Of a DNA stretch of 64,000 bases, positions 1 to 64,000 are shown piece after piece. The notes under the pieces were generated by a model. That model searched no databases, had not been told where the DNA came from, and saw only the letters and a list, made by a program, of their open reading frames with translations. The position numbers and the translations under genes are program-made. The stretch's first letter is position 1. Every line of letters starts with the position of its first letter. The stretch comes from Rhodoferax sp. (GTDB lineage: Bacteria; Pseudomonadota; Gammaproteobacteria; Burkholderiales; Burkholderiaceae_C): the NCBI RefSeq assembly GCF_028688795.1, contig NZ_JAQTXM010000001.1, positions 62,001 through 126,000 of the forward strand, written 5' to 3'.

Positions 1-71
1 CATGGCATGCTGTTGACTGCCGCCGCTTCTCCAATCATTCCCACTGTTTATTCGCAAAGGATTGCCATCAA

Positions 72-461
72 ATGAAACAAAACCTCTCCAAACTAAGCGC
101 CGCCCTGGTGCTGGGCACCCTGCTCTCTGGCGCTGCATTCGCTCAGGCGGCCGACCCACACGCTGGCCACACCATGGCGGCACCGTCAAGCAAGAGCACG
201 TCTGCGTCAAACGCCGCTTACGAGCAGGCCAACGCCAAAATGCACAAGGACATGGCGGTGCCGCTCACGGGCGATGCTGACGTTGATTTTTTGGCCGGAA
301 TGATTCCTCACCACCAAGGCGCTATTGACATGGCCGAGGTTGTGCTCAAGTACGGCAAAGACCCCAAGGTGAAAAAATTGGCGCAAGACATTGTGGTCGC
401 GCAAAAGAAAGAAATTGCCATGATGCAGACCTGGCTTAAAGACAAGAAAGCGACCAAATAA
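72..461 (+). CDS. DUF305 family secreted protein
   Basis: A 129-residue exported protein. It has an N-terminal signal peptide (about residues 1-26, hydrophobic core ALVLGTLLSGAAFAQA) and a DUF305 domain with the hallmark DFLAGMIPHHQGAIDMAEV at about residues 73-91. The fold is known to be a ferritin-like helical bundle; the His/Met residues and the HAGHTM segment after the signal suggest metal binding in the periplasm, but the function of the family is unclear. AAAGGA lies just upstream of the ATG. It converges with the esterase gene 7 bp downstream. Confidence 0.85.
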   Translation: MKQNLSKLSAALVLGTLLSGAAFAQAADPHAGHTMAAPSSKSTSASNAAYEQANAKMHKDMAVPLTGDADVDFLAGMIPHHQGAIDMAEVVLKYGKDPKVKKLAQDIVVAQKKEIAMMQTWLKDKKATK

Positions 462-468
462 GGCGGTT

Positions 469-1053
469 TCAGGACAGTGCCAAAAAGCCCAGCACCTCAT
501 CCAGGTGCTGTTCAAAATCGCTCAGGGCATGGTCACCTGCGGGCAGCAACTTGATGGTGGCACCGGGGTAATGACCAGCCATTTCGCGCCAGTTCAACAC
601 CTCGTCGCCCTTGGCGATCACGGCAAAGTAGCGCTCGGGGTGGCTGATGCAGGCCACTTCCTGGGCCAGTAGCTGACCCACAAACGCCCGGTCAAACAGA
701 AAGCTTTGCTGCGGGTCGTGCCACAAGGCGTTGTCACCAATGTAAGCGGCCAGATCGCGCGCCGGGTGCACCGCGGGGTTAAACAACGCTGCCTTGCAGC
801 CCAGGCGCTCGGCCAGCCAGGTGGCATAAAACCCGCCAAGTGACGAGCCCACCACCGCCATGGTTTCCTTGGGCCAATCGGCAATGGCCTGCAACACATC
901 AGCCATCGCCTGTCTGGGCGAAGGGGCCAGCGCCGGGCACAGCCAGGTCACTTGTGGACGACAACTGGCAACCGCCGCCGCCATCATGCGCGCCTTGGTG
1001 GAGGCAGGTGAAGAGCGAAAACCGTGCAAGTAGAGCAAGTGGGTGGTGGTCAT
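469..1053 (-). CDS. YqiA/UPF0227-type alpha/beta-fold esterase
   Basis: A 194-residue cytoplasmic alpha/beta hydrolase of the YqiA (UPF0227) family. The N-terminal LLYLHGFRSSPASTKA is typical. The nucleophile elbow is GSSLGG at about residues 69-74, and the His of GDHALSDFEQH near the C terminus would complete the triad. E. coli YqiA is reported to be an esterase acting on short acyl esters; the physiological substrate is unknown. Length matches the family. Confidence 0.85.
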   Translation of the reverse strand: MTTTHLLYLHGFRSSPASTKARMMAAAVASCRPQVTWLCPALAPSPRQAMADVLQAIADWPKETMAVVGSSLGGFYATWLAERLGCKAALFNPAVHPARDLAAYIGDNALWHDPQQSFLFDRAFVGQLLAQEVACISHPERYFAVIAKGDEVLNWREMAGHYPGATIKLLPAGDHALSDFEQHLDEVLGFLALS

Positions 1054-1156
1054 AGTGAACTTATGATGCCATCAAAGCTCGAAGGAGCATTCGCACTGAC
1101 CGCAAGGATTTCCGCCGGGCAGGCAATTTCGACATATTTATTCAGGATCCAAGCCC

Positions 1157-1660
1157 ATGTTCAGCCCATTCAAAGACTTGCTGACCCAGTTTTTCATGCC
1201 CAACGACGGCACGTCCGAGCTTGATGAGGCGCGAAGTTTGCAGCTGGCCACGGCTGCACTGCTGGTTGAGATGATGCGTTCCGACACCACTGTCACCGCC
1301 AGGGAACGTGCCGCGACCGTTTCGGCGCTGCGCCGCCAGTTTGGCTTGAGCGACGGCGAGTTGGCCAAACTCATGGCGCAGGCCGAGAAAACAGCCAAGA
1401 CCAGCAACGACTATTTTCAATTTACCAGCACGATGAACGACCATTTCACACAGCCCCAAAAAATCCAGGTGGTGGAGTTGATGTGGCAAGTGGCTTATGC
1501 CGACGGCCACATTGACGCCAATGAGAATCACCTGATCAGCAAGATTGCCGGGCTGCTGCACGTGACCCATGGTGAATACATTGCGGCCAAGCTTTACGCC
1601 AAAGAAGCCGCACAGCTGGCCTCCGTTAGTTACAGCCCAATGCATCAAACACTCGCATAG
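1157..1660 (+). CDS. TerB-like protein
   Basis: A 167-residue, all-helical TerB/DUF533-like protein. The AALLVEMMRSD and MWQVAYADGHIDANE segments are the paired acidic helices typical of the family, which is linked by name to tellurite resistance. Many members, like this one, occur alone without the other ter genes, so a role in tellurite resistance should not be assumed. The last 35 bp overlap the 3' end of the exonuclease gene on the other strand. Confidence 0.75.
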   Translation: MFSPFKDLLTQFFMPNDGTSELDEARSLQLATAALLVEMMRSDTTVTARERAATVSALRRQFGLSDGELAKLMAQAEKTAKTSNDYFQFTSTMNDHFTQPQKIQVVELMWQVAYADGHIDANENHLISKIAGLLHVTHGEYIAAKLYAKEAAQLASVSYSPMHQTLA

Positions 1661-2222
1661 CCGCATACGCATCGTTGGCGGCGTAAACCAGTTGCGCCTC
1701 GGTCAGGCGCGCGTTGGCCCAGTTGCTGGTGGCAGCTTTCTTGGATTTGATGAAGCGCTGGTTAAACAGCACCGCCACAGCACCTTTCACGCCCATGTCT
1801 TTGCGGTAGCCACGCTCGCGAAACACGGTGTTGAGCTCCAGAATGCCGTTTGGCTCAATACGCAGTTTGGCAATGATGCGTTTGCGGTCATCACCCAGGC
1901 CAAAGCCTGCCTTGGCAATGCCTTCCATGGCCAGAAGCTCGGCGGCCACGGCGCGGCAAGCCAGGTCGTGCAGCTGAAAAACCCAGGCCCGCTCGGGAGT
2001 TGACAGCTGCAAAATGTGCGGTCCGTCAGACTCTTCGCCAACACGGAAGGTTGGCTTGGATTCGGTATCGAACCCCCAGGCCTTAGCAACTGACAGCTTG
2101 GCATAGGCGGCGATGGCCTGGGCCTCGGTATTGACCAGGGTAATGCGCTCCAGCCCCAGCCGCTCAAAGGGAGGGAGCAAGGCAATGGCGTCTTTGTCGG
2201 GGGTGTTGTGGTGTGTCGTCAT
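1626..2222 (-). CDS. 3'-5' exonuclease, RNase D/WRN-like (DEDDy)
   Basis: A 198-residue stand-alone DEDD exonuclease domain. Exo I is WGFDTESKPTF (Asp and Glu metal ligands), Exo II is around KAGFGLGDDRKRI, and Exo III is QLVYAANDAYAAMRVF with the DEDDy tyrosine. It would act on nucleic-acid 3' ends in the cytoplasm; whether RNA or DNA is the substrate cannot be read from the sequence. It lacks the HRDC domains of full RNase D. The 3' end overlaps that of the TerB-like gene by 35 bp. Confidence 0.85.
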   Translation of the reverse strand: MTTHHNTPDKDAIALLPPFERLGLERITLVNTEAQAIAAYAKLSVAKAWGFDTESKPTFRVGEESDGPHILQLSTPERAWVFQLHDLACRAVAAELLAMEGIAKAGFGLGDDRKRIIAKLRIEPNGILELNTVFRERGYRKDMGVKGAVAVLFNQRFIKSKKAATSNWANARLTEAQLVYAANDAYAAMRVFDALGCN

Positions 2223-2265
2223 AGGTGCGTATCATCGCCGCTCACCCTAACCTAAGGAAACCCCC

Positions 2266-2514
2266 ATGAAAAAACTCAGCGTCACCATCAAACTTGACAT
2301 GTCCGTGCCAGAAGACTGGGAACTGGTCGAAACCTCAGAAGGCACACCTGTCCTGAAGTTGCCCAACGGCCAGTTTTTGGACATTGCCATTGAGCCGCTG
2401 TTTACCAGCAACCCCGAAGAAACCTGGGCCAGCACCGAAGACGAAGACACCTTGAACGATTTTCTGGACATGGTTGACAGCGAAGAAGTGGTTTACGAAT
2501 TCATCACCCACTGA
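2266..2514 (+). CDS. small acidic protein of unknown function
   Basis: An 82-residue acidic protein with no signal peptide or membrane segment. AAGGA stands 8 bases before the ATG, which supports translation. The predicted fold begins with beta strands (MKKLSVTIKLDMSVP) and ends in an acidic helix (DEDTLNDFLDMVDSEE). I do not recognise a family. It lies just before the EamA transporter gene, whose longest open frame overlaps its 3' end, so the two may be co-transcribed. Confidence 0.65.
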   Translation: MKKLSVTIKLDMSVPEDWELVETSEGTPVLKLPNGQFLDIAIEPLFTSNPEETWASTEDEDTLNDFLDMVDSEEVVYEFITH

Positions 2515-3427
2515 ACACACCTTGGCCCGACACGCAAAACAAGACCATTCAACGGTGCAGCCGCTGCGCGTCATTGCCTTGGTCAGCGTGGCCATGCTGG
2601 CGTTTGCGGGCAATTCGCTGCTGTGCCGCATGGCACTCAAACACACCAGCATTGACCCCACCAGCTTCACTGCTGTGCGATTGATATCCGGGGCCTGCAT
2701 GTTGTGGTTGGTGGTGCGCTTGCAGCTTGGCAAGCGGACAGCGGCCAAAACTGGCGTGTGGGGCGCAGGCAACTGGCTGTCGGCTTCCGCTTTGTTTGTG
2801 TATGCAGCCGCTTTTTCTTTCGCCTACGTCAACATGTCAACCGCTACGGGCGCACTGCTGCTGTTTGGCTCGGTGCAGGCCACGATGATTGGTTACGGCC
2901 TGTTTCGCGGTGAGCGCTTGCAAACCATCCAAATGGGCGGCATGGCCCTTGCCCTGGCCGGACTGGTGGCGCTGATGTTGCCCGGGCTGGCTGCGCCGCC
3001 CTTGCCCAGTGCAATGTTCATGGTGGCCGCCGGTGTGGCTTGGGGCGTGTACTCGTTGCGCGGCAAACGCATGCAAGGTCCAGCCAATAGCAATCCCACA
3101 CAGGTGACAGCCGGCAACTTTTTACGCGCGGTACCCATGGCGCTTGGCTTGGGCCTTCTGATGTTGAACCATCTGAGTGATGACCGCACGGGCCTCATGC
3201 TGGCCGGGGTGTCTGGCGCACTGGCCTCGGGTTTGGGCTATGCCATCTGGTACCACGCCTTGCCCGCGCTCAAAGCCACCCAGGCCGCCACAGTGCAATT
3301 GAGCGTTCCAGTTATCGCCGCTCTGGGTGGCGTGCTTTTACTGGGTGAAGCCATCACCCTGCCCCTGGTGCTGGCCTCTTGCGCGATTCTGGGCGGCATC
3401 GCGCTGGTGATTCTAGAAAAAAGATAG
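2474..3427 (+). CDS. EamA/DMT-family transporter
   Basis: A ten-helix inner-membrane drug/metabolite transporter with two EamA repeats. The first begins at about residue 34 (VIALVSVAMLAFAGNSLLC); the second ends with the ...LLLGEAITLPLVLASCAILGG-type helix pair. Substrates of this family include amino acids, nucleosides and drugs, and none can be assigned here. The start is uncertain. The ATG at 2474 overlaps the upstream gene by 41 bp and lacks a ribosome site; TTG at 2522 or GTG at 2555 in the same frame would avoid most of the overlap and leave the first membrane helix intact. Confidence 0.85.
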   Translation: MTAKKWFTNSSPTEHTLARHAKQDHSTVQPLRVIALVSVAMLAFAGNSLLCRMALKHTSIDPTSFTAVRLISGACMLWLVVRLQLGKRTAAKTGVWGAGNWLSASALFVYAAAFSFAYVNMSTATGALLLFGSVQATMIGYGLFRGERLQTIQMGGMALALAGLVALMLPGLAAPPLPSAMFMVAAGVAWGVYSLRGKRMQGPANSNPTQVTAGNFLRAVPMALGLGLLMLNHLSDDRTGLMLAGVSGALASGLGYAIWYHALPALKATQAATVQLSVPVIAALGGVLLLGEAITLPLVLASCAILGGIALVILEKR

Positions 3428-3479
3428 CGCAGTGCTTCAGCCAGGGAAGCGAACAATGCATCCCCGATAATCCATCACC

Positions 3480-3953
3480 ATGAACTTAACTAATTCACTT
3501 TTCCCCCTGGGCTGGCAACACTATTTGCTGGGCGGCCTGTCGATTGGTGCGGGCGTTGCCCTGCTGTTTGTCACCACGGGGCGCATTGGTGGCATCAGCA
3601 CAGTGTTCTCAAGCACCTGGTCGTTTGTGGTGCGCAGGCCATTTTTTCAGCAAGCCCGGCTGGTGGATTCACGTGGCTGGCGCCTGGTTTACACGGCGGG
3701 GCTCGTGGCGGGCGCGCTGGTGTGGTGGCTGCTTTTTTCGGGCGGCGCCAGGCTGACCACGGCGTTGCCGGCCTGGCAGTTGTTGGTCGGCGGGCTTTTT
3801 GTGGGTTATGGGGCGCGACTGGGCAATGGCTGCACGTCTGGCCACGGCATTTGCGGCATGAGCTCACTGAAGTTACCTTCGTTCCTGGCGGTGCTGACGT
3901 TCATGTCCACCGCGTTTTTAACCGCCAATCTGGCGGCAAGGTGGCTGCCATGA
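3480..3953 (+). CDS. YeeE/YedE family sulfur transporter, first half
   Basis: A 157-residue membrane protein with four or five hydrophobic helices and the YeeE/YedE (DUF395) signature GARLGNGCTSGHGICGMSSL near residues 117-136. The Cys in GCTSGH is the type of residue used by TsuA/YeeE to pass thiosulfate through the membrane. The length is about half of E. coli YeeE, and the next gene supplies the other half, as in PmpA/PmpB pairs. The stop codon overlaps the next start (ATGA), indicating translational coupling. Confidence 0.85.
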   Translation: MNLTNSLFPLGWQHYLLGGLSIGAGVALLFVTTGRIGGISTVFSSTWSFVVRRPFFQQARLVDSRGWRLVYTAGLVAGALVWWLLFSGGARLTTALPAWQLLVGGLFVGYGARLGNGCTSGHGICGMSSLKLPSFLAVLTFMSTAFLTANLAARWLP

Positions 3954-4372
3954 GCGCGGCAAACATGAGTCTGGCCCGGGGTTTGGCCACATTGGCGGCG
4001 GGTACGCTGTTTGGCTTTGGCCTGGCCCTGTCAACCATGGTTCAGCCTGAGATGGTGCTGAGCTTTTTGCGCTTCAAGGATTTTGGCTTGCTGCTGGTCA
4101 TGGCCGGCGCCATCGCGGTGGTGCTGCTCACCTACCAACTTGCACCGCGCCTGCTGAAACACCCGCTGTTTGATCGCAATTTCCAAACACATCCCAGCGC
4201 CTGGAACCGCAGCACCTTGCTTGGCTCGGCGCTGTTTGGCATCGGCTGGGGTCTGTGCGGCGTGTGCCCTGGCCCCGCCATTGCCGGTTTGGGCACGGGC
4301 AATTGGGATCTGTTGTGGGTGCTGGCTGGCATTGCGCTGGGCGCACTGGCACAGGGGCTGCGGGCGAAATAA
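3950..4372 (+). CDS. YeeE/YedE family sulfur transporter, second half
   Basis: A 140-residue membrane protein, the partner of the preceding gene. Key segment: WGLCGVCPGPAIAGLGTG near residues 102-119, which carries the second conserved cysteine pair of the YeeE/YedE fold; GTLFGFGLALSTMVQPEM near the N terminus is the matching half-repeat. I chose ATG 3950, which overlaps the previous TGA in ATGA, over starts further upstream. With the downstream rhodanese this looks like a thiosulfate or related sulfur-compound uptake module. Confidence 0.85.
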   Translation: MSAANMSLARGLATLAAGTLFGFGLALSTMVQPEMVLSFLRFKDFGLLLVMAGAIAVVLLTYQLAPRLLKHPLFDRNFQTHPSAWNRSTLLGSALFGIGWGLCGVCPGPAIAGLGTGNWDLLWVLAGIALGALAQGLRAK

Positions 4373-4395
4373 TCAAAGAAACCAGAGTCATTCCT

Positions 4396-4878
4396 ATGTC
4401 GCAAGTCACCTTTGCCAATCTGGTTGCAGCGGCCTTGCCACACATCAAAGAGCTCATGCCGTGGGATGTGGATGCCATGCGCCAGACCACACCTGAACTG
4501 CTGATTGTGGACATTCGCGAGCCAGATGAATACGCAGCAGGCCACATTCAGGGTTCATTGTTGGTGCCACGCGGCATTCTGGAGGCGTCTTGCGATTGGG
4601 GCTACTCCGACACGCTTCCCGCATTGGCGCAAGCACGCACCCAACCAGTGGTGCTGGTGTGCCGCTCTGGCAACCGCACGGCCCTGGCGGCCCTGACCCT
4701 GCAGCAAATGGGCTATGAGCAGGTGTTTTCCATGAAGACCGGCGTGCGCGGCTGGAACGACTACGAGCTGCCGCTGGTGAACACGCAAGGTGAAACGGTT
4801 GACATTGACTTGGCTGACGAGGCCCTGAGCCCGCCCGTGCTGCCCTCACAAATGGCACCCAAATCCGTCCTGAAGTAG
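4396..4878 (+). CDS. rhodanese-like sulfurtransferase
   Basis: A 160-residue protein with one rhodanese domain (about residues 25-130). The catalytic loop CRSGNR at about residues 91-96 holds the persulfide-forming Cys. The CH2A-like DIREPDEYAAGHIQGSLLVP segment is well kept. It starts 23 bp after the second YeeE-like gene, so an operon is likely: imported sulfur could be passed as sulfane sulfur to this enzyme in the cytoplasm. The tail (about residues 135-160) is acidic and not part of the domain. Confidence 0.88.
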   Translation: MSQVTFANLVAAALPHIKELMPWDVDAMRQTTPELLIVDIREPDEYAAGHIQGSLLVPRGILEASCDWGYSDTLPALAQARTQPVVLVCRSGNRTALAALTLQQMGYEQVFSMKTGVRGWNDYELPLVNTQGETVDIDLADEALSPPVLPSQMAPKSVLK

Positions 4879-4982
4879 ACGACACACGCTGCAACCACTC
4901 TTTGCATATCGAGTCGCCATCTTTACATAAACGACACACAGACAGATCACCATCAGGGTTCATTCACTTGAAGGAGACTCTA

Positions 4983-5513
4983 ATGAAAACCACCGCCATT
5001 GCGTTTGCCATCGCTGCAAGTTTCGGATTTGGCAGCCTGGCTCTGGCACAGGGCCATGACCGCCGCGGCCCAAACGACGAGTTGCCCAGAGCGCAGCAAC
5101 AAGCACCCCACCAAGCGGGTCAGCGTGGTCCGCAGCGCCACGACAACCGGGTCGAACAACGCACCGAACAACGCATGGATCGCCATATGGAGCAGCGACC
5201 CATTCAGCAGGCACAGCGTCGCATGGACCAACGCCCCGGACAACGTCATGACCAGCGCTTTGATCAGCGTTTTGACCAACGTCAAGAACGCTGGAATGAC
5301 CGCCACACCTACTACAACGCGCGTGGGCCTGAGTTCAGGCGCGGTGGCTACATTCCGCGCGAGTACCGCAACCCCACCTACTTCATCACCGACTACCGCC
5401 CCTACCGCTTGCCACCACCGCCGCGCAACCACCAATGGGTGCAGGTGGGCGCCGACTACGTGCTGATTGCCATCGCCACGGGCATCATCGCCAGCATTGT
5501 GCTAAGTCAATAA
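4983..5513 (+). CDS. RcnB-like periplasmic protein
   Basis: A 176-residue exported protein with a signal peptide (residues 1-22, cleaved near LALAQ). A long Arg/Gln/His-rich low-complexity middle carries DQRF-type repeats around residues 80-100. The C-terminal RcnB domain ends in VGADYVLIAIATGIIASIVL. RcnB of E. coli takes part in nickel/cobalt homeostasis; many Burkholderiales carry several paralogs of unknown role. AAGGAGA at 4971-4977 supports the chosen ATG. Confidence 0.8.
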   Translation: MKTTAIAFAIAASFGFGSLALAQGHDRRGPNDELPRAQQQAPHQAGQRGPQRHDNRVEQRTEQRMDRHMEQRPIQQAQRRMDQRPGQRHDQRFDQRFDQRQERWNDRHTYYNARGPEFRRGGYIPREYRNPTYFITDYRPYRLPPPPRNHQWVQVGADYVLIAIATGIIASIVLSQ

Positions 5514-5515
5514 AA

Positions 5516-5537
5516 AACTTTGAATAAACTTTGAATA
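5516..5537. repeat. two tandem 11-bp units after the RcnB-like gene
   Basis: AACTTTGAATA occurs twice head to tail directly after the stop codon. The second unit followed by AAGTT forms a short inverted repeat (AACTTT/AAAGTT). There is no T-run, so it is not a convincing terminator. The rest of the gap to 5706 shows no gene. Confidence 0.5.
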
Positions 5538-5706
5538 AAGTTACCCCTGCGCTCTGTGGGCTTTGTTGTGGATAAGTGTGTTCACAAGCCCTGAGACCCG
5601 CGTCAGCCTTGACGCTGCCCAGGCTGCTTAATATTTAAGCACCTCGGATGCCATGGGTTTTCCCTTGGTCAGCTTGTGGTAAGGCCAGCGTTGCGGCGCC
5701 AGCCAT

Positions 5707-7017
5707 TCACCAAACCGCAAGCTGCTGCGCCAGCGCCACCATGCTTGGACGCTCTGCGGGACACGGGTTCATGCATTCAAGCGCCATCGCAGACACACCC
5801 GCCAGCGCGTTGACGTAACCGCTGACTGGCTGCGCATGAGCCACAAGCTCTTCCAGCAGGCAGCCAAAAGCGCGCACTTCTAGCCTTTGCAGGGCAAGGC
5901 TCAGCGCAGGCTGATTCATAGGTAACAAAGTAGCAGCGCCAAAGTCGCCCAACACCGCTTGACCGTGGCGAGGGTTCCACAAAATGTTATGGGCATACAG
6001 GTCGCCATGCATCACCCCTTGCTGGTGCAAATGGGCGACAGCGCTCGCCACGTCTTGCGCCAGCCGAAGCACATTGCCCTGGGTCATACGCCAGCCTTCT
6101 GGATAGATGTCACGGGTGCAACTGTCCAGACTCGGTGGCTCGGCAAGGTTCACATGGCTGGATGGAATCAGCGGCAGCAGCAGGCCGCGCGCGCCTTGCG
6201 GGTGGCCTGCCAGCTCGGCGCTAGGCGTGCACAGCGCAGGGTGCTGTCCAGCAGCAATGCAGGCGGCCAACTCGTGCTCGGGCAAGCCGTCGCTGGTGAC
6301 TGCGCTCTTGAACAGTTTCAGGGCCATGTCGCAGTCATCACCCTGTTGCCGCACCCGGTAGATATGGCCAGACGCGCCCTCACCCAGCTTTTCATGCAAC
6401 AGCAACTGGTGCCACGGCACGCTGTCAAGGGGCAACGGCTGTGGCCGATGCCAACCCAGCGGGTTACCCGCAAGCGCCAGCCAGCTCAGACGCGGCAACT
6501 CGGTCAACCAGCCCGGCAAGTGCGTGAGCTGGTTTGCTGCCAGGCGAATCAGCTCCAGGCCTTGCGCATCGGCCAGCCCCGCAGGCAAATCACGCAACGC
6601 ATTACCTGCCAGCATCAGCTTTTGCAAGGCCGGGCGCTGGCCCAGCTCGGGCGGCAAGCTGCTGATGGCGTTGTCAGTCAATATCAGCCAGCGCAACGCG
6701 GGTGGCAGGGCGGTGCCTGGTACGTCCTCAATACGGCATGCCTTGAAACCCACCACCTGCAGCGCCGCACAATCGCCCAGCACCTCCGGCAAGCAGGTAA
6801 AGGGGTTGTCGGAGCAAAAAATCACTTTAAGCCGGTGCAGGCTCGGCAGGTCTTGCGGCAAGCTGGTGAGCAAGTTGCCTGAGAGGTTAAGCACCTCCAG
6901 CGTGTCAGCCAGGTCAAACACCTCGGGCGGCAGGGTGCGCAGCCCGCAAGACAAGTTCAGGCGGCGCGCGCCAGCAAGTGCGCCACGGCGCAGTTGTTCA
7001 AGGGTGTGCATGCTCAC
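5707..7017 (-). CDS. leucine-rich-repeat protein kinase
   Basis: A 436-residue cytoplasmic protein. Residues about 15-195 hold roughly seven leucine-rich repeats of the LxxLxLxxNxLxxLP type. Residues about 205-436 hold a eukaryote-like protein kinase domain: LGEGASGHIYRV (glycine loop), MALKLFKS (ATP-binding Lys), HGDLYAHNIL (catalytic loop) and GDFGAA (metal loop). The catalytic loop has HGD instead of HRD, so it is a non-RD kinase. The start is GTG at 7017, which overlaps the stop of the Lrp-like gene in GTGA; an ATG six bases further in (7011) is possible. Coupling implies joint expression. The substrate is unknown. Confidence 0.85.
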   Translation of the reverse strand: MSMHTLEQLRRGALAGARRLNLSCGLRTLPPEVFDLADTLEVLNLSGNLLTSLPQDLPSLHRLKVIFCSDNPFTCLPEVLGDCAALQVVGFKACRIEDVPGTALPPALRWLILTDNAISSLPPELGQRPALQKLMLAGNALRDLPAGLADAQGLELIRLAANQLTHLPGWLTELPRLSWLALAGNPLGWHRPQPLPLDSVPWHQLLLHEKLGEGASGHIYRVRQQGDDCDMALKLFKSAVTSDGLPEHELAACIAAGQHPALCTPSAELAGHPQGARGLLLPLIPSSHVNLAEPPSLDSCTRDIYPEGWRMTQGNVLRLAQDVASAVAHLHQQGVMHGDLYAHNILWNPRHGQAVLGDFGAATLLPMNQPALSLALQRLEVRAFGCLLEELVAHAQPVSGYVNALAGVSAMALECMNPCPAERPSMVALAQQLAVW

Positions 7018-7484
7018 GCCGCCCAGGCGGCCAGCGCCGTTTTACTCACCACCTGCCGCAGCACAAAACTTGAATGTACGCCTGTCACACCCGCAACGCG
7101 CGTGAGCTGATTGAGCAGAAGCGACTGATAGTGCTCCATGTCGCGCACCACCACTTTGAGCTGGTAATCGGCATCTTGCCCGGTGATCAGCAAACACTCC
7201 AGCACCTCAGGCAACACGGCCACAGCCGCCTCAAAATTGGCAAACCGCTCAGGCGTGTGGACATCCATGGAAATATGGATGAGGGCCATCAGGGTCAAGC
7301 CCAGCTTTTTTGCATCCAACAGTGCCCGGTAGCCCCGAATCATCCCTGACTCCTCAAGCGCACGCACCCGGCGCAGGCAGGGCGAAGGTGACAAGCCAAT
7401 GCGGTCAGCCAGGTCCTGGTTGTTGATGCGGCCATCCTGCTGCAGCACCTCAAGAATGTGCTGATCAAATTTATCAAGTTTCAT
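7014..7484 (-). CDS. Lrp/AsnC family transcriptional regulator
   Basis: A 156-residue DNA-binding protein. It has an N-terminal winged HTH (DKFDQHILEVLQQDGRI, then LADRIGLSPSPCLRRVRALE) and a C-terminal RAM/ligand domain (GLTLMALIHISMDVHTPERF; CLLITGQDADYQLKVVVRD). This is the usual length for Lrp-type regulators sensing amino acids. It is first in a two-gene unit with the LRR kinase (4-bp overlap). The upstream region holds palindromes that could be autoregulatory sites. Confidence 0.9.
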   Translation of the reverse strand: MKLDKFDQHILEVLQQDGRINNQDLADRIGLSPSPCLRRVRALEESGMIRGYRALLDAKKLGLTLMALIHISMDVHTPERFANFEAAVAVLPEVLECLLITGQDADYQLKVVVRDMEHYQSLLLNQLTRVAGVTGVHSSFVLRQVVSKTALAAWAA

Positions 7485-7811
7485 TTATTTCCACAGTATG
7501 TTTATATCTAGGCAGCATCTGCCAATACGTCCATATTTTTAAGCAGATTAATTTTAAATCCACTTGAATTTAGACTATTTCACAATCGGCTGCGGCAGCC
7601 CTCACCCTACACTTATTTCAACTGTTACCCGCAGCACCATGCAACAAGCCGGCCACCGCCCAACGTTGCGCAAGCCAGCCTCACAAGGGCCGATCACGCA
7701 AACCAGTACCCAGACGAAACCCTCGCCTGGGACTTCTCGGCACCTCTTCAAGCCCCATCATGGAAAATACACCCCAAAAATTTGTATTTTCATAGCCGAA
7801 GGCCTACCGTT
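7485..7811. promoter_or_regulatory. divergent intergenic region with palindromes
   Basis: A 327-bp region between divergent genes, AT-rich at the Lrp-gene side. It contains two perfect inverted repeats: GGCAG-CAT-CTGCC (7511-7523) and GGCTGC-G-GCAGCC (7588-7600). They share the GGC/GCC ends and are candidate binding sites for the adjacent Lrp-like protein or another regulator. The open frames in this region lack coding character; I see no gene. Confidence 0.45.
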
Positions 7812-8309
7812 ATGTCCACAACCCACGAACCCCGTCTGAGCCGTGCCCTGCGCGACATGCTCACCACCCAACGTGTTGCCAGCCTTGGCACGCTCAATGC
7901 GGAGGGCGGGCCGTTTGTGTCGATGGTGCCCTTTGCCATTGAGCCCACGGCAGCCTGCCTGGTGATCCACGTGAGCTTGCTGGCGCCCCACACGCGCAAT
8001 TTGCTCACCAACCCTGCCGTGTCTATGATGGTGATGCAGCCTGAAGTGGCGGGCGAACCGGTGCACGCCTTGCCGCGGGTGTCGATGGACTGCACCGCCG
8101 CCAGGCTGATGCCTGAAAGCCCCAGTTGGCTGGCGGCACGGCGCGTGTATCTGGAACGTTTTCCTGAGGCTGAACCCATGACGCACTTGGGTGATTTCAG
8201 CTTTGTGGCGGTTTACCCCACGGCAGCCCGGCAGGTGGCAGGCTTTGGCACAGCCCGGCCACTGGAGGAAGATGATTTGGCCGGGCTATTGAGACCACTC
8301 CAAGACTGA
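7812..8309 (+). CDS. pyridoxamine 5'-phosphate oxidase-like FMN/heme-binding protein
   Basis: A 165-residue split-barrel protein of the PNPOx-like superfamily. RVASLGTLNAEGGPFVSMVP near the N terminus and the C-terminal GDFSFVAVYPTAARQVAGFG (flavin/heme-domain HugZ/DUF2470-like linker) are characteristic. Such proteins bind FMN, F420 or heme and act in general redox or heme utilisation. I chose ATG 7812 because residues encoded upstream are not family-like. Confidence 0.75.
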   Translation: MSTTHEPRLSRALRDMLTTQRVASLGTLNAEGGPFVSMVPFAIEPTAACLVIHVSLLAPHTRNLLTNPAVSMMVMQPEVAGEPVHALPRVSMDCTAARLMPESPSWLAARRVYLERFPEAEPMTHLGDFSFVAVYPTAARQVAGFGTARPLEEDDLAGLLRPLQD

Positions 8310-8362
8310 CCACGTTGCTTGACGAACGCCGAGCCCAACCGGCCAACAGACGCTACCGGCGG

Positions 8363-9067
8363 CTAATTGCCGTTGATGAACGCCACCATCATGCGGGCCA
8401 CAGCCAAGCCGTCGTGCCCATGCGCCAGGCTGTCTGTGCTGGCGATGTATTTTTCCTCACCCAGCATGGCGCGGCGTTTGTTGAGTAAAAAGGCGCTGTA
8501 ATCTTCCACAAACTCGGGGTGCGGCTGCACGCAAAACACGTGCTCATCAACACCAAACGCGGCCACCGGGCAAAACTCGCTGGTGGCCAACAGCTTGGCA
8601 CCACTGGGCAAGTCAAACACCTGGTCCTGGTGGCTGGCCAGCATCGCCACCTCTGTGCGCCCACCGGCTTGTGACAATTCTGGCGCCGTCCACTTGTATT
8701 GCATGCGCCCGGCACCCCAGCCCTGCGGCGCACGGCCAACCTTTGAACCCAGGCACAAGGCCACCAACTGGTGGCCAAAACACACGCCAATGAGTTTCCT
8801 CTTGGCCACCAGAAGCTCTTGCACCTTGTCTTTAAGCGCCAGGACCCAAGGCTCTTGTGAAAACGAGTCCGCCTTACTGCCAGTGAGCAGCACCGCGTCA
8901 TAGGCATCAAACGAGACCGGGTACTCACCCTTCACGGTGTTGAAAATATCAAATTCGCCCGTGGCCCCCGCCGCACGCAGCAGACGCTCAAACATGGCAC
9001 CGTAACCGATGTAGAGGTGCTCTACCGCAGGGTCAAGCGAGTCGTTTTCAAGAATACAGAGTTTCAT
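8363..9067 (-). CDS. class I glutamine amidotransferase-like protein
   Basis: A 234-residue stand-alone GATase1 domain. The nucleophile elbow is GVCFGHQL with the catalytic Cys at about residue 95; His and Glu come from CVQPHPEF. Such stand-alone domains include gamma-glutamyl hydrolases and GMP-synthase-like amidotransferases; the acceptor is not known. It lies 6 bp upstream of... in transcription order it follows plsY with a 6-bp gap, so the two are likely co-transcribed. Confidence 0.85.
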   Translation of the reverse strand: MKLCILENDSLDPAVEHLYIGYGAMFERLLRAAGATGEFDIFNTVKGEYPVSFDAYDAVLLTGSKADSFSQEPWVLALKDKVQELLVAKRKLIGVCFGHQLVALCLGSKVGRAPQGWGAGRMQYKWTAPELSQAGGRTEVAMLASHQDQVFDLPSGAKLLATSEFCPVAAFGVDEHVFCVQPHPEFVEDYSAFLLNKRRAMLGEEKYIASTDSLAHGHDGLAVARMMVAFINGN

Positions 9068-9073
9068 GGCGGG

Positions 9074-9796
9074 TCACTTTGTGGATGGGTCTTTTTGATC
9101 AGCATGGGGCGGATGCCGATGGCCGTGTTTGGCATGCCCATGCGAAGCCGAATTCTCCGCAGGCACGGGGGCCGTCTTTTTACCCAGCTTTGATTCAGTG
9201 CCCTTGATCAGGCGGTTGATGTTTTCGGCATGGCGGTACAACAAAAACAGCGACATCACGGCCACCGCCAGCACCACACTTTTGCTCATGAACCACAAGC
9301 CGCCATCCCCCAGCACATACACCACCGGCGCCATCAGCGCAGCCATGATGGATGCCAGCGAGGAGTAGCGAAACACCACCGCCACGCCCAACCAGATCAG
9401 TGCTGTGGCCAGGCCCAGCCAGCCGCTAAAGGCCAGCAACACGCCCAAGGCCGTGGCCACACCCTTGCCGCCCTGAAACCTGAAAAACACCGGAAACACA
9501 TGGCCCAAAAATGCCGCCAGGCCAACCATAGCCATCGTGCCGTCGCCCAGCCCATAGGCCGCCCCATACCACTTGACCAACACCACCGGCAGCCAACCTT
9601 TGGCAGCATCTAGCAGCAGCGTAGCGATGGCCGCGCCTTTGCTGCCCGAACGCAGCACGTTGGTGGCACCAGGGTTTTTGCTGCCAAAAGTCCGTGGGTC
9701 ATTCAAGCCCATGACGCGGCTGACAATCACCGCGAATGACAAGGATCCGATCAGGTAACCCGCCAAGACGGCTACCCAGGGTAAAAAAGTTTGCAT
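9074..9796 (-). CDS. plsY: glycerol-3-phosphate acyltransferase PlsY
   Basis: An inner-membrane enzyme that acylates glycerol-3-phosphate with acyl phosphate in phospholipid synthesis. Signature segments: LIGSLSFAVIVSR, then GSKNPGATNVLR (catalytic Ser/Asn motif) and FRFQGGKGVATALGV (phosphate-binding). I chose ATG 9796 (240 residues); a TTG at 9832 would add 12 residues with no family support. Compared with the usual ~200 residues it carries a His- and Lys-rich tail (about residues 198-240, with HGHAKHGHRHPP) beyond the last helix, of unknown purpose. Confidence 0.93.
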   Translation of the reverse strand: MQTFLPWVAVLAGYLIGSLSFAVIVSRVMGLNDPRTFGSKNPGATNVLRSGSKGAAIATLLLDAAKGWLPVVLVKWYGAAYGLGDGTMAMVGLAAFLGHVFPVFFRFQGGKGVATALGVLLAFSGWLGLATALIWLGVAVVFRYSSLASIMAALMAPVVYVLGDGGLWFMSKSVVLAVAVMSLFLLYRHAENINRLIKGTESKLGKKTAPVPAENSASHGHAKHGHRHPPHADQKDPSTK

Positions 9797-9896
9797 AAAT
9801 TCCAAAAGATTTTTTGCCTGTAAAGCTGCCAAAACTCAGCCCAAGGTCGTTATTTTGACAGTGCATCGCCAGCGATTAGAAACGCCGACGGTATTG

Positions 9897-10790
9897 TTAT
9901 TTTGCAGCTGCTGCAAACGATTCCTGAAAAAACTGGACAACACGGGTCCGGGAGTCTGCAGCCACTTTTTCATCAGGGTAAAACCTGACCTGTCCACCTT
10001 TGCCTTTATGGGCAACCGGGTCAAACAGGGTGCGCCCGTTATTGCCCGGTGTGTCCCAGCCATGGGTGGCGTCAGGGTAAAACTGAAGCCGAAACAAAGT
10101 TTGGGCTTCGGGGGTCAGCCCTGAGAGGAAGGTCTGGGCATCGTCGGGCGCGCCATAGTCGTCACGCCCGCCAGCGAACAGCATGATGGGGGCACCCGTG
10201 AACTTGGCGTAGTCACCAACGCCTTTGGCCGCGGCATCGGTCACCAGTTGACTGTGAGACCACCACACAGCATAAAAGGGTGCATGGGCTGCGAAACGCG
10301 GTTGCCCCTGAGGAAAAAACTTTTCATGCACTGGTTTCGATGCCGCACGCAACGACAGGTTTCCGCCCCAAGAAAAGCCCATGGCACCTATTTTCTGCGG
10401 GTCAATATCGGGGCGTTCCGCGAGAAATTTCAGCGCGCCAAAAGCGTGCGTCAATGTTGCAGCGTGCCCCTCGCGCAAACGCTGACCACGGTTGAACATA
10501 AATACTTCCAAAGTAGCAATGCCCGCCTGATTGAGTGCCTGGGCGTGAAAAGCCCCCCGGCCATCGATACCACCGCTGCCATGAAAAATAGCCACGGCCG
10601 GAACCGGCCCTGTCACGTTTTTTGGCATTTGCAACGTGGCCGTAACCTGCTCAATGGCGGCATAACCCGGCGCGCTGGCACCCGCAAACTTGACCTGCTC
10701 TTGCGCAAAGGCGACAGGGCCATGGGCAACAAGCACCAGCAACAAGGAACCAAACAACGACCGACACGGTGAAGACACGCGAACAAACAT
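9897..10790 (-). CDS. secreted dienelactone-hydrolase-like protein
   Basis: A 297-residue protein with a signal peptide (residues 1-29, ending AFAQ) and an alpha/beta-hydrolase domain of the DLH family. FHGSGGIDGRG forms the oxyanion region, MGFSWGGN contains the nucleophile, AGGRDDYGAPDD the acid and DATHGWD the histidine. An AGGAGG box right before ATG 10790 fixes the start. The substrate is unknown; the signal peptide places it in the periplasm, unlike classical cytoplasmic dienelactone hydrolase. Confidence 0.85.
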   Translation of the reverse strand: MFVRVSSPCRSLFGSLLLVLVAHGPVAFAQEQVKFAGASAPGYAAIEQVTATLQMPKNVTGPVPAVAIFHGSGGIDGRGAFHAQALNQAGIATLEVFMFNRGQRLREGHAATLTHAFGALKFLAERPDIDPQKIGAMGFSWGGNLSLRAASKPVHEKFFPQGQPRFAAHAPFYAVWWSHSQLVTDAAAKGVGDYAKFTGAPIMLFAGGRDDYGAPDDAQTFLSGLTPEAQTLFRLQFYPDATHGWDTPGNNGRTLFDPVAHKGKGGQVRFYPDEKVAADSRTRVVQFFQESFAAAAK

Positions 10791-10846
10791 CTTTTTCCTC
10801 CTGGTTTTCCAGCTTTGTTGAAATTTGACCGGCTCGGCAAAGTGGC

Positions 10847-11338
10847 TCAATCCACCAGCGCGCACTGTACTGCTTTGGCGCCCAGCAAGGCCACACAGAC
10901 CTGCGGAGCAATCCCAACCAAATAACCACGCCGCCCACCATTGATCAAAATTTTGGGCAAATCCAGAATAGTTGATTCAATGAACACTGGCATGTCGCGC
11001 CGTGTGCCAAAGGGTGACGTGCCGCCCACCAGAAAGCCACTGTGCCGGTTGGCCACCTCTGGTGCGCACGGCTCAACCGACTTGGCCCCAATCTGGCGCG
11101 CCAGATTTTTGGTGGACACCTTACGGTTGCCGTGCATCAGTACCACCAGCGGCTTAGCGTCCTGGTCTTGCATGATGAGCGTTTTGACCACATGAAACGG
11201 GTCCCAGCCCAGCGTGGATGCGCTGTGCAAGGCACCACCGTGTTCCAGATACTCGTAGGGGTGCTCGGTATACGCCACCTTGTTTGCCTTGAGCAGTTGG
11301 GTGGCGGGCGTCTCGGAAACGTGGTCTTTTTTGGCCAT
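10847..11338 (-). CDS. ybaK: Cys-tRNA(Pro) deacylase YbaK
   Basis: A 163-residue YbaK/EbsC domain protein that hydrolyses mischarged Cys-tRNA(Pro) in trans. Key segments: TLIMQDQDAKPLVVLMHGN, KVSTKNLARQIGAKSVEPC with the catalytic Lys region, and the loop GGTSPFGTRRDMPVFIE typical of YbaK. Full family length. Confidence 0.93.
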   Translation of the reverse strand: MAKKDHVSETPATQLLKANKVAYTEHPYEYLEHGGALHSASTLGWDPFHVVKTLIMQDQDAKPLVVLMHGNRKVSTKNLARQIGAKSVEPCAPEVANRHSGFLVGGTSPFGTRRDMPVFIESTILDLPKILINGGRRGYLVGIAPQVCVALLGAKAVQCALVD

Positions 11339-11371
11339 GGGCTTTGATTTTTCAGCAGTATGGGTTGGCCA

Positions 11372-12097
11372 CTACTTCAACTCGTACTCAAACGTACTCA
11401 CCACCCGCAGCCGCTTCAGGCGTGAGCTGCCGTTGTCAAAATCATTGCCATCGTCGCCGGTGATGCGGATCACACCCTGGTTGGCATTTTTCAGGGGGCC
11501 GAGTTGGGCACCCGCTTCGGCAGCAAATTTGTCGGCTTGCTCACGGGCGTTGCGTGTGGCCTCGGCCAGCAGTGGCGCCTTGACATCATTGAAGCCGCGC
11601 AACTGAAAGCGCGGCCCGCTGTGCCCCTCGCCCTCGCCACCCAGCTGCACGCCCGCCTGAATCAGGGGGTCTACCGCGCGCGCTGCAGCCTCCACCTCAG
11701 CCACCCGGGCGGACTTCACCAGCACCTGACCCGTGCCATTGAACCGCAAGGGCTGATTGCCCTGCGCGTACTCGCGCGCAAACAGGTCCTGCACCTGCAG
11801 TGGTTTGGCCTCCACCTCAGCATCGGTGAAACCACGTGTTTTCAAGAAAGCCGTGACCTTGTCGCGGTCGGCCGACAGCGCCTGCTGCACGCCGCCAAAG
11901 TCATTGCCCGCGCGACGAAATGACAGCGTCCAAACCGCAAAGTCGCTCTGCACTTCTTTTTCGGCCAGGCCCTTCACCGTGACCGAACGGTCCGACATGC
12001 GAAAGCGCTCCAGCCCGTGGCTCACCGCGACACCGGCAATGGCGATACCCAGGCCCAGCAAAAGTGCGGCGATCAGCCGGGAAAAAACAGGACTCAT
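11372..12097 (-). CDS. SIMPL (DUF541) family periplasmic protein
   Basis: A 241-residue protein with one N-terminal membrane anchor or uncleaved signal (residues 8-28, IAALLLGLGIAIAGVAVSHG) followed by a SIMPL domain. The opening MSDRSVTVKGLAEKEVQSDF is the usual start of the domain and the C-terminal RLRVVSTFEYELK the usual end. The family forms oligomeric rings in the periplasm; some members are linked to oxidative stress protection, but no activity is established. Confidence 0.88.
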   Translation of the reverse strand: MSPVFSRLIAALLLGLGIAIAGVAVSHGLERFRMSDRSVTVKGLAEKEVQSDFAVWTLSFRRAGNDFGGVQQALSADRDKVTAFLKTRGFTDAEVEAKPLQVQDLFAREYAQGNQPLRFNGTGQVLVKSARVAEVEAAARAVDPLIQAGVQLGGEGEGHSGPRFQLRGFNDVKAPLLAEATRNAREQADKFAAEAGAQLGPLKNANQGVIRITGDDGNDFDNGSSRLKRLRVVSTFEYELK

Positions 12098-12169
12098 CAG
12101 AAGCTCCCAGTTGCAAATATAGATTTATTTCAAGGCCTGTGCAGATGGCGGGACGGACGAAGGCCCACC

Positions 12170-13231
12170 TTACTGCGCCGGGTCGCGCGACTCCCAGCGG
12201 ATGGCGTCAATCCGGGTCAGCAGGTCTTCTGAAAGCGTCGTGCCCCAGGCATTCAGACACTCGTCAAGCTGCGCCACCGATGTCACGCCAATGATGGTGC
12301 TGGCGACTTGCCATTTGGTGTAACAAAACGCCAGCGCCAGTTGCACCGGCGTCAGGCCATGCTCACGCGCCAGTGCGCTGTAGCGCTTGGCTGCCGCCAG
12401 AGCCTCCGGGCGGCCCCAACGCTGCTTGCGCGACGATTCGAACTTGGTCAACCGGGCCTGTGCCGGTGCGCCCGGGCCGATCAGGCCGGTGTCGTCATAC
12501 TTTCCAGTAAGCAAACCAAACGACAGCGGCGAATAGGCCAGCAGCGACACACCCAGGCGCTGCATGGTTTCATCCAGCCCATTTTCCACACTGCGATTCA
12601 GCAGGCTGTAGCCGTTTTGCACGGTGGCCACACGCGGCAAACCATACTGCTCCGCCAACCGCACGAATTCATGTACGCCAAATGGCGTTTCGTTCGACAA
12701 GCCCACGGCACGCACTTTGCCGGCTTGCACCAGCTTGTGCAAAGCCTCAAGCTGAGCATGAATAGGGGTGCCCTCGTCATCTTTGGGCTGGTAGTACAGG
12801 GCGCCAAACGCAGGCACGCTGCGCACCGGCCAGTGAATCTGGTACAGGTCAATCACGTCAATCTGCAAACGCTTCAGGCTGCCGTCGCAGGCCTGCAAGA
12901 TGTCGTCACCAGTCAAATCGGGACTGCCACCGCGAATCCATGGCATGTTGCGCGACGGGCCAGCCACCTTGGTGGCCACCACCAGCTTTTCACGAGCGCC
13001 GGGACGCTTGGCAAACCAGTTGCCCATGATCTTCTCGGTGGCGTTAAAGGTTTCAGCCCGCGGCGGCACGGCGTACATTTCGGCGGTGTCGACAAAATTC
13101 ACGCCGCGCTCCAGCGAGCGGTCCAGAATGTCGTGGGCAGTGGCCTCATCGACCTGCTCGCCAAAGGTCATGGTGCCAAGGCAAATGGGGGTAACAAACA
13201 GGTCGCTTGACCCGAGTTGAATGGTGTTCAT
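12170..13231 (-). CDS. aldo/keto reductase (Tas-like)
   Basis: A 353-residue TIM-barrel NADP(H)-dependent oxidoreductase of the AKR superfamily, closest by eye to Tas. It has the catalytic tetrad positions: Asp and Tyr in FVDTAEMYAVPP, Lys in VVATKVAG and His in LYQIHWPVR. The cofactor loop near the C terminus includes the STIIGVTSVAQLDE segment. Monocistronic in appearance. Confidence 0.9.
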   Translation of the reverse strand: MNTIQLGSSDLFVTPICLGTMTFGEQVDEATAHDILDRSLERGVNFVDTAEMYAVPPRAETFNATEKIMGNWFAKRPGAREKLVVATKVAGPSRNMPWIRGGSPDLTGDDILQACDGSLKRLQIDVIDLYQIHWPVRSVPAFGALYYQPKDDEGTPIHAQLEALHKLVQAGKVRAVGLSNETPFGVHEFVRLAEQYGLPRVATVQNGYSLLNRSVENGLDETMQRLGVSLLAYSPLSFGLLTGKYDDTGLIGPGAPAQARLTKFESSRKQRWGRPEALAAAKRYSALAREHGLTPVQLALAFCYTKWQVASTIIGVTSVAQLDECLNAWGTTLSEDLLTRIDAIRWESRDPAQ

Positions 13232-13340
13232 GTGGCTCCAAAGAAACAGGCCTTGCGGCCGATGCCTTTAGTTTACGGGCTGGCCGCTACTTGTGTTTTT
13301 CGCGGTGTAAGCGCCCCGCCCGCAATCGCAGACCCTGGCT

Positions 13341-13748
13341 TCACGCCTGCGACAAGCCCATTGCCTGACCCAACAACTCTTTTTTCAGCGGCTTGATCAA
13401 GCAGCCCAAGACGTTCAGCTGGTTCATGCTGGCAATTTCACGCGCCACTTCAAGCATCTCCAAATTAACACCGGTCACCAAGATCAACCCACCTTTGTAG
13501 TGCCGGCGCGCCAGTTCGGCAATGAATTCAATGCCGTCCATGTCGGGCATGAAAATATCGCAAATTAAAAAATCTGGTTCGCGCGACATACCATTCAACG
13601 CCGCCACACCCTCGCGCCCGTTGCCGGCCAAAGTGACATCGCCGATGCCAAATTGCTGCAAATTTTTGCGCAAAATTTCACGACTGAACTCGTCATCGTC
13701 AATTACCAAGGCGGTTTGCAGAGCCAATTGCACTGGTGTAATGTTCAT
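13341..13748 (-). CDS. stand-alone response-regulator receiver
   Basis: A 135-residue CheY-like receiver with no output domain. Acidic pocket in LVIDDDEFSRE, phosphoacceptor Asp in FLICDIFMPDMDG, Thr in LILVTGV and Lys in CLIKPLKKELL. It lies downstream of the giant hybrid kinase in the same direction, with the dispersed repeat in the 89-bp gap. It is a likely partner in the same phosphorelay. Confidence 0.85.
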   Translation of the reverse strand: MNITPVQLALQTALVIDDDEFSREILRKNLQQFGIGDVTLAGNGREGVAALNGMSREPDFLICDIFMPDMDGIEFIAELARRHYKGGLILVTGVNLEMLEVAREIASMNQLNVLGCLIKPLKKELLGQAMGLSQA

Positions 13749-13774
13749 ATTTAATCCCTGAGATTGTCTTTAAT

Positions 13775-13829
13775 ACTATTAATTAGATAGCTACTTGCGC
13801 ATGTATCACAAGGGCTAGAAGCCAATTTT
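13775..13829 (+). repeat. dispersed ~55-bp repeat, intergenic copy 1
   Basis: Match to the shared pattern CTAT-N8-ATAGCT, TTGCGC, then CAAGGGCTAGAAGCCAATTT. It fills most of the gap between the receiver gene and the hybrid kinase gene. The 5' half can fold (CTATTAATTAGATAG). Orientation here is given with GCGC before GGGCTAG. Confidence 0.8.
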
Positions 13830-13837
13830 ACTTAAAA

Positions 13838-16800
13838 TTAGTCAATCGCCTGCTGCTCCACACGGTCAATTGCGACCAGCGCTGTGGTGATTGCAGCCGC
13901 CAGGTCTGCCAAAACCAATGCGGGGTCAAGGTCGGCACGCAGCAATCGTTCGGTCTCGGCTGCCAGGCGGCGCACCTCAGGCAAGGCCAGGTTGGCAGCC
14001 ACCCCGGCCAGCTTGTGCGCCAGCGCGGTGGCTGCGGGCTGGTCAGCCTGTGCCAGGCTGGTGTTCATCAGCGCCACCGCGTTGCTGTAAATCGTGGCAA
14101 AACGCTGCAAATAATCCAGGTAAGAAGGCATGTCGCCCCATATTTCCAGACCTGCGGCCATGTCGAGCACGGACACATTGCCCGTGAAAACGCGTCTGGG
14201 CGGCACCGGCTCCATTGCTGGAACTGACTCCGGAGCGAGCATGCTCACAGGAGCCGGCGCACCAGCCGTCAACATTTTGGGTTGGCGTGTCAAGCGCTGG
14301 ATCAGCGCGATGGTGGACGGCACATCAAACGGCTTGCTGATGAAGTGCGTCATGCCCGCGGCCTGGGCGGCATCTTGCTGCGACTTGAACGCCCCGGCGG
14401 TCAAGGCCACGATGGGCAGCTTGGCAAACGCGGGCATTTGACGCAACTGGCGCGTGGCCTCTATGCCATCCATCACCGGCATTTGCACATCCATCAGCAC
14501 CAGATCAATGTCGTTTGGGTGCGCCAGCAACCAGTCCAGCGCCTCCTGGCCGTTGGCCGCGAGCGACACCACGGCGCCTTTTTCATGAAGAATGCGCCGT
14601 GCCACCTCGCAGTTGATCTCGCTGTCGTCAACCACCAGCACGCGTATGCTGGCCAACACCTGGCCGCTAGAGCGGTGCAGGCCAAACTTCATGCCATCGG
14701 TGGCCGCACGCTTGCGCCGGGCTTCGATCAGGGCGTTGTACATGCCGGACGCCGACACCGGTTTTTCAAGCAAGGCATCCACCAGCTCCGTGCCGGCGCG
14801 GTCGGCCATGCTGGTCAGTGAATGCGCGGTGGTCATGATGATCAACGGGCATTTTTCTTGCGGCATGCTGTCGCGAATGGCCCGTGCAGTGGCCAAGCCG
14901 TCCAGGCCCGGCATCTTCCAGTCCAGCACCACCACATCGGGCAATTTGCGCTCGGTGCGGGCCTGCAAATACGACAGCACGGCCTCGCCCGAGTCAAGCG
15001 TGTTGACATGCCAACCCAACCCCTCGGTGATGCCGCTCATGTACTTCAAGGCAATCTGACTGTCGTCGGCAATCAGGGCGTCGATGCGCAACTGGTCGCT
15101 TTCCGACAGCTCAGTATCCGCCAGCTTCTTCAAAGGCACGGTGAACCAAAACTCGCTGCCCTGCCCCACCACACTGTTCAGGCCAATCTCGCCGCCCATC
15201 AGTTGCACCAGTTGGCGGCATATCGTCAGGCCCAGGCCGGTACCGCCAAAACGGCGTGTGGTTGAACTGTCAGCTTGGGTAAAAGGCGCAAACACACTGC
15301 TTTGCAATTCCGGAGCAATGCCAATGCCGCTGTCGCGCACACAAAACCGCAGCACAAGTTCATCATGGCCTGACGAAAGCAGTTCAGTCACCAACTCCAC
15401 CTGACCAACACTGGTGAACTTGATGGCGTTGATGCTCAGGTTCAATAGCACTTGCTCCAGCCGCAAGGCGTCTCCCACCACAGAAAACACGCCTGCCGGT
15501 GGCGGCTGAATCACCAGCTTGATGTCTTTGTCACCCACCGCCACGCCCAAAATCACGGCCAGGTTGTCGATCACATCGGGCAGCCTGAACGGTGCTTGCT
15601 CAATCATCATTTGGCCGGCCTCGATTTTGGAAACGTCCAAAATATCACTGATCAGGCGCAGCAGCATGCGCCCAGATGCCTTGATCTTGCGCACCATGTT
15701 GTTGGCTTCCAGCTCCAGATTGGCTTGCTCCAGCAAGTAGGCCAGCCCCAAAATGGCGTTCAGGGGCGAACGAATTTCATGGCTCATGCTCGACAGAAAA
15801 TCTGACTTCGCAAGGTTGGCCTTTTCTGCCACCGAACGGGCATTTTCCAGCTCGATGTTTTTTTCTTTCAGCTCCAAGTCCAGGCGCTTGCTCTCGGTGA
15901 CATCGCGGGCCGCGGCAAACACACCTTGCAGGGTGCGCTCGCGGTCATAAAAAGTGGTGGCATTGAAAGACACCACGGTTTCCTTGCCGTCGCGGGTACG
16001 CACCGTCAGCTCGTAGTTGCTGACCTTTTTCTCCAGCAACACGCGCTTGATGCTGATCTCGGCCCGATGTGGGTCGGTAAAGTGCGACTTGAAGGGCGCC
16101 CCAATCAGCTCGTCACGGGTACAGCCAGTGAGCGCTTCCATCTGCTTGTTGACGTCTGTGATGATGCCCGCCAAATCAGTGGTCATCAGCGCATCAATGT
16201 TCGACTCGAACAGCGAGCGGGTATAAAACTGGTGGTCGCGCAGACGCTGGGCCAACAGCTTTTGGTCGGCCTCAACCTGTTTGCGCGCGGTGTTGTCGGT
16301 ACCAATCAGCAGGTAGCCGATGATGACGCCTTGCGCATCGCGCAGCGCTGTGACGGACACCACGGCCGGAAACCGACTGCCGTCTTTGCGGATATAGGTC
16401 AGCTCGTAAATGTCTTCAATACCGCGTGATGCCTTGAACACCAACGCCTCAAAGCCCGGCGTGATGGCCGTGTCCAGCTCAACGCTCAAGGCCATGGCGC
16501 GGGCAATCACCTCTTCGGGATCGGAAATGTCGGCTGGCGTGATTTTGTTCATCACATCAGCCGCAGCGTAGCCCAGCATGCGCTCGGCACCCACGTTAAA
16601 AATCTGAATCACCCCCTTGGCATCGGTGGCAATGCTGGAGAAATTAGCACTGTTGAAAATGGCGCTTTGCAGGGCGCCAGCCTTGAGCAGCGCCTCTTCG
16701 GCCTGCTTGCGTGCGGTGTTGTCGGTGCCGATCAGCAAGTAGCCAATGATGCTGTCTTGGGCGTCGCGCAGCGCTGTCACTGACACCACAGCCGGAAACC

Positions 16801-18034
16801 TGCTGCCGTCTTTGCGGATGTAAGTCAGTTCGTAAATGTCTTCAATGCCGCGTGAGGCCTTGAAAACCAGGGCCTCAAAACCGGGGGCAATCGGGGTATC
16901 GAGCTCAAGGCTCAATGTTCTGGCCCGGGCAATGATTTCTTGCGGGTCCGAAATGTCAGCCGGGGTGCGTTGGTTCATCACTTCAAAGGCGGTGTAGCCC
17001 AGCATGCGCTCGGCGCCCACGTTGAAAATCTGGATCACACCCTTGGCATCGGTGGCAATACTGGAGAAGTTGGCACTGTCAAAAATGGCGTTTTGCAAAG
17101 CACCGGCCTTGAGTAACGCATCTTCAGCCTGTTTGCGGGCTGTGTTGTCGGTGCCAATCAGAAAGTACCCAATGATTGTCTTTTCATCATCACGAAGTGC
17201 CGTGACCGACACCACGGCCGGAAACCGGCTGCCGTCCTTGCGGATGTAGGTGAGCTCGTAAATGTCTTCAATGCCGCGTGAGGCTTTGAACACCAGGGCC
17301 TCAAAGCCAGGCGTGATTTCAGAATCAAGCTCCAGGCTCAAGGTCTTGGCGCGAGCGATCAATTCCAGGGGGTCCGAGATGTCGGCTGGCGTGATCTTGT
17401 TCACCACATCAGCCGCCAGACAGCCCAGCATGCGCTCGGCGCCAACGTTGAAAATCTGGATCACACCCTTGGCATCGGTCGCAATGCTGGAGAAGTTGGC
17501 ACTGTCAAAAATGGCTTTTTGCAGCGCACCGGCCTTAATCAAGGCCTCTTCGGCTTGCTTGCGCGCGGTGTTGTCGGTGCCAATCAGCAAGTAACCAATG
17601 ATGCTGTCTTGCGCGTCGCGCAGCGCCGTGACAGATACCACGGCCGGAAACCGGCTGCCGTCTTTGCGGATGTAGGTCAGCTCGTAAATGTCTTCTATGC
17701 CGCGTGAGGCTTTGAACACCAGGGCCTCAAATCCGGGCGTGATGGGCGTTTCAAGCTCAAGGCTCAAGGCCTTGGCGCGAGCGATCAACTCATGTGGGTC
17801 AGAAATATCAGCCGGAGTGATCTTGTTCATCACGTCAGTGGCAGCGTAGCCCAGCATGCGCTCGGCTCCCACGTTAAAAATCTGAATCACACCCTTGGCA
17901 TCGGTGGCAATGCTGGAGAAGTTGGCGCTGTTGAAAATGGCGCTTTGCAAGGCCCGGGTGTTGATCACCGTGTCGTCGGTCTTTTTTACAGACTGAAGGT
18001 CAGCCAATGGTGAGTTGGCATGGGTAGACGTCAT
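13838..18034 (-). CDS. multi-PAS hybrid histidine kinase with two receivers and HPt
   Basis: A 1398-residue cytoplasmic sensor with no evident membrane segment. Order: four near-identical 142-residue PAS+PAC modules (residues 28-169, 170-311, 312-453, 454-595); a fifth, different PAS (about 600-725); a coiled coil; HisKA with SHEIRSPLNAIL; HATPase with VRDSGIGIAPE and GGTGLGLTIC; receiver 1 (ALIADDSQIALK, VVLDWKMPGLDG); receiver 2 (VLVVDDSEINCE, VLMDVQMPVMDG, FISKPFD); and a C-terminal HPt with ALAHKLAGVAANLA. All phosphorelay residues appear present. The signal is unknown. The adjacent stand-alone receiver may be an acceptor. Confidence 0.93.
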   Translation of the reverse strand: MTSTHANSPLADLQSVKKTDDTVINTRALQSAIFNSANFSSIATDAKGVIQIFNVGAERMLGYAATDVMNKITPADISDPHELIARAKALSLELETPITPGFEALVFKASRGIEDIYELTYIRKDGSRFPAVVSVTALRDAQDSIIGYLLIGTDNTARKQAEEALIKAGALQKAIFDSANFSSIATDAKGVIQIFNVGAERMLGCLAADVVNKITPADISDPLELIARAKTLSLELDSEITPGFEALVFKASRGIEDIYELTYIRKDGSRFPAVVSVTALRDDEKTIIGYFLIGTDNTARKQAEDALLKAGALQNAIFDSANFSSIATDAKGVIQIFNVGAERMLGYTAFEVMNQRTPADISDPQEIIARARTLSLELDTPIAPGFEALVFKASRGIEDIYELTYIRKDGSRFPAVVSVTALRDAQDSIIGYLLIGTDNTARKQAEEALLKAGALQSAIFNSANFSSIATDAKGVIQIFNVGAERMLGYAAADVMNKITPADISDPEEVIARAMALSVELDTAITPGFEALVFKASRGIEDIYELTYIRKDGSRFPAVVSVTALRDAQGVIIGYLLIGTDNTARKQVEADQKLLAQRLRDHQFYTRSLFESNIDALMTTDLAGIITDVNKQMEALTGCTRDELIGAPFKSHFTDPHRAEISIKRVLLEKKVSNYELTVRTRDGKETVVSFNATTFYDRERTLQGVFAAARDVTESKRLDLELKEKNIELENARSVAEKANLAKSDFLSSMSHEIRSPLNAILGLAYLLEQANLELEANNMVRKIKASGRMLLRLISDILDVSKIEAGQMMIEQAPFRLPDVIDNLAVILGVAVGDKDIKLVIQPPPAGVFSVVGDALRLEQVLLNLSINAIKFTSVGQVELVTELLSSGHDELVLRFCVRDSGIGIAPELQSSVFAPFTQADSSTTRRFGGTGLGLTICRQLVQLMGGEIGLNSVVGQGSEFWFTVPLKKLADTELSESDQLRIDALIADDSQIALKYMSGITEGLGWHVNTLDSGEAVLSYLQARTERKLPDVVVLDWKMPGLDGLATARAIRDSMPQEKCPLIIMTTAHSLTSMADRAGTELVDALLEKPVSASGMYNALIEARRKRAATDGMKFGLHRSSGQVLASIRVLVVDDSEINCEVARRILHEKGAVVSLAANGQEALDWLLAHPNDIDLVLMDVQMPVMDGIEATRQLRQMPAFAKLPIVALTAGAFKSQQDAAQAAGMTHFISKPFDVPSTIALIQRLTRQPKMLTAGAPAPVSMLAPESVPAMEPVPPRRVFTGNVSVLDMAAGLEIWGDMPSYLDYLQRFATIYSNAVALMNTSLAQADQPAATALAHKLAGVAANLALPEVRRLAAETERLLRADLDPALVLADLAAAITTALVAIDRVEQQAID
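16250..17953 (-). repeat. four tandem 426-bp PAS-coding units
   Basis: The hybrid kinase gene contains four consecutive units of exactly 142 codons, each starting ALQ(S/K/N)AIF and ending RKQ(A/V)E-type. The segment FSSIATDAKGVIQIFNVGAE is identical in all four proteins. Corresponding DNA words (for example GGTGCCAATCAG) recur every 426 bp. Differences between units cluster in a few positions (Y/C after MLG, T/A/F before DV, H/L/Q/E after DP). Confidence 0.95.
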
Positions 18035-18360
18035 GGCGTGCCTTTCAGGCGTTTGCCTCAGGGCGGGTTTGGTAGCATTTTTCGGCGCTGCCCAGTGCGC
18101 CTAGTCCGCCACCGCAGCCAGATCACCAATGTCAACCGCCAGCACAATGGCCGTCACTTGCGCCTTGGCATTACGGAAAAACTTTTTTGCTAGGCTCTCT
18201 TGCAGGCTCTGATTGTCGCCCACCAATTCAGCCGAAGTGAAAACACCCCAAGACGGATGCTGGCGAGCTTGGCAAAGTCGAATCCCGAGCATGACCCGAG
18301 TAGAAAGCCGTGATGCAACCGAAGCTGGTTCACGGCAAAAAAGCCATTACAGGCGCAAGA
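18035..18360. other. intergenic region without a clear gene
   Basis: A 326-bp gap upstream of the hybrid kinase gene. It holds a 63-codon open frame on the minus strand (18101-18292) whose translation, with FRNAKAQVTAIVLAVDIGD, I cannot assign, and no ribosome site. It probably contains the kinase promoter. No repeat or RNA recognised. Confidence 0.4.
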
Positions 18361-18822
18361 TCAGTCACTCACGGGCGCAAAAACTCCGCTCCAGCCAGTC
18401 GTCGCCACCCGCATTTGTTTGACGTCGATTCTTGTCAGGGTGAATTTGCCGCCGTCACTCAGCGCATAGCGCAGCACCCAGCTGGCGGCAGGCCCAAAAC
18501 GAATCTGCCCGGCGGTGAATCTGATCTCCAAGTCTTTGTCGGTTTGACAGATCACACCAGAAATATCTGCCCAAAGCCCTTTAGTCGACTTGACGAATGC
18601 CACAGAAAGTGCCCCGTTTTTTTCAGCAATCGACACCATCAACGGTTTGCCGTCGTCCATCGTTGTCTCTTCCCATTTCAAAGGGAATGCCTGGTCGCTC
18701 AGCATTGCTTTCAGGTCAGTGACTGTGGAGACGCATTTTTCATCCCCCTGGGCATGGCTGCTAAAGGGCAGAAAAAGGGTTAGACAAGTACAAAAGAGGA
18801 TTTGACGAAACGAGCGAGTCAT
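18361..18822 (-). CDS. secreted protein of unknown function
   Basis: A 153-residue protein with a signal peptide (residues 1-24, LFCTCLTLFLPFSSHAQ). Start chosen at ATG 18822, which begins the signal sequence; an upstream in-frame ATG would add 16 polar residues. The mature part has two Cys (KCVSTVT and VICQTD) that could form a disulfide. I do not recognise the family. It lies alone between the kinase and tct regions. Confidence 0.65.
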   Translation of the reverse strand: MTRSFRQILFCTCLTLFLPFSSHAQGDEKCVSTVTDLKAMLSDQAFPLKWEETTMDDGKPLMVSIAEKNGALSVAFVKSTKGLWADISGVICQTDKDLEIRFTAGQIRFGPAASWVLRYALSDGGKFTLTRIDVKQMRVATTGWSGVFAPVSD

Positions 18823-18924
18823 GTTGGTGCAGTGGCAAGGTAAGTTGCGCGGTGTTGGCTGACCGGGCATTCTGTCAGATGCCTGGCCCGACCTGGCTTG
18901 GGCATTGCGCCCAAGCCACTGAAC

Positions 18925-20430
18925 TTACACCGGCGCAGCGCCTTTTCGCCCTGCCCTCAAACGCAACAACGGTGGCACCACAAGCATCGCCACAGCCACA
19001 ATCCACAGCCCTTTGGAGATTGGGCTGGCCACCAGAATACCGAGTTCACCATTGGTAATAGACAAGGCCCGGCGCAGGTTTTGCTCCATCATGTCGCCCA
19101 GCACAAAGCCCAGAATCAGTGGCGCCATGGGCACACCCTGCTTGCGAAGCAAATAACCCACCACACCAAAGGCCGACATCAGCATCAGGTCAAAGGTGGT
19201 GGCATGCACCGAGAACACGCCAACCGTGCTCACGGCCAAAATGCCAGGCACCAGCACCCAATTAGGCAGACGCAGCACCCGCGTGAACACCCCCACCATC
19301 GGGATGTTGATCAACAGCAGCATGACGTTGGCAATAAACAGCGACGCAATCAAGCCCCAAACCAGCGTGGGGTTTTGCGTGAACAGCGCCGGGCCCGGTG
19401 TGATGTTGTACAGCGACAGGGCCCCCACCATGACAGCAGTGGTGCCAGAGCCGGGTACGCCCAGCGTCAGCATCGGCACAAAAGAGCCCGCCGCCGAGGC
19501 GTTGTTGGCAGCCTCTGGAGCGGCCACACCACGAATGTCGCCTTGCCCGAAGTGGGCGTCGGCACCTGCCATGCGCTTTTCCATCGAATAGGCCATGGCG
19601 CTGGCAATCGTTGCCCCTGCACCTGGCAGCACACCAACAACAAAACCCAGCACCGCCGAGCGCACCGTGCCCCACCAGGTGAGTGCCATCTCCTTCATGT
19701 TGAACAGGGCGCGTCCGCTCACCTTGATGGCACCTGAACTGCTGTGGTGCTGCTCCAGCATCAACAAGATTTCGCTGATGGAAAACACACCAATCACCAC
19801 CACGATGAACTGCATGCCGTCAGACAAATGCAGGTTGTCGCCCGTGAACCGGTAAACGCCCGAGTTCGAGTCCAGGCCAATGGTGGACAACGACAGGCCA
19901 ATCACCGCCGCCAACACCGCTTTCATGGGGGCGTCGCCCATCAGCCCGGTGATGCACGCAAAGGCAAAACACATCAGCGCAAAGTATTCGGCCGGGCCAA
20001 AAGCCAGCGCCCAGCGTGCCAGCAGGGGCGCAAACAACACGATGCCAATGGTGGCAATCAGTGAGCCAATGAAAGACGCCCAGGCCGAGATCGACAGTGC
20101 CACACCAGCCATGCCTTTTTTGGCCATGGGGTAGCCGTCCAGCGCAGTCATGATGGCGCCGGCATCGCCCGGCACATTCAGCAAGATCGACGAAATACGA
20201 CCACCATATTCACAACCCATGTAGACCGCAGCCAGCAGGATCAGGGCCGTTTCTGGCGGCAGCTTGAGGGCAAACGCCAAGGGCATCAAAATGGCCACGC
20301 CGTTGATGGGCCCCAGCCCCGGCAGCATGCCAACGATGGTGCCAATGAAGGCGCCAATTGCGGCCACCATCAGGTTGCTGGGGGTCAGGGCGACGGCGAA
20401 GCCGCTCATCAGATATTGCAGCGTATCCAT
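18925..20430 (-). CDS. tctA: tripartite tricarboxylate transporter large permease TctA
   Basis: A 501-residue inner-membrane permease with about 12 helices. TctA signatures: GMLPGLGPINGVAILMPLA near residues 38-56, repeated in the second half as VVGVLPGAGATIASAMAYS, and GGRISSILLNVPGDAGAIMT. It transports carboxylates with TctB and the receptor TctC. Its ATG overlaps the tctB stop by one base (TGATG on the minus strand), so the two are coupled. Full length. Confidence 0.95.
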   Translation of the reverse strand: MDTLQYLMSGFAVALTPSNLMVAAIGAFIGTIVGMLPGLGPINGVAILMPLAFALKLPPETALILLAAVYMGCEYGGRISSILLNVPGDAGAIMTALDGYPMAKKGMAGVALSISAWASFIGSLIATIGIVLFAPLLARWALAFGPAEYFALMCFAFACITGLMGDAPMKAVLAAVIGLSLSTIGLDSNSGVYRFTGDNLHLSDGMQFIVVVIGVFSISEILLMLEQHHSSSGAIKVSGRALFNMKEMALTWWGTVRSAVLGFVVGVLPGAGATIASAMAYSMEKRMAGADAHFGQGDIRGVAAPEAANNASAAGSFVPMLTLGVPGSGTTAVMVGALSLYNITPGPALFTQNPTLVWGLIASLFIANVMLLLINIPMVGVFTRVLRLPNWVLVPGILAVSTVGVFSVHATTFDLMLMSAFGVVGYLLRKQGVPMAPLILGFVLGDMMEQNLRRALSITNGELGILVASPISKGLWIVAVAMLVVPPLLRLRAGRKGAAPV

Positions 20431-20876
20431 CAGCGACCCCCAAGAATGAACGACAGCAGGCCGCTGGGCAACACCACGTCAAGCAGCTTGTCAAACAACA
20501 AGAACAGCACCAGCCCCAAGCCAGCACCGCCCACCAGCGACTGCTTCCAACTGCCACCAAAGGCCATGCCCACCGGCAGCGACATGAGCGTTGTGGCAAG
20601 CGTAAAGCCCAGCCATTCATACAGCGCGGCATAAATAAACACGGCGGCCACCGCCAGCGCAATGGGAATGAAGTTGGCACGTGCCAGACCAAAAGTCTGC
20701 GGACCGGGTCGCACCACCAGCCAGGCCCCGGCAAAAATCATCAGGCTGGCCATCAGCAACGGAAAGGCGCGCGGGCCTACCGGCTCGTAAGAAATAGGGG
20801 CGGCGTAGCCTTGCGCAGCCCAGGCCATGCCTGCGCCCACGACCACACATACCGCGCCCAAAATGCGGTCGCTCAT
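20430..20876 (-). CDS. tctB: tripartite tricarboxylate transporter small permease TctB
   Basis: A 148-residue protein with four hydrophobic helices, the usual TctB size. Recognisable by position between tctA and tctC and by the pattern of an N-terminal helix (ILGAVCVVVGAGMAWAAQ) followed by YEPVGPRAFPLLMASLMI. Forms the membrane unit with TctA. The gap to tctC is 21 bp. Confidence 0.92.
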   Translation of the reverse strand: MSDRILGAVCVVVGAGMAWAAQGYAAPISYEPVGPRAFPLLMASLMIFAGAWLVVRPGPQTFGLARANFIPIALAVAAVFIYAALYEWLGFTLATTLMSLPVGMAFGGSWKQSLVGGAGLGLVLFLLFDKLLDVVLPSGLLSFILGGR

Positions 20877-20897
20877 TGTTTTGTCTCCTGCTACGAA

Positions 20898-21878
20898 TTA
20901 CTTGGCAACATTGAGACCGAAGTCAGCGGCCAAGGTGCGGTAAAAACCCACGCGGTCTTTGATGTAGCTGGTCAACTCGGTGCCAGTCATGGCAAATTTA
21001 AACAAGCCACGCTCGGCGCGCAGTTTATTGAACTCGGGTGTGGCCAGCATTTTGTTGAAGGTGTCAACCCAGACCTTGTAGTCGGCATCGCTCACTTTGG
21101 GGCCAACGTAGTAGCCACGGATGATTGGCCACTCGACATTCATGCCCTGCTCTTTGGCTGTGGGCACGTTTGAGAGGCTACCTTCCAGACGCTTGTCGGA
21201 CATCACCGCCAGCACCCGAATCTTGGCACCGGCTTTGATTTGCTCTTCAGCCTCGGAGGCATCACCGGAATAAACCTGCACATGCCCACCTTGCAGCGCT
21301 GTGATGGCTTCGCCACCGCCTTCAAAAGCCACAAAACGCATCGATTTAGGGTCCAGACCGGCAGCGCGTGCCGTTAGCGCGGCCTTCATCCAGTCCTGGC
21401 TGCCAACCGATCCGCCAGCGCCAAAGACAACCTTGGTCGGGTCGGCCTTGATGGCTGCCACCAAGTCCTTGAGTGATTTGAAGGGCGAATTTTCTGCGAC
21501 GATGACGGCACCAAAGTCACTGCCCACGGCAGCCACCCAGCGCACGTCGTTTTCGTTGTAGCGGCCAAACTTGCCTTGCGCAATGTTCAGCAAAGAGCCG
21601 CCCGAGTACGCCACGATGGTGTTGGCCTCGGCCGGGCGCTGCGCGATGATGGTGTTGTAGGCCACCGCACCAATGCCACCCGGCATATAAGTGATGCGCA
21701 TCGGGTCGGCAATGTATTTGCCCTGCAGCAGCGCTGACTGCACCAGCTTGCAGGACAGATCAAATCCGCCACCTGGTTTGGCTGCGGCGATACATTCGGT
21801 TTTGTCAAGCGCGCCGGCTGAGCTCATGGCCGCGACACTGGCCAGAATCAGTGAAACGATAGGTGATTTGAATTGCAT
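20898..21878 (-). CDS. tctC: Bug-family tricarboxylate receptor TctC
   Basis: A 326-residue periplasmic binding protein with a signal peptide (residues 1-23). Typical Bug features are CIAAAKPGGGFDLSC near the N terminus and YMPGGIGAVAYNTI in domain 1. It delivers a carboxylate ligand to TctAB; TctC homologs bind citrate or similar acids, but Bug proteins vary widely. Bug receptors of this subclass keep a ligand-binding Asp in the GGGFD loop. First gene of the tctCBA operon and preceded by its own promoter region. Confidence 0.93.
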   Translation of the reverse strand: MQFKSPIVSLILASVAAMSSAGALDKTECIAAAKPGGGFDLSCKLVQSALLQGKYIADPMRITYMPGGIGAVAYNTIIAQRPAEANTIVAYSGGSLLNIAQGKFGRYNENDVRWVAAVGSDFGAVIVAENSPFKSLKDLVAAIKADPTKVVFGAGGSVGSQDWMKAALTARAAGLDPKSMRFVAFEGGGEAITALQGGHVQVYSGDASEAEEQIKAGAKIRVLAVMSDKRLEGSLSNVPTAKEQGMNVEWPIIRGYYVGPKVSDADYKVWVDTFNKMLATPEFNKLRAERGLFKFAMTGTELTSYIKDRVGFYRTLAADFGLNVAK

Positions 21879-21959
21879 GATGTCTCCAGTAGTTTTGGGT
21901 TACACCCCCTGACATGGCTTGCCAATAAGGAGGAGTGAGCGCAATGTACCGAAACCGGG

Positions 21960-21977
21960 CTTTCAGCGTGCTTTCAG
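21960..21977 (-). promoter_or_regulatory. tandem operator-like repeat upstream of tctC
   Basis: CTTTCAG occurs twice with 11-bp periodicity (21960-21966 and 21971-21977), 82-99 bp before the tctC start. Direct repeats one helical turn apart are typical for OmpR-type regulators such as TctD, encoded just upstream, so this is a plausible TctD site. The 133-bp gap holds no gene. Confidence 0.5.
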
Positions 21978-22011
21978 AAAAATGCCGAAAACACTAGGGG
22001 AAACCCTTGGG

Positions 22012-23430
22012 CTAACCAGCATCGGCAGCCAGCGGCAACACGATGGAAACAGCCAACCCCTGACCATCAAGACCGGCGTCAAGGCACAGTTCACCGCCGT
22101 GACGTTCAGCGATGGCCCGCACGATGGCCAAACCCAGACCCGTGCCGGGCTGGGTGGTGTGACTGCCCCTGAAAAAGCGCTCACCAGCGTGTGCTCGTTC
22201 GTCCGAAGGCATGCCCGGGCCGTTGTCCAGCACGGTGATCACGCCCTTGGCTGCGCTGTGGCCCAAAACTACCGTGACCTTGCCACCACGCGGCGTGTAG
22301 CGAATGGCGTTGTGCAGCAAATTGGACACGGCTTCTTTCAACAAGCCGGCATCCACCAGCAGGCGCAGGGGCTCAGCGTCTGACTCAAAACCCAGGTCAA
22401 TGCCCAGTTCGCGCGCCTGCGTCCACCACTGACGTGTGATTTGTTCCACAACTTGCGATGCATCAACTGTCTCAGGCTTGAGCCCAACGCTGTCCACCCG
22501 CGCCAGTGCCAGCATTTGGTTGGTTTGCCGCACGGTTTCTTCAAGCTGCAGCTTGATGGCCAGCAGGGCCTCGCGCTGCAGGGCGGGGTCGGTCTCACGC
22601 AAGACAAAGCCAACTTGCGTCGTCAACGTGGCAAGCGGTGTGCGCAACTGGTGCGAGGCATCGTCGACAAACCGCTGGCGCGCCTCGGTTTGCAAGCGGT
22701 TGCGCTCAATGTGGTGGTTAATGGCCTCGACCAGCGGCCGTACATCTGCCGGGATACCCGTGTGCACAATGGGGGTCAAGTCCAGATCTGACCGAGCCTC
22801 AACTTCATTGCGCAGACGCGCCAGGGGCCGCAGTGCCCACCCCACGGCGAGCGTCATCAGGCCGATGGCCACCATTAACAAGAGCAGATCGCGTGCCACG
22901 GCCTCCAGCACCAGCGTGCGCGTGAAGGCTTGGCGCGACTCCAAGGTTTCAGCCACCTGAATCACCACACGTTGTCCCGCCGCCTGCCCGGCCAGCGGTG
23001 GGTCCAGCAAGCGGGCGTAGGTGCCCACGCGCACCGGTTCGTCAAAATAAATAGCATCGCTGAATTGGGGCCGACCGGTGAACAATGCGTTCGCAGGCAG
23101 AGGCAAGTCAGCGTTGCCAATGTCAACCAACCCGTCTTCGGTAGCCACGCGGTAGTAAACACGCCCGCTGGCAGTCAGTTCAAAAAATTCCAGCATGCGA
23201 TAAGGCAACTCCACACCCAGGCCGCCGCTGGCAGTGGAAATGTTGGCATCCATGGACTTGATGGCGCCAAAGAGCGAGCGGTCGTAGGCCGCATTGGCGG
23301 CATCCACCGCCGTGCGCCAGGTTTGCCACACCACTGCAGCACCGACCAGCAGCAGCCCGGGCACCAGCACCAGCAGCAAGGTGCGGCGCAGTCCCCAGGC
23401 GTGCAAGACATTCAAATTCACAAGCTGCAT
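22012..23430 (-). CDS. tctE: sensor histidine kinase TctE-like
   Basis: A 472-residue membrane kinase. TM1 is at residues 15-37, followed by a periplasmic 2CSK-type sensor (about 38-165) and TM2 at about 170-190. The H-box is RFVDDASHQLRTPLATL and the ATPase has TVLDNGPGMPSDE and GTGLGLAIVRAIAE. It phosphorylates TctD in response to external carboxylates in known systems. Its start overlaps the tctD 3' end by 13 bp. Confidence 0.9.
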   Translation of the reverse strand: MQLVNLNVLHAWGLRRTLLLVLVPGLLLVGAAVVWQTWRTAVDAANAAYDRSLFGAIKSMDANISTASGGLGVELPYRMLEFFELTASGRVYYRVATEDGLVDIGNADLPLPANALFTGRPQFSDAIYFDEPVRVGTYARLLDPPLAGQAAGQRVVIQVAETLESRQAFTRTLVLEAVARDLLLLMVAIGLMTLAVGWALRPLARLRNEVEARSDLDLTPIVHTGIPADVRPLVEAINHHIERNRLQTEARQRFVDDASHQLRTPLATLTTQVGFVLRETDPALQREALLAIKLQLEETVRQTNQMLALARVDSVGLKPETVDASQVVEQITRQWWTQARELGIDLGFESDAEPLRLLVDAGLLKEAVSNLLHNAIRYTPRGGKVTVVLGHSAAKGVITVLDNGPGMPSDERAHAGERFFRGSHTTQPGTGLGLAIVRAIAERHGGELCLDAGLDGQGLAVSIVLPLAADAG

Positions 23431-24086
23431 TCCAAGACATAACCCAGGCCACGCAGCGTGGTGATGCGCACCGGGCTGGCGGCCAGGCGCTTGCGCAGGC
23501 GATGCACCAGCACTTCAATCGCCTCGGGGTGCACATCTTGCTCATCAGAGAACACCCGGTCCAGGATGTCTTGCTTGGACAGGGGCTCACCGCTGTGCTG
23601 AATCAACGCCCGCAACGCGGCGTGCTCACGAGGGGTGAGCGTCAAGGATTCATGGCCCAGCGTGAACTGCTTGGAGGTGGTGTCAAAAGCCAATGGCCCA
23701 CAGGCAAAACGTGGATGCTCGCTGCCGCGCGCGCGGCGAATCAGGGCAATCAGCCGTGCTTCCAGTTCGGCGAGCTCAAACGGTTTGGCCAGAAAATCAT
23801 CGGCTCCTTCGCGCAAGGTGCTAACGCGCTCCATCAGGGAATCTCGCGCGGTCAAGATCAACACCGGCAAGCGGTGGTCGGCTTCACGCAAATCTGCCAG
23901 CACGTCATGGCCACCCAGGCCGGGCAGCCCCAGGTCAAGAACCAAAGCGTCGTAGCGCGTGCCTTTGAGGGCACTGCGAACCAGCCGCCCGTCATTCACC
24001 CAGTCCACCTGAAAATCGACCTGTTGCAAGGCTCGAATCAGCCAGTTGGCAAGCTCGCTTTCGTCTTCGGCCAGAAGGATTCGCAT
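23418..24086 (-). CDS. tctD: OmpR-family response regulator TctD-like
   Basis: A 222-residue regulator: receiver (ILLAEDESELANW; phosphoacceptor in LVLDLGLPGLGG; LAKPFEL) and winged-helix DNA-binding domain (LTPREHAALRALIQHSGE; VHRLRKRLAAS). It should activate tctCBA. It precedes and overlaps tctE by 13 bp. Confidence 0.92.
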   Translation of the reverse strand: MRILLAEDESELANWLIRALQQVDFQVDWVNDGRLVRSALKGTRYDALVLDLGLPGLGGHDVLADLREADHRLPVLILTARDSLMERVSTLREGADDFLAKPFELAELEARLIALIRRARGSEHPRFACGPLAFDTTSKQFTLGHESLTLTPREHAALRALIQHSGEPLSKQDILDRVFSDEQDVHPEAIEVLVHRLRKRLAASPVRITTLRGLGYVLECSL

Positions 24087-24126
24087 GGTCTTTTGGGTCA
24101 GAATGTTTAGAACTGAAACAAGCGCT

Positions 24127-25191
24127 TTATTTGGCGCGTGATCGCGTGGCGATGAATTTTGACACCTGCGGCCCCCATACCAGCACCATCAGAAACCGCG
24201 CCAGCTGCATCGCCATCACAAACCCGGCGTCCACGGCACTGGTAGCGGCAATGATGGCCACCGAATCAGCGCCCCCAGGGCTGCTGGCCAGGTAAGCTGT
24301 CAAAGGGTCGTAGCCCGCCCACTGGTTCAGCGCCACGGCAATCACCAGACCCACCGCCATCAGTGCAAAGATTGACCCCAGCACCGCAGGCAAGGCACGA
24401 AAGGCGTGCCGCAAAATGGCCCGGGTAAAGCGCAAGCCAATGCTCCAGCCGATCAAGGCATAAGACACGGCCAGCAGTGCCGCAGGCAATTCAATCACCA
24501 GCCAGCCCATGGCTTGCAATGCCGCACCCAGCAGCAATGGAATCACCATGGCGCCGCCTGGAATGTGCAGCCATCGCGCCACGGTAGAGCCGGCCACCGC
24601 GAGCAGCAGCGTCAAACCCACATGAACCGGATTAATCACGGAAAACCAGGGCACGGCAGCAGGCGCCGCTGCCGCGTGATGCGTCCACAGCCCTGCCACC
24701 AGCGCGGCCACTGCCGTGACCACCGCCACGCGCAAATACTGCATGAAGGCCACCAAGCGCACATCTGCGCCATAGGCTTCTGCCATCAGCACCATGGCTG
24801 ACGCAGCGCCCGGTGCCAGGCCCCACACCGCCGTGGTTCCCGGAAACACTTGGCGGCGCATCAAAAGCCAGCCCAAGCCTGCGCTGGCAGCCAGAATTGA
24901 CACCGTGGCACCCAAAAAAATGGGCCAGCTACCGGCCACCTTGACCAGTGTGGCTGGCTGCAGGCTTTGCGCCATCAGGCAGCCGAGCACACCCTGCGCC
25001 AGCGCAAACAAAATACCGGGTATGCCCAGCCGGACCTCGTGTGATGAGAGCCAGATGCCCGCCAGCATGCAGCCCAGCAAAACAGCGGCCGGCAAATGCA
25101 GTGCGGTCAACACCCAGCCCAAAATGGCGCTGATAAATAGAAGGACACCCCACCACAAGGCGGGCATCTGGCGAAAGAGGTTGGCAAACAT
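24127..25191 (-). CDS. AbrB-family (duplicated) membrane protein
   Basis: A 354-residue inner-membrane protein with two AbrB-duplication repeats, about ten helices, and signature pieces PGTTAVWGLAPGAASAMVLM and SSPGGADSVAIIAATSAVD at equivalent places in the two halves. Often annotated wrongly as an ammonia monooxygenase; a transport role is more likely. It leads the tctDE genes with a 40-bp gap, so it may share the carboxylate regulon. Confidence 0.85.
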   Translation of the reverse strand: MFANLFRQMPALWWGVLLFISAILGWVLTALHLPAAVLLGCMLAGIWLSSHEVRLGIPGILFALAQGVLGCLMAQSLQPATLVKVAGSWPIFLGATVSILAASAGLGWLLMRRQVFPGTTAVWGLAPGAASAMVLMAEAYGADVRLVAFMQYLRVAVVTAVAALVAGLWTHHAAAAPAAVPWFSVINPVHVGLTLLLAVAGSTVARWLHIPGGAMVIPLLLGAALQAMGWLVIELPAALLAVSYALIGWSIGLRFTRAILRHAFRALPAVLGSIFALMAVGLVIAVALNQWAGYDPLTAYLASSPGGADSVAIIAATSAVDAGFVMAMQLARFLMVLVWGPQVSKFIATRSRAK

Positions 25192-25341
25192 GGGGGGCTA
25201 ATGTGCCACACCTTCACAGGCAGGGCCTGCGCGCCCGATGACATCTACGCCAAGGTATTCGCCATTTTTCTCGCTTTCGTTCAGCTTCGGTTCATGCAGG
25301 CACTTGCAAACTATGCCCCATACCAACCCAAGGAGCTTTCC

Positions 25342-25902
25342 ATGAAACGCCTACTGATTGCCAGCCTGTCTGCCACCGCTTTGATCGGTGCCAACGCCCA
25401 GAGTTATACCGACCACGCCCGCGTTCGCAGCGCCGAACCCCAGTACGAGAACACCAATGTGCCGCGAAACGAATGCACCAGCCAGTGGATCAACGAACGC
25501 GATGGCCACGGTGGCCGTGGCCTGCCGGAGCGCCAGATTGGGCAAGACCGCCAATACGGCGGTGCCATCGTAGGCGGCCTGGCCGGTGGTGTCATCGGCC
25601 ACCAGATTGGCGGCGGCGCGGGCAAAGACGCGGCCACCGCACTGGGGGTGGTGCTGGGTGCCATCACCGGTGACCGCATGGAAAACCAGAACCGCAACCC
25701 GCGTGCCCAGTATGACGATCGCCAGTACGAAACCGCCCAACGCGAGGTCAAGCGCTGCCGAACCGTCTACGACGTGCAAACCCGCATCACCGGCTACCGC
25801 GTGACCTACGACTACCGGGGCCAGAGCTACACCACGGTCATGCGCAACAACCCTGGCAACAGCCTGCCAGTGCGCGTGACGGTTGACCCAATTGAACAAT
25901 AG
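25342..25902 (+). CDS. glycine-zipper envelope protein
   Basis: A 186-residue exported protein. Signal peptide at residues 1-19 (LLIASLSATALIGANAQ), glycine-zipper 2TM segment around residues 73-108 (GGAIVGGLAGGVIGHQIGGG), then a soluble tail with TYDYRGQSYTTVMRN. Related to the outer-membrane SlyB/Rick-17kDa group but without the lipobox Cys, so probably not a lipoprotein. AAGGAG at 25330-25335 sets the start. Confidence 0.85.
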   Translation: MKRLLIASLSATALIGANAQSYTDHARVRSAEPQYENTNVPRNECTSQWINERDGHGGRGLPERQIGQDRQYGGAIVGGLAGGVIGHQIGGGAGKDAATALGVVLGAITGDRMENQNRNPRAQYDDRQYETAQREVKRCRTVYDVQTRITGYRVTYDYRGQSYTTVMRNNPGNSLPVRVTVDPIEQ

Positions 25903-25985
25903 CCAAGCTCGGGCCGACAGCAAATCGACCCCAAATCTGCCGTAGTACCATTGTCCGAACCCCTTAAAAAACACCGCATCACACC

Positions 25986-26222
25986 ATGAAAAACATCGCC
26001 ATCTTGCTCAGTGCGCTCATGCTGACCTGGGTGGTGCCTGCCTGGGCCGATGTGAGCCGTGATGACGCAACAGCCTCGGTGCAGAAAGCCAGTGGCGGGC
26101 GGGTATTGGCGGTAGAAAAAACCGAGCGTGATGGCCGCGCGGTCTGGCGCGTGAAGGTGCTCACGCCGCAGGGTGAAGTCAAGGTGGTGCTGATCGATGC
26201 CGCAACGGGCCGTGGCCTGTAA
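25986..26222 (+). CDS. small PepSY-domain secreted protein
   Basis: A 78-residue protein consisting of a signal peptide (residues 1-21, ending PAWA) and one PepSY-like domain with ASVQKASGGRVLAVEKTERD and VWRVKVLTPQGEVKVVLIDA. Such small PepSY proteins commonly precede a two-component pair, as here (24 bp before the regulator), and are thought to modulate the sensor from the periplasm. Confidence 0.85.
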   Translation: MKNIAILLSALMLTWVVPAWADVSRDDATASVQKASGGRVLAVEKTERDGRAVWRVKVLTPQGEVKVVLIDAATGRGL

Positions 26223-26245
26223 GCCTGGTTGAACCCGGTAAACCC

Positions 26246-26917
26246 ATGCGCGTGCTGTTAATTGAAGACGATGCCGTGCTGCGACTTGGCATCAAGCGCC
26301 AACTGGAGGCCGATGGCTACCGCGTTGACATGGCCGCCGACGGGGAAGACGGCTTGTTTCAGGCCCGCGAATACCCGGTTGACCTGGCCATTGTGGATTT
26401 GGGTTTGCCCAAGCTGAATGGCCTAACGGTGGTGCAAACGCTGCGCGCCGAGGGGCGCAGCCTGCCAATTTTGATTCTGACCGCTCGCGGCAGTTGGCAA
26501 GACAAGGTCAAGGGTCTGGAAACCGGGGCTGACGATTATTTGGTGAAACCGTTTGAGTACCCGGAGCTGGCGGCCCGCGTCAAGGCGCTGCTGCGGCGCG
26601 CCTTGAAAGCCACCTCTGACGTGCTCAAGCTGGGCGCCGTCAGCATCGACTTTTCTGCCCAAACAGCCCAGCTCAACGGCACACCGCTGGAACTGACCAC
26701 CTTCGAGTACCGGGTGCTTGCCTTCCTGGTGCGCGAGCGCGCCAGGGTGGTGAGCAAGCAAGAGCTGTCTGACTACCTGTACCCGCACGATGAAGACCGC
26801 GACAGCAACGTGCTGGAAGTCTTGGTGGGGCGACTGCGTCGCAAACTCGACCCAGACGGCACGCTGGCGCCCATAGAAACACTGCGTGGTCGCGGCTACC
26901 GCTTTACGCTGCAGTGA
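26246..26917 (+). CDS. OmpR/PhoP-type response regulator
   Basis: A 223-residue regulator with receiver (MRVLLIEDDAVLRLGIKRQL; AIVDLGLPKLNG; LVKPFEYPEL) and winged helix (LTTFEYRVLAFLVRER; VLVGRLRRKLDPDG; LRGRGYRFTLQ). The sequence resembles the PhoP/QseB group. The stop overlaps the GTG start of the kinase gene by four bases (GTGA). Confidence 0.92.
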   Translation: MRVLLIEDDAVLRLGIKRQLEADGYRVDMAADGEDGLFQAREYPVDLAIVDLGLPKLNGLTVVQTLRAEGRSLPILILTARGSWQDKVKGLETGADDYLVKPFEYPELAARVKALLRRALKATSDVLKLGAVSIDFSAQTAQLNGTPLELTTFEYRVLAFLVRERARVVSKQELSDYLYPHDEDRDSNVLEVLVGRLRRKLDPDGTLAPIETLRGRGYRFTLQ

Positions 26918-28266
26918 AAGCCCCCCTGTCCTTGCGCGCTCGCCTGGTTTGGGGTGCTTTTCTGGTGCTGCTGGTGTTTCTGGCTGGCGCGGGTTGGGCG
27001 GTGCAACAGGCGTATGCAGACAGCCTGCGTGCCCAACGCTTTGCGCGCCTGCAAACCACCATTTACCTGCTGATGGCGGGTGCCGAGCTCAACGCCACGG
27101 GTTCGCTGCAGATGCCGGCAGCGCTGGCTGAGCCCCGCCTGTCACTGCTGTCATCAGGGCTGTACGCCAACATTGCCAATCTAGACAAAGGTGAAGAGTG
27201 GCAATCGGCCTCCACGTTGGGGCTGAACCCGCCGTTTCAGCGCAGCCAGGCCACCGGGCAATGGCAGTTTGACACCGTCAGCGCGCCGGCAAAAAACGCT
27301 GTCGGTTCGGCGCAAGCCTTTCTGGCAGCCACCTATGCGGTCAAATGGTCAGCCAATGACCGGGTAACCCCGTTGGTGTTTTCAGTACTGGAAGACAAGG
27401 CCGAATTTGACCGCGAATTGCGGGCTTTCGGGCGCACGCTGTGGCGCTGGCTGGGAGCCGCAGGCTTGCTGTTGCTGCTGACCCAAACGCTGCTGCTGCG
27501 CTGGGGGCTGAGGCCCCTGGACCAGGTCGCGCAGGAAGTTAAACGCATGGAGTCCGGGCAGCAAACCCGGCTGACTGGCAACTATCCGATTGAACTCGCC
27601 GGACTAACCCACAACCTCAACGGTCTGATGGAACAGGAACGCGCCCGGCAAACACGTTACAAAGACGCGCTGGACGACCTGGCCCATAGCCTGAAAACAC
27701 CGCTGGCCGCCATGCGCGCCTCACTCAACGAACCCAACGGTCTGCCCGCCATGGTGGCGCAGCAAGTTTCCCGCATGGACGACATCGTGGTGCACCAACT
27801 GGGCCGGGCTGGGGCCAGCGGCGCTGCGCGCTTTGCGCCCCACTTGGCGCTGGCGCCCATCCTCACCCGAATTCGCGACACGCTGGCCAAGGTTTACCTT
27901 GAAAAAGACCTGACTTTTGCGTTGGACTGTCCACCGGAGCTGACCTGGCGCATGGACGAAGGTGATGCCTTTGAGATGTTGGGCAATCTGCTGGACAACG
28001 CCGCCAAGTGGGCCAAGGCTAAGGTCACTGTGCGGATCTGGCTTGAAGACAGGCGCCTGCACCTGCGCATCTGTGACGATGGCCCCGGCTTTGCCGACCC
28101 TCAAACGTTGCCTGAGCGCCGCGTGCGGCTCGATGAACAAGTGCCCGGCCACGGCATCGGTTTGGCCGTGGTCAGGGATTTGATCGCAAGTCACGGAGGC
28201 GAGTTGACCATTTCACGCGCGGCCTTGGGCGGGGCGCAGATTGATGTGGTTCTGCAAGCGGCGTAG
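26914..28266 (+). CDS. PhoQ-like sensor histidine kinase
   Basis: A 450-residue membrane kinase starting with GTG. TM1 at residues 13-33, periplasmic sensor about 34-170, TM2 about 172-192 (LGAAGLLLLLTQTLLLRWGL), HAMP, H-box DALDDLAHSLKTPLAAM, N-box NLLDNAAKWAK and G-box CDDGPGFADP and PGHGIGLAVVRDLI. Its H-box (DLAHSLKTPL) is of the PhoQ type. Signal unknown; divalent cations are only a guess. Its stop lies one base from the 3' end of the convergent synthetase gene. Confidence 0.9.
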   Translation: MKAPLSLRARLVWGAFLVLLVFLAGAGWAVQQAYADSLRAQRFARLQTTIYLLMAGAELNATGSLQMPAALAEPRLSLLSSGLYANIANLDKGEEWQSASTLGLNPPFQRSQATGQWQFDTVSAPAKNAVGSAQAFLAATYAVKWSANDRVTPLVFSVLEDKAEFDRELRAFGRTLWRWLGAAGLLLLLTQTLLLRWGLRPLDQVAQEVKRMESGQQTRLTGNYPIELAGLTHNLNGLMEQERARQTRYKDALDDLAHSLKTPLAAMRASLNEPNGLPAMVAQQVSRMDDIVVHQLGRAGASGAARFAPHLALAPILTRIRDTLAKVYLEKDLTFALDCPPELTWRMDEGDAFEMLGNLLDNAAKWAKAKVTVRIWLEDRRLHLRICDDGPGFADPQTLPERRVRLDEQVPGHGIGLAVVRDLIASHGGELTISRAALGGAQIDVVLQAA

Positions 28267-28267
28267 G

Positions 28268-30142
28268 TCAGCCCTCGCCACCAGGCAGCACAGTAGCCGC
28301 ACGCGCCACTTCCTGCAAGCGCAACACGCGCCGTTGCACTTTTCCTGTGGTGGTCATGGGCAAGGCCTCCAGAAACTCGATTTCCTTTGGGTACTCGTAC
28401 GGGGCCAGTTTGCCTTTGACGTGAGTTTGCAACTGCTCAATAAGTTCAGCATCAAATTGGACTCTATCGCCCGTATATATTGCGCGAGCAGCTACAAAAT
28501 CAGGAGCCAACACCACATACGCCTTAACGACGGCACCACGCGCGGTGTCTGGCTTGGGCACCACCGCCACGTTGGCCACGGCCGGGTGTTTGATCAGACA
28601 GTTCTCAATCTCGCCAGGGCCAATGCGGTAGCCCGCAGCTTTGAAAACGTCGTCGCTACGGCCCTGGTACCACAAGTAGCCATCGGCATCGCGACTGGCC
28701 AGGTCACCCGTGCGGCACCAGTCACCCGTGAATTTGGCCTGTGTGGAAGCCTCGTTTTTCCAGTAGCCCAAAAAGAAAATCGGGTCCGGCTGGCCATGCA
28801 CGTCAAAACGGTTCACGGCCACGTCGCCCACCTCGCCCGCTGCGCACTCAACGCCAGCGTCATCAATCACAGCCAGCCGGTGGCCGGGGTAGCCCAGGCC
28901 CATGCTGCCGGGTTTGGGTGGCCACAGGGCGGCGCAATTGCCCACGATGTAGTTGATCTCGGTCTGGCCAAACATTTCGTTCACCGCCACGCCCAACTGG
29001 CTCTGGCAGTAGTCAAACACCGCATCGCCCACGGCCTCGCCGGCACTCATGATGCCTAGCAGCTTCAAGCCGAATTGCTGCTGCACCGTCTCGCCTTGCG
29101 CGCCGGGGTAGGCTTTCATCATGGCCTTGAGCGCGGTGGGGAACAAAAAAGTGTGCGTCACCGCGCAGTCGCGCATCAACTCCAGCGCGGTTTGCGGGCT
29201 GAAGCGGCCATTGAACGCGACGATGGGGCGGCCAAAAAACAAAGTTGGCAGCAGCGCGTCCATCAGCCCACCGGTCCAGGCCCAGTCGGCTGGGCTCCAG
29301 AACACGGCTTGTGAGCCGGTGGGCCGTTGTGCTGAGCTGGCCAGCTGGCACAAGGCCGCGGTCGGGTTGGGCCAGATGGTCACATCAAAACCAAACCAGT
29401 TCTGGCTGCAGATAAAACCGGTCAGATTGCCAATCAGGGCCTGGTGGGGAATCAGCGCCCCTTTGGGGTTGCCGGTGGTACCACTGGTGTAAATCAGAAT
29501 TGCCGGAGCATCGGCGCGGGTGTTGACCAAAGCAAACTCGTCACTGGCGGCGGCGAGCGCCTGTGCCCAAGACACATCGGCCAGCGCAGCGTTGTCAGCC
29601 GTCAAGCCTACGCCCACCGTTTGACGCAAATGCGGGCAATGGCCGCGCACCGCTTGCAGGTTGCCCAGGGTTTGCGCGTCGCCAATGGCCACCACCGATT
29701 CGCTGTCCTGCAAGCGGAATTCCAGCGCCTCGGGCCCAAACAATTGCGACAGCGGCATGGCCACCGCGCCGATTTGCAACACCGCCATGTAGGCCACCGC
29801 CACCTCAAAACACTGCGGCAGCACGATGGCCACGCGGTCGCCCTGGCGCACACCCATGCCAAGCAGCACGTTGCATAAACGGTTGGCCTCATGCTGCAAT
29901 TGAAAATATGAATAAAAAGTGGCCTTAGCCCCCGTTGTATATGCGTGAACAGCTATATTTTCAGAAGCATCAGGCAAGGCCGCCCAGCGCGCACAACAGG
30001 CCTGCGCCATGTTGAAATACTCTGGCACTTGCCACGCAAAGCCGCTGTGCAACTGGGCATAGCTTGGGGGAAAATCCCAAATGGGTGATGTGCTGGCGGG
30101 GGTTGACTTGGCTGCTGTGTCGCTGGATTGACTGACGGGCAT
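28268..30142 (-). CDS. acyl-CoA synthetase (AMP-forming)
   Basis: A 624-residue adenylate-forming enzyme, somewhat longer than usual. Core motifs: IYTSGTTGNPKGALIP (A3), NEMFGQTEINY (A5), WYQGRSDDVFKAAGYRIGPG (A7/A8) and TTTGKVQRRVL with the catalytic Lys (A10). It most resembles acetyl/medium-chain (ACSM-like) synthetases; the acyl substrate is not certain. Two copies of the dispersed repeat lie in frame, at residues about 58-79 and 546-562. Its start codon is only 14 bp from that of the divergent hydrolase. Confidence 0.9.
   Translation of the reverse strand: MPVSQSSDTAAKSTPASTSPIWDFPPSYAQLHSGFAWQVPEYFNMAQACCARWAALPDASENIAVHAYTTGAKATFYSYFQLQHEANRLCNVLLGMGVRQGDRVAIVLPQCFEVAVAYMAVLQIGAVAMPLSQLFGPEALEFRLQDSESVVAIGDAQTLGNLQAVRGHCPHLRQTVGVGLTADNAALADVSWAQALAAASDEFALVNTRADAPAILIYTSGTTGNPKGALIPHQALIGNLTGFICSQNWFGFDVTIWPNPTAALCQLASSAQRPTGSQAVFWSPADWAWTGGLMDALLPTLFFGRPIVAFNGRFSPQTALELMRDCAVTHTFLFPTALKAMMKAYPGAQGETVQQQFGLKLLGIMSAGEAVGDAVFDYCQSQLGVAVNEMFGQTEINYIVGNCAALWPPKPGSMGLGYPGHRLAVIDDAGVECAAGEVGDVAVNRFDVHGQPDPIFFLGYWKNEASTQAKFTGDWCRTGDLASRDADGYLWYQGRSDDVFKAAGYRIGPGEIENCLIKHPAVANVAVVPKPDTARGAVVKAYVVLAPDFVAARAIYTGDRVQFDAELIEQLQTHVKGKLAPYEYPKEIEFLEALPMTTTGKVQRRVLRLQEVARAATVLPGGEG
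28457..28506 (-). repeat. dispersed ~55-bp repeat inside the acyl-CoA synthetase gene (3' copy)
   Basis: Minus-strand reading shows GGCTCCTGATTTTGTAGCTG then CTCGCGCAATATATACGGGC and GATAGAG, matching the shared pattern. It encodes about residues 546-562 (DFVAARAIYTGDRVQF), where related synthetases, as I remember them, have a segment some nine residues shorter. Read as an in-frame insertion. Confidence 0.6.
29908..29970 (-). repeat. dispersed ~55-bp repeat inside the acyl-CoA synthetase gene (5' copy)
   Basis: Minus-strand reading shows GCTTCTGAAAATATAGCTG, TTCACGCATATACAACG, then GGGGCTAAGGCCACTTTTT. It encodes ENIAVHAYTTGAKATF at about residues 61-76 and replaces the usual strand-turn-strand before the AN(R)L helix without an obvious change of length. 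Confidence 0.6.
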
Positions 30143-30156
30143 GGTTTGTCTTTCGT

Positions 30157-31077
30157 ATGATTAAACAAATGTACCCAATCAAAAGAATTTCTAACAGCGA
30201 GTTTGTCCCTATTCGCAGCCTGCAATATCACGTGCGGCGTTGGGGTGAGCCCGGGCTGGGCAAGACCCCGCTGGTGCTGCTGCACGGCTGGATGGATGTG
30301 GCGGCGAGCTTTCAGTTTGTGGTGGACGCGCTCACAGCGGACCACTTCATCATCGCCCCCGACTGGCGCGGCTTTGGCCTGACGGCATCCGGTGGTGCCG
30401 ATTGCTTTTGGTACCCAGACTACTTGGCCGACCTGGATGCCTTGCTGGACCACTACGCGCCCGACCAAACCGTGAACCTGGTGGGCCACAGCATGGGCGG
30501 CAACGTGGCCATGATTTACGCGGGTGTTCGTCCCGAGCGCATCGCCAAGCTGATCAATCTGGAAGGGTTTGGCATGCCAGCCACTCAGCCCGAGCAAGCC
30601 GCAGGCAAATTTGCCCAATGGATGAACGAGGTAAAGCAACTGGGCAGCGGGGCCATTAGCCTGAAAACATACGATTCGCTCGATGCGGTAGCGGCACGCC
30701 TGATGAAAACCAACAAGCGCCTTCAAGCCGACAAAGCCCGCTGGCTGGCCAACCACTGGTCGGCTGAACTGGCGCCAGGGCAGTGGTCCATTTTGGGTGA
30801 GGCAGCGCACAAAATCACCACGGCGCAGTTGTACCGAGAAGACGAAACGCTGGCCATTTTCCGCAACATCAGCGCCCCGACCTTGATGCTTGAAGCCTCG
30901 GACGACAGCATGGCCCAATGGTGGAAAGGCGCCTTTACGCTGGCGCAGCACCACCAGCGACTGACGTCGGTGGCCCACGTCGAGATTGCCCAGGTGCCCG
31001 ACTGCGGCCACATGCTGCACCATGACCAGCCACAGGCCGTGGCCCAATTGATAGAACGGTTTGTGGCGACAAATTGA
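30157..31077 (+). CDS. alpha/beta hydrolase
   Basis: A 306-residue alpha/beta-hydrolase fold protein. Oxyanion loop LLHGWMDVAA, nucleophile NLVGHSMGGNVAMIYAG (Ser about residue 113), and catalytic His in PDCGHMLHHDQP. There is no signal peptide. ATG 30157 is used; ATG 30169 in frame is equally possible. Its substrate is unknown. It is divergent from the acyl-CoA synthetase with almost no intergenic space. Confidence 0.88.
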   Translation: MIKQMYPIKRISNSEFVPIRSLQYHVRRWGEPGLGKTPLVLLHGWMDVAASFQFVVDALTADHFIIAPDWRGFGLTASGGADCFWYPDYLADLDALLDHYAPDQTVNLVGHSMGGNVAMIYAGVRPERIAKLINLEGFGMPATQPEQAAGKFAQWMNEVKQLGSGAISLKTYDSLDAVAARLMKTNKRLQADKARWLANHWSAELAPGQWSILGEAAHKITTAQLYREDETLAIFRNISAPTLMLEASDDSMAQWWKGAFTLAQHHQRLTSVAHVEIAQVPDCGHMLHHDQPQAVAQLIERFVATN

Positions 31078-31094
31078 GCTACCCCTGCGAATAG

Positions 31095-31121
31095 TCACTG
31101 GCGCTCGGATTTGACCAGTGA
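31095..31121. repeat. intergenic inverted repeat
   Basis: TCACTGG (31095-31101) and CCAGTGA (31115-31121) can form a 7-bp hairpin in the gap after the hydrolase gene. No T-run follows, so terminator activity is uncertain; it could be an operator for the next gene. Confidence 0.4.
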
Positions 31122-31172
31122 TAGGCTGACGGGTAGTAGGGATTTTTCTCAACCCCAACGCGGAGGCGCTTC

Positions 31173-32489
31173 ATGACACACGCATTGAATCCACTCACCA
31201 ACCACAGCCCAGTCGTAACCCCCATCGCGCTGGCCGCCGCTGCGCTGCTGGCCTGCAGCGCAAGTCTGGCGCAAACCCAGATGGTCAAGTCGCCAGTGGC
31301 GCAATACTGGATGGACGTGGCCACCATTTCCATGGCCGGCATGGACGACATGCCAGACATGGGCGCACTGGGTGGTTTGATGGGCGGCATGACTGGCATG
31401 CCCGGCATGGGTGGGGTCAGCTTTGGGGCCACCCGCGGCATGATGCCCGGGCGCTGGCTGGACTTGGCCGTGAGCACTCAACGCAAGCCGGCCGGCACCG
31501 AGGCAGTGCAAACCATTCCGCCAAGCCAGGCGATGGGACCAAGCCTGACCCTTTTGCCTGTCAAAGCACAAGCCCAAAAGCCAAGCCAGCGGGGTGGCAG
31601 CGTCGATGAGGTCCCTGAGCCCCCCAAAGGCCGGATTCTGTTTTACTGGGGCTGCAGCGACACCGTGCGTTCCGGTCAGCCGCGGATTCTGGACTTTGCA
31701 AAAATGGGTTTTGATGAGTACGGCAAATTCATGATGGGCCGCGCCACGCACGACACCGGTGCGAAAGCAATTCCCGGCCATGCCGTTTGGCCCAACGAGA
31801 CACACCGTCAAAAAGTGCCACCTGAAGCCTCTTTGACCGGGCCACACGCATTGAGTGGCGACGGCTTACCTGCCAGTTTGCAATTCAGCATCGGCCAGCA
31901 ACAGGATTTCATGCCCAAGCTGGCACTGGTCAGCCAGGGCGGCGGTGCAGCGGCCAGTCACATCACATGGCAGCGGCTGCCCACGGCACAAGCCTATTTT
32001 CTGAATGCCATGAGCGGCAGTGACAACGCGGGTGCCACCGAGATGGTGATCTGGAGCTCATCCGAGGTGCCAGAGCCGGGCTGGGGCTTGATGGATTACG
32101 CCAACAACGCCAGCGTGGACAAATGGCTGAAAGAAAAAGTGCTGCTGCCAGCCAGCAAGACAGATTGCGCTGTGCCTGCGGGCATTTTTGCCAAGGCCGA
32201 AGGGGCCATGTTGCGCGGCATTGCCTATGGACAAGAACTTAACTTGGCGCACCCGCCCCGCCCCGCCGACAAACGCATCGCGTGGGAACCTGAGTGGACC
32301 GCCAAGGTTCGTGTCAAGGCCCTGAGCATGGTCATGCTGGGCGAAGAAGGGGATAACGCAGGCTCTAGCAAACCTGCCCGAAGCCGAACAGGTGAGTCCA
32401 CGCCCGAGGAATCGGGCAGCCAGCCGCCGATTGGCATTCCGGGACTGCCGGATGTTGGCAAGGCGCTTAAGGGCCTGTTTGGGCGCTGA
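31173..32489 (+). CDS. large secreted protein of unknown function, Met/Gly-rich N-terminal part
   Basis: A 438-residue protein with an N-terminal hydrophobic export segment (about residues 15-33, ALAAAALLACSASLAQT). It includes ACSA, so a lipobox is possible but weak. Residues about 50-90 are very rich in Met and Gly (for example MAGMDDMPDMGALGGLMGG). The remaining ~340 residues include FSIGQQQDFMPKLALVSQGG, MVIWSSSEVPEPGWGLMDY and a Pro/Ser-rich tail. I do not recognise a family. The Met-rich segment could bind copper or be a flexible linker; this is inference. Confidence 0.75.
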   Translation: MTHALNPLTNHSPVVTPIALAAAALLACSASLAQTQMVKSPVAQYWMDVATISMAGMDDMPDMGALGGLMGGMTGMPGMGGVSFGATRGMMPGRWLDLAVSTQRKPAGTEAVQTIPPSQAMGPSLTLLPVKAQAQKPSQRGGSVDEVPEPPKGRILFYWGCSDTVRSGQPRILDFAKMGFDEYGKFMMGRATHDTGAKAIPGHAVWPNETHRQKVPPEASLTGPHALSGDGLPASLQFSIGQQQDFMPKLALVSQGGGAAASHITWQRLPTAQAYFLNAMSGSDNAGATEMVIWSSSEVPEPGWGLMDYANNASVDKWLKEKVLLPASKTDCAVPAGIFAKAEGAMLRGIAYGQELNLAHPPRPADKRIAWEPEWTAKVRVKALSMVMLGEEGDNAGSSKPARSRTGESTPEESGSQPPIGIPGLPDVGKALKGLFGR

Positions 32490-32569
32490 GTTGCCCCAAG
32501 GGGCAGTGGCATGCGGACCGTGAGAAAATGGCGGGTTATTCGCCACATTTAACGCACAGGACACGCATC

Positions 32570-33674
32570 ATGGAAGCAGAACGCATCAACGCCATCGCCA
32601 CACAACTCAGCAGCTTGTCTGCCCGGACCCTCGATTTACGGGGGTATCTTTGACTACGATGCCAAATTTGAGCGCCTGAGAACCGTCAACGCCAGCCTGG
32701 AAGACCCCGCGGTCTGGAACGACCCCAAGCGCGCCCAAGAGTTGGGCCGCGAGAAAAAGGCGCTGGACGGCGTGGTGGTCACCATCAGCGACCTGGAGCG
32801 CGACCTCTCTGACAACTCCGAGTTGTTCGAGATGAGCAAGGAAGACAATGACGAAACCGGCCTGATCACCATCGAGGCCGAAGCGGCCAAGCTGGAAGAG
32901 ATCGTCAAGGGCCTTGAATTCCGCCGCATGTTCAACAACCCGGCTGACCCGCTGAACTGTTTTGTCGACATTCAATCTGGCGCCGGTGGCACCGAAGCCT
33001 GCGACTGGGCCAGCATGCTGCTGCGCCAATACTTACGCTACTGCGAGCGCAAGGGTTTCAAGACCGAGATCGAAGACGAAACCCCGGGCGACACGGCCGG
33101 CATCAAGGGCGCGTCGTTCAAGGTTGAAGGCGAGTACGCGTTTGGCTTGTTGCGCACCGAGACTGGCGTGCACCGCCTGGTGCGCAAGAGTCCGTTTGAC
33201 TCGTCAGGTGGCCGCCACACCAGCTTTGCCAGCGTGTTTGTTTACCCTGAGATTGATGACTCGATCGAGATCAATATCAACCCCAGCGACGTGCGCACCG
33301 ACACCTACCGCGCCAGTGGCGCCGGCGGCCAGCACATCAATAAAACCGACTCTGCGGTTCGCCTGACCCACTTGCCCACCGGCATCGTGGTGCAGTGTCA
33401 AGATGGCCGCAGCCAGCACGGCAACCGCGACATCGCCTGGAAACGCCTGCGCTCCAAGCTATACGACTTTGAGTTGCGCAAGCAGCAAGAAGAACAGCAA
33501 AAGCTTGAAGACGGCAAGACCGACGTCGGCTGGGGCCACCAGATTCGCTCTTACGTGCTGGACAACAGCCGCATCAAGGATTTGCGCACCAATTACGAAA
33601 CCTCCGCCACGCAAAAGGTGCTGGACGGTGACCTGGACCAATTCATCGAAGCCTCCTTGAAGCAGGGCGTGTGA
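32570..33674 (+). CDS. prfB: peptide chain release factor 2, programmed +1 frameshift
   Basis: RF2 recognises UGA and UAA stop codons and triggers peptide release. The gene starts at ATG 32570. 27 codons later it meets in-frame TGA at 32651-32653 and continues in the +1 frame with GAC at 32652, giving 367 residues. Diagnostic motifs in the second frame: [13 protein letters not shown] (codon recognition) and [18 protein letters not shown] with the catalytic GGQ. Not a mutation: the shift is the known autoregulatory device of prfB. Confidence 0.97.
32639..32654 (+). promoter_or_regulatory. prfB recoding site
   Basis: CGGGGGTATCTTTGAC: a Shine-Dalgarno-like GGGGG stands just before the slippery CTT TGA C, the classical layout for +1 slippage by tRNA-Leu when RF2 is scarce. 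Confidence 0.95.
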
Positions 33675-34369
33675 TGACGCGCGTCAACCTGGCTGGGCCG
33701 GTGGAAGCTCTGATTTTCGACATGGACGGCACCATGATCGACTCCATGGGATTTCATGCGCAAAGCTGGCAGCTTTTTGCAGAGCAACACGGCCTGAGCA
33801 TCGATCTGGACGACCTGATGCGCCGCACCACCGGGCGCACTGGCGCCGAGTGCATGCGCGAGCTGTTTCAGAGGGACATCAGCAACGACGAAGCCTGGAT
33901 GCTGATTGCGGAAAAAGAGCGACTCTACCGCGACATGTTTGGCCCGGTATTTGCCGAGGTGGCTGGCTTCAAGGCGTTTTACGCGCAGGCCTTGACGCTT
34001 GGCTTAACGCTTGGCGTAGGCACAGCGGGCGACAAACACAACATCGCGTTCGCCATGGGTCACCTGGCACTGCCGACGCCGCCCAAGGCCATTGTGGGCG
34101 GTGACGAAGGGTTGCCCGGAAAACCCGAACCCGCTATATTTTTAGAAGTTGCTAGCCGAATGAATACAAGGGCTAGCGGCTGTATTGTCTTTGAAGATGC
34201 ACCCTTTGGCATCGAAGCGGCGCGCCGCGCCGGCATGCAGGCTGTGGCCATTTGCAGCTCCCATACGCCCGCGCAACTCGCGGGCCCCCACGTGATCGCC
34301 ACGGTGCGCGATTACCATGAACTCTTAAATTCGAATTTCCTGGAGACTCTTCATGTTGCAACTTCGTGA
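33674..34369 (+). CDS. HAD-superfamily phosphatase, beta-phosphoglucomutase-like
   Basis: A 231-residue HAD hydrolase with cap domain (subfamily IA). Motif I is LIFDMDGTMIDSM (nucleophile Asp), motif III/IV region GKPEPAIFLEVASRM, then CIVFEDAPFGIEAARRAGM. Likely acts on a sugar phosphate. ATG 33674 overlaps the prfB stop (TGATG); GTG 33671 is an alternative. A dispersed-repeat copy encodes the segment AIFLEVASRMNTRASGCIV while the protein keeps the normal spacing between motifs. The 3' end overlaps pepN by 17 bp. Confidence 0.9.
   Translation: MTRVNLAGPVEALIFDMDGTMIDSMGFHAQSWQLFAEQHGLSIDLDDLMRRTTGRTGAECMRELFQRDISNDEAWMLIAEKERLYRDMFGPVFAEVAGFKAFYAQALTLGLTLGVGTAGDKHNIAFAMGHLALPTPPKAIVGGDEGLPGKPEPAIFLEVASRMNTRASGCIVFEDAPFGIEAARRAGMQAVAICSSHTPAQLAGPHVIATVRDYHELLNSNFLETLHVATS
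34132..34190 (+). repeat. dispersed ~55-bp repeat inside the HAD phosphatase gene
   Basis: GCTATATTTTTAGAAGTTGC, TAGCCGAATGAATACAAGG and GCTAGCGGC match the shared pattern in the same order. The frame stays open and the distance between HAD motifs is the usual one, so this copy seems to have replaced rather than lengthened the coding sequence. Confidence 0.6.
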
Positions 34370-37058
34370 CGCAAGCGGCCCAGCGACGGTGATTCGCCGC
34401 GCTGACTATGCCGCCCCAGCCTACTGGATCGACACCGTTGACCTGAGCTTTGACCTGGACCCGGCCAAAACCCGTGTCCTGAACAAAATGACACTGCGCC
34501 GCAACCCGGACGTGGCGGCACAAGCCCTGCGCCTGGACGGTGACGAACTGAACCTGGCGCGAGTGCTGGTCAACGGCGCAGGCACATCCTTCAAAATGGA
34601 CGCTGGTCAACTGGTGCTGGAAAACCTGCCACTTGAAGGCAGTTTTGATCTGGAAATCTTCACCACCTGCGCGCCGGTCAAAAACACCAAGTTGATGGGC
34701 CTCTACGTCAGCAACGACTCTTTCTTCACCCAGTGCGAGGCTGAAGGGTTCCGGCGCATCACCTTCTTCATGGACCGCCCCGATGTCATGGCCAACTTTA
34801 CCGTGACGCTGCGCGCAGACAAAGAAAAATACCCGGTTTTGCTGAGCAATGGCAACCTGACGGACAGTGGCCCACTGGACGACGGCCGTCACTTTGCCAC
34901 CTGGGTTGACCCACACAGGAAGCCCTGCTACCTGTTCGCCCTGGTAGCCGGCAAGCTGGTGGCGCGTGAGCAGCGCATCACCTCACGCGGGGGGAAAGAC
35001 CACCTGCTGCAGGTGTATGTGCGCCCCGGCGATATGGACAAAACCGAGCACGCCATGAATTCGCTGATCAATTCGGTCATTTGGGACGAAGCCCGCTTTG
35101 GCCTGGCGCTTGACCTGGAGCGCTTCATGATTGTGGCCACCAGCGACTTCAACATGGGCGCCATGGAAAACAAGGGCCTGAACATCTTCAACACCAAGTA
35201 CGTGCTGGCCAACCAGGCCACCGCCACCGATGTCGACTTTGCCAACATCGAGTCTGTGGTGGGCCACGAATATTTTCACAACTGGACCGGCAACCGCATC
35301 ACCTGCCGCGACTGGTTCCAACTGTCATTAAAAGAAGGCCTGACCGTGTTTCGCGACCAGGAATTCAGCATGGATTTGTGTGCTGACGCATCTGCTCGCG
35401 CTGTGAAACGCATCGAAGACGTGCGTGTGTTGCGCACTGCCCAGTTCCCCGAAGATGACGGCCCCATGGCACACCCGGTGCGCCCTGACAGCTACATCGA
35501 GATCAACAACTTCTACACCGTCACCATTTACGAAAAAGGCGCCGAGGTGGTGCGCATGATGCAGACCCTGGTTGGAAGATCAGGGTTTGCCAAGGGCATG
35601 ACGCTGTACTTTGCGCGCCACGATGGCAGCGCGGTGACCTGCGACGACTTCGCGCAAGCTATTGCCGATGCCAACCCCGACTCAGCCCTGACCCGCCTGC
35701 TGCAGCAATTCAAGCGCTGGTACAGCCAGGCTGGCACGCCCCGCTTGGCGTCCAGCGCGCACTATGACGCGGCTGCGCAAACCTACACCTTGAACTTTTC
35801 CCAAAGCTGCCCCGCCACGCCGGGTCAGGACAGCAAAGATCCGTTTGTCATACCGGTCAATCTGGGGCTGATCGGCGCAAGCAGTGGCGCCACCCTGCCC
35901 TTGCAACTGCAAGGCGCGCCGGCCAGCGCTGACAACAGCCACTTGTTTGTCATGACCCAGGCGCAAGAGTCCATCACCTTTGAAGGCGTGCAGGAAGAAC
36001 CCGTGCCGTCCATTCTGCGGGGTTTTAGCGCCCCGGTGATCGTGGACTTTGCCTACACCGACGCCCAATTGCTGACACTGCTGGCGAATGACCCCGACCC
36101 GTTCAACCGGTGGGAAGCCGGGCAACGCCTGGCTTTGCGAAGCGCTATCTCTTTAATAGCTGGTGACGCAAGAAATACAAGCGCTAGAGGCCTAAATGAT
36201 GCATATATTTCAGCCATGCGCTCAGTGCTTCGCCACGCCACGCTGGACGCCGCTTTCAAGGAAATGGTGCTCACCTTACCCGCAGAAAGCTACATCGCCG
36301 ACCAGCTTGACGAGGTTGACCCGCAGCGCATCCACGCCGTGCGGGAAGCCATGCGCGAACAGCTCGCCACTGAACTCGCCGCCGACTGGCAATGGGCCTT
36401 TGAGGCGCACAGCCAAAACGGCGGTTATTCGCCTGACACGTTGTCAAGCGGTCGCCGCGCCTTGGCAGGGCTGGCCTTGTCCATGCTTTGTCTGGCTGCC
36501 CGCCACACGAATGACGCGGTCTGGCCCGGCAAAGCCTACCAGTGCTTCAAGGACGCCAACAACATGACCGACCGCGCCAACGCCCTGAGCGCCTTGGTGC
36601 AAAGCGGCCATACGCTGGCCAAGCCGGCGCTGGAGCGCTTTCATAGCCTGTTCAAGTACGAAGACCTGGTGCTGGACAAATGGTTTGCCCTGCAAGCCGG
36701 CTGCACTGACCGGGGCGGCAACGTGCTGCCTGCGGTGCGCCAGTTGCTCAAGCACGCCGATTTTTCACTGCGCAACCCGAACCGCGCCCGCAGCGTAATC
36801 TTCAGCTACTGCAGCGCCAACCCTGGCGCGTTTCACCGTGCCGATGGAGCCGGTTACGTGTTCTGGACCGAGCATGTGCTGGCGCTGGATGCCATCAACC
36901 CGCAAGTGGCTGCCCGCCTGGCGCGAGCCCTGGACCGCTGGAGGAAACTGGCCGAACCGTATCGGCATGCTGCCCGCGAGGCCTTGGCCCGCGTCGCAGC
37001 CAAGTCTGATCTAAGCAACGATGTGCGCGAAGTAGTCAGCCGCGCCCTAGCCGATTGA
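34353..37058 (+). CDS. pepN: aminopeptidase N
   Basis: A 901-residue M1-family zinc metallopeptidase of the gammaproteobacterial/betaproteobacterial PepN type (about 870-900 residues). GAMEN motif in MGAMENKGLN (about residues 268-277); zinc site HEYFHNWTGNRIT with the second Glu in SLKEGLTVFRDQ. It removes N-terminal residues from peptides in the cytoplasm. GGAG stands before the ATG. A dispersed repeat lies in the C-terminal region, at about residues 597-617. Confidence 0.96.
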   Translation: MLQLRDASGPATVIRRADYAAPAYWIDTVDLSFDLDPAKTRVLNKMTLRRNPDVAAQALRLDGDELNLARVLVNGAGTSFKMDAGQLVLENLPLEGSFDLEIFTTCAPVKNTKLMGLYVSNDSFFTQCEAEGFRRITFFMDRPDVMANFTVTLRADKEKYPVLLSNGNLTDSGPLDDGRHFATWVDPHRKPCYLFALVAGKLVAREQRITSRGGKDHLLQVYVRPGDMDKTEHAMNSLINSVIWDEARFGLALDLERFMIVATSDFNMGAMENKGLNIFNTKYVLANQATATDVDFANIESVVGHEYFHNWTGNRITCRDWFQLSLKEGLTVFRDQEFSMDLCADASARAVKRIEDVRVLRTAQFPEDDGPMAHPVRPDSYIEINNFYTVTIYEKGAEVVRMMQTLVGRSGFAKGMTLYFARHDGSAVTCDDFAQAIADANPDSALTRLLQQFKRWYSQAGTPRLASSAHYDAAAQTYTLNFSQSCPATPGQDSKDPFVIPVNLGLIGASSGATLPLQLQGAPASADNSHLFVMTQAQESITFEGVQEEPVPSILRGFSAPVIVDFAYTDAQLLTLLANDPDPFNRWEAGQRLALRSAISLIAGDARNTSARGLNDAYISAMRSVLRHATLDAAFKEMVLTLPAESYIADQLDEVDPQRIHAVREAMREQLATELAADWQWAFEAHSQNGGYSPDTLSSGRRALAGLALSMLCLAARHTNDAVWPGKAYQCFKDANNMTDRANALSALVQSGHTLAKPALERFHSLFKYEDLVLDKWFALQAGCTDRGGNVLPAVRQLLKHADFSLRNPNRARSVIFSYCSANPGAFHRADGAGYVFWTEHVLALDAINPQVAARLARALDRWRKLAEPYRHAAREALARVAAKSDLSNDVREVVSRALAD
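36143..36200 (+). repeat. dispersed ~55-bp repeat inside pepN
   Basis: GCTATCTCTTTAATAGCTGG, TGACGCAAGAAATACAAGC and GCTAGAGGCCTAAAT match the shared pattern very well. It encodes SAISLIAGDARNTSARGLN between two conserved helices of PepN (after RWEAGQRLALR). The frame is kept. Confidence 0.8.
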
Positions 37059-37094
37059 CACGCCATCAAGAACCCTTATTCATTAGGAATTTTC

Positions 37095-38099
37095 ATGACA
37101 AAAAGAATATCCCTGACACGCTACCTGGTTGAACAGCAGCGCCTGGAAGGCCACATTCCGCCCGAGTTGCGTCTGCTGCTTGAGGTGGTGGCGCGTGCCT
37201 GCAAGCGCATCAGCCAGGCCGTCAGCAAAGGCGCATTGGGCGATGTGATGGGCAGTGCCGAAAGTGAAAATGTGCAAGGCGAGATGCAAAAGAAGCTCGA
37301 CATCATCGCCAATGAAGTGTTGATCGAAGCCAACGAATGGGGTGGCCATCTGGCCGCCATGGCCAGCGAGGAAATGGAAGGCATCTATGTGGTGCCCAAC
37401 CGCTACCCGCAGGGCGAATATCTGCTGATGTTTGACCCGCTGGACGGCTCCAGCAACATTGACGTGAATGTCAGCATTGGCACCATCTTCAGTGTGCTGG
37501 TGAAGCCCGAAGGCATGGGCGTGTCGGAGCAGGATTTTTTGCAGGCAGGCACCAAGCAGGTCGCCGCTGGCTACTGCGTGTATGGCCCGCAAACCACGCT
37601 GGTGCTCACCGTGGGCGACGGCGTGGCAGTGTTCACCCTGGACCGCGAACAAGGCTCGTTCATACTGACCGAAGAAGACCTGCGCGTGCCTGATGACACC
37701 AAGGAATTCGCCATCAACATGAGCAACGAACGCCATTGGGCCGCGCCGGTGACGCGCTACATTGACGAGTGCCTGCAAGGTAAAGACGGGCCACGCGGCA
37801 AAGACTTCAACATGCGTTGGGTCGGCAGCATGGTGGCCGACGTGCATCGCATTCTGACCCGTGGCGGCATCTTCATGTACCCGTGGGACAAGCGCGAACC
37901 CGAAAAAGCCGGCAAGCTGCGCCTGATGTACGAAGCCAACCCAATGAGCTGGCTAATCGAGCAAGCCGGTGGCGCATCCACCAACGGCAAGCAACGCATC
38001 ATGGACATCACACCAACCAAGCTACATGAGCGCGTGAGCGTCTACATGGGCTCCAAAAACGAGGTGGAACGGGTCACCAGCTACCACAGCGAGGCCTGA
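37095..38099 (+). CDS. fbp: fructose-1,6-bisphosphatase class I
   Basis: A 334-residue enzyme that hydrolyses fructose-1,6-bisphosphate in gluconeogenesis. The metal/phosphate motif [20 protein letters not shown] is intact at about residues 113-132, and [20 protein letters not shown] is the substrate-binding region. The length is normal for bacterial class I enzymes. It is 36 bp after pepN. Confidence 0.97.
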
Positions 38100-38108
38100 G
38101 GCGACCGC

Positions 38109-38114
38109 TATAAT
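38109..38114 (+). promoter_or_regulatory. -10 box of the tRNA-Thr gene
   Basis: Perfect TATAAT 15 bp before the tRNA, within the expected distance. No strong -35 box is seen; it would lie at the 3' end of fbp. Confidence 0.65.
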
Positions 38115-38128
38115 TCTCAGCTTACCAA

Positions 38129-38204
38129 GCCGGTGTAGCTCAGTCGGTAGAGCAGCTCATTCGTAATGAGAAGGTCGGGTGTTCGATTCATCTCTCCGGC
38201 ACCA
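38129..38204 (+). tRNA. tRNA-Thr (anticodon CGU)
   Basis: A 76-nt cloverleaf with encoded CCA. Acceptor GCCGGTG/CTCCGGC (one U-U mismatch), D arm GCTC/GAGC, anticodon loop TTCGTAA with CGT at positions 34-36, and T loop TTCGATT. This reads ACG codons. Confidence 0.95.
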
Positions 38205-38210
38205 ATATTG

Positions 38211-38252
38211 AAAAGGGTTCATTGCTTTTAATTTAGCAGTGAACCCTTTTTC
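38211..38252 (+). terminator. Rho-independent terminator after tRNA-Thr
   Basis: AAAAGGGTTCA (38211-38221) pairs with TGAACCCTTTT (38240-38250), extended by TGC/GCA inside, and ends in a T-run. It is the strongest terminator in the window. Confidence 0.93.
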
Positions 38253-38484
38253 CCTGGTTGGGTTGTAGGCAATCTGTAAGCCACTTTTTGTGGCATTCGC
38301 CGTCGACACTGATTGGGGGGCCCTGACTTGGCCAGCGTACTGGCAAAGTACATGAGGCGAGTCGCTACTGGGTTTGCAGCTACTTGATGCGCGAATGACA
38401 ATCCTCAATGGAAACCCATTCGAGCACACTAGCATCCAGACCCAAGGCAACGGTGCAGAGCATTCCAGTTGCACGGGAGTGACC

Positions 38485-38589
38485 ATGAAGCGACACATAC
38501 ATGATCTGGCGTTCATCGCAGCAGCGTTGGCAGTTACGACCGCCGCTACGGTGTGCAAGCTCACCAATGGATCAACGGAGGCTGGCTAA
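38485..38589 (+). CDS. 34-residue small ORF coupled to cfa
   Basis: ATG 38485 follows GGGAG at ideal spacing. The peptide starts with basic MKRHIHDL, then a hydrophobic stretch AFIAAALAVTTAATV and a short polar tail with one Cys. Its TAA overlaps the cfa ATG (TAATG). It could be a small membrane protein or a leader controlling cfa translation. I know no homolog. Confidence 0.5.
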   Translation: MKRHIHDLAFIAAALAVTTAATVCKLTNGSTEAG

Positions 38590-39854
38590 TGGATGCCAGA
38601 GCAGACTCGTTCGCAGGTAGGGCCGAGCACAACCCAGTGACGCGTGTTTTGACGGGACTGCATTCCCACTCAGACATTCCATTGCGACTGACCCTATGGA
38701 ACGGTATGCAATATGATTTTGGGACTCTGCCCAAAGTCACAGTGAGCATCCTGAGTCCAGGCGCTCTCAGGTATTTTGTTCCGCCCAGCCTGGACAACAT
38801 GGCTGAAGGCTACGTCAATGGCCACTTTGACATTCAGGGCCAGGCGGTCGATATTGTGGAAGTTGCGGCGAATCTTGCCCAGATTGGCGTCGCCAAGCAG
38901 GGCAAGTTTGGACGGCTTTTCAGTGCATTAGGGCATGACCGACTCAAAGATGCTCACGCCATTGAACACCACTACGATGTATCAAATGACTTCTACCGCC
39001 TATGGCTCGATGATGCCATGGTCTATTCATGCGCTTATTTTCCGAGCCAAACCGAATCACTCCAGGAAGCACAAAACGCCAAGCTTGATCACATTCTGAA
39101 CAAACTTATGCTCAAACCTGGCGAACGCTTGCTTGACATCGGTTGTGGCTGGGGCGCACTGGCCATGCGCGCTGCACAAAAGTACGGTGCCAAGGTGGTT
39201 GGCATCACTCTGTCCAGAAACCAGCATGCACTGGCGCGTGAGCGTGTGGCGCTAAGCGAGCTGGACAACCAGGTCGAGATTCGGATGCAGGACTACCGTG
39301 ATACAGACCCGCGTGACGGGCAATTTGACAAGATCACCTCGATCGGCATGTTTGAGCACGTGGGACTAAACCATCTGGCTGCTTATTTCAACAAGATCAA
39401 TACCTTGCTAAAAGACGGTGGTCTGGTGCTGAACCACGGCATCACCTCCACTGATCCCGGCAGCGGGGTGACGCCCTTGGGGGCCGCAAGCTTCATCGAA
39501 AAATACGTTTTTCCAAACGGAGAGTTGCCGCACCTCAGTCTGGCCCTTAAAGAAATGCAGACTGCTGGTCTGGAAACCCTTGACGTGGAATGCCTGCGCC
39601 GCCACTACGCTCGCACGCTGACCTTCTGGTCAGACAACTACGAGCGTCACAGTGATGCCATTCGCGCCGTGGTCAACGAAACGACATACCGAGTCTGGCG
39701 CATTTATCTGGCAGGCTGTGCGCAGGCCTTCTCCCAAAACTGGGTATCGTTGTACCAAGTATTGGCCTGCAAGGCGGGCTCTGGCGAACAACTCAACCCG
39801 ACACCCTGGTCACGCGCATACATGTACAAAGACAAAGACGCGGGGTTCGGGTGA
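38589..39854 (+). CDS. cfa: cyclopropane-fatty-acyl-phospholipid synthase
   Basis: A 421-residue SAM-dependent methyltransferase that adds a methylene group across double bonds of membrane phospholipid acyl chains. Motifs: EHHYDVSNDFYRLWLDDAMV, SAM site LLDIGCGWGALAMRAA and ITSIGMFEHVGLNHL. ATG 38589 is preceded by GGAG and overlaps the stop of the small ORF. Codon use appears somewhat more AT-rich than the neighbours, and it follows a tRNA gene, which would fit acquisition, but no integrase or att repeat is seen. Confidence 0.94.
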   Translation: MDARADSFAGRAEHNPVTRVLTGLHSHSDIPLRLTLWNGMQYDFGTLPKVTVSILSPGALRYFVPPSLDNMAEGYVNGHFDIQGQAVDIVEVAANLAQIGVAKQGKFGRLFSALGHDRLKDAHAIEHHYDVSNDFYRLWLDDAMVYSCAYFPSQTESLQEAQNAKLDHILNKLMLKPGERLLDIGCGWGALAMRAAQKYGAKVVGITLSRNQHALARERVALSELDNQVEIRMQDYRDTDPRDGQFDKITSIGMFEHVGLNHLAAYFNKINTLLKDGGLVLNHGITSTDPGSGVTPLGAASFIEKYVFPNGELPHLSLALKEMQTAGLETLDVECLRRHYARTLTFWSDNYERHSDAIRAVVNETTYRVWRIYLAGCAQAFSQNWVSLYQVLACKAGSGEQLNPTPWSRAYMYKDKDAGFG

Positions 39855-39867
39855 CCAAGGGTTAGCT

Positions 39868-41175
39868 TCACACAACAACTGATGGCTCAGGGATTCGGCT
39901 GGCCAGCACTTTGTCAACCCGCTTGCCGTCCAGGTCAACCACCTCAAACAGCCATCCTTCGCAGGTGATTTTTTCGCCAGTCGCAGGTAGATGGCCACTG
40001 ACCGCCATCAACAGCCCAGCCAGCGTGTTGTATCGGCCACGCTCCTCCAGCGGTAGCTGGTCCATATCAAGCCGCGCCTTGAGTTCGCTCACAGGCATCA
40101 TGCCGTCAAGCAGCCAACTGCCATCATCGCGTTCAACCGCCCAAGCCTCGGTTTCTGCACTGGGCCGCAGTTCACCGGTAATTGCCTCTAGCAAATCATG
40201 CGGCGTCAGCAGTCCTTGCACCACGCCATATTCATCCACCACCAGCACCAGGCGGCCAACCTTGGCGCGAAACTGCTCCAGCAGCTCCATGCCACTTAAG
40301 GTTTCAGGCACAAACGCCGCTGGAATCACAAAGTCTTCCAGTTTGCCGGGTGCGCCGGTACCCAGCGCAAGCATGTGCGCCACACTGATTTTTCCCACCA
40401 CATCGTCGAGCGAGCCGCGGCACACGGGGTACCAGGAATGCGCGCGCTCGGCGCCATTCGCACCGACCTGCAGCAAACCCGCCGCTACGCTGAAGTCAGC
40501 GGCTAGCCAATCCACTTCCGCACGCGGCACCATCAACGAGGTCAAGGGGCGGTCATCCAGACCAAACACGTTTTGCACCATTTGATGTTCGTGTTCTTCA
40601 ATCACGCCGGCGTCCACACCTTCCTCCAGGCTGGCGGTGATTTCTTCTTCGGTCATCGCGCGGGATGCATTGGTATCGATACGCAGCAACTTCAGTACTG
40701 CTGCGGTAGAGCCTGACAGCAGCTTGACAAACGGACCAGCAGCCTTGGCCAGCCACAGCATTGGCCGCGACACCCAACGCGAAACAACTTCAGGATACAG
40801 CTGACCAATGCGCTTGGGCACAAGCTCGCCAAAAATAATGGTCGTGAAGGTGATCATCGTCACCACCAGCGCCGTGGCTGAAATGGCCGCAGCTTTTTCT
40901 GCCACACCCCAGCTTTGCAACCAGCTCGCCACACCGTGGCTGAAGGCAGCCTCACCCACAATGCCGTTGAGCACGCCAATAGAGGTGATACCAACCTGAA
41001 CGGTGGACAAAAACTGGTTCGGATTATCAAGCAGTGTCAATGCAGCCTGCGCACCCTTATCGCCGGCCTCAGCCATGGCATTGAGCCGCGATTTCCGACT
41101 GGCCGCCAACGCCAGTTCTGTCATGGCAAACACGCCATTAAGCAACGTTAAAAAAACAATCAGCAAAAATTCCAT
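39868..41175 (-). CDS. CNNM/CorC-HlyC-type membrane protein with CBS domains
   Basis: A 435-residue inner-membrane protein: DUF21/CNNM domain with four helices (residues 1-190), two CBS motifs (around SLMVPRAEVDWLA and YGVVQGLLTPHDLLEAI), and C-terminal CorC/HlyC domain (ERGRYNTLAGLLMAVSGHLP). Linked to magnesium/cobalt efflux; often called hemolysin. Start chosen at ATG 41175, which begins the first membrane helix. It is divergent from apaH with 24 bp between starts. Confidence 0.9.
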   Translation of the reverse strand: MEFLLIVFLTLLNGVFAMTELALAASRKSRLNAMAEAGDKGAQAALTLLDNPNQFLSTVQVGITSIGVLNGIVGEAAFSHGVASWLQSWGVAEKAAAISATALVVTMITFTTIIFGELVPKRIGQLYPEVVSRWVSRPMLWLAKAAGPFVKLLSGSTAAVLKLLRIDTNASRAMTEEEITASLEEGVDAGVIEEHEHQMVQNVFGLDDRPLTSLMVPRAEVDWLAADFSVAAGLLQVGANGAERAHSWYPVCRGSLDDVVGKISVAHMLALGTGAPGKLEDFVIPAAFVPETLSGMELLEQFRAKVGRLVLVVDEYGVVQGLLTPHDLLEAITGELRPSAETEAWAVERDDGSWLLDGMMPVSELKARLDMDQLPLEERGRYNTLAGLLMAVSGHLPATGEKITCEGWLFEVVDLDGKRVDKVLASRIPEPSVVV

Positions 41176-41199
41176 GGGTCTCAAACGACAATAAACACC

Positions 41200-42045
41200 A
41201 TGGCACTTTACTTGATTGGCGACGTTCAGGGTTGCGACAGCGCCTTGCAACGGTTATTAGCCGAAATTTCTTTTTCCCCCAGCACAGATACGTTGTACTT
41301 TCTAGGCGATCTGGTGAATCGTGGGCCTGATTCTGCAGGCGTGTTACGACGTCTCATGGGTTATGGGGCGTCTGCCCAATGCCTTCTGGGTAACCACGAT
41401 CTGCACCTGCTGGCCGCGTCTGTGGGTGCGCGAAAACCCAGCCGCAAGGACACACTGGCCAGCATGCTGCTAGCCCCTGACCGTGAGGCCATGCTGGCGT
41501 GGCTGCGTGCTCAGCGCATGGCCATCCTGCTTGAGCACCAAAACCAACCCTATCTAATGGTTCATGCAGGCGTATTACCGTCTTGGACAGCCACACAAAC
41601 AATAGCACTTGCAAGTGAGGTTGAAGCCCTGTTGCGTGGCCCAGACTTGAACGAGTTCTTGCAAAAGATGTACGACAACAAACCCGACGCATGGGACGCA
41701 AGCCTGCGCGGCGTGCCGCGCCTGCGTTTGATTGTTAACGCGCTCACGCGCTTGCGTTTTTGCACCGCGCAAGGCGTTATGGAGTTCGACACCAATGGCA
41801 GCTCCGATGCCGCGCCAAAGGGCTACATGCCGTGGTATGACGTGCCCGGTCGCAAAACGGCTGATGTCACTGTGGCCTTTGGCCACTGGTCAACCCTGGG
41901 TTGGCTGGGACGCGATGACGTGCTGGCGCTGGATACAGGTTGCGTTTGGGGCGGCTGTTTGAGCGCCTTGAAACTCAGCGCCGGATCAGCGCCTCATGAG
42001 CTCATTCAGGTTAAATGCGAGCAGGCGCAAAAACCTGGTCAATAA
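41200..42045 (+). CDS. apaH: symmetrical bis(5'-nucleosyl)-tetraphosphatase
   Basis: A 281-residue metallophosphoesterase that splits Ap4A to ADP. Metal motifs: LIGDVQGCDSAL, FLGDLVNRGPDS, LLGNHDLHLLA, MVHAGVLPSW and GHWSTLG. Full ApaH length. Ap4A and Np4-capped RNA are the known substrates. Confidence 0.95.
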   Translation: MALYLIGDVQGCDSALQRLLAEISFSPSTDTLYFLGDLVNRGPDSAGVLRRLMGYGASAQCLLGNHDLHLLAASVGARKPSRKDTLASMLLAPDREAMLAWLRAQRMAILLEHQNQPYLMVHAGVLPSWTATQTIALASEVEALLRGPDLNEFLQKMYDNKPDAWDASLRGVPRLRLIVNALTRLRFCTAQGVMEFDTNGSSDAAPKGYMPWYDVPGRKTADVTVAFGHWSTLGWLGRDDVLALDTGCVWGGCLSALKLSAGSAPHELIQVKCEQAQKPGQ

Positions 42046-42062
42046 CCGCCAAATTCAGCGAC

Positions 42063-43556
42063 TCAGGCTGACTTGAACAGCGCCGCGACTTTGCGTTTGG
42101 TTTTGATGTTGCTGGAAATGGTACGCACACCCGGACGGGCCGCCGCAGCTTCCCAGGATGGCACGGCATCAGGCGCCAGCACCGTTGGCTCGTAGGGCTT
42201 CGAGAAAAACGGGTCTTGCGATCTCAGCGGTTCCCGCTTGTAATCATTGCGCGGCGCACGTGGCACGCGCCCAGGAAATTCCTCGCGGCGCGTGTCACCC
42301 GCCTCCTGCTGGTACATCCTGCGGCCATCGTTGATGTGGCCATGTTTGCGGATATCTGGCAGATTTTCTGGGAATTCAAGCGCTTCGAGCTCAATTTTGG
42401 TTTTGAGCAACTTTTCAACATCTGCCACCAAACGCATGTCACTCTTGGCAACAAACGTGACCGCCAACCCAGTGGCACCGGCACGCCCAGTACGGCCAAT
42501 GCGGTGCACGTAGTCTTCAGCATGGAACGGAATGTCGAAGTTGAACACAGCGGGCACGTCCTTGATGTCAAGGCCCCGTGCGGCTACGTCGGTGCACACC
42601 AGCAAATCCACCTGACCACTCTTGAAAGACTCCAGCGCTTTCAAACGCTCGTCCTGACTCTTGTCACCGTGCAGGGCGGTGGTTTTCAGACCCTCCTGCT
42701 CCAGCGAACGGGCGAGCCGCGCACAGCCAAGCTTGCTGTTGACAAACACAAAGGCCTGCTTGATGCCCCTGTCTTTCAGCACTTGGTGCAGGGCGTGGCG
42801 TTTATCTTCACCCTCCACACTGTAAAAATGTTGCTCCACCGTCGAGGCGGCCGCATTTGAGCGTGCCACTTCAATGGTCACCGGGTCTTGCAGGTAGCTG
42901 CTTGCCAGGCGCTTGATCTCGGGCGAAAACGTGGCGGAAAACAGCAAGGTGATGCGCTGCTTGGGCAGGTAGCTCAAGATACGCTGCAAGTCAGGCAAGA
43001 AGCCTATGTCGAGCATGCGGTCGGCCTCATCCAGCACCACATATTCCACCTGATTGAGCACGCAATTTTTGGCTTCGATATGGTCCAGCAAGCGCCCGGG
43101 CGTCGCGACCAGCACCTCCACACCTTTTTTCAATTCCAGGGTTTGCGGCTTCATGTCCATGCCGCCAAACACCACCGCGCTGCGCAGGTTGGTGTATTTG
43201 CCATACAACTCCACCTGCTCGGCCACTTGCACGGCCAACTCACGCGTGGGCAACAACACTAGCGCACGCACAGGGTGACGCGCTGGCGAGGTCGAGGCGT
43301 TTTCGTGCTTGAGCATGCGCTGCATCAGCGGTAAGGCAAACGCTGCCGTTTTGCCGGTGCCGGTTTGAGCGGCTCCCATCACATCACGGCCTTGCAACAC
43401 CACGGGAATGGCTTGGGCCTGGATTGGGGTCATGGACTCGTAACCCATCTCAGCCACCGCGCGGGCCAGAGGTGCGGCCAATTGCAGTTGCGCAAAGGCC
43501 ATCGGGGGCGTGTCAGAGTTCAGTTCAGCGGAAATTTCAGAGGTCAAATCGGTCAT
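42063..43556 (-). CDS. DEAD-box RNA helicase, RhlE-like
   Basis: A 497-residue helicase. Q motif upstream of GYESMTPIQAQAIP, motif I AQTGTGKTAA, Ia PTRELAVQ, II VLDEADRML, III FSATFS, IV region FVFVNSKLG, V DVAARGLD and VI HRIGRTGRAG. The basic C-terminal tail (about residues 395-497) should bind RNA. It probably acts in ribosome assembly or RNA decay; the exact paralog (RhlE, DbpA, DeaD) cannot be fixed. Confidence 0.92.
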   Translation of the reverse strand: MTDLTSEISAELNSDTPPMAFAQLQLAAPLARAVAEMGYESMTPIQAQAIPVVLQGRDVMGAAQTGTGKTAAFALPLMQRMLKHENASTSPARHPVRALVLLPTRELAVQVAEQVELYGKYTNLRSAVVFGGMDMKPQTLELKKGVEVLVATPGRLLDHIEAKNCVLNQVEYVVLDEADRMLDIGFLPDLQRILSYLPKQRITLLFSATFSPEIKRLASSYLQDPVTIEVARSNAAASTVEQHFYSVEGEDKRHALHQVLKDRGIKQAFVFVNSKLGCARLARSLEQEGLKTTALHGDKSQDERLKALESFKSGQVDLLVCTDVAARGLDIKDVPAVFNFDIPFHAEDYVHRIGRTGRAGATGLAVTFVAKSDMRLVADVEKLLKTKIELEALEFPENLPDIRKHGHINDGRRMYQQEAGDTRREEFPGRVPRAPRNDYKREPLRSQDPFFSKPYEPTVLAPDAVPSWEAAAARPGVRTISSNIKTKRKVAALFKSA

Positions 43557-43639
43557 TCAAAGCCAGGGTTCAGATGCTATCGATCCGATAGCCGGGGGCG
43601 CCCCAAGGGCTGGAGCAAACCCACATTATCCTCTAATGC

Positions 43640-44515
43640 TCACAATTGGCTAGCCGAGAAGGTATCGCAGCGCTTAACACTGCCATTGTTCAAGCCCAGA
43701 TTGAACCAGCGCTGGCGCTGCGCACTGGTGCCATGGGTGAAGCTGTCGGGCACCACTTGACCCCCGCTTGAGCGCTGCAGGGCGTCATCGCCAATCTTGG
43801 CAGCGGCGTTCATGGCCTCTTCCACATCGCCTTGTTCCAGCAGCTGGCGGGCCGCTTGGGCATGGTTGGCCCAGACGCCGGCAAAGCAATCCGCCTGCAA
43901 CTCCAAGCGCACGCTCAGGGCGTTGTACTCCACCTGGCTGACGCGACCACGCATTTTGTCCATTTTGGCAGTGATGCCCAGCAGGTTTTGTACGTGATGC
44001 CCCACCTCATGGGCAATCACATAGGCCTGCGCAAAATCACCGGGCGCACCCAACTGATTCTTCAGTGTTTCGTAAAAACCCAAGTCGATGTAGACCTTTT
44101 GATCCGGCGGGCAATAAAACGGCCCCATAGCGGCTTGACCCTGGCCGCATGCGGTAGCTGTTGTGCCCCGAAACAACACCAGTTTGGGCTCTTTGTAAGT
44201 GGCCCCGCCCTTGGTGAACACATCTTTCCAGACGTCTTCGGTGTCAGCCAGCACGGTGGATACAAATGCCGCCATGCGGTCGTCGGCCGGCGGTTTGCGC
44301 GCCGGTGCTGATTGGCTTTGCGCCTGCGGACTGCCGCCGCTGAGCACACTTAGCACCGTCATCGGGTTGATGCCTAAAAAGTACGAGGCAACCAGTGCAA
44401 TGGCAATGGAGCCAATGCCAATGCCCCGGCCACCGAAACCGCCGCCCCCCGAAGAGCCGCCGCCGTCCCGACGATCTTCGACATTGTCCGACTGACGGTT
44501 TCCGTCCCATTTCAT
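43640..44515 (-). CDS. neutral zinc metallopeptidase, YpfJ family
   Basis: A 291-residue protein. An N-terminal Gly/Arg-rich cytoplasmic part (residues 1-30), one membrane helix (about 31-50), then an outside domain with the zinc motif VIAHEVGHHVQNLLG (HExxH at about residues 172-176) and QADCFAGVWANH as third-ligand region. Family length. The substrate is unknown. Confidence 0.9.
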   Translation of the reverse strand: MKWDGNRQSDNVEDRRDGGGSSGGGGFGGRGIGIGSIAIALVASYFLGINPMTVLSVLSGGSPQAQSQSAPARKPPADDRMAAFVSTVLADTEDVWKDVFTKGGATYKEPKLVLFRGTTATACGQGQAAMGPFYCPPDQKVYIDLGFYETLKNQLGAPGDFAQAYVIAHEVGHHVQNLLGITAKMDKMRGRVSQVEYNALSVRLELQADCFAGVWANHAQAARQLLEQGDVEEAMNAAAKIGDDALQRSSGGQVVPDSFTHGTSAQRQRWFNLGLNNGSVKRCDTFSASQL

Positions 44516-44570
44516 AGCGATGTTTCCTAGACGGTCTGTTGACTCAAATGTCGATCACAACGCCGCCGGC

Positions 44571-45140
44571 TCAAGCCTTGGGCAAGGTCACACCGCGCTG
44601 ACCCTGGTATTTGCCACCCCGGTCTTTGTAGCTGGTCTCGCACACCTCGTCGCTCTCAAAAAACAGCACCTGGGCGCAGCCTTCACCAGCATAGATCTTG
44701 GCGGGCAGTGGTGTTGTGTTGGAAAACTCCAGCGTCACATAGCCTTCCCACTCGGGCTCAAATGGTGTCACGTTGACGATGATGCCGCAGCGCGCGTAGG
44801 TGCTTTTGCCCAGGCAAATGGTCAGCACATTGCGCGGGATACGAAAGTATTCCATGGTTCGTGCCAGCGCAAAACTGTTGGGCGGGATGATGCAACTGTC
44901 ACCATAAAAATCGACAAAACTTTTTTCATCAAAGTTTTTTGGGTCGACCACGGTGCTGTGGATGTTGGTGAACACCTTGAATTCAGGCGCACAGCGAATG
45001 TCATAGCCATAACTGCTGGTGCCGTAACTGACGATTTTGTTGCCGGCAGCGTCCTGGCGAATCTGTCTGGGCTCAAACGGCTCGATCATGCCAGTGGTTT
45101 CGGCCATGTGGCGGATCCACTTGTCGCTTTTGATGGTCAT
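44571..45140 (-). CDS. dcd: dCTP deaminase
   Basis: A 189-residue enzyme that converts dCTP to dUTP for thymidylate synthesis. Motifs: [39 protein letters not shown] (catalytic Glu) and [10 protein letters not shown]. Full length and well conserved. Confidence 0.96.
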
Positions 45141-45189
45141 GGGATCTCAACTCCTAAGGTTGACGAATTGTAAGCAGTGGTCCAACGCG

Positions 45190-46371
45190 TCATGGCAGCC
45201 TGACAGCGGACGGCACCTTTGTGATAACCAACCAAGCCAGCGCACACACCATGGCCAGCGCGGCAGCGGCCGTGAACCACATCAGCGCATCGGCGTTGGT
45301 GGCTTTCATGGTTGCCCCGGCCATCAAAGGCCCGGCAATGGCACTGACGGTGTACAGCATCGACATCATGCTCACATTTTTGGCAATACTCCCGGTGGAG
45401 GTCATGGTGCTGGCAATGAGGGCGAGGGTCAGAAACGCCGTGATCAAACCGCCGAGCAAGAAGACCGCCACCACCAGCCACACGTGGTTCAGCGGCTGTG
45501 TCAGCCCGACAGCGACAAAGATGGTGCCAAGGGCACAAACCAGCGCTGCGGTGCCCACGCCACGGTGGTCGGCAAGCCAGCCCACGCCGTACTGCATGAG
45601 CAAACCACCCAACCCAAACACGGCAAGTAAATCTGCAGCCTGACTCACTGGAATCCCGCGACCTTGGGCAAACAGCGCAAAAAGCCCGGACACTGCGGCT
45701 TCCATCATGCCGCCGAGCAAGGCGATTGCAACGCCCAGTTTAAAAATCCGATCACGCCCAGGCTTTCCAGGGCTCGGCTTGGCGTGCTGAGTGGGCCGCA
45801 ATGCCATTTCGGCGCCCGGGCTGCGCGCAAATGCCAGCGGCACCAGCGATGCCAATGTGAAGACGATGCCTATCCAGAATACTGCCAAGCCGTGCAGCCC
45901 GAAGTAGCTTGCCATCACCGGTGCCACGATGGGCGCCAGGGCAATCAGCGTTTCATGAAAACCCACCAGCCGGCCGCGCGCGTGGGCCGGGGCGATGTGG
46001 TAAAGCCATGGCTCCAGGCCGATCCAGCGCAGCCCAAGACCAAACCCGGCCAACACCCCGCCCAGCAGCCAAAAGGGCCAGGCTGCCACAGCCATGCCCA
46101 GCAGCGCCAAAATGGTGCAAAACAACCCGGACACGATGACCGGCTTGCAACCAAACCGCTGGCTTAACCAGGGCGCCAGTGCAAGACCGGGCAATTGACC
46201 AAGCCAGAGGGATGCGGCGAACAGGCCCAATTGCTTGGCATCAAGCCCCTGCCCGGCCAGCCACACCGGAAGCATCACAAAAGCAATGCCAAACTGCCCC
46301 ACCTGCGACAGGGCGGAAACCGTATTCAGCGCGCCAATGGTTCGCCAGTCAAATTCGGGGTTGTTGCGCAT
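45190..46371 (-). CDS. MFS transporter
   Basis: A 393-residue major facilitator with 12 hydrophobic helices. The loop after helix 2 is LGQLPGLALAPWLSQRFG and the helix-4/5 region shows GLRWIGLEPWLYHIAPAHAR, resembling the YcaD/EF_0055-like MFS group. The substrate is unknown. Confidence 0.85.
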   Translation of the reverse strand: MRNNPEFDWRTIGALNTVSALSQVGQFGIAFVMLPVWLAGQGLDAKQLGLFAASLWLGQLPGLALAPWLSQRFGCKPVIVSGLFCTILALLGMAVAAWPFWLLGGVLAGFGLGLRWIGLEPWLYHIAPAHARGRLVGFHETLIALAPIVAPVMASYFGLHGLAVFWIGIVFTLASLVPLAFARSPGAEMALRPTQHAKPSPGKPGRDRIFKLGVAIALLGGMMEAAVSGLFALFAQGRGIPVSQAADLLAVFGLGGLLMQYGVGWLADHRGVGTAALVCALGTIFVAVGLTQPLNHVWLVVAVFLLGGLITAFLTLALIASTMTSTGSIAKNVSMMSMLYTVSAIAGPLMAGATMKATNADALMWFTAAAALAMVCALAWLVITKVPSAVRLP

Positions 46372-46506
46372 GGGAAAAATTGATGGGGTTGCGGCGTCTT
46401 GTCTTGTCGCAGGTGGCTGAAGGCTCTACGAGCACCGAGTAAGCCATTTTGACAGCCAGATTCGGGATGCAGCGCCACGCCCCATAGACGGGCTGATAAT
46501 TGCCCC

Positions 46507-47055
46507 ATGCCCGAATCAGCCCCCCGGCCAACTGGCCCCATCGCCCCCACCGGCCATTTCATGATGGCGCACCCGGCACACGTCATGGCCCTTGGCTTTG
46601 GCTCAGGCTTGAGCCCAAAAGCGCCTGGCACCATGGGCACACTTTGGGCTTGGGCCGTGTTTGCCCTGCTGCAAAACCGCCTGACTGACATGCAATGGGC
46701 TGGCCTGATTGCCATCAGCATCGTCGCGGGTTGGTGGGTATGCACGCTGACTGCCAAACACATGCGGGTGCTTGACCCCAGCAGCATCGTGTGGGACGAA
46801 ATTGCGGCCTTCTGGCTGGTGCTGTGGCTGGTCAGCCCAGTCGGGTTTTGGGGACAGCTGGCGGCATTTGCCTTGTTCCGCTATTTTGATGCCGCCAAAC
46901 CCGGCCCGGTGGCCTGGGCAGACCAGTTGTATCACGACGTTGACCCCATCACCGACCGGTTTGCCTGGCGCAAGGCCGGCTGGGGCATCATGCTGGACGA
47001 TCTGGTGGCCGCGTTTTGCACATTGCTGGTGATTGCGCTGTGGCGGGCTTGGTGA
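46507..47055 (+). CDS. pgpA: phosphatidylglycerophosphatase A
   Basis: A 182-residue membrane enzyme that dephosphorylates phosphatidylglycerophosphate. Signature: GFGSGLSPKAPGTMGTL near the N terminus, DPSSIVWDEIAAFWLVLWL, and WGIMLDDLVAA near the end. Normal length. In many Burkholderiales pgpA is directly followed by pncC/cinA; here an extra gene lies between. Confidence 0.95.
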   Translation: MPESAPRPTGPIAPTGHFMMAHPAHVMALGFGSGLSPKAPGTMGTLWAWAVFALLQNRLTDMQWAGLIAISIVAGWWVCTLTAKHMRVLDPSSIVWDEIAAFWLVLWLVSPVGFWGQLAAFALFRYFDAAKPGPVAWADQLYHDVDPITDRFAWRKAGWGIMLDDLVAAFCTLLVIALWRAW

Positions 47056-47149
47056 GGCCATGGCTGCACCAGACTGATGTGTTCGATCAACCCACGGTTC
47101 TCCGTGGTCATTTCAAGCTTTTGAATTTTCAAGAAAGAATGTTTACCCC

Positions 47150-47869
47150 ATGAAAAACTTTCGCACCCTGTCCCTTTGCCTGCTCATCTCTGGCTCGTTC
47201 ACCACAGCCGCCCTGGCCGCCGGAAATTCACCCATGGCAGCGCCCACTTCTTCCGTGGTTACTGGCGAAGTGCTTGAAGTCAAGGATGTGGACAGCTACA
47301 CCTACCTGCGCCTGAAAACCAGTCAGGGCGAAACCTGGGCTGCGGTGAATAAATCGGTGGTTAAGAAAGGTGCCAAGGTGAGCATCGAAAACGCCACGGT
47401 CATGGACAATTTTGAAAGCAAAACGCTGAAAAAAACGTTTCCAACCATCGTGTTTGGTAACTTGGCTGGCACTGGCGCCGCCAAAGACGCTGCCAGCGCC
47501 CATGCTGGCCTGAACAAGCCGGCAGACGCCGGGCCCATCAAGGTGGCCAAAGCCAGTGGCGCCAATGCACACACGGTGGCTGAAGTCGTGAACAAGGCCG
47601 CAGCGCTGAAAGACAAGCCGGTTCAAGTCAGCGGCAAAGTGGTCAAGTACAACGCCGGCATCATGGGCAAAAACTGGATTCACCTGCAAGACGGCTCAGG
47701 CACCGCAGCCGACAACAGCAATGACGTGCTGGTGACCTCGGCTGCACCGGCCAAACTTGGCGATGTCGTCACCGCGTCGGGCGTGGTGCGTAACAACAAG
47801 GACTTTGGCGCCGGCTACACCTACAAAGTGCTGATTGAAGACGCCACGCTCAAAACCATCAATAAATGA
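47150..47869 (+). CDS. secreted OB-fold protein with two repeats
   Basis: A 239-residue protein with a signal peptide (residues 1-23, ending LAA). It has two similar OB-like modules: residues about 34-108 (VVTGEVLEVKDVDSYTYLRL) and 142-237 (VQVSGKVVKYNAGIMGKNWI, HLQDGSG). The second matches the nucleic-acid-binding-type OB fold seen in NrfJ-like cytochrome-maturation proteins; the ligand is unknown. It has its own 94-bp upstream gap and sits between pgpA and pncC. Confidence 0.8.
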   Translation: MKNFRTLSLCLLISGSFTTAALAAGNSPMAAPTSSVVTGEVLEVKDVDSYTYLRLKTSQGETWAAVNKSVVKKGAKVSIENATVMDNFESKTLKKTFPTIVFGNLAGTGAAKDAASAHAGLNKPADAGPIKVAKASGANAHTVAEVVNKAAALKDKPVQVSGKVVKYNAGIMGKNWIHLQDGSGTAADNSNDVLVTSAAPAKLGDVVTASGVVRNNKDFGAGYTYKVLIEDATLKTINK

Positions 47870-47876
47870 GCATCTG

Positions 47877-48353
47877 ATGCAGCATGAATGCGGGCTGTTG
47901 GCTAATTTGCTCCTTGAAAAGGCCTGGCTTCTAAGCACAGCTGAAAGTTGCACCGGAGGTTTGATTGCGGCGGCGTGCACCGACCTGGCTGGTTCAAGCA
48001 ACTGGTTTGAGCGCGGCTTTGTAACCTACTCCAACGCCGCCAAGATCGAACTGCTGGGGGTGGACGCGGCGCTGATCGAGGCCCACGGTGCTGTCAGCGA
48101 GCCTGTGGCGCATGCCATGGCTGCCGGCGCATTGCAACATTCCCACGCACAGGTAGCCGTTGCTGTGACGGGTGTCGCCGGCCCAGGTGGTGGCAGTGCC
48201 AGCAAACCAGTCGGCACCGTGTGTTTTGGTTTTGCCCTGGGCGCACAGGTGAGCACAGAGGTGCAGCACTTTGAAGGCGACCGCAGCGCCGTTCGTCAGG
48301 CCGCCGTGCACCACGCACTGACAAGGCTGGTGACATTGATCCAGGCGACGTGA
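47877..48353 (+). CDS. pncC: nicotinamide-nucleotide amidohydrolase PncC
   Basis: A 158-residue CinA C-terminal domain protein that deamidates NMN in NAD recycling. Motifs: LSTAESCTGGLIAAACTDL (catalytic Ser/Thr region), YSNAAKIELLGV, and VTGVAGPGGGSASKPVGTV. ATG 47877 was chosen because it gives the normal start; upstream in-frame codons overlap the previous gene. Confidence 0.94.
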   Translation: MQHECGLLANLLLEKAWLLSTAESCTGGLIAAACTDLAGSSNWFERGFVTYSNAAKIELLGVDAALIEAHGAVSEPVAHAMAAGALQHSHAQVAVAVTGVAGPGGGSASKPVGTVCFGFALGAQVSTEVQHFEGDRSAVRQAAVHHALTRLVTLIQAT

Positions 48354-48380
48354 TCGGTCAGCACCGGTGGCCCCTGCGAC

Positions 48381-48983
48381 ATGAACCTTGATTACTTCAG
48401 TGGTTTTGCCACCGGCCTGGCGCTGATTGTGGCCATTGGCTCACAAAACGCTTATGTGCTGCGCTGTGGCATTCGACGTGAACACGTGCTACCCATCGTT
48501 CTTTTTTGCGCCCTGTCTGACGCGCTGCTGATCGTGGCGGGCATTGGCGGCGCAGGTGCGGTGATTCAAGGCAGCACCACGCTGCTGGCTGTGGCCCGTT
48601 ATGGTGGTACGTTGTTTCTGGCTGCGTATGGTTTGCTTGCGGCGCACCGCGCCTGGCAGGGCCACCAAATGCACCTCGAAAACAACGGTAGCGTGACGCT
48701 GGCGACTGCCTTGATGGCCTGTTTTGGCTTCACTTTTTTAAACCCGCATGTGTACCTTGACACCGTGGTGCTGCTGGGTTCTATTGCCAACCAGCGCCAA
48801 GGCGCCGGACGCTGGGTGTTTGGCGCTGGTGCCGTCACGGCCAGCCTGTGCTGGTTTGGCGCACTCGGGTTTGGCGCACGCTTTTTGGCCCCGCTGTTTG
48901 AGTCGGTGCTGGCCTGGCGCGTGCTGGACGGCCTGATTGCGCTGACCATGTGGCTGCTCGCCGGCACCCTGCTGCTGAGTTAA
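48381..48983 (+). CDS. LysE/ArgO-family amino-acid exporter
   Basis: A 200-residue inner-membrane exporter with five to six helices. Characteristic: VAIGSQNAYVLRCGIRREHV near the N terminus, FCALSDALLIVAGIGG, and TFLNPHVYLDTVVLLGSIA. This matches LysE/ArgO, which exports lysine and arginine. Confidence 0.93.
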   Translation: MNLDYFSGFATGLALIVAIGSQNAYVLRCGIRREHVLPIVLFCALSDALLIVAGIGGAGAVIQGSTTLLAVARYGGTLFLAAYGLLAAHRAWQGHQMHLENNGSVTLATALMACFGFTFLNPHVYLDTVVLLGSIANQRQGAGRWVFGAGAVTASLCWFGALGFGARFLAPLFESVLAWRVLDGLIALTMWLLAGTLLLS

Positions 48984-49000
48984 CGGTAAAGTCACCCCCC

Positions 49001-49489
49001 ATGCATGCCAACGAACAAACCCTCACCCGCTTTTTCACCGCGTTTGCCGCGCTCGACGCCGACACCATGGCCAGCTGTTACGCCGAAGACGCCGTATTTG
49101 ATGACCCCGGCTTTTCGCTCAGCGGACGCCACGACATCTCAGGCATGTGGCACATGTTGTGCGCGGCCGCACAAGGCAACGGGCGCGAGCACTGGCGCCT
49201 TGAGTTCCGCGAAATCAGCGCCAATGCAGAGACCGGCCGGGCCGTCTGGGAGGCACATTACCAGTTCAGTGCCACCCGCAGACAAGTGCACAACATCATC
49301 GGCTCAGACTTCACCTTCACGCCGGAAGGCTTGATTGACATCCAGCGCGACCATTTTGATTTTTGGCGCTGGTCACGCCAGGCGCTGGGTCTGGGTGGTG
49401 TGATGCTGGGCTGGGCTCCGTTCTTTCAAAAACAGATGCGCAAACAGACCCAGGCCGCACTCGCAAACTACATGGCCAAGCACCCTTGA
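49001..49489 (+). CDS. NTF2-like/SnoaL-type protein
   Basis: A 162-residue protein with the NTF2-like cone fold: FFTAFAALDADTMASCYAED, VFDDPGFSLSGRHDISGMW, and strands VWEAHYQFSATRRQVHNIIG. Catalytic members are isomerases, hydratases or cyclases; which one is not known. ATG 49001 chosen. It follows the LysE-like gene by 17 bp. Confidence 0.85.
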   Translation: MHANEQTLTRFFTAFAALDADTMASCYAEDAVFDDPGFSLSGRHDISGMWHMLCAAAQGNGREHWRLEFREISANAETGRAVWEAHYQFSATRRQVHNIIGSDFTFTPEGLIDIQRDHFDFWRWSRQALGLGGVMLGWAPFFQKQMRKQTQAALANYMAKHP

Positions 49490-49555
49490 TTTGACGCGGC
49501 CAGGCATTGGCACGGCGGCGTACCAAGCAAGGCATGCGCCCACCAACTAGAAATT

Positions 49556-49617
49556 TATGTGTTTTAGACCTCTAGCCCTTATAAAATAAGCGCAGCTAGC
49601 TATTTATTAGATAGCAT
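49556..49617 (-). repeat. dispersed ~55-bp repeat, intergenic copy 2
   Basis: The clearest full copy. Minus-strand reading: GCTATCTAATAAATAGC (perfect 5-bp hairpin with 7-nt loop), TAGCTGCGCTTATTTTAT, then AAGGGCTAGAGGTC. It ends 6 bp from the stop codon of the SEC-C gene. Confidence 0.85.
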
Positions 49618-49622
49618 TTAAA

Positions 49623-50459
49623 TCAATTGGCACCGCAACACTTCTTGTATTTCTTGCCACTGCCACATGAACACGGGTCATTGCGGCCAATCTTGGGGCC
49701 CACGTGAACGGTCTCGACGCGCGGCCCGAGGGTGCGCCAGAGTTCATGCAAGTCATACACCGCCCAGAGGGCATCGGCAAAATCATCCATGCGCTGTTCG
49801 CTGATGGTCGGCTCGCCGTCTTCCTCAAACGCCGCCATGGTGGCTGGCTCGGTGTCGTCTTCGGTCACGGCCACGACGCATTCCAGTGCGGCGTCAAGTA
49901 CCTTGGCGGCCTCTTTGTCGCGCGGTGGTGCCCATTCCTCAGGCCAACTTTCTACGGCATACATGAAGCCAATGGCCCAAATCTGGCCGAAGGATGGAAT
50001 CGGGGCGTCACCCATTTCAGCGCGCTGTTCTTCTGGCAGGGCGGCAATGGCGCCGCGCAGGTCCATCACTTCAGGCTGGTAGGCGCGCGCGTCGTCAAGT
50101 GACTCGACTTTGGCGTCAAGCGCTGCAGTCACCTCGTTCCACCGGCGCATCCACAAGGCAAAAAAGCGCTGAAACTGTGCATCGTCCGCAAACAAGGGGG
50201 TTTCGCTGTCGTCCTCCAGGTCGAGCAACACCGAGAAATAATCGGTCGGGCTGATCACGCGGCGGCAGCACGCCAGGGCCGCCATGAAGCCTTCACAAAA
50301 CTCCCATTGCGGGGTTTCATCAAAACGCGTACGCAGGTCGTCCAGAATGGTGTCGAGTTCGTCAAAGTCATCGGGCGCAAGCACCGCATTGGCGACTTCA
50401 GCGCTGGCATCAGCAGAGGTTGGGGTTAGGTTTGGGGCTGGGGTGAGATCAGAGGTCAT
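49623..50459 (-). CDS. UPF0149 (YecA/YgfB-like) protein with SEC-C zinc motif
   Basis: A 278-residue cytoplasmic protein. The helical UPF0149 domain spans about residues 35-220 ([19 protein letters not shown] and [20 protein letters not shown]), and the C-terminal SEC-C motif [19 protein letters not shown] binds zinc as in SecA. YecA-like proteins associate with the translation/secretion machinery; a role here is inferred. Confidence 0.88.
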
Positions 50460-50548
50460 GGCACAGGTGTAAAAGAGTGAGAATAGTCATATTCTGCCTT
50501 GAGCGAAGCAGCTAAGCTTATTCAACGAATGTCAAGGGTTCAAACAAA

Positions 50549-51580
50549 ATGACCAAAGCAACCACCTTTTCTTTACCATTGCTCCTTTCCCTGGCCCTGG
50601 CGGCATGCGGCGGCGGCGGTGGGGGCGACAGCGCAGTAGTCGCGCCAGGCACGGTGTTGCCCCCAACCACCGTGACCATTCCTACGGCCACCTACGCGGC
50701 GGGCTCTGCAGAGCTTGGCGGCTACACGGTGTTGCAGCAAGCCCGTGTGCTGTGCGGCTTTGGTGCGCTACGGCAAAACACGCGGCTTGATGCGGCTGCG
50801 CTAAACCACGCGCGTTACCTCACCAGCATTTCCAGCGCCAGCGGCACGTCGGTGTTGTCGCACTATGAGGACATCCCGACTGACCCCTACTACACCGGGT
50901 ATTTCCCATGGGATCGCACCACGGCCACAGGCTACGGTGACCAGGTGGCTGAAATTCTGGAAGCCACAGTATGGGACTACGACACCGGCAACCCGCCGGT
51001 GTTTCCCGCCTTGGCGCAGCGCGGCGCAGACTCCATGCGCAGCCTGCTTAACACCGTTTACCACCTGACTGGTGCGATGTACGCAGGCGCAGACGTGGGC
51101 TTCGGGGCAGATGTGCAAACCATCGCCACCGGCACCACCAGCCGGCGCGAAGAATACCGCTTTGGCTCCCTCAATGGCTACCAAACCACCACCATCAATC
51201 TGGGCAGCGGCAACGTCGCTACCTACCCGTGCCAGGGCAGCACCGACATTCCTTCCGCGTTTGTGCCCGCCAATGAAAGCCCCAACCCGTTTCCTGCCAT
51301 GACCAGCACCAGCCAAACGGTTGGCCCACCGATTTACCTGAAAGTGGATGCCGGGCAAGTGCTTCGGGTGACCTCCAGCAGCGTGAGCCAGAACGGCGTG
51401 AGTGTGCCGACGACGGTGCTTACGGCGGCCAACGACCCGAATCGGGACCTTGGCGCCAACGAGGTGTTTGTCATCCCCACCATCGCCCTGAGCAGCAACA
51501 CCAACTACCAGGTCAGCTTGTCGGGCACCATCAGTGGCGCGCCTTTTAGCCGCAGCTTCAGCATGAGCACCGGGCAGTGA
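50549..51580 (+). CDS. CAP/SCP-domain-like lipoprotein
   Basis: A 343-residue protein with lipobox LALAACGG (acylated Cys at about residue 20), a Gly-rich linker, and from about 60 to 200 a domain resembling the bacterial CAP/SCP fold (RVLCGFGALRQNTRLDAAAL, NHARYL). A C-terminal beta-rich part (about 240-343) ends SFSMSTGQ. Membrane-attached at the outer face. The CAP assignment is by pattern only. Confidence 0.65.
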   Translation: MTKATTFSLPLLLSLALAACGGGGGGDSAVVAPGTVLPPTTVTIPTATYAAGSAELGGYTVLQQARVLCGFGALRQNTRLDAAALNHARYLTSISSASGTSVLSHYEDIPTDPYYTGYFPWDRTTATGYGDQVAEILEATVWDYDTGNPPVFPALAQRGADSMRSLLNTVYHLTGAMYAGADVGFGADVQTIATGTTSRREEYRFGSLNGYQTTTINLGSGNVATYPCQGSTDIPSAFVPANESPNPFPAMTSTSQTVGPPIYLKVDAGQVLRVTSSSVSQNGVSVPTTVLTAANDPNRDLGANEVFVIPTIALSSNTNYQVSLSGTISGAPFSRSFSMSTGQ

Positions 51581-51587
51581 CTTGCGG

Positions 51588-53612
51588 CTATTCGTTGCGT
51601 GACAGCAAACGCACCTGGGCGCGCGTCGAGGCCATGAACCCTGGCAACGTCTGACCTGCGCCGTCACTGACCGTAAAGACGGCCATGGTGCTCACCAACT
51701 CATCGGCCTGACTTTGCAAGCTGCTGGCAGCTGCCGCCATTTGCTCCACCAGAGCCGCATTTTGCTGAGTCACCTGATCCATCTGAGTCACGGCGTCACC
51801 GACCTGCGCCACACCCAGAGCCTGCTCGCTGCTGGCCGCGCTGATCTCGCCCATGAGGTCAGTCACACGTTTGATGGCGCTCACCAACGCCACCATGGTG
51901 CTGCCGGCTTGATCCACCAGCGCCGACCCCTGATTGACCTGTTCCTCGCTGGCGCCAATGAGTCGTTTGATCTCTTTGGCGGCCTCGGCCGAACGCCCAG
52001 CCAGGCTTCGGACTTCACTGGCAACCACCGCAAAACCCCGGCCCTGCTCCCCGGCACGAGCGGCTTCCACAGCGGCATTGAGGGCCAGAATATTGGTCTG
52101 AAAGGCGATGCCGTCAATGACACCAATGATGTCGGATATCTTGCGTGACGAATCGTTGATGCCCTTCATGGTGTTGATCACCCGGCCCATGACCTCGCCA
52201 CCCTGAACCGCAACCGAAGAGGCATTCATGGCCAATTGATTGGCTTGGCGTGCGCTGTCTGCATTTTGTTTCACGGTGGCGCTGAGTTCTTCCATGGAGG
52301 CTGCCGTTTGCTCTAGGGCGCTGGCCTGGCTTTCGGTGCGGGCCGAGAGGTCGTGGTTGCCTTGTGCAATTTCTGCACTGGCGGTGGCCACGCCATGCGA
52401 GCCCTGGCGCACGGCCATAACCATGCGTGCGAGGTTTTCCTGCATGTGCTTGAGTTGCGCCATCACACTGCTGGTGTCGTTGTTGGCCACTTGAATGGGG
52501 TCATCAAGGTGGCCTGCAGCTACCCGCACGGCAATGGCAGCGGCGGCGGCGGGCTCCCCCCCCAGCGGGCGCAGCACCAGTCGGGTGATCAGAAAATTCA
52601 ACCCCAAGACCACCACGATGACACTCAAAAGCCCCAGTGCGGCGGCGACATAACGCAGGTTTGTCACCCCAGCCAGGGCTTTGTCGTCCGGCACCGTGGC
52701 AACAAACGACCAAGGGGCCTTCACGGCACCGACATGCACCGGCACATAAATACTGGTCACCGGGGTTTGCAGCTGATCGCTGAAATAGTGCGCCTCGTAC
52801 TTTTGACCAGCCTTGATCGCGCCTTTGGCAGCCACCGCCAACTCGGAGGCACCGATGTCCTTACCGACATTTTTTTCATCAGCATCACCCACATATAGGC
52901 CTCCATGGGAGATCAAAGAGGCAAAGCCGGTCTCGTATGGGCGAATCTTGCTGACCACGTTCTGAAAACCATCCAACGGCAAGTCGATACCCACAACGCC
53001 CAAAAATTTCCCATTGACCGTGATCGGTACCACCACCGATGTCATCAGCACCTCCTTGCCACCGACTTTGTAAGCGTAAGGCTCAATCAATGTTTCCTCA
53101 CCTGACTGTTTAGCCAGCAGGTAATAGTCGCCCGCGCCTGGCTTTTCATAGTCCACCAGGGCTTCGACATCAATACTGCCGGCACCCCGGTTCCAGTACG
53201 GAATAAACCGACCAGTGGCATCGTGGGCTGGTTTGCCGACGAATTCGGCATCCTTGCCGTCGAACGCATTGGGCTCCCAACAGGTCCAGACCCCGAGAAA
53301 ATTGGGGTCACCTTCCAGCACACTTTTCAGCAGGGCATCCGTAGCGGCGCGGCTGGTGAGCTCAACTGACTTGATACCTCGCAACGTATTGGCCATGGTG
53401 CGCGCAGCGTCCAGTGCCACCTCAAGGCGTCCCGAAGCCTGACCGGCATGGGTCAAAGCAAGTTGTTCTGTGTATTGAAGGATGACTTCTTTTTGCAGCG
53501 TGGTGGCCTGCTGGGTCAGCAACCCGATGGTCAACGCAAATGCGACAAGAACAACGGTTGCTGTCAGCGTCAGAACCTTCATTCGAAGCGTAGTGGGTGG
53601 CTTGGCTTGCAT
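51588..53612 (-). CDS. methyl-accepting chemotaxis protein with dCache sensor
   Basis: A 674-residue chemoreceptor. TM1 at residues 11-33, periplasmic double-Cache sensor (about 40-300, with [13 protein letters not shown] and [20 protein letters not shown]-like features), TM2 at about 305-330, HAMP, and a long signalling hairpin with [20 protein letters not shown] and [17 protein letters not shown]. dCache sensors commonly bind amino acids or organic acids. ATG 53612 chosen; the longer open frame has no membrane-protein start. Confidence 0.92.
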
Positions 53613-53814
53613 CTTTCGACTTTCAAAGGTAAAAAATATTGATCGCAAAATTCGCGCCGGGCGGATGGCACGTTTCAACGAACACACGCGACAGGTAGCA
53701 CTATATCGGTGCATTTCCACAAACGCATGGGTTAACCGGTCATGCACCGGCAGCCGGGGTTCTGCAGCATGGTATTTTTTTGCTAACCAACCCGAAGGGC
53801 AGCGTGATGGCACT

Positions 53815-53982
53815 GCGACTGAACTGATGCAGTTGGTGGCCTTGCGCATTGAGCGACATCCGGTCAAGGATTGGGATGAACATCTGGCCGCTGCCTATTG
53901 CGCCAGTGACAAAGTGATCACGCCTCTTTTGGGCAACGGGTATCGTTTGGTCACACGTGCCAAGACCCATGCGTTGGCGGCA
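53815..53982 (+). pseudogene. possible transposase remnant
   Basis: An open frame in the gap between the chemoreceptor and the ThDP enzyme encodes [20 protein letters not shown] and LLGNGYRLVTRAKTHALAA. These look like the central part of a DDE transposase (Asp near [10 protein letters not shown]; the LVTRAKSNA-type strand), but without start, ends or inverted repeats. It is probably a fragment; the assignment is by memory of the motif. Confidence 0.35.
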
Positions 53983-53995
53983 TGGGTTTCTGCAA

Positions 53996-55678
53996 TCACT
54001 TGTTCATAATGAACGCCAGAGCCGCGTCGCGAATGCCATCCAACGTGCTGGTCGGGGTGATGGCTTGCGCGTCCAGCAGGCAATGCAGGATGGCTGGTTT
54101 GCCGCTGGCCCGGGCGCGTGCCAGCGCCGGGGCAAACTCTGCGGTGGTGGTGACGCGTTCCCCATGCCCGCCAAACACCTGGGCGTAACCACAGAAGTCG
54201 GGGTTTTTAAGCTGGGTGGCGCTGACACGTCCCGGGTAATGGCGCTCCTGATGCATGCGGATGGTGCCAAACATGGCGTTGTCCAGCAGCACCACAATGA
54301 TCGGCAGACCGTATTGCACGGCAGTGGCAAATTCCTGGCCGTGCATCATGAAGTCGCCGTCGCCAGCAAACACCACCACCTCACGTTGCGGCCACAGGCG
54401 CTTGGCCCCCACACCAGCGGGCAGGCCGTAACCCATGGAGCCGCTGGTGGGGGCCAACTGGCTGGCGTAAGTGGTGAACGGCCAGAAGCGGTGCACCCAG
54501 GTGGCAAAGTTACCGGCACCGTTGCAAAAAATGGTGTCTGCAGGCAACACCTCACGCAGGTGTTGCATCACCTCGCCCATTTGCAGCGGGCCGGGAATGC
54601 GGATCGGGGCCGGGTCGCTCCAGCGCAGGTAGTCTTCGCGCGCCGCGAGGGTCTCGGCCGTCCAGGCTACCGGGGCCGTGGGGTGCAACGTGGACACGGC
54701 TTGGGCGAAGGCTTGCGGTGTGGCGTGAATCGACTGGGCGGCGCGGTACAGCTTGCCCAACTCATCTGCATCGGCATGCACATGCACCAACGCTTGCTGC
54801 GGCGTGGGAATACCCAGCAGTTCGTACCCCTGCGACGGCACCTCGGACAGGCGCCCGCCGACCAGCAACACCAGGTCAGACTGGCGGATGCGCGCCAGCA
54901 AACGCGGGTTGGCACCCAGCCCCAGGTCACCCGCATAAGACGTGTGCTTGGCGCTGAACAACATCTGCCGACGAAACGAGCAATACACCGGCAGTGAAAA
55001 GGCTTCGGCAAAAGCCGTGAACTGCTGCACCGCCGCCTCTGACCAGCGGCTGCCCCCCAGGATGACGACCGGGCGCTGCGCTTTGGCCAAACGGTCTTGC
55101 AGCTCAGCCAGTTGTGCGGCACCGGGATGGGTTTCGGTCACCGCATACGGCAGGGCATCGGCCACACTTGCCGCCTCGGTCAGCATGTCTTCCGACAGGG
55201 CAATCACCACCGGGCCGGGTCGCCCTGAGGTGGCCACATGGAAGGCCCGCGACACCAATTCGGGCAGGCGTTTGGCGTCGTCAACCTGCACCACCCACTT
55301 GGCCATGGTGCCAAATACCGCGCTGTAGTCCAGTTCCTGAAAGGCCTCCCGGCCCAGCGCGCCGCGCGCCACCTGGCCGACAAACAGCAGCAGCGGAGTT
55401 GAATCCTGATGCGCAATGTGCACACCCGCTGTGGCGTTGGTGGCGCCGGGGCCACGCGTCACAAAGCAGATGCCGGGTCGCCCGGTGAGCTTGCCTTGGG
55501 CTTCGGCCATCATGGCTGCGCCGCCTTCTTGGCGGCACACGGAGACCGCAATCGACGCTTCGTGCAGCGCATCCAGCACGGCCAGAAAGCTCTCGCCTGG
55601 GACGCAAAACAACTGCTCTACGCCGTGAACAATGAGTTGGTCAACCAGGATCTGGCCGCCGGTACGAGAAAGTGTCAT
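53996..55678 (-). CDS. thiamine-diphosphate-dependent decarboxylase/synthase
   Basis: A 560-residue ThDP enzyme of the acetolactate synthase/AruI-like group. N-terminal FCVPGESFLAVLDAL carries the catalytic Glu; CFVTRGPGATNATAGVH; C-terminal GSMGYGLPAGVGAK and the cofactor motif FAGDGDFMMHGQEF ... LLDNAMFGTIRMHQE. In this context (FAD oxidases, semialdehyde dehydrogenase, amino-acid ABC transporter) decarboxylation of a 2-oxo acid such as 5-guanidino-2-oxopentanoate is more likely than acetolactate synthesis. ATG 55678 chosen. Confidence 0.85.
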   Translation of the reverse strand: MTLSRTGGQILVDQLIVHGVEQLFCVPGESFLAVLDALHEASIAVSVCRQEGGAAMMAEAQGKLTGRPGICFVTRGPGATNATAGVHIAHQDSTPLLLFVGQVARGALGREAFQELDYSAVFGTMAKWVVQVDDAKRLPELVSRAFHVATSGRPGPVVIALSEDMLTEAASVADALPYAVTETHPGAAQLAELQDRLAKAQRPVVILGGSRWSEAAVQQFTAFAEAFSLPVYCSFRRQMLFSAKHTSYAGDLGLGANPRLLARIRQSDLVLLVGGRLSEVPSQGYELLGIPTPQQALVHVHADADELGKLYRAAQSIHATPQAFAQAVSTLHPTAPVAWTAETLAAREDYLRWSDPAPIRIPGPLQMGEVMQHLREVLPADTIFCNGAGNFATWVHRFWPFTTYASQLAPTSGSMGYGLPAGVGAKRLWPQREVVVFAGDGDFMMHGQEFATAVQYGLPIIVVLLDNAMFGTIRMHQERHYPGRVSATQLKNPDFCGYAQVFGGHGERVTTTAEFAPALARARASGKPAILHCLLDAQAITPTSTLDGIRDAALAFIMNK

Positions 55679-55877
55679 GGGTAGGTTTCCAGAAAATGAA
55701 GAGAAGAAGTGACGTTCAGCGCAGTGCCGTACAGACGGCGTGGATAGAGCTTGTCGAGTTAACAGGCGTGATCGCATGGATGGAAAAGAGGCAAATATCC
55801 CCGATTCCGGCGCTTTTGTATAGTGACTTTTTGGAAAGACTTCATGCAAATATAGACAGAACTTAATTAACAAAAAA

Positions 55878-55930
55878 AGCCATCATCCGCCTCTAGCCCA
55901 CATATTCATTGCGCTATAGCCCTGAAATAG
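55878..55930 (-). repeat. dispersed ~55-bp repeat, intergenic copy 3
   Basis: Minus-strand reading: GCTATTTCAGGGCTATAGCG, CAATGAATATGTGG, GCTAGAGGCGGAT. It lies in the 293-bp divergent gap between the ThDP enzyme and the LysR pseudogene; the rest of the gap shows no gene and presumably holds their promoters. Confidence 0.75.
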
Positions 55931-55971
55931 CGCGATGACGTACTGCTAGTTCATTCTAAAAGTGCATGATC

Positions 55972-56690
55972 ATGTTTCGGAAAAGTTTTTTGCCGCCAGT
56001 CGCCGACCTGCTGGCTTTTGAGTCGGCCTCGCGCCACGCTAGCATCTCGCTTGCGGCGGAAGAGTTGCACCTGACGCAAAGCGCGGTCTCGCGCCAGAAC
56101 CGCCAGCTGGAGGGGCAACTCGGCATGGCCTTGTTTCACCGCGTGCGCCAGCGCGTGGTGCTGACCGATGCCGGCCGGGTTTACGCCGCCGACGTTCGCG
56201 CGGTGCTGCAACAACTCTCGGAGCGACACAAAAAGCCATGGCATGGTCAAACGGTGGCGGGCTGCTCAACCTGGCGGTGCTGCCCACCTTGTGCACACGC
56301 TGGTTGATTCCCCGCCTGGTGGTTTTTTCGGCGCGTTATCCGGATGTGACCGTGAATATCGCCTCCCGCCACGAACCCTTCGACTTCGCCCAGGTGCCGC
56401 TGGATGCAGCCATCCATTTCGGCACACCCCATTGGGCCGGTGCGGTATGTGAATACCTGATGCATGAACAAGTGGTGCCGCTTTGCAGCCCCGGCTACCA
56501 GCAGCAGCACGGCATCCGGCAGATTCAGGACTTGTCATCGGTGGTGGTGTTGCAACAAACCACCCGCCCTACCCAGTGGGCGGATTGGTTTGAACAGGTC
56601 GGTATTTGGTCTATCCCGAGTCGCGCGCGCAGGCCCCTCTGGTGCGGGCGTTTCGCCACTAGCTTCTGGCGCAATGCGGTTGAAGTGCGG
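55972..56690 (+). pseudogene. LysR-family (GcvA-like) regulator, degenerate
   Basis: The N-terminal HTH is intact: ASISLAAEELHLTQSAVSRQ. The reading frame is lost near 56228-56238 at an A-run and resumes in another frame as MAWSNGGGLLNLAVLP, TRWLIPRLVVFSARYPDVTV and NIASRHEPFDF, typical of GcvA-like proteins. After ADWFEQVG (about 56600) some 70 residues seem to be missing; a third frame gives LVYPESRAQAPLVRAFRH, then TAG where Trp is usual, then LLAQCG. At least one frameshift, one deletion and one nonsense mutation: not functional. Confidence 0.88.
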
Positions 56691-56758
56691 TGCTGGAGGC
56701 CCGTGGCCACACAGAATACAACACGACCCCGACTTGCCGCCAAATGGCACTGGACGCG

Positions 56759-57151
56759 TCACTGGGCCTTGACAGCCAGAATAGGGCAAGAAACCGTTAG
56801 AAGAAGCTCCTGAGCGACGCTGCCCATGATGAGCTTGCCAATGGACGTGCGTTTTCGCAACCCGATGACGAGCAAGGAAGCCTGCACGGATTCCACCAGT
56901 TCCTGAATTTCTTCCACCGCATTTTTGCCCCTAACAAACTGCTTGAAATCCACGTCAAGTCCGGTTTGTTCAAGCAAAGACTGCACACGTTCGAAATCCG
57001 GTACATCCACATAGGCGGAGTCCCCCGTATTTCCGTTAGGGCTGGCATTCACCACAATCAGGCGTTCATTGCGACGTTTGGCAATTTCGATACCTTTGTC
57101 CAGGGCCGCTTGGCCTTCGGGACGTGGTACGTAGGCGACAACCAGGGTCAT
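56759..57151 (-). CDS. universal stress protein UspA family
   Basis: A 130-residue Usp-fold protein: MTLVVAYVPRPEGQAALDKG, LIVVNASPNGNT, and ATP-loop-like GLRKRTSIGKLIMGSVAQEL. It lies downstream of the two FAD oxidoreductases and its 3' end is next to the LysR pseudogene remains. Its role in stress or in the catabolic operon is unknown. Confidence 0.88.
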   Translation of the reverse strand: MTLVVAYVPRPEGQAALDKGIEIAKRRNERLIVVNASPNGNTGDSAYVDVPDFERVQSLLEQTGLDVDFKQFVRGKNAVEEIQELVESVQASLLVIGLRKRTSIGKLIMGSVAQELLLTVSCPILAVKAQ

Positions 57152-57209
57152 GATGTTCTCCGTCTTTCTCTGTTTGCAATAGTTGCTTGTGTCTCAGGGG
57201 CAGCCACGC

Positions 57210-58334
57210 TCAGCACCGGGCTGCGCCCAGATTTTGCGGCGTCAAGCCGTTGGCCTTGATGTGCGCGGGCAACGGCAGCCCGCGCACCAGTGACGCACAG
57301 GCTTCACCCATGGCGGGCGAAGACATGATGCCGGAGCCGCCTTGTGCCGCCACCCAGAAAAAACCGGGCTTCTGGGTGTCGAAACCACCCACGTGCCCGC
57401 CGTCGGCCACAAACGAACGCAAACCGGCCCAGGTGCGGGTTGGCCTGCGGATGGTCAGCGTGGTCATTTCCTCGATCTGGTAAATACCGAGGGCGATGTC
57501 CAGCTCTTCGGGCTGAATGTCCTGCGGCGTGACCGGATCGGCATTGGAAGGTGAGCCCAACAACATACCCGCGTCGGGCTTGAAGTACCAGTCATCGGCA
57601 ATACCAAAGGCCATGGGCCAGTGGGCGGAGGAAAAACCCTCGGGTGGGGCGAAGATGAAGGCCGAGCGACGGCGCGACTCCAACCCGATGGGCGATACAC
57701 CAGCCAGTTCAGCGATGGTATCTGCCCAGGCCCCGGCGGCATTGATGACGATAGGTGCTTCATAACGGACATCACCTGCCAACACCTCCCACAACGAGCC
57801 GACCCGCTTGACCCCGGTGACTTCTGCGTTGCAGACCACGGTGCCTCCTGCCCGACGTAGGCCGCGCAGGTAAGCCTGAAGCAGCGCATCGACATCGATG
57901 TCCACAGCATCGGGATCGTAGATGCCACCTATCACTTTCTCGGGTCGCAGCACCGGCACCAGCGCGCAGGTGTCAGCACTGCTCAGCAATGTCACATTGG
58001 GTGAGAGGGCGCGCAGGGTGTCCCAATGCTCAGCCAGCAGGGCCTCCTGACCTTGGCTCGCCACCATGACGGCCCCACGCGGGGAAACCAAGGGGCGCTC
58101 ACTGAACCCTGCAGGCGGGGCCTGAAAGAAACTGCGACTGGACTTGCTGAGCGCACAGACCTGGGGTGTACCGTAACTTTCCATGAACAGCGCCGCCGAA
58201 CGTCCTGTGGCGTGGTAGCCCGGCTGCGACTCGCGCTCCAGCAACACCACGCGGCCATGGGGTGCCAGCCAGTACCCCACCGATGCGGCAGCGATGCCAC
58301 CCCCAATTATCAAAAAATCAGCTTGTTCGTTCAT
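57210..58334 (-). CDS. FAD-dependent oxidoreductase, DAO family (A)
   Basis: A 374-residue amine/amino-acid oxidase-like flavoprotein. Dinucleotide site FLIIGGGIAAASVGYWLA, followed by VLLERESQPGYHATGRSAA. The C-terminal half includes YIWRPTRTWAG-like TIRRPTRTWAGLRSFVADGG and the final WVAAQGGSGIMSSPAMGEA. It would oxidise a C-N bond of an amino acid and pass electrons to oxygen or quinone; the substrate is unknown. It follows oxidoreductase B by 39 bp. Confidence 0.88.
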   Translation of the reverse strand: MNEQADFLIIGGGIAAASVGYWLAPHGRVVLLERESQPGYHATGRSAALFMESYGTPQVCALSKSSRSFFQAPPAGFSERPLVSPRGAVMVASQGQEALLAEHWDTLRALSPNVTLLSSADTCALVPVLRPEKVIGGIYDPDAVDIDVDALLQAYLRGLRRAGGTVVCNAEVTGVKRVGSLWEVLAGDVRYEAPIVINAAGAWADTIAELAGVSPIGLESRRRSAFIFAPPEGFSSAHWPMAFGIADDWYFKPDAGMLLGSPSNADPVTPQDIQPEELDIALGIYQIEEMTTLTIRRPTRTWAGLRSFVADGGHVGGFDTQKPGFFWVAAQGGSGIMSSPAMGEACASLVRGLPLPAHIKANGLTPQNLGAARC

Positions 58335-58373
58335 CTCTGTACTTCCTCATGCTGTGTAGGTGTGGTTGGTTTC

Positions 58374-59549
58374 TCAAACGACGTTGATTTCCAGCATGGG
58401 CCGGTTTTCAAGAACACGTTGCCAACCGAAATCGGACAAGTTCAGCGTGCGGTATTCGCCATAGGTCACCAGTTCCGACAAGGCTCGGCCCACGGCGGGT
58501 GCTTGCTGCATGCCGTGACCGCTGAAGCCATTGGCAAACAGCAGGTTGTCCACCTCCGGGTGCGCGCCCAGAATGACATTGTGGTCAAACATATTCATGT
58601 CGTAGTGGCCAGCCCAAGAATTTTTCACTTTGATCGCCTCAAAACCCGGTACCCGGTTGGCCAACAAGGGCCAGAGCACGTCGTCAAACAAACCGTGCTG
58701 CACATCAAAATCAAAACATTCCGGGTCCTGGTCGGCGGGCGGGGAAATGCCACAGATATAGCCGTTGCCCTCGGGCCGGAAGTAAGCACCGCTGTGGTCA
58801 ATCACCATGGGACAGTTCGGCGTCTGTGCTGACGAGGTGAAATGAAAGACACAGCGTTTGTGCGCTTCCACCGGCAGGGTGATGCCAGCAGTTTTGGCCA
58901 GTTGAGGACCACCCGTACCGGATGCATTGATGAGTGTGGAGCAGCTCACCGTGGACCCATCGGTCAGGCGCACCGATTGAATGTGGCGACCGGTGCGCAC
59001 CATGCTTGCCACCTCAGCTTGGCGGTACTGCACGCCCAAGGAAATGGCTTTGCGCCGAAACGCCTGCATCAGGCTGTAGGCATCGAGCCAACCTTCGCCG
59101 GACTGGCCAAACGAGCCGGCATACAGATCATCGGTGTTCATCCAGGGGTAACGCGCCTGCAATTGGGCAGGGGCCAGCAAAACCACGTCTGCGTTCAAAC
59201 TGCGCTGCACCTGGTGGTTGGATTCGAGGATGTCTTTCCCGGCCTCTGTGGCGAGGAACAGATAGCCTTTTTCATGGAAACCGATGTCGGGGCTTTCACC
59301 ACCAACCGACAGGTAGTCGCAGATCTGCTTGATGAACTGCGTCCCAAACTGGGACATCTGGATATTGCCGACGGTTGAGTACTGGTGCCGTATTGACGCC
59401 GCGGAGAGCGTGGTCGCACATTTTTCATAACTGAAGTCCTTTTCCAGCACCAGCACCGAGCCTTTGAAGTCAGGTTGGGCCGCCAGGAAGTACGCAGCAG
59501 AGCTACCGACGGCAGCACCGCCGACGATGATCACATCGAAATTTTCCAT
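58374..59549 (-). CDS. FAD-dependent oxidoreductase, DAO family (B)
   Basis: A 391-residue flavoprotein distinct from its neighbour. FAD site FDVIIVGGAAVGSSAAYFLA, VLVLEKDFSYEKCATTLSAA, SIRHQYS, and C-terminal NLLFANGFSGHGMQQAPAVG. The SxRHQYS and FANGFSGHGMQQAPA features are typical of sarcosine/dimethylglycine/pipecolate-oxidase-like enzymes. First of the minus-strand unit with oxidoreductase A and the Usp gene; divergent from the ALDH gene. Confidence 0.88.
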   Translation of the reverse strand: MENFDVIIVGGAAVGSSAAYFLAAQPDFKGSVLVLEKDFSYEKCATTLSAASIRHQYSTVGNIQMSQFGTQFIKQICDYLSVGGESPDIGFHEKGYLFLATEAGKDILESNHQVQRSLNADVVLLAPAQLQARYPWMNTDDLYAGSFGQSGEGWLDAYSLMQAFRRKAISLGVQYRQAEVASMVRTGRHIQSVRLTDGSTVSCSTLINASGTGGPQLAKTAGITLPVEAHKRCVFHFTSSAQTPNCPMVIDHSGAYFRPEGNGYICGISPPADQDPECFDFDVQHGLFDDVLWPLLANRVPGFEAIKVKNSWAGHYDMNMFDHNVILGAHPEVDNLLFANGFSGHGMQQAPAVGRALSELVTYGEYRTLNLSDFGWQRVLENRPMLEINVV

Positions 59550-59571
59550 AGAAATAAAAAGTTCAAATTAG

Positions 59572-59601
59572 TTGATTTATTTCATTATCTATCAATATAA
59601 T
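59572..59601 (+). promoter_or_regulatory. sigma70-type promoter of the ALDH/liv unit
   Basis: -35 TTGATT (59572-59577), 18-bp spacer, perfect -10 TATAAT (59596-59601), 35 bp before the ALDH start in a very AT-rich 87-bp gap. The divergent oxidoreductase promoter must lie in the same gap. Confidence 0.65.
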
Positions 59602-59636
59602 TCCTTTACGAAACCTTTTTATTAAAAGAAAATTTT

Positions 59637-61151
59637 ATGCCCAAAGTGAATGAACTCCTTTCTCCGCTCATGCAACGTATGGGGGTTGCCTCGTCTACTT
59701 ATACAGGCGGGACACTCGTCGTTTGTTCTCCAATTGACGGCAGCGAACTGGGTCGCGTCCACATCCATGAACAAGAAGAGGTGACGAAAACCATCGACGC
59801 CGCTCAGCAGGCATTCATGACTTGGCGCCATATACCCGCACCGCGACGCGGCGAGCTTATCCGCCTGCTGGGCGAAGAGTTGCGCCTGGCCAAGAGCGAC
59901 TTGGGGCAGTTGATCTCGCTGGAAGCGGGCAAAGTTCTCTCCGAAGGACTGGGCGAAGTACAGGAAATGATTGATGTCTGCGACTTTGCCGTGGGCTTGT
60001 CACGTCAGCTTTATGGCTTGACCATCGCATCCGAGCGGCCTGGACACCGCATGATGGAAACCTGGCATCCGCTGGGGGTGGTGGGTGTGATCAGTGCGTT
60101 CAATTTCCCCACGGCGGTCTGGTCCTGGAACTTTGCGCTGGCCATTGTGTGTGGCAACTCGGTGGTGTGGAAACCCTCAGAGAAGACCCCGCTGACGGCA
60201 CTGGCTAGTCAAGCCCTGTTTGAGCGTGCAGCCAAACGGTTTGGCGACGCGCCAGCGGCCTTGTCACAGTTGCTGGTAGGTGCCCGGGAAGTGGGAGAGG
60301 CCTTGGTCAACCATCCCAAGGTGGCCCTGATTTCTGCCACGGGAAGCACCCGCATGGGACGGGAAGTCGGACCGAATGTCGCGCGGCGTTTTGCCCGCAG
60401 CCTGCTGGAATTGGGGGGCAACAACGCCGTCATCATCACGCCAAGTGCCGATCTGGATTTGGCGGTGCGTGGCATTCTTTTTGCCGCCGTGGGCACCGCC
60501 GGACAACGCTGTACGAGCACGCGGCGTCTTATCGTGCATTCAAGCATCAAAACAAGCCTGCTCGAACGCCTGAAAAAAGGCTATCAGGCCTTGCCAATTG
60601 GCAACCCATTGACCGCCGGAACACTGGTTGGCCCCCTGATTGACCGGGCATCTTTTCAATCCATGCAACAGGCGCTGGCCAACGCCCGTGCAGAAGGTGG
60701 CGAGGTGTTTGGTGGGGAACGGGTGCTGCAGGAGCAGTTTCCCCATGCATACTTTGTAAAACCAGCTTTGGTCGACATGCCCGCACAAACCGACACCGTG
60801 CGCCATGAAACCTTTGCGCCCATTTTGTATGTGCTTGGCTACGACCACTTTGACGATGCCCTGGCGATTCAAAACGATGTGCCGCAAGGCCTGTCATCCG
60901 CCATTTTCAGTAACGACTTGCGCGAGGCCGAGACCTTCCTGAGTGTGGCCGGGTCGGACTGCGGCATTGCCAATGTAAATCTTGGGACCTCCGGCGCGGA
61001 AATCGGCGGGGCTTTTGGTGGAGAGAAGGAAACCGGCGGCGGGCGCGAGTCTGGGTCAGACTCTTGGCGTGCCTACATGCGCCGAGCCACCAATACGATC
61101 AATTATTCAAAAGAACTCCCGCTGGCGCAGGGTGTTCGATTTGATGTGTAG
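59637..61151 (+). CDS. ALDH7-family semialdehyde dehydrogenase (AmaB-like)
   Basis: A 504-residue NAD(P)-dependent aldehyde dehydrogenase. ALDH7 marks: EGLGEVQEMIDVCDFAVGLS, RQLYG, catalytic Cys in GTAGQRCTSTRRL, Glu in LLELGGNNAV, and GTSGAEIGGAFGGEKETGGG followed by RESGSDSWRAYMRRAT, which contacts the substrate carboxylate. Known family members oxidise alpha-aminoadipate semialdehyde (piperideine-6-carboxylate) in lysine/pipecolate breakdown. Next to FAD oxidoreductases this supports catabolism of lysine, pipecolate or a related amino acid. Confidence 0.92.
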   Translation: MPKVNELLSPLMQRMGVASSTYTGGTLVVCSPIDGSELGRVHIHEQEEVTKTIDAAQQAFMTWRHIPAPRRGELIRLLGEELRLAKSDLGQLISLEAGKVLSEGLGEVQEMIDVCDFAVGLSRQLYGLTIASERPGHRMMETWHPLGVVGVISAFNFPTAVWSWNFALAIVCGNSVVWKPSEKTPLTALASQALFERAAKRFGDAPAALSQLLVGAREVGEALVNHPKVALISATGSTRMGREVGPNVARRFARSLLELGGNNAVIITPSADLDLAVRGILFAAVGTAGQRCTSTRRLIVHSSIKTSLLERLKKGYQALPIGNPLTAGTLVGPLIDRASFQSMQQALANARAEGGEVFGGERVLQEQFPHAYFVKPALVDMPAQTDTVRHETFAPILYVLGYDHFDDALAIQNDVPQGLSSAIFSNDLREAETFLSVAGSDCGIANVNLGTSGAEIGGAFGGEKETGGGRESGSDSWRAYMRRATNTINYSKELPLAQGVRFDV

Positions 61152-61227
61152 TGCCCACAGCGGGCTGGGTTGTTGTCTGCCTAATCGCTCACCGGCAATG
61201 AGCATTTTTGATACTGGAGTTGAACGA

Positions 61228-62361
61228 ATGAAACTTTCTCTGAAGAAAAAATGGATCAATGCATCGGTAGCAGCAGCTTGCCTGCTGGCCGCAACAGGTG
61301 CCATGGCGCAAGCGGTGTACAAAATTGGCGTGGCTGGCCCAATGACCGGTGGTATAGCGGCCTATGGGGAAGAAATGCGCAAGGGTGCACAACTCGCAGC
61401 AGAAGACATCAACGCCGCGGGCGGCATCAATGGCAAAAAGGTGGAGATCGTCATTGGTGACGATGCCTGTGAACCCAAACAAGCGGTGACGGTTGCCTCG
61501 CGTTTGATCGAACGCGACAAAGTCAACGTGGTGGTCGGACACTTTTGCTCGTCCAGCACCATCCCTGCCTCTGAAGCTTATGCAGAGGCCGACATGCTCA
61601 TGATCACACCGGCATCAACCAATCCCAAAATCACAGAACGAAACATGCCAAACGTCCTGCGGACCTGTGGGCGCGATGACCAGCAAGGCTTGGTGGCGGG
61701 TAACTACATCGTTGACGTCCTAAAAGCCAAAACCATCGTGCTGATTCACGACAAGGACACCTATGGGCAAGGTGTCGCCAACGCGACCCAGTCGCAATTG
61801 AACAAACGGGGCATCAAGGAAGTCATGTACGAGGGCTTGACTCGGGGTGAAAAAGACTACAACGCTCTGGTGACCAAAATCAAATCAGCCAAAGCCGATT
61901 TGATTTATTTTGCCGGTTTGTCCTCAGAAGCAGGAACTTTGCTGCGGCAGGTGCGTGAACAAGGCATCAACACCCAGTTCATGGTGACCGATGGTGCGGT
62001 TGAAGACACCTTTGCTGTGGCAGCCGGTGGCAAAGCTGTCTTGAAGGGCGTGCTGGTGACGTTTGGTGAAGACCCACGCCTGATTCCTGATGGCAAGGCT
62101 GTGGTTGAAAAATTCCGCAAAAGTGGCTTCGAACCCGCTGGCTTCACTTTGTACACCTATGCAGGTGTGCAAGTAGCCGCTGCAGCATTGAAGAGCGGCA
62201 ATTCCACCTCGGGCGCAGCCATGGCCAAATGGATCAAGGCCAATCCGGTTCAGACCATTCTGGGCAAAAAATCATGGGACAGCAAAGGTGACCTGACCTC
62301 GGCAGCCTATGTGGTGAGCGTCTACAAAGACGACGGCACTTACGTTCGCGTCTCCAAATAG
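61228..62361 (+). CDS. livK: branched-chain-type amino-acid ABC transporter binding protein
   Basis: A 377-residue periplasmic binding protein with signal peptide (residues 1-27, ending AMAQA). LivK-like features: IGVAGPMTGGIAAYGEEMRK, AAEDINAAGGINGKKVEIV, VGHFCSSSTIPASEAYAEA, ITPASTNP. GGAG precedes ATG 61228. It lies 76 bp after the ALDH gene, so the imported amino acid is probably the substrate of the nearby enzymes. Confidence 0.93.
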   Translation: MKLSLKKKWINASVAAACLLAATGAMAQAVYKIGVAGPMTGGIAAYGEEMRKGAQLAAEDINAAGGINGKKVEIVIGDDACEPKQAVTVASRLIERDKVNVVVGHFCSSSTIPASEAYAEADMLMITPASTNPKITERNMPNVLRTCGRDDQQGLVAGNYIVDVLKAKTIVLIHDKDTYGQGVANATQSQLNKRGIKEVMYEGLTRGEKDYNALVTKIKSAKADLIYFAGLSSEAGTLLRQVREQGINTQFMVTDGAVEDTFAVAAGGKAVLKGVLVTFGEDPRLIPDGKAVVEKFRKSGFEPAGFTLYTYAGVQVAAAALKSGNSTSGAAMAKWIKANPVQTILGKKSWDSKGDLTSAAYVVSVYKDDGTYVRVSK

Positions 62362-62392
62362 ACCTAAGCCATCATTCATCACGCCGCTCACG

Positions 62393-62420
62393 CCCCGTCT
62401 TGGCAATGCCGAGACAGGGG
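62393..62420 (+). terminator. stem-loop between livK and livH
   Basis: CCCCGTCTTGGC, loop AAT, GCCGAGACAGGGG: a 12-bp stem with one bulged A. No T-run, so rather an mRNA-stabilising or attenuating structure that would keep livK expression above that of the permeases. Confidence 0.6.
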
Positions 62421-62480
62421 TGACGGGGTTGACGAAATGGTCTGTCAGTCCTCCGTCTCGTCACAGAACAGGAATCCACA

Positions 62481-63407
62481 ATGGATGGACATATCTTCGG
62501 CCAGCAAGTAGTCAATGGGCTGGTGCTGGGCATGATTTATGGCTTGATCGCCGTGGGCTACAGCATGGTGTATGGGGTCATTGGCATGATCAACTTTGCC
62601 CATGGCGACGTGTATATGGTCTCGGCCTACGTCACGGGCATCACACTGAGCGTGCTGGCCTACTTTGGGGTCGAGGCGATTGCCCCAACTCTGTTGATTG
62701 CACTGGTTTTCGTGATGGCGGTCACCGGCGTCTATGGCTGGGTGATCGAACGGGTTGCCTACCGACCCTTACGGGGGGCACCCAAATTAACGCCTCTGAT
62801 TTCGGCTATTGGCGTTTCTCTCTTTTTACAAGCCTATGTTCAGCTTGCCCAAGGCCCCAATCCACAGGGCATCAAGCCCTACCTGGCCGGCGCTTTTCGT
62901 ATTTGGCTAGGGACTGGTGAGGATCAGTTTTTTCAAATCACCTACATCCAGATAGTGATCGTCTTGGTGGCGATGGCCAGCATGGCGGGGCTGGCCTACA
63001 TGATCAAATACACAAGCTTGGGTCGATCCTGTCGCGCCACGCAACAAGATCCCAAGATGGCGACCTTGCTGGGCATTGACACCCATCAAGTCATCTCCAT
63101 CGTGTTTGTGATTGGCGCCGTATCGGCGAGCATCGCTGGTTTTTTGGTGACGCTCAACTACGGTTCCTTTGATTTTTACATCGGCTTTGTAGTGGGCGTC
63201 AAGGCATTTACCGCCGCCGTTCTGGGCGGCATTGGCTCGCTGCCAGGTGCTCTGCTTGGTGGTGTTTTGCTGGGTCTGCTGGAGTCACTCTTTTCCGGCT
63301 ACGTCAGCACGGATTACAAAGATGTGTTCTCATTTTCGGTACTCATCATTGTGCTGATTTTCAAACCCAGTGGCCTGCTGGGCCGTCCGGCGGTGGAGAA
63401 AGTATGA
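62481..63407 (+). CDS. livH: branched-chain-type amino-acid ABC transporter permease LivH
   Basis: A 308-residue permease with about eight helices: GLVLGMIYGLIAVGYSMVYG, NFAHGDVYMVSAYVTGI, and the coupling region GRSCRATQQDPKMATLLGID. C-terminal AAVLGGIGSLPGALLGGVLL. The stop overlaps the livM start (ATGA). Confidence 0.94.
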   Translation: MDGHIFGQQVVNGLVLGMIYGLIAVGYSMVYGVIGMINFAHGDVYMVSAYVTGITLSVLAYFGVEAIAPTLLIALVFVMAVTGVYGWVIERVAYRPLRGAPKLTPLISAIGVSLFLQAYVQLAQGPNPQGIKPYLAGAFRIWLGTGEDQFFQITYIQIVIVLVAMASMAGLAYMIKYTSLGRSCRATQQDPKMATLLGIDTHQVISIVFVIGAVSASIAGFLVTLNYGSFDFYIGFVVGVKAFTAAVLGGIGSLPGALLGGVLLGLLESLFSGYVSTDYKDVFSFSVLIIVLIFKPSGLLGRPAVEKV

Positions 63408-64000
63408 GTTCGCTTCCAAAAAATGCGCCCGGTGCCACAGCAAAAACACCCGCCGCGTGGCGCGATCTGCCACGTGACGCCTTGTTCACTTTTGTGTTGG
63501 CCTGGATAGTGTTTGGTCCCATCACGGGGCTGCGACTTGCCGGGCTTGACTTCATTCCCAACTGGCAGCGGCCAATGTGGTTGGCCACCGTCGTCACACT
63601 GGGACGCGTGCTGTTTCTGGCCACACTAAACACGGGCTGGGCCAAAAAACAGATGGACCGTTCTGCCATCAAAAAGGCCCAGGCGGCAACGGTGCAGACA
63701 GCCAATGAATGGCGGAAGTGGGCGCGGATCAGCGCCGTGGCCGGGCTGGTCGCATTTGCCCTGCCCTTTGTTTTTGTTGACAACAGCTACGTGATGAAGT
63801 CCTTGTTGCTGGCCATGATCTACGTGTTGCTGGGACTGGGCCTGAACATTGTGGTCGGTCTGGCGGGGCTGCTTGATCTGGGTTTTGTCGCGTTTTACGC
63901 CGTAGGTGCCTACTTTCTCGCCTTGGGCTCCCAACACTGGGGCCTGGGATTTTGGGGTGCCCTGGCCTTGTCGCCTTTGCTCGCCGCCGCCTTGGGAGGA
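63404..64000 (+). CDS. livM: branched-chain-type amino-acid ABC transporter permease LivM (partial)
   Basis: About 199 codons up to the window edge, open throughout. N-terminal polar leader, two helices, a charged loop, then the LivM signature LGLNIVVGLAGLLDLGFVAF and YAVGAYFLALGSQHWGLGF. Starts in ATGA overlap with livH. The C-terminal half and the ATPases livG/livF presumably follow. Confidence 0.92.
   Translation, partial: MSSLPKNAPGATAKTPAAWRDLPRDALFTFVLAWIVFGPITGLRLAGLDFIPNWQRPMWLATVVTLGRVLFLATLNTGWAKKQMDRSAIKKAQAATVQTANEWRKWARISAVAGLVAFALPFVFVDNSYVMKSLLLAMIYVLLGLGLNIVVGLAGLLDLGFVAFYAVGAYFLALGSQHWGLGFWGALALSPLLAAALGG

Follow-up and report, generated by a model that had tools for sequence, protein, structure and literature searches.

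How does a motif of some 54 bp come to lie inside protein-coding genes, and what keeps it there? The question is raised by a stretch of 64,000 nucleotides from Rhodoferax sp. (contig NZ_JAQTXM010000001.1, positions 62,001 to 126,000), here called the window, in which a sequence-only reading had proposed seven copies of a dispersed element. All seven segments are present close to where they had been placed; five are significant by profile and two are not significant alone. The E-values listed here were obtained by iterating a profile over the window and a further 400 kb of this genome. Copies 13776-13829, 49565-49614 and 36145-36197 were among its seeds and later rounds train on their own finds, which makes the values flattering. 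The copies and the genes concerned are as follows.

13776-13829, plus strand: motif copy, intergenic; profile 52.5 bits, E 1.7e-14
13838-18034, minus strand: PAS/histidine-kinase gene, 1398 aa (Pfam)
28268-30142, minus strand: acyl-CoA synthetase gene with two copies (AMP-binding 7.4e-58, AMP-binding_C 1.8e-19)
28453-28506, minus strand: motif copy in the acyl-CoA synthetase gene, sense reading; 34.4 bits, E 7.4e-9
29916-29966, minus strand: motif copy in the acyl-CoA synthetase gene, N-terminal part; 29.9 bits, E 2e-7
33671-34369, plus strand: HAD phosphatase gene (HAD_2 3.6e-20)
34134-34180, plus strand: weak motif-like stretch in the HAD phosphatase gene; 7.8 bits, E 1.6, not significant alone
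34353-37058, plus strand: pepN, peptidase M1 gene with one copy (Peptidase_M1 2.8e-47, DUF3458_C 6.8e-116)
36145-36197, plus strand: motif copy in pepN (aminopeptidase N), sense reading AISLIAGDARNTSARGL; 37.7 bits, E 7e-10
49565-49614, minus strand: motif copy between convergent genes (gene calls); 43.7 bits, E 9.5e-12
55886-55916, minus strand: degenerate motif-like stretch; 8.6 bits, E 0.89, not significant alone

Beyond these seven places the profile gave nothing in the window up to E 10 except overlapping matches on the opposite strand. The copy at 13776-13829 lies ~10 bp beyond the 3' end of the PAS/histidine-kinase gene. Four copies had been assigned to genes; three are strong, two in the acyl-CoA synthetase gene and one in pepN, and the fourth, in the HAD phosphatase gene, is weak. 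At 28453-28506 nine relatives were aligned, and the five displayed show no net length difference; distant solved homologs are ~10-12 aa shorter there. The copy at 29916-29966 lies 5' of the start codon chosen by the script, yet within a stretch homologous to solved enzymes; it is gap-free around that stretch against solved 5u2a, and the five relatives displayed, out of ten aligned, have no net difference in length. The stretch at 34134-34180 overlies HAD-phosphatase sequence with, by eye, a partial fit only, and is possibly an incipient or decayed site. At 55886-55916, ~6-7 nt are missing, again by eye, between the ATAGC and GCGC blocks.

The repeat is real and its copies lie far above the chance level at which the sequence-only reading would have been given up. 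A 53-column profile finds 80 copies at E<=0.005 in 463,761 bp of the same genome, and the best match of the reversed-sequence control has E 6.8. Genome-wide, AAGGGCTAGAGGCC with at most one mismatch has 154 matches, versus 1 for the same pattern read backwards. Extrapolation from 80 per 464 kb gives ~860 copies per genome, and the motif is probably present several hundred times in this Rhodoferax genome. An alignment of 59 near-full-length copies, selected and cut to 54 bp, is gap-free, so that the spacing is fixed; the motif alternates between AT-rich tracts and mixed blocks, with the first two ~22 bp apart. The motif is detected across Comamonadaceae, in line with the sequence-only reading. 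Even spacing of the copies along the genome is weak (P 0.10 on contig C97, 0.016 on C11). Copy-free gaps were considered as islands, also weakly: two of the longest have a GC content of 0.546 and 0.557 versus ~0.585, and most of the 15 gaps above 10 kb are not lower.

Of the 80 copies, 28 lie inside predicted genes, where ~72 would be expected by chance in ~90% coding DNA; the supposed excess in coding DNA is thus a depletion, and the supposed tolerance within genes holds. Coding copies are read in sense 15 times and in antisense 13 times, a small sample (n=28). Among the 51 non-coding copies, 19 lie between convergent genes and 3 between divergent ones; 39 follow a gene of the same direction, and in 27 of these 39 the start is within 25 nt of that gene's stop codon or overlaps it, by 14 nt at most. 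Inside genes the cost falls on codon usage: isoleucine is written ATA in 26 of 45 cases within coding sites versus 2.8% outside, and leucine CTA or TTA in 30 of 48 versus 3.8%. Coding copies force very rare codons, as would be expected of a force at the DNA level.

Comparison with orthologs bears on whether intragenic copies were inserted or grew in place. At 8 of 13 coding sites all element-free Rhodoferax orthologs examined are gapless across the motif, and 10 of the 13 have one or more gapless orthologs. In element-free G090 and G092, 17 of 23 ortholog comparisons are gapless, 20 of 23 show a net difference of at most 3 aa, and the motif score is 0 in all 23. In element-rich G010, G031 and G033, 27 of 30 comparisons are gapless and 29 of 30 score above 10 bits. 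Similarity across the site is low in some gapless comparisons (C11:42238 and C97:10442 in G090, C97:125195 in G010). Empty sites shorter by about the length of the element are not seen at 10 or more of the 13 coding sites; C97:88351 and C97:10442 are a partial fit, being 12 and 24 aa shorter, respectively, in one poor ortholog each. The pepN site gives a graded picture. Net length change is 0 in 21 of 21 loci from element-rich Rhodoferax (own locus counted); in element-poor genomes, defined here by at most 15 model matches, it is -2 aa in 7 of 9 and 0 in 2 of 9. The motif score is 0 in 9 of 9 poor genomes, above 0 in 20 of 21 rich ones and above 10 bits in 15 of 21. Solved homologs tell the same at the protein level: PepN 4qhp has a 1-aa gap at the motif, PurK has none and NIF3 has none at the site. 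None of the three carries the element peptide there, which bears, for proteins, on the conservation of bases across unrelated orders that would have undone the sequence-only reading.

The HAD N-terminus differs. Relatives G010 and G060 carry a motif copy there and are 54-57 nt longer than G089, G090 and G072, and the trio G004, G061 and G079 has a sequence of the same length that resembles a decayed copy; for G010 and G060, insertion fits this alignment better. Gaps above 6 nt occur in 0 of 67 ortholog comparisons within the trio, whose members are ~94% identical. At non-coding copies in the trio (24 gapless directed comparisons, reciprocal), mismatch is 7.3% in conserved columns, 11.7% in flanks and 14.8% in loose columns, and differences are scattered. 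Taken from alignments, intragenic copies seem to arise mostly by nucleotide substitution and not by insertion. The label of a dispersed element was thus mostly wrong, native sequence having been overlaid without change of length at most tested sites; the remark that no target duplication is visible was borne out.

The motif is maintained, as seen from the lower change of conserved columns than of flanks in the trio and from the pepN scores of rich versus poor genomes. It also follows lineage dialects: among fetched ortholog loci, G010 and G033 mostly have C at profile column 38 (14 of 21 and 11 of 18 matches, respectively), and G prevails in G031 (10 of 10 matches), as it does in the copies of G000 (70 of 83). 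Gapless sites, rare codons, both orientations and dialects together point to a DNA-level signal with in-place growth, and decay in some lineages.

What signal would this be? By analogy with DUS and USS, the motif is a candidate DNA uptake signal with sequence-preferring natural transformation as the force, an explanation that can be given moderate confidence. Its copies would be sites of one long (~54 bp) double-stranded DNA recognition motif, gained within genes mostly by substitution in place and kept by a DNA-level force. A type-IV-pilus-linked receptor would prefer motif-bearing DNA; better-matching alleles would undergo uptake and recombination more often; and copies would accumulate wherever the encoded protein tolerates it, like DUS in Neisseriaceae and USS in Pasteurellaceae. 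The recognising factor would then be a DNA-uptake receptor and the driving force uptake drive, and element-free lineages would have lost the motif through decay.

The likeness to DUS and USS lies in the hundreds of copies, both orientations, positions in genes and at gene ends, family-wide occurrence and dialects. DUS are 10-12 bp long, and uptake sequences are enriched between convergent genes. The present motif differs as a ~54 bp composite from their 9-12 bp core. For uptake sequences, PMC2346458 reports that one of the two orientations prevails in the reading frame. Coding copies of the present motif show no such excess (15 to 13), but the excess is not a defining uptake feature. Comamonadaceae are a family with published natural transformation, described for Acidovorax temperans, A. 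facilis and Verminephrobacter eiseniae (PMC4212676). In V. eiseniae type IV pili are required for uptake. Salmon DNA in excess competes only ~10-fold, from which the authors infer selective uptake (PMC4212676).

Length, the 15:13 orientation and the HAD N-terminus count against the uptake reading, as do competence genes, which by eye show no link with motif richness. Of 89 Rhodoferax genomes, 83 have ComEC, including poor ones; GspH-type pilins in 79 of 89 and ComEA-like matches in 70 of 89, none of the latter above the curated cut-off, are by eye alike in rich and poor genomes, many of the genomes being incomplete. Judged by eye, the three gave no separation of rich from poor genomes. The length differences at C97:88351 and C97:10442, the low similarity of some gapless comparisons, the weak evenness of spacing, and similarity among copies above shuffles are further points against this explanation.

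Tentatively, the motif could instead be the binding site of a chromosome-structuring or regulatory protein (nucleoid, replication, recombination), gained by substitution and held by purifying selection. The in-place evidence fits this equally well, the alternation of AT-rich tracts with mixed blocks could mean bending or wrapping, and copies are few between divergent genes and many at gene ends. Hundreds of long rare-codon sites would, however, be unusual for a core site that is absent in many congeners (34 of 89 Rhodoferax genomes have at most 12 matches). KOPS and Chi are strand-polar, unlike the present copies, which are split 27/20 and 16/12 between strands on two contigs without strong polarity.

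It is unlikely that the motif is a mobile element of REP or MITE type, spread by a RAYT-type Y1 transposase and inserted in frame into genes that tolerate it. The motif resembles REP/RAYT systems in being short, near gene 3' ends and partly palindromic, with a RAYT gene present: matches, mostly close, occur in 78 of 89 Rhodoferax genomes, and a copy (E<0.01) lies just beyond the RAYT 3' end in 12 of 30 fetched loci. Close matches are found as well in element-poor G089, G090, G092, G006 and G012, and RAYT was set aside as the driver, occurring in rich and poor genomes alike. The insertion-like length difference at the HAD N-terminus would suit mobility, as would similarity among copies. The variance is 17.9 versus 10.3 in column shuffles, pairs with at least 40 identities number 156 versus 37.7, and the ten top pairs exceed 500 of 500 shuffles; this excess may reflect subfamilies or old copying. 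Near-identical copies are absent, however. No recent duplicates were found, the most similar pair (45 of 53 identical) being within the column-shuffle range (mean 43.3; 37 of 300 shuffles reach 45). Unlike a REP, the motif sits in place without a gap at most coding sites, its trio comparisons lack gaps above 6 nt, and the small hairpin noted earlier finds no covariation support (75.7% of cells paired versus 74.8% shuffled; no excess of compensatory changes, covariation score 0.125 versus 0.125). Rickettsia palindromic elements likewise occur within genes and in frame with them; those are insertions, whereas the present motif leaves length unchanged at most sites.

Overwriting in a single step, through gene conversion or recombination among copies or with ssDNA or RNA as template, is rather improbable. 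It would account for length-neutral replacement, dialects within genomes and some excess copy similarity, but when only the loosest columns are compared the top pairs do not exceed shuffles (303 of 500), with variance still slightly high, and the scattered differences in the close trio and the graded pepN scores speak against it. An RNA-level element (terminator or 3'-end stabiliser) with coding copies as by-products is very improbable: the 39 of 51 non-coding copies after a same-direction gene, 27 of them near its stop codon, would suit it, but coding copies run 15 sense to 13 antisense, pairing is not above shuffles, absent covariation speaks against a hairpin or RNA structure, and one tRNA is the sole Rfam match in the window up to E 1.

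HIP1 of cyanobacteria is also a coding-tolerant, genome-wide motif; it differs as a perfect palindrome of 8 bp. Parts of the present motif were already listed statistically in 2017 as spaced pairs, GCTTAT(N)5AAGCG in Acidovorax ebreus and ATAGCT(N)22CAAAAG in Polaromonas naphthalenivorans, near genes and in convergent placement (PMC5217627). On our own reading, with dialect letters allowed, these fall on columns 25-30/36-40 and 13-18/41-46 of alignment A1. R. ferrireducens T118 had the most pairs of all scanned genomes, 140, whose identity with the present motif is not stated in the part of PMC5217627 on these pairs; that part gives statistics, without the full motif, function, in-place evolution or dialects. 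BRE, which is 75-91 bp long with 69% GC and frequent tandem copies in Bordetella, and has 4 copies in R. ferrireducens (PMC3110155), is likewise a repeat in Comamonadaceae with some intragenic copies; it is set apart by its description there, not by sequence. Neither the full motif nor an explanation was found in term searches of literature on intragenic or palindromic repeats, Rhodoferax or Acidovorax repeats, uptake sequences or natural transformation, and no paper came up on uptake sequences in Comamonadaceae. The motif letters as a query returned, by title, only work on human genes, and a term look-up in PMC3733652 gave none of six Comamonadaceae/Burkholderiales names.

The motif may be a tag by which Comamonadaceae recognise DNA of their own family during uptake. 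That the family has an uptake system independent of DUS and USS, with a 54-bp composite over ~five helical turns, dialects that set exchange partners and hundreds of reshaped coding stretches, is a reasonable prospect. To our knowledge, uptake signals are established in two bacterial families only; this would be a third, far longer than the others, in a family common in fresh water and soil. It would supply a candidate motif for the unexplained uptake selectivity of Verminephrobacter and Acidovorax, and coevolution of receptor and motif would be testable through natural dialects. A gene cassette known from class 1 integrons carries the motif, which may therefore mark gene provenance. Even with another function, a 54-bp motif that overwrites coding DNA length-neutrally, at the cost of the rarest codons, would be an unusual DNA-level force on proteins.

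An iterated profile, seeded with copies at most one mismatch from AAGGGCTAGAGGCC, finds 80 non-overlapping copies of the motif at E≤0.005 in 463,761 bp of the source genome G000 (the window, contig C97 and positions 1-160,000 of contig C11), versus a best match of E 6.8 in the same sequence reversed. The recurrence proposed by the sequence-only reading is thereby borne out. All seven segments it listed in the window exist in the sequence and five are significant by profile; those at 34,134 and 55,886 are not significant alone. Density is one copy per 5.8 kb and, by extrapolation, the genome (4.99 Mb in 98 contigs) would hold about 860 copies. A gap-free alignment of 59 near-full-length matches, picked from several Rhodoferax genomes and trimmed to 54 bp, gives GCTATnnATTTnATAGCTnCTTGCGCTTnTTnnACAAGGGCTAGAGGCnnATTT. 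The non-coding copies (n=51) show AT-rich tracts interrupted by two mixed blocks, tracts 1 and 2 being spaced ~22 bp and tract 3 continuing into an AT-rich tail. Palindromic parts of the motif pair no better than shuffled sequence and so provide no argument for the small hairpin earlier described at one end.

By gene calls from a codon-usage script, not a published gene finder, 28 of the 80 copies lie wholly within predicted genes, 11 straddle a gene boundary and 41 fall between genes. Coding copies are oriented both ways (15 sense, 13 antisense). Non-coding copies with both neighbours called (n=51) include 19 in convergent and 3 in divergent spacers, divergent ones accounting for 12.1 kb of the 44.1-kb intergenic total (spacers >40 bp counted); in co-directional spacers 20 are sense and 9 antisense. 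Downstream of a same-direction gene, 27 of 39 copies start ≤25 nt from the stop codon or overlap it. Three copies, two in sense and one in antisense, sit in a 2138-aa gene (C97:54505-60921, loci L013-L014) identified by eye as UvrA-like.

Within genes the motif mostly replaces native sequence instead of inserting. Host proteins of 18 of the 28 coding copies were compared with those of genomes rich (G010, G031, G033) or poor (G090, G092, with 5 and 9 model matches) in the motif, giving 53 scorable site-genome comparisons, 23 poor and 30 rich. Alignment across the motif site is gapless in 17/23 poor and 27/30 rich comparisons, among which the gapless ones at C11:42238 and C97:10442 (both G090) and C97:125195 (G010) carry little weight because site similarity is low. 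Poor orthologs are within 3 aa net in 20/23 comparisons and have a motif score of 0 in 23/23; rich orthologs exceed 10 bits in 29/30. Of the 13 sites with a poor ortholog, 8 are gapless in all poor orthologs scored and 10 in at least one. The notion of a dispersed element is not supported at most element-free orthologous loci compared, where no element-length gap is found. The poor-genome exceptions are as follows.

C97:57598, UvrA-like linker: G092 26 aa longer
C97:88351: G090 12 aa shorter
C97:10442: G092 24 aa shorter
C97:15284: poor orthologs 3 and 1 aa shorter
C11:32376: one balanced gap in G092

Pfam-supported hosts include PurK (motif site AYEENMPLALAEKAVAATKKIAKE in G000 versus AYAGNMAPALANQAVQAAKNIAAE in G090), NIF3, HemD, photolyase, CDP-alcohol phosphatidyltransferase, a LytTR regulator, a urate oxidase family protein, DUF1415, an epimerase family protein and a DNA polymerase III alpha-type protein; two more are presumably an apolipoprotein N-acyltransferase and a UvrA-like protein. 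The element peptide is absent from solved PepN (4qhp), with a 1-aa gap at the motif site, and from solved PurK (10bm and 4izo) and YbgI (1nmo, at the NIF3 site), both gapless; we take these structures to be from Neisseria, Burkholderia and E. coli. The photolyase host is ~6 aa longer than its best solved match, and the acyl-CoA synthetase has ~10-12 aa extra versus solved homologs at the 28.5-kb copy and is gapless at the 29.9-kb copy. Loop length across 80 pepN loci ranges from -5 to +8 aa relative to the query. At the N-terminus of a HAD phosphatase (window 33671 and relatives), where length varies among relatives, G010 and G060 exceed each of G089, G090 and G072 by 54-57 nt, and the G010 N-terminus holds a full motif copy. 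This extra length looks like an insertion and is the best candidate for a true one; G085 has unrelated extra sequence there.

The best pair among 77 G000 copies shares 45/53 positions, within the range of column shuffles (mean 43.3; 45 reached in 37/300), so this sample holds no recent duplicates. Pair-identity variance is nevertheless 17.9 versus 10.3 in shuffles, 156 pairs have at least 40 identical positions versus 37.7 expected, and the top ten pairs surpass every one of 500 shuffles. Restricted to the 12 loosest columns, the top ten are not above shuffles (303/500 reach them), with variance still slightly high, and flanks gave nothing clear. Differing overall match quality explains part of the excess; subfamilies or old copying may also be present. 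In a trio of close relatives (G004, G061 and G079, aligned segments mostly 92-96% identical) 41 of 62 copies have an alignable ortholog, the other 21 being left out for unalignable flanks. The resulting 67 directed comparisons, many reciprocal, are gapless in 59 cases and have 1-6 nt gaps in 8, none being longer than 6 nt.

Several observations concern maintenance at the DNA level. The 28 coding sites are enriched over remaining genes in ATA (42-fold), CTA (19-fold) and AGA (17-fold); ATA supplies 26/45 Ile codons versus 2.8% elsewhere in genes, and AGA/AGG 11/21 Arg codons versus 3.9%. Trio mismatch in conserved columns, flanks and loose columns is 7.3%, 11.7% and 14.8% for non-coding copies (24 gapless directed comparisons) and 8.8%, 11.0% and 18.4% for coding copies (34 comparisons), coding status being judged by open frame. 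The pepN site scores 0 in 9/9 genomes with ≤15 model matches; among 21 rich genomes 15 exceed 10 bits, 5 score 2.8-9.5 bits and one (G004) scores 0. Look-alike remnants at pepN in poor G081 and G092 suggest motif decay.

The consensus varies by lineage, e.g. CGCTT..AAGGGCTA in G000, CCCTT..AAGGGCTA in the trio, CGCTT..AAGCGCTA in G010 and G033, and ACGGGGGCTA in G032/G072 and G062/G076 (5 copies each group). Among 89 Rhodoferax genomes 41 have at least 64 model matches, 14 have 15-63 and 34 have ≤12, these counts being lower bounds and many of the genomes incomplete. Exact GCTAGAGGCCWAWWW occurs in 55/250 genomes and 38/126 genera of the family; 24 other-family genomes among 60 relatives have 0-2 matches each to the 14-base word, one mismatch allowed. 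Long copy-free stretches at C97:142007-157216 (GC 0.547) and C11:92081-105392 (GC 0.558) have lower GC and are possibly acquired DNA.

A chromosome-structuring site is the main rival to reading the motif as a DNA uptake sequence. Against the latter count its unusual length, the failure of ComEC, GspH and ComEA-like genes to separate rich from poor genomes, and orientation, in which known uptake sequences are reported to show an excess (PMC2346458) and the coding copies show none. A Y1-type transposase gene (RAYT) as explanation leaves the gapless coding sites unaccounted for. RAYT matches occur in 78/89 Rhodoferax genomes, these being only distant in G073, G103 and some others, and the neighbour of the RAYT gene is presumably gltB-like, by first residues. 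A motif copy at E<0.01 lies just 3' of the RAYT stop codon in 12/30 loci, which may be one event, given that RAYT is mostly passed on as one single-copy gene. Separately from the motif, the RAYT-type gene at L010:1453-2270 (C97:160.7 kb) is flanked in several relatives by a long inverted pair, AATTGGGGTCAGA..CCAATT.

The motif also occurs on mobile DNA: on plasmid R751, within its DUF1010 gene cassette (L299:1495-1544, 37.7 bits), in the dfrA12-aadA2 intervening region of a Salmonella island (L301:1491-1539, 40.5 bits), and on a plasmid of Comamonas sp. C11, where a sigma-54 regulator and an IS1071-family transposase flank it (L300:2001-2051, 36 bits). BLAST of one copy matched 1,809 plasmid records, 51 with query coverage of ≥80%; among the matches listed (15 of those records) 14 align over the same 8-51 stretch and 13 bear a DUF1010 annotation. 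These occurrences suggest that the cassette stems from a Comamonadaceae-like source.

Published work already contains parts of the motif. The portion covered of PMC5217627 (2017) describes two spaced pairs (114 copies in A. ebreus, 125 in P. naphthalenivorans), near genes, often in convergent spacers and unexplained there, and by our reading of the sequences these pairs would fall on the present motif. The literature searched yielded neither the full motif nor its in-place origin, its cost in codons, its dialects or a link to selective uptake.

The motif resembles uptake sequences in lying on both strands, arising in place, favouring gene ends, having dialects and being missing from many congeners. 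Natural transformation is described in Verminephrobacter eiseniae and two Acidovorax species, in the former depending on type IV pili and with selective uptake indicated (PMC4212676); that paper proposes no motif in its abstract and the sections covered, and the word "motif" is absent from its text. Because of these shared features and the selective uptake reported in the covered part of that study, a DNA uptake sequence is the best reading of the motif, with a likelihood that we would put at about even.
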